From Deltaproteobacteria bacterium (GTDB taxonomy: Bacteria > Desulfobacterota > BSN033 > UBA1163), in the NCBI GenBank assembly GCA_020059605.1, contig JAGVBT010000139.1, positions 1 through 38,270 on the forward strand: a DNA stretch of 38,270 nt. Reading direction: 5' to 3'. The position numbers and the translations under genes are program-made. Shown one piece after another: positions 1 to 38,270 of the stretch (its first letter is position 1; the number at the start of each line of letters is the position of its first letter). Under the pieces are notes generated by a model that was not told the origin of the DNA, did not search any database, and saw only the letters and a program-made list of their open reading frames with translations.

Positions 1-684
1 ACTAAGATGTATATTACGAATGGAGCGATTGCAGATCAGATTAGCCTTGCGGCCAAGACAGATCGTTCAGCCGGGCATAGAGGAATTAGCATTTTCATCA
101 TTGAAAAAGAAATGCCAGGATTTGAAGTCACGAAAAAACTAAAAAAGATGGGGCAACACCCTGCAGGAACCGCTGAATTGGCCTTAAAGGACGTTCGCGT
201 GCCCCATGAAAATCTTCTTGGTGAAGAAGGGAAAGGGTTTTATGGAATTATGAAAATGATGGAAAGAGACAGGATCATGGCTGCTGCGATGGCTACCGTA
301 AGAGCGGAAACGGCATTGCAGCTCACCATTTCTTTTACAAAATCAAAAATGGCTCTTGGCAAACCGATTGTTAATAATCAAACGGTTGCCCACAAACTGG
401 TAGAAATGGCCACGGAGGTCGAGTTGACACGACAGCTTACTTATTATTGTGCTGCTAAGTTTAATGAGGGAAAAGATTGTCGGAAACAGATCGCTATGGT
501 TAAGTGGTATGCTGCAGAAATGAACAACAGGATATGTCTTCAGGCCTTGCAAATTCACCAGGACCTTGGATTAACCAAAGGGTATCCCATTGAAAGAATT
601 TTTAGAGACTCACGAGTAGGCACTTTTGTCGGGGGAACGACTGAGATCATGAAGGAGGTCATTGTCAAACTCATGGAATTATGA
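1..684 (+). CDS. Acyl-CoA dehydrogenase, C-terminal part (5' end outside window)
   Basis: The reading frame is open from base 1 and starts inside the family motif K-x-YITNG, so the N-terminal part lies upstream of the window. The visible part covers the middle beta domain and the C-terminal helical domain of an FAD-dependent acyl-CoA dehydrogenase, which forms a 2,3-double bond in an acyl-CoA and passes electrons to ETF. The motif where medium-chain enzymes carry the catalytic Glu (YEGTSEI) reads VGGTTEI here. The Glu in MMERDRI sits where isovaleryl-/long-chain-type enzymes place their base, so the enzyme may still be active. A second dehydrogenase follows 70 bp downstream on the same strand, suggesting one operon for acyl-CoA oxidation. 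The substrate cannot be told from sequence. Confidence 0.9.
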   Translation, partial: TKMYITNGAIADQISLAAKTDRSAGHRGISIFIIEKEMPGFEVTKKLKKMGQHPAGTAELALKDVRVPHENLLGEEGKGFYGIMKMMERDRIMAAAMATVRAETALQLTISFTKSKMALGKPIVNNQTVAHKLVEMATEVELTRQLTYYCAAKFNEGKDCRKQIAMVKWYAAEMNNRICLQALQIHQDLGLTKGYPIERIFRDSRVGTFVGGTTEIMKEVIVKLMEL

Positions 685-754
685 GAATGAAAGGGGATCA
701 TAGAAGCTAAGAATCTATTGACCATGAAGAAAGGGCATTTTGGGAGGCGAGGAG

Positions 755-1888
755 ATGGATTTTGAACTAACTCAGAGACAGAAGAATATCCAGTGGACAG
801 CAGGCGAGTTTGCGAAGGGAGAATTTGATCCAGATTTGAGCTTTAAATTAGATCAAGATGGGGAATTCCCGGAGTTGATTTGGAAGAAGGCTTCTCAGTT
901 GGGGTTTATCGGAGTTCACTATCCTAAAGAATATGGGGGATTAGGTTTAGCCCTTTTTGAGAAAGTTCTCGTCATCGAAGCATTCTGCAAGATTGATTCT
1001 GGAATAGGCAATGCGTTGAGCATCGCAGATTTAGGTTCAATCATTATTCTTAAATTCGGTTCTAACGATCAAAAAAAACAGTATATTACCCCGCTGGCTA
1101 AAGGTGAGAAATTGATGACCATTGCTTTTGCTGAATCCGAAATGGGAAAAGATTTCTCAATGGTGACCACTATCGCACAGAGAGTAGGGAATGAATACAT
1201 CCTCCATGGAAGGAAGAGGTTTGTGTGCAATGCTTTCTTAGCGAATGCCTTTGTTATTCTTTGCAGAGAACGGAATGAGGGTTGGATTACATTAATATTA
1301 GAGAAGGAGAGGGGTATTGAAGTTAGTCCTGTTGAAAGGATGGGGCTGAGGATGGTCCGATTTGGAGATATAGAGCTTAAAGGAATCCGGGTCCCCTTTG
1401 AAAGGCGTGTGGGAGTTGAAGATGAGGGGCTTCTTCAGGTAAGCCATTTACAACAGGAGATAGCATTGAGAAGTTCTGCTCAGGCCCTTGGCATATCTCA
1501 AGGCGCATTTGAACGGGCATTGAAATATGCTAAACAAAGGGAAGCCTTCGGTAAAAAACTTTCGCAGTTTCAAGTGATCCGACATAAGTTGGCGGATATC
1601 GCAGTGGGTATTGAAGTGGTACGTTTTTTAACCTATAAATCTGCCATTGAATATGATCAAGGAAAGTTTGAGCTTGACTCTATGGCCATCACTCAAATCG
1701 AAGTAGGCAGGAGATTGACAAAAATGCTATATGATTCGATGCAGGTCTTTGGAGGTATTGGCTATATGGCAGAAATGGACATCGAACACTTTTATCGAGA
1801 TGGGGTGATGATTGGAGTCAATCTGGGGACAGAGGAGGAATTAAAAGATACGATTGCTGAGAGAATAATAGGCCTGATGCCTAAATAG
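755..1888 (+). CDS. Acyl-CoA dehydrogenase
   Basis: This 377-residue protein has the usual family length and layout: N-terminal helices, a beta domain with FAESEMGKDFS (equivalent to TEPxAGSD), and a C-terminal helical domain with REAFGKKLSQFQ and QVFGGIGYM. I chose the ATG at 755 because a GGAGG lies 7 bases upstream; an in-frame TTG at 740 is possible but has no such site. The canonical catalytic Glu in YEGTSEI is replaced (NLGTEEEL), while a Glu in LQQEIALRS could serve as base, as in isovaleryl-CoA dehydrogenase. It forms a pair with the upstream dehydrogenase and is followed 58 bp later by an acyl-CoA synthetase-like gene. It probably acts in the same CoA-linked acid degradation pathway. 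The exact substrate is unknown. Confidence 0.92.
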   Translation: MDFELTQRQKNIQWTAGEFAKGEFDPDLSFKLDQDGEFPELIWKKASQLGFIGVHYPKEYGGLGLALFEKVLVIEAFCKIDSGIGNALSIADLGSIIILKFGSNDQKKQYITPLAKGEKLMTIAFAESEMGKDFSMVTTIAQRVGNEYILHGRKRFVCNAFLANAFVILCRERNEGWITLILEKERGIEVSPVERMGLRMVRFGDIELKGIRVPFERRVGVEDEGLLQVSHLQQEIALRSSAQALGISQGAFERALKYAKQREAFGKKLSQFQVIRHKLADIAVGIEVVRFLTYKSAIEYDQGKFELDSMAITQIEVGRRLTKMLYDSMQVFGGIGYMAEMDIEHFYRDGVMIGVNLGTEEELKDTIAERIIGLMPK

Positions 1889-1946
1889 ATTTCTAAGGAT
1901 AATACAGGATCAATAGATCTATTACAAATCAAAAGGAGATGGGAAA

Positions 1947-3377
1947 ATGGCGGGAGAAATGGAGCAAAAAATAAAATTGATAGATTCATTATTGAACCCG
2001 AAATCCATAGCAATCATTGGAGCCACTGAGAACTCAGTGATGGTGAGAAAAATGTTGGGTAATTTAGAATCCTGGAATTACAAAGGAAGGATATACCCGA
2101 TTAATCCGAAATATCAGAATATATTTGGACGCAAAGCCTACCCAAACGTGAACGAGGTGCCAGAGGAAATTGATAATGCTGTCATAATCATTCCAGCAAA
2201 GTTTACTTTGAAAGCTGTTGAGGAATGTATACAAAAGAAAGTCAAGTCAGTAGTTATTATATCAAGTGGTTTTGCAGAAAGGGGGGCGAAAGAAGGAAGT
2301 AAGATCCAACAAGAATTAACAGAGATGATATCAAAAAACAATAATATCGTAGTATGTGGGCCAAATTGTTTTGGAACGATAGATGTAATTCACCGAGCTA
2401 CGAGTTTCTGCGAAATCATACCCAAAGAACTGGAATCAGGTGATATCGGGGCAGTTTTTCAAAGCGGAGCAATGATTATTGCGCTTTATACACTTGCGTC
2501 AGAGAGAGGAATTGCTTTTAACTACCTCATTTCGGCTGGGAATCAAGCGGACTTAGAAGTTGCAGACTATTTTTCATATATGCTCGAAGATGAAAATACG
2601 AAAGTGATGGTGGGTTTTGTAGAAGGGGTTAAGAATTTAGATAAGTTCGTCAAGGTTGCAGAGGCAGCATTAAGGAAGAGGAAACCAATCATTATGCTGA
2701 AAATAGGGAGCTCTGAGTATGGAGTAACAGGCGCCTTGAATCATACAGGATCCCTTGCAGGAGAGGATGAGGTTTTCGAAAAGATTTTTGCAGAGAATGC
2801 TATTGTTAGAGTTGATGAGATCGAAGATCTGATCGAAACAGCATCTTTTTTCTCAAAAGTATTAAGGAATGGGAAGAAAATAAAGGGTAAAAATCTTGGG
2901 GTTATCACAATGTCTGGTGGAGTTGGTTCTATGATTGGTGATCTGGCAGCCCAATATGGGTTTAAGCTCCCTATATCAAAACACATATCAGATGAATTAC
3001 AGAATATAATTCCGGAATTTGGCACTGCTGGTAATCCGCTTGATGTTACAGTGATTCCATTTGAATATCCTGAGAATTTCAAGCAACTGGTAAAGGTTTT
3101 TATGAAGGAAAAAGATATAGGTATGATAGGCTATGCTCTTTCGATGGGTTTTCCTAAAGGGCCTTCGCCAGGAGATAAGTTAATATCCATTTTCAGTGAA
3201 TTACAGAAAGATACGGATAATGCTTTTTTTCTATTTTCAATTGGTGCGATGAGCTTAAATGATTATGGGAAAAAACGTCTTAAAGAAGTTGGACTCCCTT
3301 TAGTTTCAGGTATTGGAAGATGTATGAAGGTGCTAAATGCTTTCGTTCAATATAGCAAAATAGCAGGGCTTAGTTAG
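1947..3377 (+). CDS. ADP-forming acyl-CoA synthetase, alpha-subunit-like protein
   Basis: At 476 residues this matches the alpha part of ADP-forming acetyl/acyl-CoA synthetases: an N-terminal Rossmann-type CoA-binding domain (PKSIAIIGATENS near residues 18-30) followed by succinyl-CoA-ligase-like flavodoxin domains. The NHTGSLAGEDEV motif contains the His expected to be phosphorylated during catalysis. The ATP-grasp (beta) domain is absent from this protein and from the rest of the window, so either a partner is encoded elsewhere or this is a CoA-ligase-like protein with another role. The start ATG follows AAGGAGA. Position between acyl-CoA dehydrogenases and a carboxylate transporter suggests CoA activation of the imported acid, or ATP recovery from an acyl-CoA. 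The family call is firm; the substrate is unknown. Confidence 0.85.
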   Translation: MAGEMEQKIKLIDSLLNPKSIAIIGATENSVMVRKMLGNLESWNYKGRIYPINPKYQNIFGRKAYPNVNEVPEEIDNAVIIIPAKFTLKAVEECIQKKVKSVVIISSGFAERGAKEGSKIQQELTEMISKNNNIVVCGPNCFGTIDVIHRATSFCEIIPKELESGDIGAVFQSGAMIIALYTLASERGIAFNYLISAGNQADLEVADYFSYMLEDENTKVMVGFVEGVKNLDKFVKVAEAALRKRKPIIMLKIGSSEYGVTGALNHTGSLAGEDEVFEKIFAENAIVRVDEIEDLIETASFFSKVLRNGKKIKGKNLGVITMSGGVGSMIGDLAAQYGFKLPISKHISDELQNIIPEFGTAGNPLDVTVIPFEYPENFKQLVKVFMKEKDIGMIGYALSMGFPKGPSPGDKLISIFSELQKDTDNAFFLFSIGAMSLNDYGKKRLKEVGLPLVSGIGRCMKVLNAFVQYSKIAGLS

Positions 3378-3477
3378 ATGAAAGGAGGTGAATTTAAAGT
3401 TTTGATAAGACCACCAAAGCATGATAAATCGAAATAACTTGGGAAGAAAAGTCAAAAACGAAAAGGAGGATAATGCT

Positions 3478-4452
3478 ATGTTAAGAAATACCTTGATTAC
3501 AGGTATGATGATTCTTTTGGTGTTGGGAATTATGAATTCAAACTCCCTGGCCAAAGAATATCCAACAAAGCCTATTGAAATATTATGCCCTTATACTGCC
3601 GGTAGTACAGTGGATTTAATGATTAGATTAGTTGCTGAGACAGCTAAACAATACTTAGGACAACCTCTTGTTGTAATTAATAAAACAGGTGCTGGGGGGA
3701 GTTTAGCAGCTTCAGAAGTTATTAGCTCCAAACCTGATGGGTATAAGCTAGTTGAACTCACCAATCTTTACTTTGCAACTACTACAAAAACTCAAAAAAT
3801 CCCATTTGACCCAAATGATCTCGAGCCGTTAGCAAACTTTATAGAGATTGATCATTTTTTTACTGTTAAAGGTGATTCTCAATGGAAGACACTCGATGAT
3901 CTATTAAACTTTGCGAAGAAAAATCCTGGTAAACTTAGATGGGGTCACGTAGGTCGTGGAATTGTTCAACATCTATTTGGTGTTATATTATTTAGGAAGG
4001 CAGGAGTGGAAACGATCGATGTACCCTATAAGGGGACACCTGAGCAGATATCTGCTATATTAGGAGGGCATATAGATGCATCAGTAACAACCTATGTAAC
4101 GGTTAAAGACCTTTTAAAAGCAGAAAGGCTAAAAGCCTTGTTTGCTATCAGCGATCGAAGATACAGTTATACGCCTGATATACCTTCTATAGCAGAACTT
4201 GGTTTTCCGGAAGTGGCACAACTTCGTGCGCTTATGGGATTATATATTCACAAGAATACTCCAGACAATATAAAGCAAATTCTTAAAGATGCTTTTAAAA
4301 AAGTACAAGATGATAAAGGCCTTTCGGATAAATTTATACAAATTGGACTTACACCCTCATTTTTAACACCAGATCAAATGAGGGAGACGATAAGAAACGC
4401 TGAAAGATTGGGTGTACCGATATTAAAGGAACTAGGACTTTACATAGAATAA
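3478..4452 (+). CDS. tctC: Tripartite tricarboxylate transporter substrate-binding protein (TctC/Bug family)
   Basis: This 324-residue periplasmic binding protein starts with a clear signal peptide (positively charged MLRN, hydrophobic core, likely cleavage after NSLA). The mature part opens with YPTKPIEILCPY and contains GAGGSLAASEV and YKGTPEQISAILGGHID, typical of the Bug family that binds carboxylates for TctAB. The ATG at 3478 is preferred because AAAGGAGG lies just upstream; an in-frame ATG at 3421 would add 19 polar residues ahead of the signal peptide. The partner membrane genes tctB and tctA lie downstream but are separated by an IS630-family insertion. The substrate is probably an organic acid handled by the neighbouring CoA enzymes; this is inference. 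Confidence 0.92.
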   Translation: MLRNTLITGMMILLVLGIMNSNSLAKEYPTKPIEILCPYTAGSTVDLMIRLVAETAKQYLGQPLVVINKTGAGGSLAASEVISSKPDGYKLVELTNLYFATTTKTQKIPFDPNDLEPLANFIEIDHFFTVKGDSQWKTLDDLLNFAKKNPGKLRWGHVGRGIVQHLFGVILFRKAGVETIDVPYKGTPEQISAILGGHIDASVTTYVTVKDLLKAERLKALFAISDRRYSYTPDIPSIAELGFPEVAQLRALMGLYIHKNTPDNIKQILKDAFKKVQDDKGLSDKFIQIGLTPSFLTPDQMRETIRNAERLGVPILKELGLYIE

Positions 4453-4497
4453 TTTGGATTAGAGGCACTTTATACTATGCAAAATGAATAGCTGGGC

Positions 4498-4529
4498 TAG
4501 TGTAGTGTCTCACAAACAGCTGGAGTTAT
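4498..4529 (+). repeat. IS630 left terminal inverted repeat
   Basis: The outer end begins TAGTGTAGTGTCTC and continues with AAACAGCTGGAG. It pairs with the right repeat at 5926-5957. The first TA (4498-4499) is probably the duplicated target dinucleotide rather than part of the element. Confidence 0.8.
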
Positions 4530-4590
4530 TTCTTTTTCTCTTGCGAGAACGTGTTAGTGTGCAGACCGGCTGAATTTTTTACAAAGTTTA

Positions 4591-5899
4591 TTTGCAGCGG
4601 GCGAGTTTATCCATAATTGATTCGGTTCCTCTCCCAAAAGTGTGCGTATAAAAAAATGCTTTTAAATATCAATATGTTAACAAAAGGAACGAAATAAATA
4701 CGATGCAATGCGCCGAAGATAATTTTCGTATCAGAACCCTAAGGCAATTGCTCAAAGACCCTGGGCGGTAGATCTGGAGATGACGAAACAGCCTCAGAAT
4801 AGTATTCACGGTAACTCCTTGTCATTATTAGCCCTTTTTGGGCGATCACTTTTGGGAGAGGAGCCATTGATTCTACGGTTGCCGTTCAGATAAAAGGCAT
4901 GGGATTTGCCTTCAAGGCCAGCAGATATTCCTCAATGGCAGTCACAAGGTAAGTGGCACGAACGAATGCCCCACGACGGGTGCGTTTTTCAGTTCATTCT
5001 CCAAACCAGCCTTCTACTAAATTCAACCAGCTTGAGCTGGTCGGAACGAAGTGAGGGACAAAACGTGGATGCCGTTGTAATCAACCCTGGACTCTTGGAT
5101 GCTTATGAATGCCGTAGTTGTCCATCACCAAGTGTAGTTTCAATTCCACTGGGAATTCAACATCTAAACGTTTCAAGAATTTGAGAAACTCCTGATGACG
5201 ATGCCGCGCAAAACACTGCCCAATGACTTTACCTTGGATCGCTTCGAGTGCCGCAAAGAGCGCCGTGGTACCGTTTCGCTTGTAATCATGGGTCATGGTT
5301 CCACAGCGGCCTTTTTTCAAGGGCAGTCCCGGTTGCGTACGATCCAACGCTTGAATCTGACTTTTCTCGTCCGCGCAGAGCACCAGTGCTTTGTCCGGGG
5401 GATTCAAATACAGACCCACGAAATCTGTCAGTTTCTCCAAGAACTTGGGGTCCCGCGACAGCTTGAACGTCTTTATTCGGTGCGGCTGAAGGCCATGACT
5501 TTGCCAGATCCGATTAATCGTTGCCTTACTGACGCTATGTTGTTCGGCCATCGTTTGACAACTCCAATGCGTCGCTCCCGAAGGGCGGGTTTGCAGCGTG
5601 GTATGAATAATTTCCTCAACCTTCTCTGTCGAGATTTGAGGTTTTTGTCCACGGCCTGCCGCCACTTCCCAAAGACAGTCCGGCCCCTCGCGAGAAAAGC
5701 GATGCCATCACAACGCGACCGTTTTAACATTAATCTGCATGTTCTCAGCGATATCTTTGTCCTGTTGGCCCTTTTCGGCGGCCAATATATTCTGGCAACG
5801 TTGTGCAACCTGTTGTGGCGTGCGATGGGTGTTCACCCATCGCTCCATTTCCTGACGATCAGATTCGGACATCTTAATCTGTATGGGGTATCGTGACAT
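4591..5899 (-). pseudogene. IS630-family transposase, interrupted by four TGA codons and a nested insertion
   Basis: Read from 5899 downward, one continuous frame encodes a 353-codon IS630-type transposase once the nested insert (4624-4865) and one copy of its 8-bp target duplication are removed. It has an N-terminal helix-turn-helix (RTPQQVAQRCQNILAAEKG), a DDE domain with VLCADEKSQIQALD and LVMDNYGIHKHPRV, then TSSSWLNLVEGWFGE and a C-terminal IMDKLARCK. There is no frameshift and no TAA or TAG before the end, but TGA occurs at 5708-5710, 5081-5083, 4994-4996 and 4886-4888. Three of these fall where relatives carry Trp (VAL-W, QG-W-LQRHPRF, PFI-W-TATVE). Other Trp positions keep TGG. Neighbouring genes use TGA as a real stop, so the gene should be dead here. 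Confidence 0.88.
4624..4865. mobile_element. 242-bp MITE-like element nested in the IS630 transposase
   Basis: The insert is bounded by 19-bp inverted repeats: GGTTCCTCTCCCAAAAGTG at 4624-4642 and the complement of GGCTCCTCTCCCAAAAGTG at 4847-4865. It is flanked by perfect 8-bp direct repeats ATTGATTC (4616-4623 and 4866-4873). Removing the insert and one repeat rejoins the transposase frame exactly (VES then IMDKLARCK), which shows it is a later insertion. It is too short for a transposase. A 46-codon minus-strand frame (4669-4809, GTG start after AAGGAG) is present and may be a remnant. Ends beginning GG and an 8-bp duplication recall ISL3 or IS1595 type elements; the mobilising family is not certain. 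Confidence 0.85.
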
Positions 5900-5925
5900 G
5901 AAAACATTCTATCACAACCCCAATG

Positions 5926-5957
5926 ATAAATCCAGTTATTTAAGAGACATCACACTA
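5926..5957 (-). repeat. IS630 right terminal inverted repeat
   Basis: Read on the minus strand from 5957 it begins TAGTGTGATGTCTC and continues AAATAACTGGATTTAT. It matches the left repeat apart from short runs of differences. The transposase start codon (5899) lies 26 bases inside it. Confidence 0.8.
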
Positions 5958-5989
5958 ATGGTATTTTTAGTGTCCCCATCGGAGATGGT

Positions 5990-6145
5990 TGAAACCCCTC
6001 GCCTTAAGGCGAAGCCAAATATTGCTCATGGTCGACATAATTCAGGTGGTTAAAATGTTACTTAGATTTGTATGTCGACCATGAGCATTTTATAAGTATG
6101 CCAGAGGCCTGAAACCCCGGGCTTCAGCCCGGGGAGTGGGTTCAT
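5990..6145 (+). repeat. Palindrome cluster resembling IS200/IS605 element ends
   Basis: Two units share the lead GAAACCCC followed by a hairpin: at 5991-6011 with CGCCTTAAGGCG, and at 6111-6134 with CCCCGGGC-TTCA-GCCCGGGG. The second is followed by AGTGGGTTCATT, which looks like the right end of an IS200/IS605 (TnpB-type) element, where the 3' hairpin of the omega RNA lies. No tnpA or tnpB frame is present between them. It fills the gap between the IS630 element and tctB. I take it as a remnant or a short non-autonomous derivative; the family call is by motif only. Confidence 0.5.
6023..6087. repeat. 17-bp perfect inverted repeat with 31-base loop
   Basis: TGCTCATGGTCGACATA at 6023-6039 is exactly complementary to TATGTCGACCATGAGCA at 6071-6087. 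The loop is AT-rich and noncoding. It lies between the two GAAACCCC hairpins, so it may be part of the same small mobile element, or an independent palindromic unit. Confidence 0.75.
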
Positions 6146-6191
6146 TGGAATAAGAATTCAACGATAGTTGAAGTATAAAAGAACGGATAGC

Positions 6192-6647
6192 ATGAAGAGA
6201 TTGGACCAATTAAGTGGGTTTTTTTGGCTTTTTATATCAATTATTGTTTGTGTAGAATCAATCAGTGTCCGCATTGGTAGTTTTCAAAATCCAGGCCCAG
6301 GATTCTTACCCTTTGGTTCGGGAATTGCCTTAGGTACACTTGCTATTATTCTTCTAATCACGAGTACCATGAAGAAAAGAATCGAAGGTAAGGTAATAAG
6401 CATTAGGGAAGTTGATTTGGCTAAAGTGATTTTATTTTTAATTTCTATTTTCCTTTATGCATTATTTTTATCCTGGATAGGGTATCTTATTATGACGTTA
6501 GGATTAATACTGTTTTTGCTTATCATAATGGAAAGATCAAGGCTGTGGATTAAAATAATAATTTCAATTTTTATTGTATTGACCAGCTATGTCATTTTTT
6601 ATAAATTGCTTAATATTAATTTACCGAGAGGATTATTTTGGTTTTAG
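6192..6647 (+). CDS. tctB: Tripartite tricarboxylate transporter small membrane subunit
   Basis: This is a small, very hydrophobic protein of about 151 residues with four likely transmembrane segments, matching the TctB family. The first segment follows MKRLDQLSGFFW, and FQNPGPGFLPFGSGIALG is a typical TctB motif after it. I prefer the ATG at 6192; an in-frame TTG at 6168 would add eight residues, and neither has a strong ribosome site. It is followed 27 bp later by tctA. In the usual operon order it comes straight after tctC, but here an IS630 element and palindromes separate them, so it may now need its own promoter. Confidence 0.85.
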   Translation: MKRLDQLSGFFWLFISIIVCVESISVRIGSFQNPGPGFLPFGSGIALGTLAIILLITSTMKKRIEGKVISIREVDLAKVILFLISIFLYALFLSWIGYLIMTLGLILFLLIIMERSRLWIKIIISIFIVLTSYVIFYKLLNINLPRGLFWF

Positions 6648-6674
6648 GCCTAAGCCTAAAAAGGGGAAGAGGGG

Positions 6675-8174
6675 ATGGATATTATCAACAGTCTTTATAG
6701 CGGTTTTGCTATTGCACTCCAACCTGAAAATCTTCTATTTTGTTTTGTGGGATGTTTATTGGGGACATTAGTAGGGGTACTCCCCGGAATAGGACCAATT
6801 GGAACAATATCGATTCTTTTACCCGTAACATTTCAAATGTCTCCTGTATCTGCCATTATTATGTTAGCTGGTATTTATTATGGTTCCATGTATGGAGGAT
6901 CTACAACTTCGATTTTAGTAAATATACCTGGAGAAGCTGCTTCAGTTGTAACCTGTTTAGATGGTTATAAAATGGCACAGCAGGGAAGAGCTGGGCCTGC
7001 CTTGGGGATGGCTGCTTGTGGGTCTTTTATTGCAGGGACAGTAGGAGTTATTGGGCTCATGCTTTTTGCTGAGCCTATCGCAGAATTTGGTTTAAAATTT
7101 GGTCCTTTCGAATATTGTGCTACCATCATTTTGGGATTGTCTCTAATCATTTATCTATCTAGGGGTTCTACGCTAAAAGCTCTTATAATGGGGGCTTTTG
7201 GTCTCATCCTAAGTTTTATTGGTCTTGATTATATGGAAGGTTCAACCAGGTTGACCTTTAATATTTTCCGATTAATGGACGGAATTGATTTGGTCCCTGT
7301 AGCGATGGGCCTTTTTGGTGTCGCTGAAGTATTGGATAACATTGAAAAAACTATCCCTACTGAAATACTAAAGACAAAAATAAAAAACCTTTTTCCAAAT
7401 CGATCAGATTGGCTCCAAGCTAAAGGAGCTATTCTTAGAGGTTCTATTCTCGGGTTTTTTATAGGTGTCTTGCCTGGGGCAGGAGCATTAATTTCTTCGT
7501 TTATTTCTTACACTCTTGAGAAAAAAATTGCTAAGAATCCGAGTAGATTTGGAGAAGGAGCTATTGAAGGGGTAGCAGGGCCAGAGTCCGCAAATAATTC
7601 CGCCACAGCCGGAGCATTTATCCCATTATTAACACTTGGGATTCCTGCTAACATTATAATGGCATTGTTTTTCGGAGCTCTCCTAATTCATGGGATGCAG
7701 CCCGGTCCACTTTTATTAAAAGACCATCCAGAACTATTCTGGGGGCTTATCAGTAGCATGTATATAGGGAATGGGATGCTTTTAGTACTCAACTTGCCTC
7801 TAATCCCGATTTGGGTGCAGGTTTTAAAGATTCCTTATAAAATACTTTTACCACTTATAGTCCTTTTTTGTATAATAGGTGCCTATAGCTTAAATAATAG
7901 TGTCTTCGAAATAATAATTATGCTTATCTTTGGCCTACTTGGTTACCTTTTTAGAAAATTTGATTATGAACCTGCTCCGTTGGTACTTGCTTTTGTTCTT
8001 GGGCCGCTGTTGGAATTTAATCTTCGTCAATCGCTCATGGTATCAAAAGGGGATATTTCCTTTTTCTTTACTCGGCCTATCACTGCAGTTATAATTTCAA
8101 TTACAATAGCATTATTTATTACCTCTATTATCAATTATTTTCGCAAGGGAGGAAAAAAATCATCATCGGGGTGA
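6675..8174 (+). CDS. tctA: Tripartite tricarboxylate transporter large permease subunit
   Basis: A 499-residue integral membrane protein with about a dozen hydrophobic segments. It carries TctA hallmark stretches: GTLVGVLPGIGPIGTISIL, GIYYGSMYGGSTTSIL with NIPGE, and the second-half repeat GVLPGAGALISSFISY. Together with TctB and the periplasmic TctC it would form a secondary carboxylate importer driven by an ion gradient. The start ATG follows GGGGAAGAGGGG. The frame is complete and shows no damage, so the transporter could still be working even though its operon carries an insertion. The next gene (MaoC-like) begins 43 bp downstream, so read-through is likely. Confidence 0.95.
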   Translation: MDIINSLYSGFAIALQPENLLFCFVGCLLGTLVGVLPGIGPIGTISILLPVTFQMSPVSAIIMLAGIYYGSMYGGSTTSILVNIPGEAASVVTCLDGYKMAQQGRAGPALGMAACGSFIAGTVGVIGLMLFAEPIAEFGLKFGPFEYCATIILGLSLIIYLSRGSTLKALIMGAFGLILSFIGLDYMEGSTRLTFNIFRLMDGIDLVPVAMGLFGVAEVLDNIEKTIPTEILKTKIKNLFPNRSDWLQAKGAILRGSILGFFIGVLPGAGALISSFISYTLEKKIAKNPSRFGEGAIEGVAGPESANNSATAGAFIPLLTLGIPANIIMALFFGALLIHGMQPGPLLLKDHPELFWGLISSMYIGNGMLLVLNLPLIPIWVQVLKIPYKILLPLIVLFCIIGAYSLNNSVFEIIIMLIFGLLGYLFRKFDYEPAPLVLAFVLGPLLEFNLRQSLMVSKGDISFFFTRPITAVIISITIALFITSIINYFRKGGKKSSSG

Positions 8175-8217
8175 TTAAAGGGAGTTAGATGGAACCCGAG
8201 GAAAGGAAGGATAGACA

Positions 8218-8676
8218 ATGCATAAAATAAGGGGAAAATATTTCGAAGAATGGGCCGTTGGTGACGAATTTGAAACCACAGCGAGGACCGTTACAGAAAC
8301 AGATATTGTCTTATTCGCTGGTATATCAGGGGACTACAACCCGCTTCATACAGATGAAGAATTCGCAAAAAAATCTTTTTTTGGAACCAGAGTGGCCCAT
8401 GGATTTTTGATCCACTCGATATCCATAGGTCTTATTAATCAAACAGGGTATTTTGATGGTACCGTTATGGCCCAACTTGGCCATAATAAAGTTTCTTTTT
8501 TGAAAGGGACTATGGCAGGTGATACCATACGAGTTAAATGCAATATCACTAAGTTAGAGGAAACGAGTAAGAAAGATAGGGGAGTCATGACTTTTGAGGC
8601 ATTCGTCATTAACCAAAAGGATGAAGTCGTTGCACAAAGCGAACGAATGTTGATGATTAAGAAGAGGTCGAGTTGA
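8218..8676 (+). CDS. MaoC-like (R)-specific enoyl-CoA hydratase
   Basis: The 152-residue protein is a single hot-dog domain of the MaoC family. The hydratase motif is present as FAGISGDYNPLHTDEEFA, with the catalytic Asp and His of GDxNPLH, followed by GTRVAHGFLIHS. It would add water to an enoyl-CoA made by the acyl-CoA dehydrogenases upstream. A strong purine-rich site (GAGGAAAGGAAGG) precedes the ATG. Some MaoC proteins act on mesaconyl-CoA or similar C4/C5 acids rather than fatty acyl-CoA, so the substrate is open. It lies between the transporter and a CoA-transferase, in line with one pathway. Confidence 0.88.
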   Translation: MHKIRGKYFEEWAVGDEFETTARTVTETDIVLFAGISGDYNPLHTDEEFAKKSFFGTRVAHGFLIHSISIGLINQTGYFDGTVMAQLGHNKVSFLKGTMAGDTIRVKCNITKLEETSKKDRGVMTFEAFVINQKDEVVAQSERMLMIKKRSS

Positions 8677-8804
8677 AGATGATCGCACCTTAGCACACCC
8701 AGAAGGGTTATTGGTTTTTGGTTGGTCATTACCCCTTCCAGATGATGAGGTGACAAAAACGATTTTATTTAAACAAAATGGAGTTTGGGAATGGAGGAAT
8801 TTTT

Positions 8805-10010
8805 ATGATCTTACCTTCTCATTGTTCAAAAGACAATATAGGACCGTTAGAGGGTGTTAAAGTATTAGATCTCACAAGACATCCCCCAGGGGATTTTTGT
8901 ACAATGATTTTAGCAGATTATGGGGCAGAAGTATTAAAAGTTGAAGACCTCGATGGGGGAGATACTACCAGATGGTCATTACCCAAAGGAAAGAAATTTG
9001 CCGCTTCTTACTTGGCATTGAACAGAAACAAGAAAAGCATGAGGCTAAATTTGAAAGAAAAAGAAGGGACTGAAATTTTCAAAAAATTGGCGAAGGATTA
9101 TCAGGTCATTGTTGAAGGATTCAGGCCTGGAGTAACTGAACGCTTAGGGATTGATTTTGAGTCTATTAAAAAAATAAATCCCTCGATCATTTATTGTTCT
9201 ATAACAGGATATGGCCAAGAGGGACCATATAAAAAGAAAGTTGGACATGACATAAATTATATAGGGATAGGAGGAATATTGGAAATTACAGGTAAGAAGG
9301 GTGGACCTCCTACTGTTCCTGGAGTCCAAATTGCTGATATAAATGCAGCATTGATGGCAACAATAGGGATTTTAATGTCAGTTATTCATTTCAATAAAAC
9401 AGGCCGTGGCCAACAAATTGATATTTCTATGTTAGATGGAATATTATTTTGGTTAGGCATGATTGTATCAAAATATTCAATGGATAAAAAAACTCCAGAG
9501 AGAGAAAATATATTGTTAAATGGAAAGCATCTTTGTTATAGAGTCTATAGAACGATGGACGATAGATATATCACCATAGGGGCGATTGAAAAGAAATTTT
9601 GGGTTAACTTTTGCAAAGGCATTTGCAGAGATGATCTTATAGAGCATCAATTTACAGATATCCATGGAAGGAAAGAATTATTAGAAGAGGTTGAAGGGAT
9701 ATTTCTAACCAAAACCTTGAAGGAGTGGTTAGCTTGTTTTGAAGGTTTGGAAGTATGTCATGGGCCGGTTAATAATCTTCAAGAGGTATTGAGTGATCCC
9801 CATATCCTTTTTAGAAATATGGTGATCAAGGCCGAGCATCCCATCGAAGGGGAATATTCATGTGTGGGTTTTCCAATTAAACTGTCAAATGGACAACCTA
9901 AATTGAGATCCCATGCGCCAGACTATGGAGAAAACACAGAAGAAGTTCTCAAGAGCATAGGATATGGGGAGGGACACATTTGTGATTTTAGGAATAGAGG
10001 AATTATTTAG
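8805..10010 (+). CDS. Family III CoA-transferase (CaiB/BaiF)
   Basis: The 401-residue length and sequence fit family III CoA-transferases: the N-terminal GVKVLDLTRHPPGDFCTMIL with ADYGAEVLKVE, then LNRNKKSMRLNLK, and IADINAALMATIGIL, which holds the Asp expected to form the acyl intermediate, followed by GRGQQIDISMLD. It would move CoA between an acyl-CoA and a free acid, activating an imported acid without ATP. I chose the ATG at 8805, which follows GGAGG by 7 bases; an in-frame ATG at 8778 would add nine residues. With TctCBA, the hydratase and the dehydrogenases it makes up a plausible acid-degradation operon. Acceptor and donor are unknown. Confidence 0.93.
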   Translation: MILPSHCSKDNIGPLEGVKVLDLTRHPPGDFCTMILADYGAEVLKVEDLDGGDTTRWSLPKGKKFAASYLALNRNKKSMRLNLKEKEGTEIFKKLAKDYQVIVEGFRPGVTERLGIDFESIKKINPSIIYCSITGYGQEGPYKKKVGHDINYIGIGGILEITGKKGGPPTVPGVQIADINAALMATIGILMSVIHFNKTGRGQQIDISMLDGILFWLGMIVSKYSMDKKTPERENILLNGKHLCYRVYRTMDDRYITIGAIEKKFWVNFCKGICRDDLIEHQFTDIHGRKELLEEVEGIFLTKTLKEWLACFEGLEVCHGPVNNLQEVLSDPHILFRNMVIKAEHPIEGEYSCVGFPIKLSNGQPKLRSHAPDYGENTEEVLKSIGYGEGHICDFRNRGII

Positions 10011-10252
10011 AGGGTATGGGAAGCTTACAATTTCCGTTTTTCTATTTTAGGCCATGAGCTATCCAAAGCAGCATTTGGTTCAAAGGCGATAAGAATCCGG
10101 GACTTGAACCCAGAGAGTCCTTTTTACATCCACCCGTTTTTAATTTAATCCTCTTAAATACCTCTATTGGATATCATTCAGGGTTGTCGACTCGAAAAGA
10201 ATTAATTTTATTTTGTGTTCGAGGGAAACCATTTTCGTTTTATCCTAAATAG

Positions 10253-10258
10253 TATAAT
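10253..10258 (+). promoter_or_regulatory. Candidate -10 element (TATAAT) directly before the DMT permease gene
   Basis: A perfect TATAAT lies so close to the ATG at 10265 that transcription would begin at or near the start codon itself. No convincing -35 hexamer is seen at the right distance (CATTTT at 10230), and no Shine-Dalgarno site precedes the ATG. Confidence 0.4.
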
Positions 10259-10264
10259 ATTTCT

Positions 10265-11167
10265 ATGGTTGGGACTCTCTTTGGATTATTATCGGCAGTC
10301 ATGTTCGGAATCAGTATCGTCATGATTAGGCGTGGGGTCCTCAAGATTAGCCCTAATCATATCGCAGTGATTTCCATTTATACAGGCCTACCATTTCTTT
10401 TACTCATTTCGTGTATCACAGGAAACATAGCTGAGTTAAGTTCCTTTCGCTGGAAGGATTACTTTTTTTTAGCTGTCTCTGGTATAGCGCACTTCGCGAT
10501 AGGAAGAACTTGGGCATACAAATCCATTCAAATCGTTGGCTCGACTCGTTTTAATATCTTCATTACATTCACTCCTATAATCAGTGTTCTCTTGGCTATT
10601 ATTGCACTTAATGAAGCCATTACTCTCCAAATTATTTTTGGAATGATCATTTCATTATCCGGTCCTCTAATAATTGTTCTTAAAGAACAGGAGAAAGGGA
10701 ATGACCCATTTAAAAATATGAGTAAACATACCTTATACACCGGAATGATCTATGGCTTGGGGGCTGCAACTTTTTGGGGGAGCAGTAATGTCTTCGTAAA
10801 ACTTGGCTTGGAAAATAGTGGGTCTTCCATCGCTGGGGGGTTAATCGCTTACACGGCAGCCTCTATCGCTATAAGTCCTTCATTATTTATCAATGGAAAA
10901 GATAAAATGGAAATATTATACAAAGATAAAAAGCTCCTAAATTTTGCTGTTATTATCGGTATCGCCACTTGTACGGCCCATTTGCTAAGATATCTTGCGT
11001 TGGGATACGGGTCGGTTATAATGGTCAGCTTAATGTTGCGTACACAATCTATATGGATATTCCTTTTTTCTTTCCTTTTTAACCGAAAATATGAGAGCTT
11101 CAGCCGATGGGTTATTTTGGGCAATACTCTTGTCATCATAGGGACTCTTTTAATTTTAATCCCTTGA
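10265..11167 (+). CDS. DMT-superfamily permease with two EamA domains
   Basis: A 300-residue membrane protein with about ten hydrophobic segments arranged as two EamA repeats. The first begins GTLFGLLSAVMFGISIVMIRRG and the second begins near residue 157 with YGLGAATFWGSSNVFVKLG. It would export or import a small metabolite; the family does not tell which. The gap of 254 bp before it and the candidate -10 box suggest a separate transcription unit from the CoA-transferase gene upstream. No ribosome-binding site is seen before the ATG, yet the N-terminus begins exactly where EamA proteins usually do. Confidence 0.85.
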   Translation: MVGTLFGLLSAVMFGISIVMIRRGVLKISPNHIAVISIYTGLPFLLLISCITGNIAELSSFRWKDYFFLAVSGIAHFAIGRTWAYKSIQIVGSTRFNIFITFTPIISVLLAIIALNEAITLQIIFGMIISLSGPLIIVLKEQEKGNDPFKNMSKHTLYTGMIYGLGAATFWGSSNVFVKLGLENSGSSIAGGLIAYTAASIAISPSLFINGKDKMEILYKDKKLLNFAVIIGIATCTAHLLRYLALGYGSVIMVSLMLRTQSIWIFLFSFLFNRKYESFSRWVILGNTLVIIGTLLILIP

Positions 11168-11193
11168 GGTTAATTGATATTTTAAAGGATCAG

Positions 11194-11221
11194 TTGACTG
11201 GGAATGAAAGAAGCATAAAAT
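11194..11221 (+). promoter_or_regulatory. Candidate sigma-70 promoter for frdA1
   Basis: TTGACT (11194-11199) and TAAAAT (11216-11221) are separated by 16 bases. The predicted transcript would start near 11228 and have a leader of about 75 bases containing a stem-loop. Confidence 0.45.
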
Positions 11222-11232
11222 TGATTGAAAAA

Positions 11233-11260
11233 GAACTCACCACTTGTTTGTGGCTAGTTC
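11233..11260 (+). other. Stem-loop in the frdA1 leader
   Basis: GAACT-CA-CCAC pairs with GTGG-CT-AGTTC around a six-base loop, with one internal two-by-two bulge. It is followed by AATTTATAT, not a clear U run. It could be a weak terminator for the permease gene or a structure in the frdA1 leader. Confidence 0.35.
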
Positions 11261-11302
11261 AATTTATATCGTGGTGCCAAATTCATTTGAGAAAGGTTTA
11301 CG

Positions 11303-12973
11303 ATGGCTTATACCAATGAACTAAAACAATTAATCAAACGAGTGGAGGCAACCCGTCCTGAGCGTTTGGATAAAAAACGAAAGGGGATAGAATTCATTCG
11401 GATGAGCCTTGTTGAGAAGGAGGAGAGGCTGAGGAGGTTTCATCCTTCCTATAAGGAAGGATCGTTACGGGAGTTGAAGGTCGGTCCGAGCAAGGGCTAT
11501 CGTCTGCCACCTGAGATTTGTAATATTCTGGAATCGTGGAGCCGGATCGATCCGGATCGGATCAATCTTTCGCAGGCCGCTTACGAAACCGATGTCCTGA
11601 TCATCGGAGGAGGAGGGGCAGGGACAGCGGCAGCCATTCTGGCTCAGGAACATGGGGCTAAGGTCATCATTGCAACCAAGTTGAGACATGGCGATGCCAA
11701 TACCATGATGGCAGAGGGTGGCATCCAGGCGGTCTCACAACCCGGCAAGGATTCTCCTTATTACCATTACCTTGACACACTGGGAGGCGGACACTTTAAA
11801 AATATCCCTCAACTGGTTTATACCCTCGTGACCCAGGCCCCTTCGGTGATGCAATGGTTAGAGGGATTGGGCGTCATGTTCGACAAGAAACCGGATGGGA
11901 GCCTCAAAGTGTTTCATCTCGGCGGGATGTCGAGAAAGAGAGATCATGTCGCTGCGGATATCACCGGGACTGAGATCATGCGGACGATCCGTGATGAGGC
12001 CAAAAACAGGGAAGGGATTGGAGTCCTCGAGTTTTCTCCTGTGGTGGAACTGGTACTGAACGAGCAGGGTCATTGTGCGGGCGCCGTTCTTTACAATCTC
12101 GAGACGGAAGAATATTTTTTAGTCAAAGCAAAGGCGGTGATTCTCGCAACAGGCGGCTCAGGACGCCTGCACATCGGCGGTTTCCCGACCACCAATCATT
12201 ATGGAGCAACAGGAGATGGCCTTGCCCTCGGTTATCGATGCGGAGTTGAAGTCTGTTTCCTTCACACTTCACAGTACCATCCCACAGGTGCGATTTTTCC
12301 GGAACAGGCCGAGGGGCTTCTCATCTCTGAGAAATTCCGTGGAGCGGGCGCCCATCTGCTCAATATCGATGGCGAGCAGTTTGTCTGCGAGACAGAGCCA
12401 AGGGATGCCTGCGCTTCTTCCATTATCCGAGAATGTATCCAGGAAGGCAAAGGGGTTGCTGGGCCGACAGGAAAAGCAGGAGTTTGGCTGGATTCTCCTA
12501 TGATTGACCTCCTTCACGGAGAGGGGACCCTGATCAAACAGTTTATTGGGAAGTATAAACTTTTTAAGAGGTATGGCATTGATATTACAAGGGAGCCTAT
12601 GCTCGTTTATCCAACGCTCCATTACCAGAATGGAGGCCTGACGTTCAATGAAGAGGGGGAGACTTCTGTGCCGGGACTTTATGCTGCCGGGGAGGTAACC
12701 GGAGGGGTTCACGGCGAGAACCGGTTGGGCGGAAATTCGCTCATGGATGTCCTCGTCTTTGGAAGGATTGCCGGGTGGAATGCGGCTCTTTATGCAAGGG
12801 AGAAGGCTCGTGAGGGCCGCCTCACTCTCGATCATGTGAGGAGGTTTCATCGGGAACTCGAGATGGCAGGGGTTGACCGGAAGAAGATTTCGCCCATCCT
12901 CCTTCCCGACTACTCAAATCCATTGGTAAAAGAAAGACAGCTTACGACTTATTATGAAGGAACGATGAGGTAA
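11303..12973 (+). CDS. Fumarate reductase/succinate dehydrogenase-type flavoprotein, paralog 1
   Basis: This 556-residue FAD protein has the dinucleotide fold at about residues 97-125 (VLIIGGGGAGTAAAILA) and FrdA active-site motifs: YHPTGAIFPEQAEG, SEKFRGAGA, EPRDAC, TLHYQNGG and ENRLGGNSL. The acid/base Arg and substrate His and Arg residues of the family are therefore kept. The His that binds FAD covalently in respiratory enzymes is replaced (DANTMMAEGG), so FAD is likely non-covalent, as in soluble enzymes such as thiol:fumarate reductase. It has an extra N-terminal stretch of about 90 charged residues not usual for FrdA. A close paralog lies at 33663-35336. No FrdB gene is adjacent, so it may share the distant FrdB or act with another partner. 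Confidence 0.9.
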   Translation: MAYTNELKQLIKRVEATRPERLDKKRKGIEFIRMSLVEKEERLRRFHPSYKEGSLRELKVGPSKGYRLPPEICNILESWSRIDPDRINLSQAAYETDVLIIGGGGAGTAAAILAQEHGAKVIIATKLRHGDANTMMAEGGIQAVSQPGKDSPYYHYLDTLGGGHFKNIPQLVYTLVTQAPSVMQWLEGLGVMFDKKPDGSLKVFHLGGMSRKRDHVAADITGTEIMRTIRDEAKNREGIGVLEFSPVVELVLNEQGHCAGAVLYNLETEEYFLVKAKAVILATGGSGRLHIGGFPTTNHYGATGDGLALGYRCGVEVCFLHTSQYHPTGAIFPEQAEGLLISEKFRGAGAHLLNIDGEQFVCETEPRDACASSIIRECIQEGKGVAGPTGKAGVWLDSPMIDLLHGEGTLIKQFIGKYKLFKRYGIDITREPMLVYPTLHYQNGGLTFNEEGETSVPGLYAAGEVTGGVHGENRLGGNSLMDVLVFGRIAGWNAALYAREKAREGRLTLDHVRRFHRELEMAGVDRKKISPILLPDYSNPLVKERQLTTYYEGTMR

Positions 12974-12987
12974 AGTTTCGAAATAAT

Positions 12988-13319
12988 CTATCCTCTAATA
13001 ATTTCTACAACCCTTTCAATGACCTGAATCAATTTTTCACTCCTGATGCTACCTACCTGGTATAGAATGATGTTGTTGTCCGCAGTAAATAGCCGATTTG
13101 GCCTTATATTGCCTGACTGTCTCAAGCCTCCCGAGGTGAAATCGGTATCCTCAATTGAGATGGCGTAGGTATCTTTTGTGATTTTGCTGGTTATCTGGCA
13201 AAGAATGACATCGTTTCCCTCGAGTGGTGCAATAACAAGGGCGGGGCGGCGTTTGGATTGGCTTAGGTCGGAGAAAGGGAAGGGTATGACAACGAATCCC
13301 CTTTTACAAATTTTGCCAT
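12988..13319 (-). pseudogene. MazF/PemK-like toxin gene with a frameshift near its start
   Basis: From the ATG at 13319 the frame reads MAKFVKGD, the usual PemK/MazF beginning. It then loses the family sequence and meets a stop. One frame over, from about 13297, it continues as FVVIPFPFSDLSQSKRRPAL and runs in full to ATG-distal VVEIIRG at 12988. A single missing base after the GAT codon of KGD explains this. The first codons overlap the last codons of the antitoxin gene, as in normal MazEF-type pairs. No good start codon exists in the second frame. Unless the base is a sequencing error, this toxin (an mRNA endonuclease family) is inactive. Confidence 0.82.
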
Positions 13320-13498
13320 GCTTCGTCCTCCTCAGGCTTCAACCAGTCCTTGGATAGAGAGGACTCACTCATCATGGCCATATCCAGCTTTTCCCGACCA
13401 ATTTTTGCCTTCAAGAAGTGGACGAAATCAAGCACTTCAGTCAAGAGAAGTTCGGGAACTTCTTCGATCTCGCTTATCAGTAATTCCTTCGTACTCAT
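13304..13498 (-). CDS. Antitoxin-like protein (DUF2281 type)
   Basis: A 64-residue acidic protein starting MSTKELLISEIEEVPELLL, with VLDFVHFLKAK and a C-terminal acidic tail (KPEEDEAWQNL). This is the pattern of small DUF2281 antitoxins found beside MazF or VapC toxins. I chose the ATG at 13498, nine bases after GGAGG; the ATG two codons earlier is only three bases from it. The gene overlaps the toxin frame by about 16 bases. The frame is intact, whereas the toxin is frameshifted. Confidence 0.72.
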   Translation of the reverse strand: MSTKELLISEIEEVPELLLTEVLDFVHFLKAKIGREKLDMAMMSESSLSKDWLKPEEDEAWQNL

Positions 13499-13522
13499 AT
13501 CCATTTACCTCCATTATATAAA

Positions 13523-13551
13523 ATCCTATACTTGATGGTCGATTTTGTCAA
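13523..13551 (-). promoter_or_regulatory. Promoter of the toxin-antitoxin pair
   Basis: On the minus strand, TTGACA (13551-13546) and TAGGAT (13528-13523) are 17 bases apart, upstream of the antitoxin ribosome site. The consensus -35 box makes this a good sigma-70 candidate. Confidence 0.6.
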
Positions 13552-13576
13552 ACATATTTTGGGTGGGATGATTTGG

Positions 13577-13605
13577 TTGAATATTGATGTTATATTCCCT
13601 ATAAT
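13577..13605 (+). promoter_or_regulatory. Promoter of the MmgE/PrpD gene
   Basis: TTGAAT (13577-13582) and TATAAT (13600-13605) are separated by exactly 17 bases. The start codon lies about 45 bases past the expected transcription start. It is divergent from the toxin-antitoxin promoter. Confidence 0.65.
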
Positions 13606-13655
13606 GAAATCCAATCATTGATTATTGATCGGCAATTCAGATCGAGGGGAATCCA

Positions 13656-15032
13656 ATGGGCATCACTCAAGATTTAGCGAAATATTGTAACGAATTAAAA
13701 TATCGCCAACTCCCGGAAGATGTGATTGATCGGGCGAAGTATTTTTTTCTGGATTTCATTGGGGTGGCCTGTTGTGGCTCCCAAGCAGAATCTTCAAAAA
13801 GCATGTATCGGTTTGTCAGGGAAATGGGTCAAGGGAACAGTGTGCTCATCGGGACAAAGAGGAAAGCCCCTTTCCTTTATTCCGCCCTTGCCAATGGCAC
13901 CGCAGGCCATGCGATTGAGATGGATGATGTGCACAACGAATCCTCCCTCCATCCCGGTGTGGTCGTTTTTCCTTCCGCCCTGGCCACAGGTGAAAGGATG
14001 GCGGTGAGTGGAAAGAGTTTTATCGAGGCTGCGATCATCGGCTATGAAGTAATGGTCCGTCTGGGAAAGGCCATCGGCCCGGCGAATAGCTATGCCCGGG
14101 GTTTCCATCCAACAGCTACCTGTGGGACTTTTGGATCGAGCGTGGTTGCCTCCAAGATGATGGGTCTTAAAACTGAAAAAATGGTGAGCGCCTTGGGAAT
14201 AGCGGGCAGTCAGGCTGCCGGCTCGATGGAGTATCTGGCCCAGGGGGCATGGACGAAGCGTTTCCATGCAGGTTGGGCGGCTCACAGCGGGATGGTCGCC
14301 GCCCTGCTCGCACGGGAAGGATTCAGAGGGCCCACTTCGATCATTGAAGGCAGAGATGGATTCCTCCACGCTTACACCAGCGGTGCAGATGCAAGCAAGG
14401 TTCTGGAGGGAATCGGTTCCGGATTCGAGATTCTCCGCACCTCGGTCAAGCCTTATGCCTGCTGCCGTTATATGCAGCCTCCCATTGACGCCCTCTTGAA
14501 AATCACCAAAGACAACGACCTCAAACCGGACCAGGTGGAGAAGGTCAGGTTGGGGCTCCTGAGCGCAGGCGCATCCCTCATCGCTGAGCCGGCAGAGATG
14601 AAATATCGTCCCCGATCGGTTGTGGACGCCCAGTTCAGCATGCCTTTCGGAGCGGCGGTTGCGCTCCTTTACAGAAAGGCGGGCATGGGAGAGTTCCAGC
14701 TTTCCAGGATCAGGTCCGGAGAAGTGAAGCAAGCGATGAAAAAGGTGGAATACAGGGTGGATCCCGAACTGGATCGAACCTTTCCAAGACAGTGGTGCGC
14801 CACTGCCGAAATTTTAACGAAGGATGGGAGGCGTTATTTTAGAAAAGTTGAACATTGTAAAGGAGATCCTGAAAATCCTCTTTCCTGGGAAGAATTGACC
14901 GATAAGTTTCACGATCTGGGCGGTCGTCGGATGACAAAAAAGAGACGGCTTAAGATTATCGATCAGGTCAGGCATTTTGAAGAGGTTCAGAATTTGAAAC
15001 AGTGGTCGCCGATTCTTCTCGGAGACCGGTAG
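13656..15032 (+). CDS. MmgE/PrpD family protein
   Basis: A 458-residue protein with family features: LADxxGVA-like FLDFIGVACCG near residues 31-41, ALANGTAGHAIEMDDVHNES with SLHPGVVVFPSALA, and the helical-core GFHPTATCGTFGSSV. The family includes 2-methylcitrate dehydratase (PrpD), cis-aconitate decarboxylase and other enzymes that act on C4-C7 carboxylic acids. No prpB, prpC or other methylcitrate gene is in the window, so a methylcitrate role is not supported. GAGGGGA precedes the ATG. The next gene begins 16 bases after its stop, so they are probably co-transcribed. Substrate unknown. Confidence 0.85.
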   Translation: MGITQDLAKYCNELKYRQLPEDVIDRAKYFFLDFIGVACCGSQAESSKSMYRFVREMGQGNSVLIGTKRKAPFLYSALANGTAGHAIEMDDVHNESSLHPGVVVFPSALATGERMAVSGKSFIEAAIIGYEVMVRLGKAIGPANSYARGFHPTATCGTFGSSVVASKMMGLKTEKMVSALGIAGSQAAGSMEYLAQGAWTKRFHAGWAAHSGMVAALLAREGFRGPTSIIEGRDGFLHAYTSGADASKVLEGIGSGFEILRTSVKPYACCRYMQPPIDALLKITKDNDLKPDQVEKVRLGLLSAGASLIAEPAEMKYRPRSVVDAQFSMPFGAAVALLYRKAGMGEFQLSRIRSGEVKQAMKKVEYRVDPELDRTFPRQWCATAEILTKDGRRYFRKVEHCKGDPENPLSWEELTDKFHDLGGRRMTKKRRLKIIDQVRHFEEVQNLKQWSPILLGDR

Positions 15033-15048
15033 CCGGAAGGAGAAAAGC

Positions 15049-15774
15049 ATGAGTGACATCGATCCCAATTGTGCGAAGTGTGCGGTGGTGGAAAAAATCT
15101 GTCGTCTGGAAAAAGGGAGAGGCCCTTCCTGGTGCCCGACAAAGAAAGAAGGGGCAGCCGTCGCAGAGGCCTTGGAACGATACGATGATCCGGAGATAAA
15201 GGAGTTCGCACGTGCGGCTTCGATCCAGGAGGGGGCCTGTTATACCTGCAGGGATGCAAAGCCGTTTGTGATGATTCCCACCAAGAGCCGAATCGAGGAG
15301 TTGATCGAATTTTCACAGAGGATGGGCTATAAGAAACTTGGCCTGGCCTTCTGCGGGGGGCTTACCCTTGAGGCTTCAATCCTCTCGGAGATCCTTGAGA
15401 AACATGGGTTTGAGGTCATCTCCGTTTCCTGCAAGGTGGGAGGAATTCCAAAGGAGAGGATCGGGGTGAAGGATGAGGAGAAGATCCGTATCGGAGAGTT
15501 CGAGTCGATGTGCAATCCCGTTGCCCAGGCGAAAATTTTGAACCGGGCCGGGACCCATTTCAACATCATGTTAGGACTTTGCATCGGGCACGATTCCCTC
15601 TTTTTGAAATTTGTCGAGGGTCTGACCACGGTCTTTGCCGTAAAAGACCGCGTTACGGGGCACAATCCGATTGCAGCCCTTTACACTTCAAAGTCTTATT
15701 ATCAGCGATTGATGAAACTGGAATTCGGCAGTGCAGAGGAGATGAAGAGTCGATTGGTTTCCGATGAACATTGA
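15049..15774 (+). CDS. DUF1847 family cysteine-rich protein
   Basis: A 241-residue protein with an N-terminal metal-site-like cysteine set (CAKCAVVEKIC, then WCP) and a second one (CYTCRDAK), followed by an alpha/beta region with AFCGGL, SCKVGG, MCNPVAQA and GLCIGHDS. This pattern matches the DUF1847 (putative metal-binding) family of anaerobes. The function is not known. It follows the MmgE/PrpD gene by 16 bases with its own site GGAAGGAG, so the two are likely made together. The conserved cysteines suggest binding of a metal or Fe-S centre. Confidence 0.75.
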   Translation: MSDIDPNCAKCAVVEKICRLEKGRGPSWCPTKKEGAAVAEALERYDDPEIKEFARAASIQEGACYTCRDAKPFVMIPTKSRIEELIEFSQRMGYKKLGLAFCGGLTLEASILSEILEKHGFEVISVSCKVGGIPKERIGVKDEEKIRIGEFESMCNPVAQAKILNRAGTHFNIMLGLCIGHDSLFLKFVEGLTTVFAVKDRVTGHNPIAALYTSKSYYQRLMKLEFGSAEEMKSRLVSDEH

Positions 15775-15826
15775 GGAAGGAAGGAGATTTAGGTAAATTC
15801 TTTCATCGATATTTGCATCTTTAGGC

Positions 15827-15861
15827 TTGACAAATCTTAATGGAAGCGTTAACGTTAACGC
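15827..15861 (+). promoter_or_regulatory. Promoter with overlapping LacI-type operator before the carboxytransferase gene
   Basis: A consensus TTGACA (15827-15832) is followed after 17 bases by TAACGT (15850-15855). That -10 position lies inside the perfect 16-bp palindrome GCGTTAACGTTAACGC (15846-15861). A central CG in an AT-flanked palindrome is the form of LacI-family operators. A bound repressor here would block RNA polymerase. The LacI-family gene lies directly downstream of the carboxytransferase gene. Confidence 0.7.
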
Positions 15862-15915
15862 ATGATGACATTTTTTATGAATTTACAACGAATTGTTTGA
15901 AAGGAGGTTCATGCA

Positions 15916-17403
15916 ATGGAAGGTATGGAGAAGGTGGCAAAAAAACCGATTAAGATAACGGATACAACCTTCAGGGATGGTCATCAATCCAATCTGGCAA
16001 CGCGAATGAGGGTAGAGGACATGGTCCCGATTGCTGAAGAGATGGACCAGGTGGGATTTCATTCCGTTGAGGTATGGGGAGGGGCGACCTACGATGTCTG
16101 CCACCGTTTTTTAGGAGAGGATCCCTGGGAGAGAGTTAGGATTTTAAAGAAACGGATGCCCAAAACGCCCTTCCAGATGCTTCTTCGGGGCCAGAATCTG
16201 GTCGGTTATCGTCACTATGCCGACGACCTGGTGGAGGGATTTGTAGAGAAATGTGCGGAAGTGGGTATAGACATTTTTCGAGTTTTTGATGCGGTCAATG
16301 ACGAGCGTAACTTTGAAACCGCCTTTAAGGTTATCAAGCGCTGTGGAAAGCATATCCAGGGCACCATCTGTTACTCTCTGACCGAGACACGGATGGGAGG
16401 GCCCATCTACAATATTAACTATTATCTTGAAAAGGCAAAGATACTGGAGGATATGGGGGCAGATTCGCTCTGCATTAAAGATATGGCCGCACTTATTGCA
16501 CCCTATGATGCCTATGATCTGGTCAAGGGGCTGAAAAAAACCGTGAAGATTCCGATTCAACTTCACACACATTATACGAGCGGAATGGGCACGATGACGT
16601 ATCTGAAGGCGATTGAAGCTGGAGTGGATGTCGTTGATACTGCGCTTGCTCCTTTTGCCCTCCGCTCTTCACAGCCCGCTGTGGAACCTCTTCTTGTGGC
16701 CCTTCAGGGAACGCCCTGGGATCCCAGCCTTGACCTTTCAACGCTTCTTAAATTAGGGGAATATTTAGAGACCATCGCCCCTAAATACCGTGACTTTCTG
16801 GATACGACAAAGATGTCTGTGATTGATACCGGAGTGCTAAAACATCAAATTCCAGGAGGGATGATCTCGAACATGGTGGGCCAGCTTAAACAGCAAAATG
16901 CCATCCACAGGATTTCAGAGGTCTATGCGGAACTACCCCAGACCCGAAAGGACCTCGGATATCCTCCGCTCGTGACACCGACTTCGCAGATCGTGGGGGT
17001 TCAGGCCGTGCTTAATGTTCTGTTCGGTCGGTATAAGATGGTCTCGAAAGAGACACAGGACTATGTCTTTGGTCTCTATGGAAAGCCTCCTGTTCCAATA
17101 TCGGATGAAGTCAAGAAGACGGTGCTCAAGGGATATAAGAAGGGGAAAGAGCCGATCACATGCCGTCCGGCGGATGTTATTGAGCCGGAGTTAGAGAAGG
17201 TGAAGGAAGAGTCGAAAGATCTGGCTAAAGATTTTTACGATACTTTGATTTACGCCCTTTTTCCGCAGACCGGGACGCAGTTTTTAAAGTGGAAGTATGG
17301 CCTGGAACCTGTGCCTGAAAAAGTAAAACCAAAGACCATAGAGGATGTAAAGCGGGAGGACGAGGCGATCGCTAAAGCGAGGATAGAAGCTCAGAAAAAG
17401 TAG
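15916..17403 (+). CDS. Carboxytransferase of the pyruvate carboxylase/oxaloacetate decarboxylase family, transcarboxylase 5S-like
   Basis: A 495-residue protein with a TIM-barrel HMGL-like domain (TDTTFRDGHQS at residues 16-25, LHTHYTSGMG near 215-224 supplying metal-ligand His, and CIKDMAALIAP near 185-195 with the Lys that is carboxylated in this family) and a conserved PYC/OADA domain. The C-terminus ends in a charged tail without the biotin motif AMKM. It therefore resembles the 5S subunit of methylmalonyl-CoA carboxytransferase, or a pyruvate carboxylase B subunit that uses a separate biotin carrier. It would interconvert pyruvate and oxaloacetate. AAGGAGG precedes the ATG. The promoter has a LacI-like operator, and mdh and fumarase follow, so it belongs to a C4-acid module. 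Confidence 0.88.
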   Translation: MEGMEKVAKKPIKITDTTFRDGHQSNLATRMRVEDMVPIAEEMDQVGFHSVEVWGGATYDVCHRFLGEDPWERVRILKKRMPKTPFQMLLRGQNLVGYRHYADDLVEGFVEKCAEVGIDIFRVFDAVNDERNFETAFKVIKRCGKHIQGTICYSLTETRMGGPIYNINYYLEKAKILEDMGADSLCIKDMAALIAPYDAYDLVKGLKKTVKIPIQLHTHYTSGMGTMTYLKAIEAGVDVVDTALAPFALRSSQPAVEPLLVALQGTPWDPSLDLSTLLKLGEYLETIAPKYRDFLDTTKMSVIDTGVLKHQIPGGMISNMVGQLKQQNAIHRISEVYAELPQTRKDLGYPPLVTPTSQIVGVQAVLNVLFGRYKMVSKETQDYVFGLYGKPPVPISDEVKKTVLKGYKKGKEPITCRPADVIEPELEKVKEESKDLAKDFYDTLIYALFPQTGTQFLKWKYGLEPVPEKVKPKTIEDVKREDEAIAKARIEAQKK

Positions 17404-17414
17404 CCAAGGGGAGG

Positions 17415-17440
17415 GGAGAGGTCCAAAGCAGGGCCTCTCC
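17415..17440 (+). terminator. Stem-loop between the carboxytransferase gene and the LacI-family gene
   Basis: GGAGAGGTC (17415-17423) pairs with GGCCTCTCC (17432-17440), nine pairs including one G-T, around an eight-base loop. The following TGCCTTTAATT is a poor U run, so this may be an attenuating structure rather than a full terminator. Confidence 0.45.
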
Positions 17441-17458
17441 TGCCTTTAATTCAAAGAG

Positions 17459-18520
17459 ATGAATAAAAAGGTCAATATTAAAGATATTGCCAGAATTGCC
17501 AAAGTCTCGCATACAACTGTTTCAAGAGCCCTCAATAACAAATCCCGCATTCGTTGTGAAACTAAAGAGAAGATCCTCCAAATCGCAAAAGAGTTAGGTT
17601 ATCGGCCCGATTTCATCGCCAGAAGTTTGGTGATGAAGCGGACAAAGACTCTGGGTCTTGTAATAACAAATATTGCCAACCCTTTTTATACCGAATTGGC
17701 CCAGGGAATAGAGAAGACAGCCACCAGGTTGGGATATAGTATCATCTTCTGCAGCACCCAGTCCGATATCTCCACTGAAAGGCAGTATATTGAAATGCTC
17801 CGAAGCAAGGGAGTGGATGGAATCGTTTTTTCCTCGGCCCATATGGAGGATCCCAATATTGTTGCATTAGCAGAGGAGGAATTCCCTATTATCCTGGTCA
17901 ATCGAAGGACCTACCATCCGGTTGTGAAGGAGAAGGTCGATTATGTCGGGGTGGATAATATCCTCGGGGGCTTTTTAGCTGTGGAACATCTGATCAGGCT
18001 TGGCCATAAGAGAATAGGGGTGATCGGCGGATCTGCCGAGTCCTCGGTTGGTCTCGAACGTCTCGAAGGCGGGAAAAAAGCGCTTGAGACCTATGGATTG
18101 GAGCAAAGGGACGATTTTTTTTTCGAAGGAAATTTTTTAAAGAAGTCGGGTTATGAGAAGGGGAAACAATTTCTTAAGATATCGGATCTCCCGACCGCTA
18201 TCTTCGCGGCCAATGATTACATGGCATTGGGGGTGTACCAGGCGCTTCATGAAGAGCGGTTTAGAATACCGGAGGATGTAGCCTTGATCGGATTCAACGA
18301 CATCGAATTTTCTTCCATGAAGGGAATCGAGTTGACCACGATCGGCCAAAAAAAATTTGAGATGGGCGCCATCGCCGTTGAAATGCTGGTGGAAAAGATC
18401 GGACAGGGCGACAGCAAGGTTTCGGCGAGAGAAATCCTCCTCATGCCGGAACTGATCATCCGGAGGACCTGCGGGTTTCATTTGAAGGGGTATCAACTGG
18501 AGTCGCAAGTTCAGGTCTAG
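17459..18520 (+). CDS. LacI-family transcriptional regulator
   Basis: A 353-residue regulator of normal length: an N-terminal LacI helix-turn-helix (NIKDIARIAKVSHTTVSRAL) with the hinge helix region ending in RSLVMKRTKTLGL, then a periplasmic-binding-protein-like sensor domain beginning ITNIANPFYTELAQG, with GFNDIEF and TTIGQKKFEMG near the end. Its gene lies between the carboxytransferase gene and mdh, both of which have LacI-like palindromes at their promoters, so it is the likely local repressor. The effector is unknown; a pathway acid such as malate or fumarate would be a guess. The ATG has only a weak ribosome site. Confidence 0.92.
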   Translation: MNKKVNIKDIARIAKVSHTTVSRALNNKSRIRCETKEKILQIAKELGYRPDFIARSLVMKRTKTLGLVITNIANPFYTELAQGIEKTATRLGYSIIFCSTQSDISTERQYIEMLRSKGVDGIVFSSAHMEDPNIVALAEEEFPIILVNRRTYHPVVKEKVDYVGVDNILGGFLAVEHLIRLGHKRIGVIGGSAESSVGLERLEGGKKALETYGLEQRDDFFFEGNFLKKSGYEKGKQFLKISDLPTAIFAANDYMALGVYQALHEERFRIPEDVALIGFNDIEFSSMKGIELTTIGQKKFEMGAIAVEMLVEKIGQGDSKVSAREILLMPELIIRRTCGFHLKGYQLESQVQV

Positions 18521-18557
18521 GTTAGGGCTAAGGTTACGAAGCCCGTTTCGTCATTCG

Positions 18558-18639
18558 GTAACGGTTACGTTTAAAAGAATTAAACACGACAGACGTTGCC
18601 TTTTATAGACGATACGGGCATCGTTACCATTACCGTTAA
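18558..18639 (+). promoter_or_regulatory. mdh control region with two LacI-like sites
   Basis: Site A is GTAACGGTTAC (18558-18568), a five-base inverted repeat around a central G. Site B is TTACCGTTAA (18630-18639), one base away from the TTAACGTTAA core of the operator at 15846-15861. Between them lies a possible promoter, TAAACA (18581-18586) and TATAGA (18604-18609), spaced by 17 bases. Sites on both sides of a promoter would allow repression by looping or roadblock. Confidence 0.55.
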
Positions 18640-19635
<996 letters not shown>

Positions 19636-19652
19636 TTAAGGGTTTAAGGAGC

Positions 19653-19774
19653 GTCCTGCTTTGCAGGACTTGAGGATCGGACTTCGGCCTTGAGGATTAA
19701 GGCGAAAATGAAGACTCTGCCTCAAGCGAAGCGTTCCTCAAACGGAGTGCTCCTAAAGCGGAGCGATCCTTGAC
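19653..19774 (+). repeat. Intergenic repeat, family A copy 1, with leading hairpin
   Basis: A perfect hairpin GTCCTGC-TTT-GCAGGAC (19653-19669) is followed by a stretch with ACTTCGGCCTTGAGG, AAGGC, CCTCAAGCGAAGCG and AAGCGGAGCGATCCT. The same pieces in the same order recur at 24163-24274. It fills the gap between mdh and the fumarase alpha gene. Confidence 0.7.
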
Positions 19775-19789
19775 CGAAAGAAGGAAAAG

Positions 19790-20629
19790 ATGCGAGAGAT
19801 TGATGTCAAACTGATCACGGAAAAAGTGAAAGACCTCTGCATGGAGGCGAACACCGACCTGGGAGGGGATGTGCTTGAGGCCTTTGATCGGGCCATCGAG
19901 AAGGAAGAATCTCCTCTTGGTGTGGAGATATTGAAGGAGTTGAAGGAGAATGCCCGAATTGCAAGGGACGAAAGAGTGGCCATCTGCCAGGATACGGGTT
20001 TTGCAGTAGTCTTCATTGAATTGGGACAGGATGTTCATTTGATTGGAGGAGACCTGAAAGAGGCCATCTTTGAGGGAGTCCGTCAGGGATACCGGGACGG
20101 GTATCTCAGAAAGTCGATCTGCCATCCTTTCACCCGGGCCAATACCGGCGACAATACTCCCGCCATTGTTCATACGGAGATTGTTCCGGGAGACCGGGTC
20201 GGGATCACGGTTGCCCCCAAAGGAGGCGGCAGCGAGAATATGAGCCGGGTGGTGATGCTTACCCCGTCGGACGGAATCTCGGGAATCAAACGATATGTGG
20301 TCCAGAGGGTGAAGGAGTCAGGGTCGAATCCCTGTCCCCCGACGATTGTGGGAGTGGGAATCGGAGGGACATTTGAACTGGCTGCGTTTCTTGCAAAGAA
20401 GAGTTTACTCAGACCGTTGGAAAGCAAAAATCCAGACCCAGAACTGGATCAATTGGAATTTGAGATATTAACCGAGATTAATAAACTCGGAATCGGACCA
20501 CAGGGTTTGGGAGGGCGAACCACCTCGCTGGCGGTTCACATCTTGATGATGCCGTGCCACATCGCCAGTTTGCCACTGGCAGTCAATATCCAGTGCCATG
20601 CCCAGAGACATAAAGAGGCAGTGATTTAG
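19790..20629 (+). CDS. Fumarase class I, alpha subunit (N-terminal half)
   Basis: This 279-residue protein corresponds to the N-terminal, Fe-S-binding half of class I fumarases. CQDTG (Cys66), GGGSENMSR, a cysteine in NPCPPTIVGVGIGG (about residue 182) and a Cys in the C-terminal IQCHAQRH are all present; three cysteines of this type hold the [4Fe-4S] cluster. Together with the beta subunit 93 bp downstream it hydrates fumarate to malate. Split two-subunit fumarases are usual in anaerobes and archaea. AAGGAAAAG precedes the ATG. With mdh and the fumarate reductase proteins it connects oxaloacetate to succinate. The related L(+)-tartrate dehydratase alpha subunit is an alternative, made less likely by the mdh neighbour. 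Confidence 0.9.
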   Translation: MREIDVKLITEKVKDLCMEANTDLGGDVLEAFDRAIEKEESPLGVEILKELKENARIARDERVAICQDTGFAVVFIELGQDVHLIGGDLKEAIFEGVRQGYRDGYLRKSICHPFTRANTGDNTPAIVHTEIVPGDRVGITVAPKGGGSENMSRVVMLTPSDGISGIKRYVVQRVKESGSNPCPPTIVGVGIGGTFELAAFLAKKSLLRPLESKNPDPELDQLEFEILTEINKLGIGPQGLGGRTTSLAVHILMMPCHIASLPLAVNIQCHAQRHKEAVI

Positions 20630-20631
20630 GG

Positions 20632-20708
20632 AGATGGGGAGGTTGGGCGATGGGGAGAAAAAAATTATTAACACCCCATCTCCCAATCCCCCTATCTCCC
20701 CATCTTTT
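20632..20708 (+). repeat. Large palindrome between fumarase subunit genes
   Basis: The segment GATGGGGAGGTTGGGCGATG is mirrored by CCCCATCTCCCAATCCCC and CTATCTCCCCATC after an A/T-rich loop. It would form a long hairpin in the message between the two subunit genes. It has no coding content and ends about 15 bases before the beta-subunit start. Confidence 0.65.
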
Positions 20709-20722
20709 AACATGGAGGATTT

Positions 20723-21280
20723 ATGACTCAGCCCATTCGTTTGACAACCCCTCTGAGCAATGAGGATGTGGAAAAATTAAAGATTGGAAATCGGGTTCTG
20801 ATCAATGGGGTGATCTTTACGGGAAGGGATGCGGCGCATAAAAGACTCTCTGATCTTTTAAAAGAAGGGAAAGAACTTCCTTTTGACATTCGGGGTCAAA
20901 TTATATATTATGTCGGTCCGACTCCCGCAAGACCCGGACAGGTCTTCGGGTCGGCCGGTCCTACAACCAGTTACCGAATGGATGCTTATGCTCCCGCTTT
21001 GATTCAGAAAGGCCTGAAGGGGATGATCGGAAAGGGCATGCGATCCGATGCGGTCAAAGAAGCAATGAAGAAGCACCAAGCGGTCTACTTTGCCGCCACC
21101 GGAGGCGCAGGAGCCCTTCTGGCCAAAAGGGTGAAGAAAGCAGAAGTGGTGGCTTATGAAGATCTTGGTCCGGAGGCGATTCGGAGACTGGAAGTTGAAG
21201 ACTTACCTGTGATTGTCATCAATGATGTTCGAGGAAACGACCTCTATATTGAAGGGGAGAAAACATATCGTAAAGGTTGA
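20723..21280 (+). CDS. Fumarase class I, beta subunit (C-terminal half)
   Basis: A 185-residue protein matching the C-terminal half of class I fumarase: TGRDAAHKRLSDLL, IIYYVGPTPARPGQVFGSAG with PTTSYRMDAYAP, GMIGKGMRSDAV and YFAATGGAGALLAKRVK. It completes the active site with the alpha subunit encoded just upstream. TGGAGG precedes the ATG by a suitable distance. The intercistronic hairpin may affect relative expression of the two subunits. As for the alpha subunit, tartrate dehydratase is a related family, but the neighbours favour fumarase. Confidence 0.9.
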   Translation: MTQPIRLTTPLSNEDVEKLKIGNRVLINGVIFTGRDAAHKRLSDLLKEGKELPFDIRGQIIYYVGPTPARPGQVFGSAGPTTSYRMDAYAPALIQKGLKGMIGKGMRSDAVKEAMKKHQAVYFAATGGAGALLAKRVKKAEVVAYEDLGPEAIRRLEVEDLPVIVINDVRGNDLYIEGEKTYRKG

Positions 21281-21385
21281 GATTCAGGTTTAGAAAAATT
21301 CCTTTTATTTAAACTTCGTTTTCACTCGCCTTGTCAACAGAGATGTTTTAAAATTTAGTTGTAAGCGTATTTTAGGAGAACGTTC

Positions 21386-21799
21386 ATGAAAATTGAACTT
21401 ACACGTGAGAAAGTTCACAACGAATTTGCGAAGAAGGTGGAGTTGATCAGCGGACAGAACCTCTTTGCCTGTTATCAATGCGGAAATTGTACGGCCGGTT
21501 GCCCGGTGGCCTTTGCCATGGAGGTCGGTCCTCACGAGGTCATCCGTTATACGCTCCTCGGTCTGGAAGAAGAGGCTCTTGCGGTCAATACCTTCTGGCT
21601 CTGCGCCTCCTGCCTCCAGTGCACTTCGAGGTGTCCCAAGGGGATCGATATCGCCAGAGTGATGGATGCCCTCAGGATGGTCATTCTGAGAAAGAAGGAC
21701 CGGAAGGATCATATCCATGTTTCAGAATTCCAGGAAGGATTTCTGGAAAAGGTTCCGCAGATTGCATTTATCAGTGGTTTCAGGAAATTCCTTTCATAA
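21386..21799 (+). CDS. HdrC-like [4Fe-4S] protein, module 1
   Basis: A 137-residue soluble protein with two cysteine sets: CYQCGNCTAGCP (about residues 30-41) and CASCLQCTSRCP (about 72-83). This is the HdrC arrangement, in which two [4Fe-4S] clusters carry electrons between HdrA and HdrB. It is somewhat shorter than typical HdrC. TAGGAGAACG precedes the ATG. It opens the first of two Hdr modules; hdrB follows after a palindromic repeat. A 105-bp gap separates it from the fumarase beta gene, with a weak promoter-like TTGTCA at 21331. Confidence 0.88.
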   Translation: MKIELTREKVHNEFAKKVELISGQNLFACYQCGNCTAGCPVAFAMEVGPHEVIRYTLLGLEEEALAVNTFWLCASCLQCTSRCPKGIDIARVMDALRMVILRKKDRKDHIHVSEFQEGFLEKVPQIAFISGFRKFLS

Positions 21800-21828
21800 T
21801 AGAAAAGAGTATAGAGTAGGACATTTTA

Positions 21829-21967
21829 AATCCGAAGCACGAAATACGAAATTCGAAACAAGCACGAATGTTCAACATACAAATGATCCAAACAAAGAAA
21901 AACTGTTTTGAATCTTTGATTTAGGATTTGTTTCGGATTTCGATATTCGAATTTCGTATTTTAGGAG
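21829..21967 (+). repeat. Intergenic palindromic repeat, family B copy 1
   Basis: AAATCCGAAGCACGAAATAC and ATTCGAAAC at the left are roughly complementary to GTTTCGGATTTCGATATTCG and AATTTCGTATTTTA at the right, giving a long imperfect hairpin. A second copy lies at 32695-32827. Each copy sits just upstream of an Fe-S protein gene. Confidence 0.75.
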
Positions 21968-21972
21968 TATTT

Positions 21973-22842
21973 ATGGATTATCTCTATTTCCCTGGCTGCA
22001 CCCTCTATACCAAAGCTAAGAATTTTGATCAGACGGCCCGGGACTGTTCCCTTCTCCTCGGATTCCAACTGAAAGAACTTCCGAACTGGACCTGCTGCGG
22101 AGCCACTTTCCCGCTGGCTACCGACAATATCATGGCCCTTCTCCCGCCTTCAAGAATATTGGCGAGAGCGAGGGAGGAAGGGACTACGCTAACTACCCTC
22201 TGTTCCGTCTGCTTCAATGTGATCAAGCGGACGAATCGATTGATTCGGAACGACGGAGACAAGCGGGATACGATCAATAACTTTATGGAGACGAACTACC
22301 AGGGCGACCTCCGTGTCCTTCACTACCTGGAGATCCTGAAACAGGATGTGGGGTTTCCCCGGATACAGGAAAAAATGAAGAAACCCCTGACCGGACTGAA
22401 GGCGGCTCCCTACTATGGATGCATGCTCCTGCGGCCTTTTGAAGAGATGGAGTTCGACGATAAAGAGAAGCCAACCTTGTTTGAAGGGTTCCTGGAGGCC
22501 ATGGGCGCAGAGGCAATCGATTTTCCTTATAAAATCGAATGCTGCGGGTCTTTTCAGTCCGTGGGATCGCCTGAAGTGGCCACCGAATGCGGCTATAAGA
22601 TTCTGGGCTCTGCCGTTAAAAACGGGGCGGAGGTTGTCGTCTCAACCTGCCCGTTGTGCACCTTTAACATCGACCATAAACAGGCCGACATCAAACAGAA
22701 ATATCTGGACTTTAAACCCATTCCGGTGCTCTATTTCACCCAGCTTCTGGGGATCGCCATGGGACTGGATTATCAAACCCTCGGATTCGGGCAAAACTTT
22801 GTGGATCCTTTACCGCTCTTAAAGGGAAAAGGTTTTATCTAA
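21973..22842 (+). CDS. HdrB-like protein with two CCG domains, module 1
   Basis: A 289-residue protein carrying both CCG (cysteine-rich) domains of HdrB: FPGC, then NWTCCGA and CSVC in the first; YYGC, then IECCGSF and CPLC in the second. In HdrB these hold two noncubane [4Fe-4S] clusters that reduce a disulfide. Both sets are complete here. I chose the ATG at 21973, after TTAGGAG; an upstream in-frame start at 21928 would translate part of the repeat. It reads almost directly into the HdrA gene (one base between). The true disulfide or other electron acceptor is unknown, as this organism type usually lacks coenzymes M and B. Confidence 0.9.
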   Translation: MDYLYFPGCTLYTKAKNFDQTARDCSLLLGFQLKELPNWTCCGATFPLATDNIMALLPPSRILARAREEGTTLTTLCSVCFNVIKRTNRLIRNDGDKRDTINNFMETNYQGDLRVLHYLEILKQDVGFPRIQEKMKKPLTGLKAAPYYGCMLLRPFEEMEFDDKEKPTLFEGFLEAMGAEAIDFPYKIECCGSFQSVGSPEVATECGYKILGSAVKNGAEVVVSTCPLCTFNIDHKQADIKQKYLDFKPIPVLYFTQLLGIAMGLDYQTLGFGQNFVDPLPLLKGKGFI

Positions 22843-22843
22843 G

Positions 22844-24154
22844 ATGAAGGAGAATGGGACATTCATCAAAAGGGCGATGGTGATCGGCGGAGGAATTGCC
22901 GGGATCTCCGCCTCCATTGACATCGGAAATGCGGGATATGATGTCATCCTGGTCGAGAAACTTCCCTCCATCGGGGGAAAGATGCTTCAACTCTCCGAGA
23001 CCTTTCCAACGCTCGATTGTGCCCAGTGCACTCTGACTCCCAAGACCGTGGAAACAGGCCAACATCCCCATATTCGGCTGCTTACCCATTCAGAGGTGGA
23101 GGGAGTGGAGGGGAAGGCCGGCGACTTTACGGTGAAGATCCGTAGAAAAGCGGCCTATGTGGACTGGGGAAAATGCACCGGCTGCGGTCTCTGCCAGGAG
23201 AAGTGCCCTTCGAAAAAACCCTCTGAATTTGAGCGGGGCATGGGCACCGGAAAAGCGATCTATACGCTTTCCCCGCAGGCCGTCCCGAACAAACCTGTCA
23301 TCAATCCTTCCGAATGCCGTTATTTTTTGGAGAAGAAATGCAGGGTCTGCGAAAAGGTCTGCCCGGTTGGAGCGATCGACTACGAACAGGAGGACCGTTT
23401 TATAGAAGAGAAGGTGGGAGCTATTATCGCCGCCGTGGGTTTTGACCTGATGCCCATGGAGACGTTCGGAGAATATGGCTACGGGGCAATTCCGGATGTG
23501 ATTGACGGCCTGGCCTTTGAAAGAATTAATTCCGCATCCGGACCGACCACGGGGCAGATCAGAAGACCTTCGGATGGAAAAGTACCTAAAGAAGTCGTCT
23601 TCATCCAGTGCACCGGTTCGAGGGATCCGGAGCGCTATATGCCCTACTGCTCACGGGTCTGCTGTATGTACACGGCTAAGCATGCCCGGCTCTACAAGCA
23701 TAAAGTCCATGACGGACAGGTCTATATCTTTTATATGGATATTCGTTCAACCGGAAAGGGATACGAGGAGTTCATCCAGCAGGGGATGGAAGAGGAGGGA
23801 ATCCTCTATCTCCGTGGAAGGGTTTCCCGGATCTTCAGGGATGGGGAAAAAGTCGCGGTCTGGGGTGTGGATACCTTGACCGGGAAGAAGGTGGAGGTCT
23901 CTGCGGATATGGTCGTCCTGGCCACGGCCATCATTCCCCAGGGAGAGGCAAAGGGGCTGGCCCAAAAATTGAGGATCCATGTCGATGATTACGGGTTCTT
24001 CACAGAGGCCGAGAGAAAACTCAGGCCCGTAGAGACCGATCGGGAAGGGATCTACATCGCGGGATGCGCACAGGGACCGAAGGATATTGCCGATGCCGTG
24101 GCTCATGCCAATGCATCAGCAAGCAAAGTGCAGGCCCTGTTTGCAAAACATTAA
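22844..24154 (+). CDS. HdrA-like flavoprotein, short form, module 1
   Basis: A 436-residue HdrA-type protein resembling QmoA in length. It has an FAD fold at residues 11-39 (AMVIGGGIAGISASIDI), the HdrA cysteine pair FPTLDCAQC (Cys59, Cys62), and two inserted clusters with CTGCGLCQEKCP (111-122) and CRYFLEKKCRVCEKVCP (158-174). It lacks the N-terminal Cys-rich HdrA domain and the C-terminal ferredoxin pair, which appear instead in the next gene. I therefore expect the two proteins to pair as a heterodimer. In Hdr complexes this subunit holds the FAD thought to split electrons between two acceptors; that role is inferred. Confidence 0.9.
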   Translation: MKENGTFIKRAMVIGGGIAGISASIDIGNAGYDVILVEKLPSIGGKMLQLSETFPTLDCAQCTLTPKTVETGQHPHIRLLTHSEVEGVEGKAGDFTVKIRRKAAYVDWGKCTGCGLCQEKCPSKKPSEFERGMGTGKAIYTLSPQAVPNKPVINPSECRYFLEKKCRVCEKVCPVGAIDYEQEDRFIEEKVGAIIAAVGFDLMPMETFGEYGYGAIPDVIDGLAFERINSASGPTTGQIRRPSDGKVPKEVVFIQCTGSRDPERYMPYCSRVCCMYTAKHARLYKHKVHDGQVYIFYMDIRSTGKGYEEFIQQGMEEEGILYLRGRVSRIFRDGEKVAVWGVDTLTGKKVEVSADMVVLATAIIPQGEAKGLAQKLRIHVDDYGFFTEAERKLRPVETDREGIYIAGCAQGPKDIADAVAHANASASKVQALFAKH

Positions 24155-24162
24155 GAATGCCG

Positions 24163-24274
24163 GAGGATAGAGGAGCGGCCTTCGGCCTTGAGGGAAAAGG
24201 CAAAAGAAGAGAGAATTTCCCTTAAGTGAAACGCTCCTCAAGCGGAGCGATCCTCGAACCTTAAGCGAAGCGAT
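24163..24274 (+). repeat. Intergenic repeat, family A copy 2
   Basis: It shares with 19653-19774 the ordered pieces CCTTCGGCCTTGAGG, AAAGGCAAAAGAAGA, CTCCTCAAGCGGAGCGATCC and AAGCGAAGCGATC. The repeat runs right up to the start codon of the long HdrA gene, which has no clear Shine-Dalgarno site of its own. Confidence 0.7.
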
Positions 24275-24275
24275 C

Positions 24276-26225
24276 ATGAAAAGATTGGGTGTTTTTATCT
24301 GCCATTGCGGGGTGAATATCGCCGGCACGGTCGATGTAAAGTCGGTCGCGGAAAAAACGGGGAGGGTTGAAGATGTCGCCCACAGCGCCGACTACATCTA
24401 TATGTGCTCCGAACCCGGGCAACAGATCATCCGGGAGGCCATTCGTGAAAGGGGATTGGAGGGAGTTGTCGTGGCCTGCTGTTCGCCAAGCATGCATGAG
24501 AACACCTTCAGGAAGGCAGTCAAGTCGGAAGGGATGAATCCCTATCTCTGCGAGATCGCCAATATCCGGGAGCAGTGCAGCTGGGTTCACCAGAAGGAGA
24601 AGACGAAGGCCACGGAAAAAGCCGAGGAAATCATCCTGGCAACCCTGGAGAAGGTGAGAGAGAACGAAAAGCTTGAGGCCATTTCGGTCTCCATCAACCG
24701 GAGCGCAGGAGTGATCGGAGGAGGGATTGCCGGGATGACAGCCGCCCTCGATCTGGCAGAGGGGGGCTATGAGGTGCTCCTGATCGAGAAGGAACAGGCC
24801 CTGGGCGGACATATGACCCAACTCTCAAAGACCTTTCCCGATCTCCATCCTGCCCTTCCGGATCTCCTCGCAAAGGCGCGGGAAATTGAGAGGCATCCCA
24901 AAATCGATCTTCACTGTTACTCGGAGATGGAGGACGTAAAGGGATATGTGGGGAATTTCGAACTGACGATCCGGAAAAAAGCGACCTCTGTAGATTGGGG
25001 AAGGTGCAACGGTTGCGGCCTCTGCATCAGGGATTGCCCTGTGGAGTACGTTTCCCCGTTTGAGAGGGGACTGGGAGTCCGAAAGGCCATCGACCTGCTC
25101 TATCCGGGGAGCGTCCCTCAAAAACCAGTGATTCGCCGCGACCATTGCCGGTATTTCCATGACGGGAGTTGCAGAAAATGTGAAGAGGTCTGCCCGGAAA
25201 AGGCCATTCGCTTCGACCAACAGGACGAGCGGATCGGGAAGAAGGTCGGGGCCATTGTCGTGGCAACAGGATTTGAGCTTTATCCCACGGAGCAACTCGG
25301 AGAATACGGCTACGGGGAGATTCCGGATGTGATCGATGGCCTGGCCCTGGAACGGATGTTTTCGGTTGATGGCCCGACTCAGGGGAGAATCATCCGTCCC
25401 TCCGACGGAACGGTGCCGAAGGAGATCGTCTTCATTCAGTGCGTGGCCTCGAGGGACCCGGACCGGTATATGCCTTACTGTTCCCGAATCTGCTGCATGT
25501 ATACGGCCAAACAGGCAAAAATCTACAAGGAGCAGGTCCCGGACGGACAGCCCTATATCTTCTACATGGATATACGGGCGGATGCGAAAGGCTATGAAGA
25601 ATTTTTGCAAAAGACAATTGAGGAAAAAGGGCTTCTCTACCTCAGGGGGCGTGTCTCCAGGGTCTTTCAGGATGATGGGAAAGTCAGGATCTTGGGCGTG
25701 GATACGCTTACGGGGAAGATGGTCGAAGTGGCGGCGGATATGGTCGTCCTGGCCACTGCCATTGTTCCAAGCCAGGGAGTCAAGGACCTGGCCTCCAAAC
25801 TGAGAGCTACCGTCGATCGCCACGGGTTTTTAACGGAGGCGCATATCAAACTCTATCCGGTGGAGAGTTCAACGAAGGGAATCTATCTGGCCGGTTGCGG
25901 TCAGAGTCCCAAAGATATCTCCGATACGGTCTCGCAGGCTTCGGCCACGGCCAGTAAGATCCAGGCCCTCCTTTCGACGGATCAACTCCTTCAGGATCCT
26001 TTGATCGCTTTTGTGGACGAAAATATTTGCAGCGGGTGCGGGATCTGCGTAGAGGTCTGCCCCTATGAAGCAAGGGAGATGAATTCCCGCCGGGGGATCT
26101 CCGTCGTCCATAGCGCACTCTGTCAGGGATGCGGAGCCTGTATTGCGGCTTGCCCAAATTTTGCCTGTGAGTTAAGAAATAGTTCGTCGGTCCAAACCCT
26201 CCGGATGCTGGAGACGTTTGTTTGA
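24276..26225 (+). CDS. HdrA-like flavoprotein, long form, module 1
   Basis: A 649-residue HdrA-type protein. Residues 1-105 form the N-terminal HdrA domain with Cys9, Cys11, Cys44, Cys69/70, Cys92 and Cys101 (VFICHCG, VVACCSPSMHE, YLCEIANIREQC). An FAD fold follows (VIGGGIAGMTAALDL, 146-160), then CNGCGLCIRDCP (244-255), a second inserted cysteine set, and C-terminal ferredoxin motifs CSGCGICVEVCP and CQGCGACIAACP. The HdrA cysteine pair found in the short form is lost: the stretch reads FPDLHPALPD. It thus complements the short form domain for domain and may be the QmoB-like half of a heterodimer. There is no MvhD domain at its C-terminus; mvhD is a separate gene downstream. Confidence 0.9.
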   Translation: MKRLGVFICHCGVNIAGTVDVKSVAEKTGRVEDVAHSADYIYMCSEPGQQIIREAIRERGLEGVVVACCSPSMHENTFRKAVKSEGMNPYLCEIANIREQCSWVHQKEKTKATEKAEEIILATLEKVRENEKLEAISVSINRSAGVIGGGIAGMTAALDLAEGGYEVLLIEKEQALGGHMTQLSKTFPDLHPALPDLLAKAREIERHPKIDLHCYSEMEDVKGYVGNFELTIRKKATSVDWGRCNGCGLCIRDCPVEYVSPFERGLGVRKAIDLLYPGSVPQKPVIRRDHCRYFHDGSCRKCEEVCPEKAIRFDQQDERIGKKVGAIVVATGFELYPTEQLGEYGYGEIPDVIDGLALERMFSVDGPTQGRIIRPSDGTVPKEIVFIQCVASRDPDRYMPYCSRICCMYTAKQAKIYKEQVPDGQPYIFYMDIRADAKGYEEFLQKTIEEKGLLYLRGRVSRVFQDDGKVRILGVDTLTGKMVEVAADMVVLATAIVPSQGVKDLASKLRATVDRHGFLTEAHIKLYPVESSTKGIYLAGCGQSPKDISDTVSQASATASKIQALLSTDQLLQDPLIAFVDENICSGCGICVEVCPYEAREMNSRRGISVVHSALCQGCGACIAACPNFACELRNSSSVQTLRMLETFV

Positions 26226-26230
26226 TCTGT

Positions 26231-26290
26231 CAGGGCGAAAGCCCTGAGTTACCGTTAAGGGTTATCTTGTAACTCAACCCTTTAGGGTTG
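26231..26290 (+). other. Three adjacent stem-loops between hdr modules
   Basis: Three perfect stems follow each other with almost no spacer: CAGGGC-GAAA-GCCCTG (26231-26246, a GNRA-type loop), GAGTTAC with GTAACTC (26246-26252 and 26269-26275), and CAACCC-TTTA-GGGTTG (26275-26290). The third ends just before the ribosome site of hdrC2. This could be a message-processing or stability element, or a mobile palindromic repeat. Confidence 0.75.
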
Positions 26291-26310
26291 ATATATCGGA
26301 GGTTATAAAA

Positions 26311-26871
26311 TTGGAAACGACAACCAGTGTCGAAAAGATGGATTCCTCCTTTCTAGAGGAAGTTTCTAAACGGAGCGGGGAGAAACTCAGTCTCTGTTAT
26401 CAATGCCTCAAGTGCACGGCAGGTTGTCCCACCGCCCCGTATATGGACATCCGGCCCAACAGCATCATCCGGATGATCCAGATGGGGATGAAAAGGGAAG
26501 TCCTGGAAAGCAGCGCCATTTGGTTTTGCGTTTACTGCCAGACTTGTGGCACCCGTTGTCCGAATGAGATCCACATCGGGGTTCTCATGGATGCCTTGAG
26601 AGAGATGGCCATGGAAGAGGGGGTCCACGCAAAAGAGAAGAATATCCATCTCTTCCATGAGGCTTTTATCCAGAGTGTCCGGAGAGGGGGAAGAGCCCAT
26701 GAGGTAACCATGTTAATGGACTACATGCTCCGGAGTAGAGACTTAATGAAAGGTTCTCTCATCCCCGGCGTGAAACTTTTCTTGAAGGGCAAATTCCCTC
26801 TGCTCCCCAGCTTTGTCAAGGGGAAGGGAGAGATCAAAAGAATATTTGAAAAATGCACAAAGGCGAAATAA
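26311..26871 (+). CDS. HdrC-like [4Fe-4S] protein, module 2
   Basis: A 186-residue protein with the HdrC cysteine sets CYQCLKCTAGCP (about residues 30-41) and CVYCQTCGTRCP (about 72-83). It is longer than the module 1 HdrC and closer to usual family length. I chose the TTG start because GGAGG lies eight bases upstream; the first ATG (26338) has no such site and would remove nine residues. It begins the second Hdr module and would pass electrons between the fused HdrA and HdrB2. The two HdrC proteins share motif spacing, which suggests duplication of the module. Confidence 0.9.
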   Translation: METTTSVEKMDSSFLEEVSKRSGEKLSLCYQCLKCTAGCPTAPYMDIRPNSIIRMIQMGMKREVLESSAIWFCVYCQTCGTRCPNEIHIGVLMDALREMAMEEGVHAKEKNIHLFHEAFIQSVRRGGRAHEVTMLMDYMLRSRDLMKGSLIPGVKLFLKGKFPLLPSFVKGKGEIKRIFEKCTKAK

Positions 26872-26875
26872 CGAA

Positions 26876-26947
26876 TTACACGAATGGTAACGAATTTCAC
26901 GAATAAGACTCATTCGAGTCATTCGCTGTCATTCGTGCTATTCGGAA
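26876..26947 (+). repeat. Intergenic palindromic repeat, family C
   Basis: ACACGAATGGTAACGAATTT and CACGAAT at the left mirror CATTCGCTGTCATTCGTGC and TATTCG at the right, built on repeated CGAAT/ATTCG units. It occupies almost the whole gap between hdrC2 and hdrB2. Only one copy is seen in the window. Confidence 0.6.
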
Positions 26948-26963
26948 CCTTGGAGGTTTTATA

Positions 26964-27809
26964 ATGAGATTTTCTTATTTTCCGGGGTGTACGGATCATT
27001 CTTCATCTTATGAATACGGTCGGTCCACGGAGGCTGTCCTCGAAGCATTGGGTGTGGACCTGGTGGAGATCGAAGATTGGAACTGTTGCGGAGCGGCGGC
27101 AACTCATAGTCTCAATCGTCTCCTTTCTCTCTGCCTTCCGGCCAGGAATATCTCCAAGGCGCAGTCTGCGCAGGCAGGGCCTCTGGTTGTTCCCTGTGCC
27201 GGATGTTTTAGCTATTTGAAAAGGGCCGAGTACGCTCTGAAACATGACGAAGCGGAGCGAAAGGAGATCGAAGAGATCGTTGGATTTACCTACGAATCTT
27301 CGCTTGAAATATTGGCGTTGATGGATGTGATTCTGAATCGGATTGGGCTGGAGAAAATACAGGAAAAGGTGAAGAAGCCTTTGAAGGGATTGAAGCCTGT
27401 CTGTTACTATGGATGTGCTCTGGTTCGGCATCCCAAGATCACTCAATTGGATGATCCGGAGAATCCACAATATCTGGATCGTTTAATGAAGAGCCTCGGA
27501 GCCGAGCCAGTGGATTGGTCATATAAGACGGATTGTTGTGGTGCAGACCTGGCCATGACCTATGCAGACGTGGTTCAGAAACTGGTAGGGAAAATTGTAT
27601 CCATGGCCAAGGAAGCAGGAGCTCATTGTATCGTGACCTCCTGTGGTCTCTGCCAAATGAATCTGGAGATGAGGCAGGACATGGACCTCCCCATTTTTTA
27701 TTTTACCGAACTGATGGGCGTGGCCTTTGATGTTGAAAAAAGAGAGAGCTGGTGGAAGAAGCATTTGATTTCTCCCAAAGGGTTGCTGGAATCGCTGGGC
27801 TTGGTATAG
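26964..27809 (+). CDS. HdrB-like protein with two CCG domains, module 2
   Basis: A 281-residue protein with two complete CCG domains: FPGC, DWNCCGAA, CAGC in the first and YYGC, TDCCGAD, CGLC in the second. All cysteines expected to hold noncubane [4Fe-4S] clusters are present. It is a paralog of the HdrB at 21973-22842; both match the DsrK/HdrB/TfrB superfamily. GGAGG precedes the ATG. The fused HdrA gene follows 33 bp later. Since the FrdB-like protein downstream lacks the CCG domain that TfrB of methanogens carries, one of these HdrB proteins could take that role. Confidence 0.9.
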   Translation: MRFSYFPGCTDHSSSYEYGRSTEAVLEALGVDLVEIEDWNCCGAAATHSLNRLLSLCLPARNISKAQSAQAGPLVVPCAGCFSYLKRAEYALKHDEAERKEIEEIVGFTYESSLEILALMDVILNRIGLEKIQEKVKKPLKGLKPVCYYGCALVRHPKITQLDDPENPQYLDRLMKSLGAEPVDWSYKTDCCGADLAMTYADVVQKLVGKIVSMAKEAGAHCIVTSCGLCQMNLEMRQDMDLPIFYFTELMGVAFDVEKRESWWKKHLISPKGLLESLGLV

Positions 27810-27842
27810 AGAACTCCGTAGAGTAAGGATAGAGGATAAGCA

Positions 27843-30800
27843 ATGGAGCTGAAAAAGATGAAAGGTGACAAAAGTTCGGCGTTGGTCGTTGGCGCGGGGA
27901 TTGCGGGGATGCAGTCGGCGCTGCTCCTGGCAGAAATGGGGAGGAGAGTATTTCTCCTGGAACAGGGCCCTGCCATCGGGGGCTATTTCCCTCTCCTCGA
28001 CAAGACCTTCCCAACGAATTCGTGCGGCGTCTGTTTTATGAGTCCCACGCCTCCCGCATTCTGCCCGATCTACGAATGTCATCTGCACGACAATATCGAA
28101 CTATTACCGTATTCGGAAGTCAAGAAGGTGCAGGGGACAGAAGGGGATTTCAGGGTCTCCATCGTCCGCAAACCCCGATGTGTGGACCCCCAACGGTGCA
28201 CCCTCTGCGAAGCCTGCATCAAAGTCTGTCCGGTGGAGGTGGAGAGGGAATTCGGAGGCGGCCTGGAGAAGAGAAAGGCGATTTATCTTCCTTTTCCTCA
28301 GGCGATTCCTCACAGTCTTGTCATTGACCCCAAGACCTGCACTCGATGCGGGGAATGCGTCAAGGTGTGCGCTCCCGGAGCGATCGATCTCGACATGAAA
28401 GAGGAAGAAGAGGAGATCGGGGCAGGGGCCATCCTCCTCGGATTCGGATTTGAACCTTTCTGGGCGCAGAAGAAAGGGGAGTACGGTTTCGGCCGTCACG
28501 AGAATGTGTTGACCAGCATCCAGTTCGAAAGGCTCATCTCCACATCCAGCCCTACGCAGGGATTTCCGGTCCGGATCTCGGACGGGAAGAAGATGGAGCG
28601 AATCGCCTTCATCCAGTGCGTGGGATCGAGAGACCCCTCCTGCGGACAGGATCACTGTTCCACGATCTGCTGCATGTATGCCACCAAGCAGGCCATGATC
28701 GCCAAAGAGAGGGCTCCCCAGTTGAACGTCACGTTCTTTTATATGGATATCCGGCCCATGGGGAAGGATTACGAGCGGTATTATGAGAGGGCGAAGGCCG
28801 AATACGGGATTGAATATATTCGAAGCGCCATTTCCAGCGTCAAGGAGCTTCAGCAAACGAAGAACCTTCTTATCACCTATGTGAAAGAGGATGGGACCTT
28901 TGAAGAGAGGGAATTTGATAGCGTCATCCTCTCCCTGGGATTCACTCCTCCACAGGGCATTCAAGATCTGGCCAAAGGGATGGGCTTGCGGTTAAATCGG
29001 CAGGGTTTTTGCGAGACCGATGAGTTTTCGCCAGGGCATACTTCAGTCAAAGGAATTTTCGTCGGCGGGGCCTTTCGTGGCCCCAGGGATATCCCGGAGA
29101 CGGTCGTTGAAGGCTCAAGCGCGGCAGCCTCTGCTGCTTCGTTTCTTCATCCGAATTCCGGTTCTCTTCCAAAAAGGGAATATCCTGCGGAGGGAGCCCT
29201 GGCCGATGAAATTCCGAAGATCGGGGTTTTCGTCTGCCATTGCGGTGGAGAATTGAAGGAAACCCTATCCATTGCCGAACTGGTCGAAAAGACAAAGCAG
29301 CTGGGAGAGGTTTGCCATGTGGAAGAGATGGGGTTGGCCTGCCTTCCCGAGGACCTCAACCAGATCAAGATGAAGATCGGAGAGCACGGGATTAACCGGA
29401 TCGTAATGGCGGGTTGTTCCCATCGGGAGATTCGTAAAACGATGGAAGAGATGGCAAGGGGGATTGGGTTCAATCCCTATCTCATCGAGTATGCCAATAT
29501 CCGGGAGCAATGCGCCTTTGTCCATAGAGATCATCCAGAATTGGCTACGGAAAAGGCAATGGCATTAATCAGGATGGCCGTGGAAAGGGCCAAATGGATC
29601 CAGCCCATCCGGAAAGGGAGTCACAAGGTTGAAAAGCAGGGATTGGTCATAGGCGGAGGGGCGGCAGGCATGACCGCTTCTCTCCGGTTGGCCGAACAGG
29701 GTTACGAGGTCTATCTGATCGAAAAGGGAAAGGAGCTTGGAGGAAATCTGAGGGATTCCTTCTATACGTTGAAGGGATCCGATCCCCAGTCTTTTCTGAA
29801 GGATCTCATTCAAAAGGTGAAGAACCAATCTTCCATCCATCCCTATTTCGAGACGGAGATCACCGGTTTTGAAAAGACAAATGGCCAATACAAAACGAAG
29901 ATCCGCCATCCGGGCGGGGAGGAGAGCCTCGACCATGGAGCTCTCATCCTGGCCACCGGCGGAAAGGAAGTGACCCCAAGAGAATATCTCTACGGGGAGG
30001 ATTCCCGGGTCATCACACAGAGACAACTGGAAAAGATGATCCATCTCAAGGATGAAGGATTGAAAGAAATCCGTTCGGCGGTCATGATTCAGTGCGTGGG
30101 GTCAAGGGACGAGGAACACCCTTATTGCAGTCGTATCTGTTGCGGTCATGCGGTGAAGAATGCCCTCAAATTGAAGGAGCAAGACCCTGCCGTCCAGGTT
30201 TATATCCTTTACCGGGATGTGAGAACATACGGATTCTATGAAACGTATTACCACGAGGCCCGGGGCAAAGGAGTGATTTTCATCCGGTTTGATCCGGAGA
30301 AGAAGCCGAAGGTGACCCTCGAAAATGGGGCGATTCGTGTCTCGGTTTTTGACCCCGCCATGGGAAGCGAAGTAAGCCTTTCTGCGGACCGCCTTGTCCT
30401 CAGCGCCGGCATCGAACCCCATGATAACCGGGACCTGGCGCGCCTGTTCGGTGTCGATCTTAATCCGGATGGTTTTTTTATGGAGGCCAATCCGAAATCC
30501 GCTCCCCTCGATTCGGTGGACCGGGGAAAATTCTTCTGCGGCCTCTGCCATTCACCCAATACGATCGAGGATTCCATCTCCCAGGGCAATGCAGCTGCGG
30601 CCCGGACCGGAGCGCTCCTTTCCGGGGGCGAGGTGGAGGAGAAGCCCTATTTGGCCTATGTGATCAAGAGGCTCTGCTGCGGGTGCGGACTCTGCGTGGC
30701 GGTCTGCCCCTACGGAGCAAGGGTGCTCAATGAAGAGGAAGTCAAGGCAGAGGTGCAGGAAGCGCTCTGCCAGGGATGCGGGAACTGTGTTGTCGCCTGC

Positions 30801-30875
30801 CGCAATGCGGCCTCACAGCAACGCAACTTTGAAAAGGGGTTGAATCTGAACGTTCTCAATGCAGCGATTGACTGA
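27843..30875 (+). CDS. Double HdrA-like flavoprotein (short and long forms fused)
   Basis: This 1010-residue protein repeats in one chain the two separate HdrA genes of module 1. Residues 1 to about 440 match the short form: FAD fold (VVGAGIAGMQSALLLA, 15-30), cysteine group with Cys61, Cys64, Cys74 and Cys79, and clusters at 119-130 (CTLCEACIKVCP) and 166-176 (CTRCGECVKVC). From about 456 it matches the long form: the N-terminal HdrA domain (VFVCHCGGEL, CSHREIRKT, NIREQC), a second FAD fold near 598 (VIGGGAAGMTASLRLA), no HdrA cysteine pair, and C-terminal ferredoxin motifs near 943-985 (CCGCGLCVAVCP, CQGCGNCVVAC). Two FADs and several clusters in one polypeptide fit a pseudo-dimer. It is the core of module 2. 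Confidence 0.9.
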   Translation: MELKKMKGDKSSALVVGAGIAGMQSALLLAEMGRRVFLLEQGPAIGGYFPLLDKTFPTNSCGVCFMSPTPPAFCPIYECHLHDNIELLPYSEVKKVQGTEGDFRVSIVRKPRCVDPQRCTLCEACIKVCPVEVEREFGGGLEKRKAIYLPFPQAIPHSLVIDPKTCTRCGECVKVCAPGAIDLDMKEEEEEIGAGAILLGFGFEPFWAQKKGEYGFGRHENVLTSIQFERLISTSSPTQGFPVRISDGKKMERIAFIQCVGSRDPSCGQDHCSTICCMYATKQAMIAKERAPQLNVTFFYMDIRPMGKDYERYYERAKAEYGIEYIRSAISSVKELQQTKNLLITYVKEDGTFEEREFDSVILSLGFTPPQGIQDLAKGMGLRLNRQGFCETDEFSPGHTSVKGIFVGGAFRGPRDIPETVVEGSSAAASAASFLHPNSGSLPKREYPAEGALADEIPKIGVFVCHCGGELKETLSIAELVEKTKQLGEVCHVEEMGLACLPEDLNQIKMKIGEHGINRIVMAGCSHREIRKTMEEMARGIGFNPYLIEYANIREQCAFVHRDHPELATEKAMALIRMAVERAKWIQPIRKGSHKVEKQGLVIGGGAAGMTASLRLAEQGYEVYLIEKGKELGGNLRDSFYTLKGSDPQSFLKDLIQKVKNQSSIHPYFETEITGFEKTNGQYKTKIRHPGGEESLDHGALILATGGKEVTPREYLYGEDSRVITQRQLEKMIHLKDEGLKEIRSAVMIQCVGSRDEEHPYCSRICCGHAVKNALKLKEQDPAVQVYILYRDVRTYGFYETYYHEARGKGVIFIRFDPEKKPKVTLENGAIRVSVFDPAMGSEVSLSADRLVLSAGIEPHDNRDLARLFGVDLNPDGFFMEANPKSAPLDSVDRGKFFCGLCHSPNTIEDSISQGNAAAARTGALLSGGEVEEKPYLAYVIKRLCCGCGLCVAVCPYGARVLNEEEVKAEVQEALCQGCGNCVVACRNAASQQRNFEKGLNLNVLNAAID

Positions 30876-30884
30876 CAAAAAAAA

Positions 30885-30958
30885 CGCATGGCGCATAGAG
30901 CATGGCGCATAGCGAAAAATTTCTTTACGCTCTGCGCTTAGCGCTTTGCGCTCTGCAA
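30885..30958 (+). repeat. Intergenic palindromic repeat, family D
   Basis: GCATGGCGCATAGAGCATGG and CGCATAGCG face ACGCTCTGCGCTTAGCGC and TTTGCGCTCTGC across a short AT loop. It would form a long imperfect hairpin between the fused HdrA gene and mvhD. Confidence 0.65.
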
Positions 30959-30976
30959 GGAAGACGGAGGTAAGAT

Positions 30977-31399
30977 ATGTCTGAATTTGAACCGAGAATC
31001 GTTGCCTTTCTTTGTCACTGGTGCACCTACACCGGGGCGGATCTTGCGGGGACCACCCGGCAGCAATACCCTCCCAATATCCGCGTCATCCACCTGATGT
31101 GCTCAGGGGCGGTCGATTCGATTTATGTGCTAAAGGCGCTGATCGACGGTGCGGATGGAGTCTTGATCGGGGGATGCCACCCCGGAGACTGCCATTATCA
31201 GACCGGGAATTACAAAGCTCGGAGAAGAGTGGCCATTCTGAAGGGCATTCTGACCCAGATGGGGTTTACCGAAGATCGCATCTTGTTGAAATGGATCAGC
31301 GCCAGCGAAGGGAAACTTTTCGCCGATACGGTGACAAAGATGACCGATGATTTGAGGAAAATGGGGCCCAATCCCATGAAACAGTTGTGGAATGCGTAA
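30977..31399 (+). CDS. mvhD: MvhD-like [2Fe-2S] electron transfer protein
   Basis: A 140-residue protein of the MvhD/FrhD family. It has FLCHWCTYTGADLAG (Cys13, Cys16), LMCSGAVD (Cys42) and GGCHPGDCHYQTGN (Cys67, Cys72), the cysteines that carry a [2Fe-2S] cluster. In methanogens MvhD connects the hydrogenase to HdrA; in Qmo it is fused to QmoB. Here no hydrogenase subunit is next to it. The following gene is FdhB-like, so MvhD probably passes electrons between that protein and HdrA. A good GGAGG lies upstream of the ATG. One mvhD gene seems to serve both Hdr modules. Confidence 0.93.
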   Translation: MSEFEPRIVAFLCHWCTYTGADLAGTTRQQYPPNIRVIHLMCSGAVDSIYVLKALIDGADGVLIGGCHPGDCHYQTGNYKARRRVAILKGILTQMGFTEDRILLKWISASEGKLFADTVTKMTDDLRKMGPNPMKQLWNA

Positions 31400-31409
31400 C
31401 CTCTGCTTT

Positions 31410-31500
31410 CCCTCCCCCTTGATGGGGGAGGGGGAGGGTGGGGGTGAAAACGACCTACGCCCCCACCTTGATCCTCCCCCACAAATGGGAGGGAGGAGAT
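31410..31500 (+). repeat. G/C-run palindrome, family E
   Basis: A G-rich run (GGGGGAGGGTGGGGGTG, about 31429-31445) faces CGCCCCCACC and ATCCTCCCCCAC (about 31459-31482). Similar CCCTCTCCC/GGGAGAGGG palindromes occur at 33616-33638 and 38215-38237, so I group them loosely as one family. It lies between mvhD and the FdhB-like gene. Confidence 0.5.
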
Positions 31501-31541
31501 GCTGAGGGTGATTTTATAATAGGAAAGGAGAATTTCCAAAG

Positions 31542-32690
31542 ATGGGAAAACAGACAGTCTTGAAAGTATCTGAGGGAAAGACGGAGGAGGCCATAAGAGA
31601 TTTTCTTAAATCCCTCTTGAAAGGGGGAGTGATTGAGGCCCTCCTTGTTCCCAAGAGGCTTCCTTCCGGGGATGGGTTTGCACAAACCTTGATCCACGAT
31701 CCTGAGAAGATGGATGGCGCTTGCGCTCTTTCTCTAACCATGCCGGTTCAATCCGCAAGGGTGGCCTCCCATCTTTCCGTTAAAAATTTGAACAAGAGGA
31801 TCGCAGCCGTGTTGAAGCCCTGCGAAATCAGGGCTGTCGTGGAGTTGACTAAATTTCTTCAGGTCAAGCTGGACCATCTCTTGCTCATTGGCGTCGACTG
31901 CCCCGGGACGTTTGAGGTTGCCGACTATTCGAAGATGATACAGGAGGGAAAAGAAGGCGGGAAACTGGAAGGAGAGATTCTCAAGGGTATGGAAAGGGGA
32001 GAAGCGGTTTCCCCGGAAGGATACGGCTTCCGGCCTGCCTGCCAGATGTGTGAATATCCGACTCCAACGGCCGATATTCATATTAAGCTCTTCGGTTATA
32101 AGACGGAGGAAGAAGTTGGACTGGAGATCGGAGAAAAACTGGAAAAAGAGATGGAAGAGAAGGGCCTCGTCTCGTATGCGGGGGATGGACCTTCATCAAG
32201 AAGAGAGGTCGTAGGCAAAGTGGTAGCGGCAAGGGAGAAGAAGAGGGACGAAGCTTATCAAGAATTCCGGGGAGTCGTCAAAGACCTTCAATCCTTCCTG
32301 GACCGGTTTTCTACCTGTATCCGCTGCCACAACTGCATGGTGGCCTGCCCGATCTGCTACTGCAAGGAGTGTGTCTTCCGAACGGCCATCTTTGAACATG
32401 AAGGCGATCAATTTTTAAGATGGGCGGACCGCAAGGGCGGAATCCGGATGCCCACCGATACCCTCATCTTTCACCTCATCCGGATGGCCCATATGGTAAC
32501 TTCCTGCATCGGTTGCGGACTCTGTGACAGCGCGTGCCCGAGCCGGTTGCCGGTCGCCACCCTTTTCCGGAGCGTGGGGGATAAGATTCAGAAGATGTTC
32601 GGCTATGTTCCGGGAAGGGACGTCAACGAGGTTCCCCCTGTGGCCACGTTTAAAGAAGACGAATTGAAAATCGAATCGGGAGCCCTTTAA
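31542..32690 (+). CDS. FdhB/FrhB-like Fe-S flavoprotein
   Basis: A 382-residue protein of the coenzyme F420 hydrogenase/formate dehydrogenase beta family. The FrhB-type region includes AAVLKPCEIRAVVEL and LIGVDCPGTFE. It is followed by CIRCHNCMVACPICYCKEC and, 60 residues on, CIGCGLCDSACP, giving two ferredoxin-like clusters plus extra cysteines. In related complexes this subunit binds flavin and exchanges electrons with formate dehydrogenase, F420 or NAD(P)H. No FdhA catalytic subunit lies in the window, so its redox partner is unknown. Position directly between mvhD and frdB supports a role as electron entry or exit for the Hdr-fumarate reductase assembly. AAAGGAG precedes the ATG. Confidence 0.85.
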   Translation: MGKQTVLKVSEGKTEEAIRDFLKSLLKGGVIEALLVPKRLPSGDGFAQTLIHDPEKMDGACALSLTMPVQSARVASHLSVKNLNKRIAAVLKPCEIRAVVELTKFLQVKLDHLLLIGVDCPGTFEVADYSKMIQEGKEGGKLEGEILKGMERGEAVSPEGYGFRPACQMCEYPTPTADIHIKLFGYKTEEEVGLEIGEKLEKEMEEKGLVSYAGDGPSSRREVVGKVVAAREKKRDEAYQEFRGVVKDLQSFLDRFSTCIRCHNCMVACPICYCKECVFRTAIFEHEGDQFLRWADRKGGIRMPTDTLIFHLIRMAHMVTSCIGCGLCDSACPSRLPVATLFRSVGDKIQKMFGYVPGRDVNEVPPVATFKEDELKIESGAL

Positions 32691-32694
32691 CCGA

Positions 32695-32827
32695 TGAAAT
32701 CCGAAGCACGAAATCCGAAATACGAAACAAATTCAAAATTGCAAATGTTCAAAACAGTTTTGGTCATTTGAACTTTAGTAATTGGAATTTGTTTCGAATT
32801 TCGATATTCGAATTTCGAATTTTTAAG
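32695..32827 (+). repeat. Intergenic palindromic repeat, family B copy 2
   Basis: AAATCCGAAGCACGAAATCC at the left and TTGTTTCGAATTTCGATATT then CGAATTTCGAATTTTT at the right repeat the ends of the copy at 21829-21967, while the middle differs. The arms are complementary, so it can fold into a long hairpin just before the FrdB-like gene. Confidence 0.75.
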
Positions 32828-32850
32828 GTATGCAGGATTAGGAGGATGTT

Positions 32851-33591
32851 ATGGAAGTCGAGGCTACTAAGAAGGAAGAGCTGGTTCCCATCTTCATCAT
32901 GGGAAAGAGGTACGAAGTCCCCGCTTCCTTAACCATTCAGAAGGCGATGGAGTATGCCGGATATCAACTGATCCGGGGATGCGGGTGCCGCGGAGGAATT
33001 TGCGGGGCCTGCGGGACCGTCTACCGGTTTCCAGGAACCTATAAGATCGAGGTCGGGTTGGCCTGTCAAACGGTTGTCGAGCCTAACATGTATCTGACTC
33101 AGATTCCTTTCTTTCCGGCGACCAAGAGCGTCTACGAGATGGAGAAGATCACGCCTTCGGTCGAAACACTGGTGAAACATTATCCTGAACTCCTCCGGTG
33201 TCTCCAGTGCAATACCTGCACCAAGTCCTGCCCGATGGACATCGAGGTGATGGATTATATCGCTGCGGGAATGAGAGGGGATATCGCCCGATTGGCGGAA
33301 CTCTCGTTTGACTGCGTGATGTGCGGTTTATGCACATCGAGATGCCCTGCAGAGCTTTGCCAGTACAATATTGCGATTTTAGGAAGGCGCCTCTACGGAA
33401 AATACGTGGCGCCCAGGGCTGAACACCTTGCCTCCATGGTTCAGGAGGTGGAGAAAGGAAAATATGAGCAAATGCTCAGAGGGTTGATGGATACGGATGA
33501 AGAGACCCTCAAGAACCTTTATACCAGCAGAGAGATCGAACCAGAACAGGCCGATGAGAACTGGACACCCAAAGATAAAACATACCTATAA
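32851..33591 (+). CDS. FrdB/TfrB-like iron-sulfur subunit
   Basis: A 246-residue protein with an N-terminal plant-type [2Fe-2S] domain (CGCRGGICGAC, Cys46, Cys51, Cys54 and Cys72 in GLACQT) and a C-terminal part with CLQCNTCTKSCP (117-128) and CVMCGLCTSRCP (155-166). Fumarate reductase B subunits have one [2Fe-2S], one [4Fe-4S] and one [3Fe-4S]; here both C-terminal sets have four cysteines, so two [4Fe-4S] clusters are more likely. It lacks the CCG domain of methanogen TfrB. It is followed by the flavoprotein FrdA2, forming an FrdAB pair without membrane anchors. AGGAGG precedes the ATG. Confidence 0.9.
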   Translation: MEVEATKKEELVPIFIMGKRYEVPASLTIQKAMEYAGYQLIRGCGCRGGICGACGTVYRFPGTYKIEVGLACQTVVEPNMYLTQIPFFPATKSVYEMEKITPSVETLVKHYPELLRCLQCNTCTKSCPMDIEVMDYIAAGMRGDIARLAELSFDCVMCGLCTSRCPAELCQYNIAILGRRLYGKYVAPRAEHLASMVQEVEKGKYEQMLRGLMDTDEETLKNLYTSREIEPEQADENWTPKDKTYL

Positions 33592-33615
33592 CAAACATAG
33601 CACCCCTCGATCGCT

Positions 33616-33638
33616 CCCTCTCCCTTCGTGGGAGAGGG
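33616..33638 (+). repeat. Palindrome between frdB-like and frdA2 genes, family E
   Basis: CCCTCTCCC-TTCGT-GGGAGAGGG is a perfect nine-pair hairpin, followed by ATGGGGTGAGGG. The tail of this unit leads into the ribosome site of frdA2. A similar unit ends the window at 38215-38270, including GAGGTGAGGG. Confidence 0.75.
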
Positions 33639-33662
33639 ATGGGGTGAGGGGGCGGAGGTTTT

Positions 33663-35336
33663 ATGCCTTACACAAGCGAGTTGAAGCAGCTGATCAAGAA
33701 GGTTGAGGCGACGCGGGCCGCCAGAGTGGAAGCCAAGAGAAGAGGGGAAGAGTTTCCTTTGCTTACCTTGAAAGAGAGAGAAGAACGGCTAAAAAAGTAT
33801 CATCCCGATTTCAAAGAAGGTTCCCGGAAGGAGATTCGTGTCGGTCCGAATAAGGGTTATTCGATCTCTCCGGAAATCGTTCATATTCTCGAAGCCAAAA
33901 GCCGTGTCAACCCTGATGTGATTGATCTGAATAAAATCGCCTATGAAACCGATGTCCTTATTCTCGGCGGAGGAGGCGCGGGAACAGCCGCTGCGTTGAC
34001 CGCGCAGGAAAATGGAGTCCAAGTCCTGATCGCCACCAAATTGAGGCATGGGGACGCCAATACGATGATGGCGGAGGGCGGCATCCAGGGAGCCACCAAG
34101 GGGACGAAAGACTCTCCCTATTACCACTACCTCGATGTTTTGGGGGGAGGTCATTTCAAAAATATTCCGGAGCTTGCCTATACCCTTGTCACGGAGGCTC
34201 CGAAGGTCCTGGCATGGCTGGAAAATTTGGGGTGTATGCTGACGAAATTGCCGGAAGGGCAGCTGAAGTCACTTCATGGGGGCGGAACCTGCCGGAAGCG
34301 GATGCATTACGCCGCCGACATTACCGGCGCCGAGATCATGAGAACCCTGAGGGATGAGGCAAGAAACCGCCCAGAGGACATTAAGGTTCTGGAATTTTCT
34401 CCGGCCGTGGAACTGATCTTGAATGAGCACGGCCATTGCGCGGGTGCGGTTCTTTATAATCTGGAAACGGAAGAATATTTCGTCGTCAAGGCAAAAGCGG
34501 TCATCATGGCCACAGGAGGTTCTGGAAGACTCCATATCCAGGGGTTCATGACCACCAACCATTACGGTGCGACCGGGGACGGCCTGATTATGGGTTATCG
34601 GGCAGGGGTAAGGGTATGTTTTCTCCATACCGTCCAGTATCATCCGACAGGGGCGGTATTCCCGGAACAGGCAGAGGGTCTCCTGATCACAGAGAAGTTC
34701 CGAGGGGCGGGCGCGAATGTCCTCAACATTGATGGAGAACAATTCGTCAACGAGCGGGAGCCGAGGGATGTGGAATCCGCCTCGTTCATTCGAGAATGTG
34801 ATGAGGTTGGAAAAGGAATACCGACGCCGACAGGGAAAGTGGGCATCTGGCTTGACTCGCCGATGATCGACATCCTCATGGGGGAAGGGGCGGTGAAGAG
34901 GGAATTCCCGGGCAAATTTATTCTCTTTAAGCGATTTGGAATCGATATTTCAAAGGAACCGATGCTGGTTTATCCAACACTTCATTACCAGAACGGGGGC
35001 TTGGAATATAACAGCCTTTGCGAGACATCCGTCCCTGGGTTTTTCGCTACCGGAGAAGTATCGGGCGGAGTCCACGGAGAGAATCGTTTGATGGGGAATT
35101 CGCTTCTTGATGTCACGGTCTTTGGCAGGATTGCAGGAGTGAGCGCGTCACGGTATGCGAAAGAGAAGGCAAAAGAAGGAACATTGAACCTGGACCATGT
35201 CCGGAGATACCACAAGGAATTGGAAGAAGCCGGGATTGTTACCGATCGGGTTGCTCCCATGCTTCTTCCCGACTACTCCAATCCCAACGTGAGAGAGCGT
35301 CAGCTCACCGCCCATTATTTAGGAACGATCCGGTAA
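33663..35336 (+). CDS. Fumarate reductase/succinate dehydrogenase-type flavoprotein, paralog 2
   Basis: A 557-residue flavoprotein very similar along its full length to the one at 11303-12973, including the unusual N-terminal extension (MPYTSELKQLIKKVEATRAA and on to about residue 90). The FAD fold is VLILGGGGAGTAAALTA. Active-site motifs YHPTGAVFPEQAEG, TEKFRGAGA, EPRDVESAS, TLHYQNGG and ENRLMGNSL are present. The covalent-FAD His is again absent (DANTMMAEGG). It directly follows the FrdB-like gene, with GGAGG before the ATG, and so is the natural catalytic subunit of the Hdr-linked assembly, reducing fumarate or oxidising succinate. Direction cannot be read from sequence. Confidence 0.92.
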   Translation: MPYTSELKQLIKKVEATRAARVEAKRRGEEFPLLTLKEREERLKKYHPDFKEGSRKEIRVGPNKGYSISPEIVHILEAKSRVNPDVIDLNKIAYETDVLILGGGGAGTAAALTAQENGVQVLIATKLRHGDANTMMAEGGIQGATKGTKDSPYYHYLDVLGGGHFKNIPELAYTLVTEAPKVLAWLENLGCMLTKLPEGQLKSLHGGGTCRKRMHYAADITGAEIMRTLRDEARNRPEDIKVLEFSPAVELILNEHGHCAGAVLYNLETEEYFVVKAKAVIMATGGSGRLHIQGFMTTNHYGATGDGLIMGYRAGVRVCFLHTVQYHPTGAVFPEQAEGLLITEKFRGAGANVLNIDGEQFVNEREPRDVESASFIRECDEVGKGIPTPTGKVGIWLDSPMIDILMGEGAVKREFPGKFILFKRFGIDISKEPMLVYPTLHYQNGGLEYNSLCETSVPGFFATGEVSGGVHGENRLMGNSLLDVTVFGRIAGVSASRYAKEKAKEGTLNLDHVRRYHKELEEAGIVTDRVAPMLLPDYSNPNVRERQLTAHYLGTIR

Positions 35337-35508
35337 TTGCTCCATTACCCTCATAAAAAATCCCCTTGTTCTTAATTTCTTTTTTTTACAGTTTTTAATT
35401 CCGGATCACCTTTGTAAATGTCTGTTTTTTTCAGGCGCGGGAGGGCCACTGCAAAACATTCGGCATAGGCCATCCGTTTGACAGCCTTGATTCAGCGTAG
35501 ACCGAAGA

Positions 35509-35537
35509 TTGACAACTTGGTGAACCTATTTTACTTT
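35509..35537 (+). promoter_or_regulatory. Candidate promoter for the thioesterase-deaminase pair
   Basis: A consensus TTGACA (35509-35514) is followed after 17 bases by TACTTT (35532-35537), a weak -10 box. The 220-bp gap after frdA2 holds no gene, only A/T runs, which supports a new transcription unit starting here. Confidence 0.4.
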
Positions 35538-35557
35538 GTGTAAGAGAGGAAACGAAC

Positions 35558-36325
35558 ATGCCACTGAGTTTATCCAAACCGGAGACCCGGGAGGATGAAT
35601 ATCTTGTCAGTTTCTATGAGGCGGATGCGAAAAATCGGATTTTTCTCCCGAGCCTCTGGAAGTACCTGCAGGAAACAGCCTGGAACCATGCCAATCAGAT
35701 CGGAATAGGTTACTCCGATCTGGCGCAAAATGACTATTTCTGGGTCTTATCCCGTTTAGCCATCGAAATGAATGAGTATCCCGGATGGGGGGAGAAAGTA
35801 GTGGTGAAAACCTGGTTATTGGGGAGCAGCCGTCTCTTTGCCCTGCGGGATTTTTCTATCATGAAGGAAGAGGGCAGGGTGATCGGGGGCGCGAAGAGCG
35901 CCTGGGTGGTATTGAACTTAAAAACCCGGAAGCCCCAGCGGATTGAACCCTTCCTCAAAGGTTTGAGCCCCCTTTCGGACCAGGATGGAGCGGAGACAAG
36001 ACTGAATAAACTCCCCGCCCCTTCCCATCCCGGTTCGGAAACATTTTTCACCGTCCATTATAGCGACCTGGATATGCACCAGCATGTCAATAATGCAAGA
36101 TATATCGAATGGATTCTGGATAGTTATCCGTTTGAGATGAACCAGACCCATCACATCACGACCTTCGAAATAAACTTCCTTGCGGAATCGAATTTCGGCG
36201 ATGAGCTTTCCATTCAATCAGAACAACAGAAAGATTCCAACCCTGCCTTCTTACATACGATGATCAGAAAAGAGGACGGCCGGGAACTCTGCCGGGCAAG
36301 GGTAAGATGGAAAAAGGTCGAGTAA
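35558..36325 (+). CDS. Acyl-ACP thioesterase-like protein (double hot-dog)
   Basis: A 255-residue protein with two hot-dog domains, matching bacterial acyl-ACP thioesterases (FatA/FatB-type). The N-terminal half has LPSLWKYLQETAWNHA and WVLSRLAIEMNEYP, and the C-terminal half has VHYSDLDMHQHVNNARYIEW, with the Asn and His of the active site in DxNxHVNN form (here DLDMHQHVNN). It would release free acids from acyl-ACP or acyl-CoA. AGAGGA precedes the ATG. The amidohydrolase gene begins 16 bases after its stop, so the two are very likely co-transcribed, although no pathway link between them is evident. Confidence 0.85.
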   Translation: MPLSLSKPETREDEYLVSFYEADAKNRIFLPSLWKYLQETAWNHANQIGIGYSDLAQNDYFWVLSRLAIEMNEYPGWGEKVVVKTWLLGSSRLFALRDFSIMKEEGRVIGGAKSAWVVLNLKTRKPQRIEPFLKGLSPLSDQDGAETRLNKLPAPSHPGSETFFTVHYSDLDMHQHVNNARYIEWILDSYPFEMNQTHHITTFEINFLAESNFGDELSIQSEQQKDSNPAFLHTMIRKEDGRELCRARVRWKKVE

Positions 36326-36340
36326 CCGGAAAGGTGTCGT

Positions 36341-38065
36341 ATGGATGAATTGGAAAGAAGATTAAACCTGAGCAGGGCGGCATTGGGAGAAATCCCACCC
36401 GATAGTGTCATCACAAACGCCCATTCTTTCAATGCTCTGACCGGAGAGTTTATCAAGGGGCAAACGATCTGGATCAAGGATGGCAGGGTCGCCTATGCGG
36501 GGAGCGACCATAATTTCGTAAAAGATCATCAGACGCAGGTGATCGATGCCGAGGGAATGGCCCTCCTTCCCGGTCTCATCGACGGACACACGCATACGGT
36601 GAGCAATCGTTGCGGGTTCGAGGAGTTCATCAAACATGTTATCCCAACCGGCGTGACGACGCTGGTCACCGAGACCATCGAGCTTGCAACCGTGGTAGGA
36701 AGAGACGGATTCGAGTATCTTGTTAAAGGCCTTGAAGGGCAACCCCTCCGGTTCTATTACACCCTTGCCCCTCTCTGCGGCCTGACGCTGGAGGAGGAGG
36801 TGAATGCCCCTGCCAACGAGGAACTCTTGCCTTTTCTGAAAAACAAGAAGTGCGTGGGCATCGGCGAGATCTACTGGGGAAACCTTTTTCTGGAAAATGA
36901 ACAGGGAGAGAGGGTAAGAGAGCTTGTCGCGATCGCTCTCGAAATGGGCAAGTTGATTGAAGGCCATACAGCAGGAGCCTCAGGGAGAAAACTTCAAGCC
37001 TATACCGATTTTGGCATTTCTTCATGCCACGAACCTATAACCGAAGAAGAGGTGCTGGAAAGGCTGAGGCTGGGCTACTGGGTGATGATCAGGGAAGGTT
37101 CCATCCGAAAAGAACTTCCCGGGGTTGCAGGGATTTTTAAGAAGGAGATCGATTTCAGAAGGCTCATCCTTTCAACCGATGGCGTCGATCCCGAAGGATT
37201 CCTTGAGGAGGGTTATCTCGATGCCTCCCTGAGAAGCGCGCTGAAAATGGGGGTTCCTCCCCAACTCGCTTATCAGATGGTGACGATCAATGTGGCAGAA
37301 CACTTCCGGCTTGACCATCTCATCGGGTCTCTTTCCCCCGGAAAAGCAGCGGACATCGTCATCGTTCCTTCCCCCGGTGACTATTCCCCACAGATGGTGA
37401 TGTGCGACGGGAAAATCATCTTCAAGGACGGCAAATCCTTTGTCAAACCGAGAAAAGTTTTTTTCCCTGAATCGATGTTTCATACGGTGAATATCCAAAA
37501 TCACAACCTTTCGCCCCTCCCGACTCATGGAAAGGCGAGGGCCATCGAGCTGGTGAGCAGGCTGGTTACCCGGGAAAACATCATTGACCTTGACCATGCC
37601 GAGGAGGCCGGGGAAGTGATGATGATTCTCGCCCTTGACCGGTGCGGTAGCGGTCAAGGGTTCATGGGTTTTTTAAAGGGATTTGGACTCCGGAGGGGCG
37701 CCTACGGAACGACGATGAGCTGGGATACTCCGGATATGATCGTTGTAGGGTGCGATACCCCGTCGATGAAAACAGTGATCGAAAGGCTTAAGGAGAACGG
37801 GGGCGGAGGGGTCTATGCGATCGGGGATGAAGTCATCTCGGAATTTCCGGCGCCTCTCTGCGGCCTTAGTTCACTCAAACCGATGGAGAAGATCCGGGAT
37901 GAGATCAAGCGCCTCGAGGCCTCCTTGAGAGAGAACGGGGTTCCATGGGAAAAACCTGTCCTGACGGTGGATACGCTCGGCTCCCCCGCCATCCCCCACC
38001 TGAGAATCACCCATCACGGCTACGTGAGATTGAAAGATAGAAAAATCCTCTCCATCGAACCTTAA
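36341..38065 (+). CDS. Adenine deaminase-like amidohydrolase
   Basis: A 574-residue protein of normal length for the adenine deaminase (Ade) family: N-terminal beta domain, metal site GLIDGHTH (His83, His85), GHTAGASGRKLQAY, the conserved VMIREGS, STDGVDPEGFLEEGYLD and the C-terminal family domain. Adenine deaminase turns adenine into hypoxanthine using two metal ions. Some usual residues differ: the family SDHE reads SCHE and STDD reads STDG, so the substrate may not be adenine. It is encoded 16 bases after the thioesterase gene. It ends about 200 bases before the window edge, with palindromes after it. Confidence 0.85.
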   Translation: MDELERRLNLSRAALGEIPPDSVITNAHSFNALTGEFIKGQTIWIKDGRVAYAGSDHNFVKDHQTQVIDAEGMALLPGLIDGHTHTVSNRCGFEEFIKHVIPTGVTTLVTETIELATVVGRDGFEYLVKGLEGQPLRFYYTLAPLCGLTLEEEVNAPANEELLPFLKNKKCVGIGEIYWGNLFLENEQGERVRELVAIALEMGKLIEGHTAGASGRKLQAYTDFGISSCHEPITEEEVLERLRLGYWVMIREGSIRKELPGVAGIFKKEIDFRRLILSTDGVDPEGFLEEGYLDASLRSALKMGVPPQLAYQMVTINVAEHFRLDHLIGSLSPGKAADIVIVPSPGDYSPQMVMCDGKIIFKDGKSFVKPRKVFFPESMFHTVNIQNHNLSPLPTHGKARAIELVSRLVTRENIIDLDHAEEAGEVMMILALDRCGSGQGFMGFLKGFGLRRGAYGTTMSWDTPDMIVVGCDTPSMKTVIERLKENGGGGVYAIGDEVISEFPAPLCGLSSLKPMEKIRDEIKRLEASLRENGVPWEKPVLTVDTLGSPAIPHLRITHHGYVRLKDRKILSIEP

Positions 38066-38181
38066 TTCGGATTAAAGCGGGAATAAAAAAAATAAGGACA
38101 TTGTTCAACTTGACGTTCACCCTTGACCATTAAGGGAGCGAATACCGGCAGGGGGGAGTTTTATAAAAACATGCCAGAATA

Positions 38182-38237
38182 CCCCCCAGCTCTGCTGGGG
38201 GGATGAATGGCATTCCCTCTCCCCTGGGGGGAGAGGG
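38182..38237 (+). repeat. Two hairpins after the amidohydrolase gene
   Basis: CCCCCCAGC-TCT-GCTGGGGGG (38182-38202) is a perfect nine-pair stem. CCCTCTCCCC with GGGGGAGAGGG (38215-38237) is a second one of family E. Neither has a U run, so these look like dispersed palindromes rather than standard terminators, although they may slow transcription after the operon. Confidence 0.6.
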
Positions 38238-38270
38238 TTAGGTCGCTTCGACTCGCAACCGAGGTGAGGG

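Follow-up and report, generated by a model that had tools for sequence, protein, structure and literature searches.

Classically, quinol links fumarate reduction to the membrane, and the class E or 8-methylmenaquinol:fumarate reductase (SdhABE) is likewise quinol-linked and membrane-associated. The TfrAB of methanogens is soluble, with TfrB fused to an HdrB part. Hdr proteins have further been linked to fumarate reductase in bacteria. Passages of PMC7282089, which cites a 2019 preprint, describe a 'succinate operon' of Pseudoclostridium thermosuccinogenes with FlxABCD-HdrABC and fumarate reductase, for which coupling to ferredoxin reduction was proposed. According to sections of PMC6315080 and PMC11636981, tubeworm symbionts and Thioflavicoccus have rTCA clusters in which tfrAB stands alongside flxABCD-hdrABC and korABCD, and direct electron transfer was proposed. 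Sections of PMC11636981 also report expression of tfrAB in the tubeworm symbionts that is unlike that of their Hdr-Flx cluster, a mismatch that would count against an Hdr-coupled reading. The partial text of a 2018 review of flavin-based bifurcation (PMC5861303) mentions fumarate reductase twice only, both times in reference-list titles.

The window, a stretch of 38,270 nucleotides from a deltaproteobacterial MAG, contains a cluster of eleven ORFs at 21386-35336, all on one strand and present at their listed coordinates (Table 1). The gene order is HdrC-B-A-A, HdrC-B-tandem HdrA, MvhD, FdhB-like, FrdB and FrdA. Family searches identified two HdrC, two HdrB, two HdrA and one tandem HdrA, FlpD/MvhD, an FrhB_FdhB_C protein, an FrdB-like ferredoxin protein and an FrdA-like flavoprotein, thereby recovering the two Hdr modules, mvhD, FdhB-like gene and FrdB/FrdA pair of the original prediction. 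Its metabolic neighbours (both fumarase subunits, malate dehydrogenase and a PycB/OadA/5S protein) were all placed upstream, while a thioesterase and an adenine deaminase-like protein, and no FrdC/FrdD, lie 3' of FrdA. The claim that the cluster lacks both a membrane anchor and a hydrogenase also held: the ORF list and family searches revealed no anchor and no hydrogenase genes in the cluster, and a hydropathy-type scan (19-residue values) found no convincing membrane segment in any cluster protein, the sole value >1.6 being a cysteine-rich ferredoxin stretch of HdrA2. Promoter and terminator scans yielded about the same as shuffled sequence, so that the operon structure rests on gene order and strand. 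The true start of HdrB1 is probably ~15 codons inside the listed one, as most relatives align from residue 14-20.

Table 1. Genes of the cluster and its upstream context in the window.
Feature	Coordinates	Strand	Description
PycB/OadA/5S (context)	15916..17403	+	pyruvate carboxylase B / 5S-like carboxyltransferase; family search
Malate dehydrogenase (context)	18655..19635	+	family search
Fumarase alpha (context)	19790..20629	+	family search
Fumarase beta (context)	20723..21280	+	family search
HdrC1	21386..21799	+	137 aa; two C..C..C...CP clusters
HdrB1	21928..22842	+	listed start TTG; two full CCG motifs
HdrA1a	22844..24154	+	436 aa; HdrA core; C-C-CC cluster; Lys equivalent to K409 of 5odc
HdrA1b	24276..26225	+	649 aa; full HdrA with C-terminal ferredoxin domain
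HdrC2	26311..26871	+	186 aa; two C..C..C...CP clusters
HdrB2	26964..27809	+	281 aa; two full CCG motifs
HdrA2	27843..30875	+	1010 aa; tandem HdrA; C-C-CC cluster and Lys in both halves; without GltD-like insert
MvhD (FlpD)	30977..31399	+	140 aa; family models
FdhB-like	31542..32690	+	FrhB_FdhB_C and two 4Fe-4S motifs; homologous over nearly its full length to the FdhB of archaeal Fdh-Hdr complexes
FrdB	32851..33591	+	246 aa; 2Fe-2S motif and two four-Cys motifs
FrdA	33663..35336	+	557 aa; N-terminal extension of ~93 residues; covalent-FAD His absent; residues of the dicarboxylate site retained

The conserved-synteny check that accompanied the original prediction showed that the block recurs in relatives. 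In four other genomes (G140, over regions L035 and L036; L038; L039; L044) the complete set can be followed, from the two Hdr modules through MvhD and FdhB to FrdB and FrdA. MAGs labelled Caldithrix, Chloroflexota, Gemmatimonadota and Methylomirabilis contain genes of the same kinds, and the order MvhD-FdhB-(HdrC-HdrB)-FrdB-FrdA is repeated across several phyla in MAGs whose FrdA is 63-95% identical. Across 297 genomes of the phylum, an FdhB-like gene adjoins FrdA at 33 of 89 FrdA places, and 33 of the 63 stronger FdhB places, the window among them, have FrdA within 2.4 kb on the same strand (16 weaker rows of 79 were left out of this count). This adjacency exceeds chance. In 76 named loci (80 less the paralogue loci L085, L097, L118 and L126), FrdA has FrdB nearby in 73, HdrB in 56, HdrA in 39 and MvhD in 39, the last figure including a weakly similar, longer ORF farther from FrdA in L095 and L116. 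The three FrdB misses are L073 and L111, with almost no upstream DNA, and L082, with 1.4 kb upstream and no FrdB match. The comparative evidence is drawn entirely from MAGs; one record titled chromosome (L064) carries FrdBA with only an FdhB fragment. FumA and FumB each lie near FrdA in 10 of the 76 loci, none of FdhB type, within the 10 kb examined; fumarase of the FdhB type lies beyond this distance, at the head of the clusters in L038, L039 and L044. Succinyl-CoA ligase beta is found 3' of FrdA in L051, L060 and L122, and after one opposite ORF in L055.

The inputs that accompany this FrdA family are diverse. The FdhB-type set stands beside FrdA in 22 of the 76 loci, HdrCBA with MvhD in 11, Flx-Hdr in 4 and HdrCB only in 22; a cytochrome/NrfD/molybdoenzyme set is found in a further type (8/76). 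Flx NADH-binding subunits were found in L120, L131, L132, L134 and L051, and, among the loci with HdrCBA and MvhD, hydrogenase genes follow FrdA in L091 (VhuG and VhuA) and L071 (VhuG). The 22 HdrB-only loci, mostly with HdrC, have no HdrA in the DNA examined (some end at a contig edge), and because of these and the eight cytochrome/NrfD/molybdoenzyme loci, HdrA is not obligatory for the family. The FrdA tree requires 5 changes of the FdhB label, of which starred branches force at least 4, with L064 (FdhB fragment), L066 and L084 (HdrCBA-MvhD sets not fully visible) left unlabelled. In 9 of the 10 regions retrieved for comparison, blocks of two long HdrA, MvhD and FdhB-like genes with one HdrB set lacked FrdAB. 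As such blocks occur without FrdAB, the FdhB-type input is a module of general use, with FrdAB as an attachment to it.

Judged by its residues, FrdA is predicted to be a dicarboxylate reductase. Its fold matches FrdA/SdhA (best TM 0.63), and the dicarboxylate-site residues H327, E344, R368, H441 and R475, mapped to E. coli FrdA, are invariant in 44/44 aligned relatives; T343 is conserved in 42, with S in the other 2. The covalent-FAD His position is occupied by Asn133, with Asn in 44/44. Of the 44 rows in this alignment, 42 come from the 80 named loci; L110 and L134 (one in-frame stop each) and L106 (match to residues 1-495 only) were dropped from alignment and tree, and the remaining loci were not chosen. 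L-aspartate oxidase (NadB) was considered and rejected on the substrate residue and on a score of 258.2 bits (cut-off 452.75): the substrate-selecting Glu of NadB (E. coli E121) corresponds by eye to position 207 of FrdA, which is G in 41/44 and A in 3/44. All 88 FrdB ORFs carry two C..C..C...C motifs and lack the three-Cys (3Fe-4S) site of canonical complex II, judged by Cys motifs; the 88 include duplicates, as regions L035-L054 (n=20) partly overlap the 80 named loci (e.g. G140:C95 and JAGXTA010000095, equated because length and number agree). Apparent FrdB fusions in L076, L078 and L096 were dismissed as ORF-extension artefacts; the added N-terminal residues are unlike MvhD or HdrB and gave no BLAST match, and tblastn showed that MvhD is a separate gene in L076 and L096, as is HdrB in L078.

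All four HdrA units of the cluster keep the C-C-CC cluster cysteines and the equivalent of Lys 409 of 5odc HdrA, features associated with bifurcation. The GltD-like NAD(P)H insert, absent from the cluster HdrAs, is present in FdhB-type blocks without FrdAB. Residues 11-367 of the FdhB-like protein align to the 9t1s chain named formate dehydrogenase (coenzyme F420) (E 3.4e-34). The window cluster encodes no FdhA, and none acting in trans was found among the two strongest molybdoenzyme matches of the MAG, which adjoin ORFs that by eye are Nuo subunits (2 of 13 matches looked at). F420 was ruled out as donor by CofD, found in 0/10 genus genomes, the MAG included, and in 10/14 controls. Family searches identified no NADH-binding Flx subunits among the window cluster proteins. 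The 93.7%-complete MAG has no [NiFe] hydrogenase over the cut-off and no [FeFe] hydrogenase; a 22.6-bit sub-cut-off [NiFe] match on C141, with NuoA-D-like ORFs (by eye) around it, was read as NuoD. Some genus relatives carry hydrogenases ([NiFe] over cut-off in 4/10, [FeFe] in 1/10).

The observations made here are of gene content, gene order, conservation and residues. The cluster probably encodes an Hdr-coupled, electron-bifurcating fumarate reductase. Electrons from a low-potential donor would pass through the FdhB-like protein and MvhD to the HdrA flavins, where they would be split: one branch would lead through the HdrA ferredoxin domains to ferredoxin, and the other through HdrC, HdrB, FrdB and FrdA to fumarate supplied by malate dehydrogenase and fumarase. 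The net reaction would convert donor, fumarate and oxidised ferredoxin into succinate and reduced ferredoxin, conserving energy without a membrane complex. The balance tips slightly towards a cytoplasmic FrdAB fed by Hdr modules instead of quinol, with HdrA splitting electrons between ferredoxin and fumarate. Against it count the relatives whose FrdBA is without HdrA or joined to cytochrome/NrfD sets, L064 with its FdhB fragment, the FdhB-type blocks that lack FrdAB and, on the donor side, the missing GltD-like insert, FdhA and CofD. Several findings strengthen the soluble, Hdr-coupled enzyme of the original prediction: conserved synteny, intact catalytic residues, a signature of noncovalent FAD, the lack of anchors and the recurrent combination with various Hdr inputs; a single stable supercomplex, bifurcation, donor and direction stay at the level of prediction. 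The fullest version is held more tentatively, at somewhat short of an even chance: a soluble machine with two Hdr modules, four HdrA flavin units and an FdhB-like entry that would bifurcate to ferredoxin and fumarate with no need for F420, hydrogenase, DsrC or an NADH-binding domain of Flx or GltD type. It would belong to a modular family whose common FrdAB runs on H2, NADH, FdhB or cytochrome inputs.

Other arrangements would account for parts of these data. FrdAB could be joined to Hdr without bifurcation. The Hdr proteins would then be a plain wire that carries electrons to fumarate, as a sink, from ferredoxin, formate or some other donor. The 22 relatives without HdrA indicate that an Hdr-Frd link can exist without the bifurcating flavoprotein; nevertheless, four HdrA units with the bifurcation-associated features would be superfluous in a plain wire, and 2-oxoglutarate:ferredoxin oxidoreductase (Kor) genes between Hdr and Frd in two relatives (L052, L049) suggest a ferredoxin branch, which makes this arrangement unlikely. 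It is quite unlikely that the operon encodes two enzymes, one an Hdr/MvhD/FdhB complex that has an acceptor of its own and the other a FrdAB that works independently with a different partner. Each half does occur apart from the other, the first without FrdAB and FrdBA without HdrA or with cytochrome/NrfD modules. However, the recurrence of one gene order in MAGs of several phyla at the FrdA identities given above, the position of HdrB directly before FrdB in 4 of the 22 FdhB-type and most HdrCB-only loci, and the convergence of several Hdr input types on the same FrdBA argue for a connection.

A thiol-linked enzyme resembling archaeal thiol:fumarate reductase, in which HdrB would oxidise a protein or small dithiol and FrdA reduce fumarate, fits the intact CCG motifs of HdrB1 and HdrB2 and an HdrC-HdrB-FrdB-FrdA core that resembles a split TfrB. 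We regard it as improbable, given a FrdA score of 328.7 bits against the curated TfrA model (cut-off 718) and the absence of DsrA from the MAG and of DsrC from the MAG and 6 of the 9 other genus genomes (DsrC is present in 3/10), which bears on these thiol partners only; DsrC is rejected as the partner in this organism. The original prediction also allowed the same complex to run in reverse, as a succinate oxidase. It would then oxidise succinate together with reduced ferredoxin and pass the electrons by confurcation to NAD+, formate or a different acceptor, as in the syntrophic oxidation of propionate. Methylmalonyl-CoA mutase-family genes in the MAG speak for this, and the adjoining 5S, malate dehydrogenase and fumarase genes are compatible with either direction. 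Reversal would, however, be uphill by tens of kJ per mol on textbook potentials, and noncovalent FAD favours fumarate reduction, as known from E. coli FrdA His mutants. The genome has two other SdhA-like genes with the RSHS motif of covalent-FAD enzymes, each adjoining an ORF that by eye is SdhB and one also a cytochrome-b-like ORF at a contig edge. The reverse reaction is accordingly rated very improbable.

If a soluble bifurcating complex can use fumarate as its high-potential acceptor, anaerobes that form succinate or propionate could generate reduced ferredoxin from fumarate in their cytoplasm, and the energy balance of fermentation, of syntrophy and of carbon fixation by the reductive TCA cycle would change. 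With the Hdr-linked design, fumarate could become an energy source for cells that use no respiratory chain, and the recurring H2, NADH and FdhB-type inputs on one FrdAB family offer concrete complexes for purification.

Among known systems, canonical membrane complex II shares the catalytic dicarboxylate residues with the window and differs in its covalent-FAD His, three-Cys FrdB site and FrdC/FrdD anchor. SdhABE likewise has an HdrB-like partner of FrdAB, but HdrB1 and HdrB2 score 175.1 and 156.9 bits, under the 500-bit SdhE cut-off. Methanogen TfrAB combines an FrdA-type catalytic subunit with HdrB-type CCG chemistry, as the window does; it has a fused TfrB, no HdrA or MvhD and CoM/CoB thiols, whereas the window keeps a 246-aa FrdB and a separate HdrB. 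The methanogen FdhAB-HdrABC and MvhADG-HdrABC complexes (5odc, 7bkb, 8rvu) resemble the window in HdrA and FdhB by sequence and in HdrB, HdrC and MvhD by family models; there, following the partial text of PMC5861303, the acceptor is CoM-S-S-CoB and FdhA or MvhAG is present, unlike the window, which is without FdhA. The Mvh-Hdr-TFR cluster of the Cloacimonadota member Celaenobacter, as outlined in parts of PMC8542988, brings hydrogenase, Hdr, thiol:fumarate reductase and fumarase together and resembles the type III loci L071 and L091; it is H2-fed, whereas the window has no hydrogenase. On the passages of PMC7282089, the P. thermosuccinogenes operon also unites fumarase, Hdr and fumarate reductase; by description, not by sequence, it differs in its NADH-oxidising Flx, the window having no Flx, two Hdr modules and an FdhB-like protein. 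The tubeworm symbiont clusters, as far as the published passages describe them, similarly intersperse Hdr genes with fumarate reductase genes, and L049 has the same gene kinds; compared again by description and not by sequence, they differ from the window in a Flx-type input and a carbon fixation setting. The original prediction knew of no described complex of this exact composition; the general Hdr-fumarate reductase idea is already in print for Flx-Hdr in passages of PMC7282089 and PMC6315080. The FdhB-type cluster is thus a new variant of a coupling that has been proposed, as yet unproven, for Flx-Hdr and fumarate reductase.

The gene cluster in the window is real, conserved and informative. 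HdrC1, HdrB1, HdrA1a, HdrA1b, HdrC2, HdrB2, a tandem HdrA2, MvhD, an FdhB-like protein, FrdB and FrdA follow one another on one strand and are preceded by malate dehydrogenase and both fumarase subunits, as identified with NCBIfam and Pfam. The ORFs found in the window, one entire contig of 38,270 bases from a 4.38 Mb MAG (93.7% complete), agree with the coordinates of the original prediction. Among the matches listed (best 80 of 570), the closest named relatives carry the MAG labels Deltaproteobacteria and Syntrophaceae.

FrdA comprises 557 residues. In the predicted structure, an N-terminal extra part of ~93 residues, mostly helical and modelled with high confidence, is followed by the FrdA/NadB flavoprotein fold, and the top Foldseek match is E. 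coli FrdA (TM 0.63, 31% identity). Pairwise comparison showed retention of the carboxylate-binding and proton-transfer residues of E. coli FrdA; five of these catalytic residues are invariant in the alignment of 44 relatives, and all 44 have Asn at the position to which FAD is covalently bound in E. coli. FrdA scored under the curated cut-off of every NCBIfam model among the 25 listed of 48 matched. FrdB has two four-Cys motifs, both present in 88/88 ORFs, and a 2Fe-2S motif, whose strict pattern occurs in 81; in E. coli FrdB one of the two corresponding motifs is a 3Fe-4S site with three cysteines.

Window-type FrdA was found at E <= 1e-120 in 79, and the FdhB-like protein at E <= 1e-25 in 71, of 297 genomes drawn from the phylum. 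The FdhB-FrdA adjacency, which the original prediction had read from a single contig, recurs in this sample: FrdA lies within 2.4 kb on the same strand at 33 of the 63 FdhB places used, and FdhB adjoins 33 of 89 FrdA places, paralogues counted in. Of the best 80 of 570 named FrdA loci, four are paralogues and 76 were classified: 22 are of the FdhB type, 11 of the HdrCBA-MvhD type (type III), four of the Flx-Hdr type (type IV) and eight of the cytochrome/NrfD type, while 22 have HdrCB only, three HdrA without MvhD, one MvhD only at a contig edge, and five were not assigned. Within the same best 80 of 570, the FdhB type makes up 16 of the 49 loci with 9 kb or more of DNA upstream, and its MAG labels include Syntrophaceae, Deltaproteobacteria, Caldithrix, Chloroflexota, Gemmatimonadota, Methylomirabilis, Thermodesulfobacteriota and others. 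Of the 22 FdhB-type loci, 14 show more than 5 kb of HdrA DNA; the others show less of it, often because the contig or examined stretch ends.

On an FrdA tree of 44 rows built with a quick method, six partner labels require 11 changes versus 24.7 for shuffles, or 10 versus 22.8 with three uncertain rows (L064, L066, L084) unlabelled; in both counts the FdhB label changes five times, at least four of them forced by starred branches. These changes mean that the same FrdAB met several Hdr inputs, or repeatedly kept and lost them. In the two type III loci examined, VhuG follows FrdA (L071, L091), as does VhuA in L091, and other type III loci have ORFs of similar size at that place. Type IV loci place NADH-binding AsrB/HydG-like and AsrA/HydB-like subunits, identified from L051, between MvhD and FrdB. 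The predicted electron donors are H2 for type III and NADH for type IV. Genes for 2-oxoglutarate:ferredoxin oxidoreductase lie between Hdr and Frd in L049 and L052, and succinyl-CoA ligase beta lies 3' of FrdA in L051, L060 and L122 and further on in L055, with the alpha subunit confirmed in L051 and L060. As far as the contigs reach, the same FrdBA stands near genes for a 159-aa FeS protein, a multihaem cytochrome-like protein, NrfD, a TtrB-like protein and a molybdoenzyme in L040, L041, L043, L069, L072, L073, L075, L079, L081, L088 and L092; this arrangement is possibly a membrane-linked version.

Ten regions with FdhB away from FrdA were taken. Nine (L146-L150, L152-L155; three of them short contigs) hold two HdrA, MvhD and FdhB with FrdAB absent, and each has one HdrB place, except that none is visible in L149, a cut region. 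The tenth, L151, has a cluster of the window type on a contig that breaks off directly after FdhB, with FrdA on another contig of that genome. FrdA at E of 1e-120 is absent from eight of the ten genomes. Since the Frd-free blocks have one HdrB set and clusters of the window type have two HdrCB sets (4/4 complete relatives), we read the FdhB-type cluster as the probable sum of an HdrA/MvhD/FdhB/HdrCB block and an HdrCB-FrdBA core, the latter being the part that stands alone in the HdrCB-only loci. Several Frd-free blocks adjoin ORFs that by eye resemble response regulators.

The C-C-CC cluster and Lys are retained in all four HdrA units of the window and align with C386, C399, C403, C404 and K409 of 5odc, residues important for bifurcation; HdrB1 and HdrB2 each keep two CCG motifs. 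Residues 11-367 of the FdhB-like protein align with FdhB in an entry for an archaeal formate dehydrogenase, and FdhB of 7bkb and 8rvu aligns similarly; in these complexes electrons pass from FdhB through MvhD to HdrA. A GltD-like NAD(P)H domain is inserted in the long HdrA of both Frd-free blocks tested (L146, L147) and in that of the Gemmatimonadota locus L106, whose cluster also has FdhB-like, FrdB and FrdA genes. A sequence search found no such domain in window HdrA2 and no Fer4_20 match for HdrA1a or HdrA1b, which closes this route of NAD(P)H entry to the window cluster.

Coordinates of the window cluster and associated features
Locus	Coordinates	Feature
Window	21386-35336 (+)	Hdr-MvhD-FdhB-like-FrdBA cluster
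Window	8778-10010	CaiB-type CoA-transferase
Window	11303-12973	Second FrdA, 71% identical, no FrdB adjoining
Window	13656-15032	MmgE/PrpD-family protein
Window	15049-15774	Cys-rich 241-aa protein between PrpD and 5S, no NCBIfam match
L071 (type III)	L071:6434-7393	VhuG; Mvh-type [NiFe], directly 3' of FrdA, HdrCBA-MvhD-FrdBA cluster
L091 (type III)	L091:11700-14118	VhuG, VhuA; as for L071
L106	L106:1585-6018	HdrA of 1477 aa with GltD-like insert
L135	G000:C121:3000-18000	SdhA-like and SdhB-like ORFs near ORFs resembling citrate synthase and aconitase (by first residues); 15 kb without a recognised anchor gene

No [NiFe] hydrogenase over cut-off, [FeFe] hydrogenase, DsrA, DsrC or CofD was found in the 93.7%-complete MAG. 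It contains four methylmalonyl-CoA mutase-family matches and 13 molybdopterin-oxidoreductase matches, the two best of which sit with Nuo-like ORFs (by eye), and two further SdhA-like genes, each with an adjoining SdhB-like ORF (by eye). The second FrdA of the window may act on another dicarboxylate. FrdA-paralogue/PrpD pairs also occur in L035, L085, L118 and L126, with PrpD at greater distance in L097, and the Cys-rich protein, a putative DUF1847 member, is conserved in L035, L097 and L118.

In the proposed mechanism, electrons would enter through the FdhB-like protein, and fumarate reduction would be coupled to the reduction of ferredoxin. Textbook potentials are approximately +30 mV for fumarate/succinate, -320 mV for NAD, -430 mV for formate and -420 to -500 mV for ferredoxin. 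This direction would be favoured because electron transfer from NADH or formate to fumarate can release enough energy to drive the reduction of ferredoxin and still leave some 30 to 90 kJ per mol; the same potentials disfavour the reverse. The electron donor is the weakest step of this proposal.

The original prediction knew of no described complex of this exact composition. This stands for the FdhB variant joined to fumarate reductase, of which a limited full-text search found no description in the portions of papers available, although Flx-Hdr had already been proposed, in PMC6315080 and PMC11636981, to feed thiol:fumarate reductase (TFR). PMC11636981 also states that tfrAB expression did not track the pattern of its cluster. 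Related arrangements appear in PMC8542988, where one cluster holds Mvh, Hdr and TFR, and in PMC10553843, where Seep-SRB1g is said to have two HdrABC copies side by side whose function is unknown. Bifurcation by the window cluster is putative, and its gene set is a variant of a kind already proposed.
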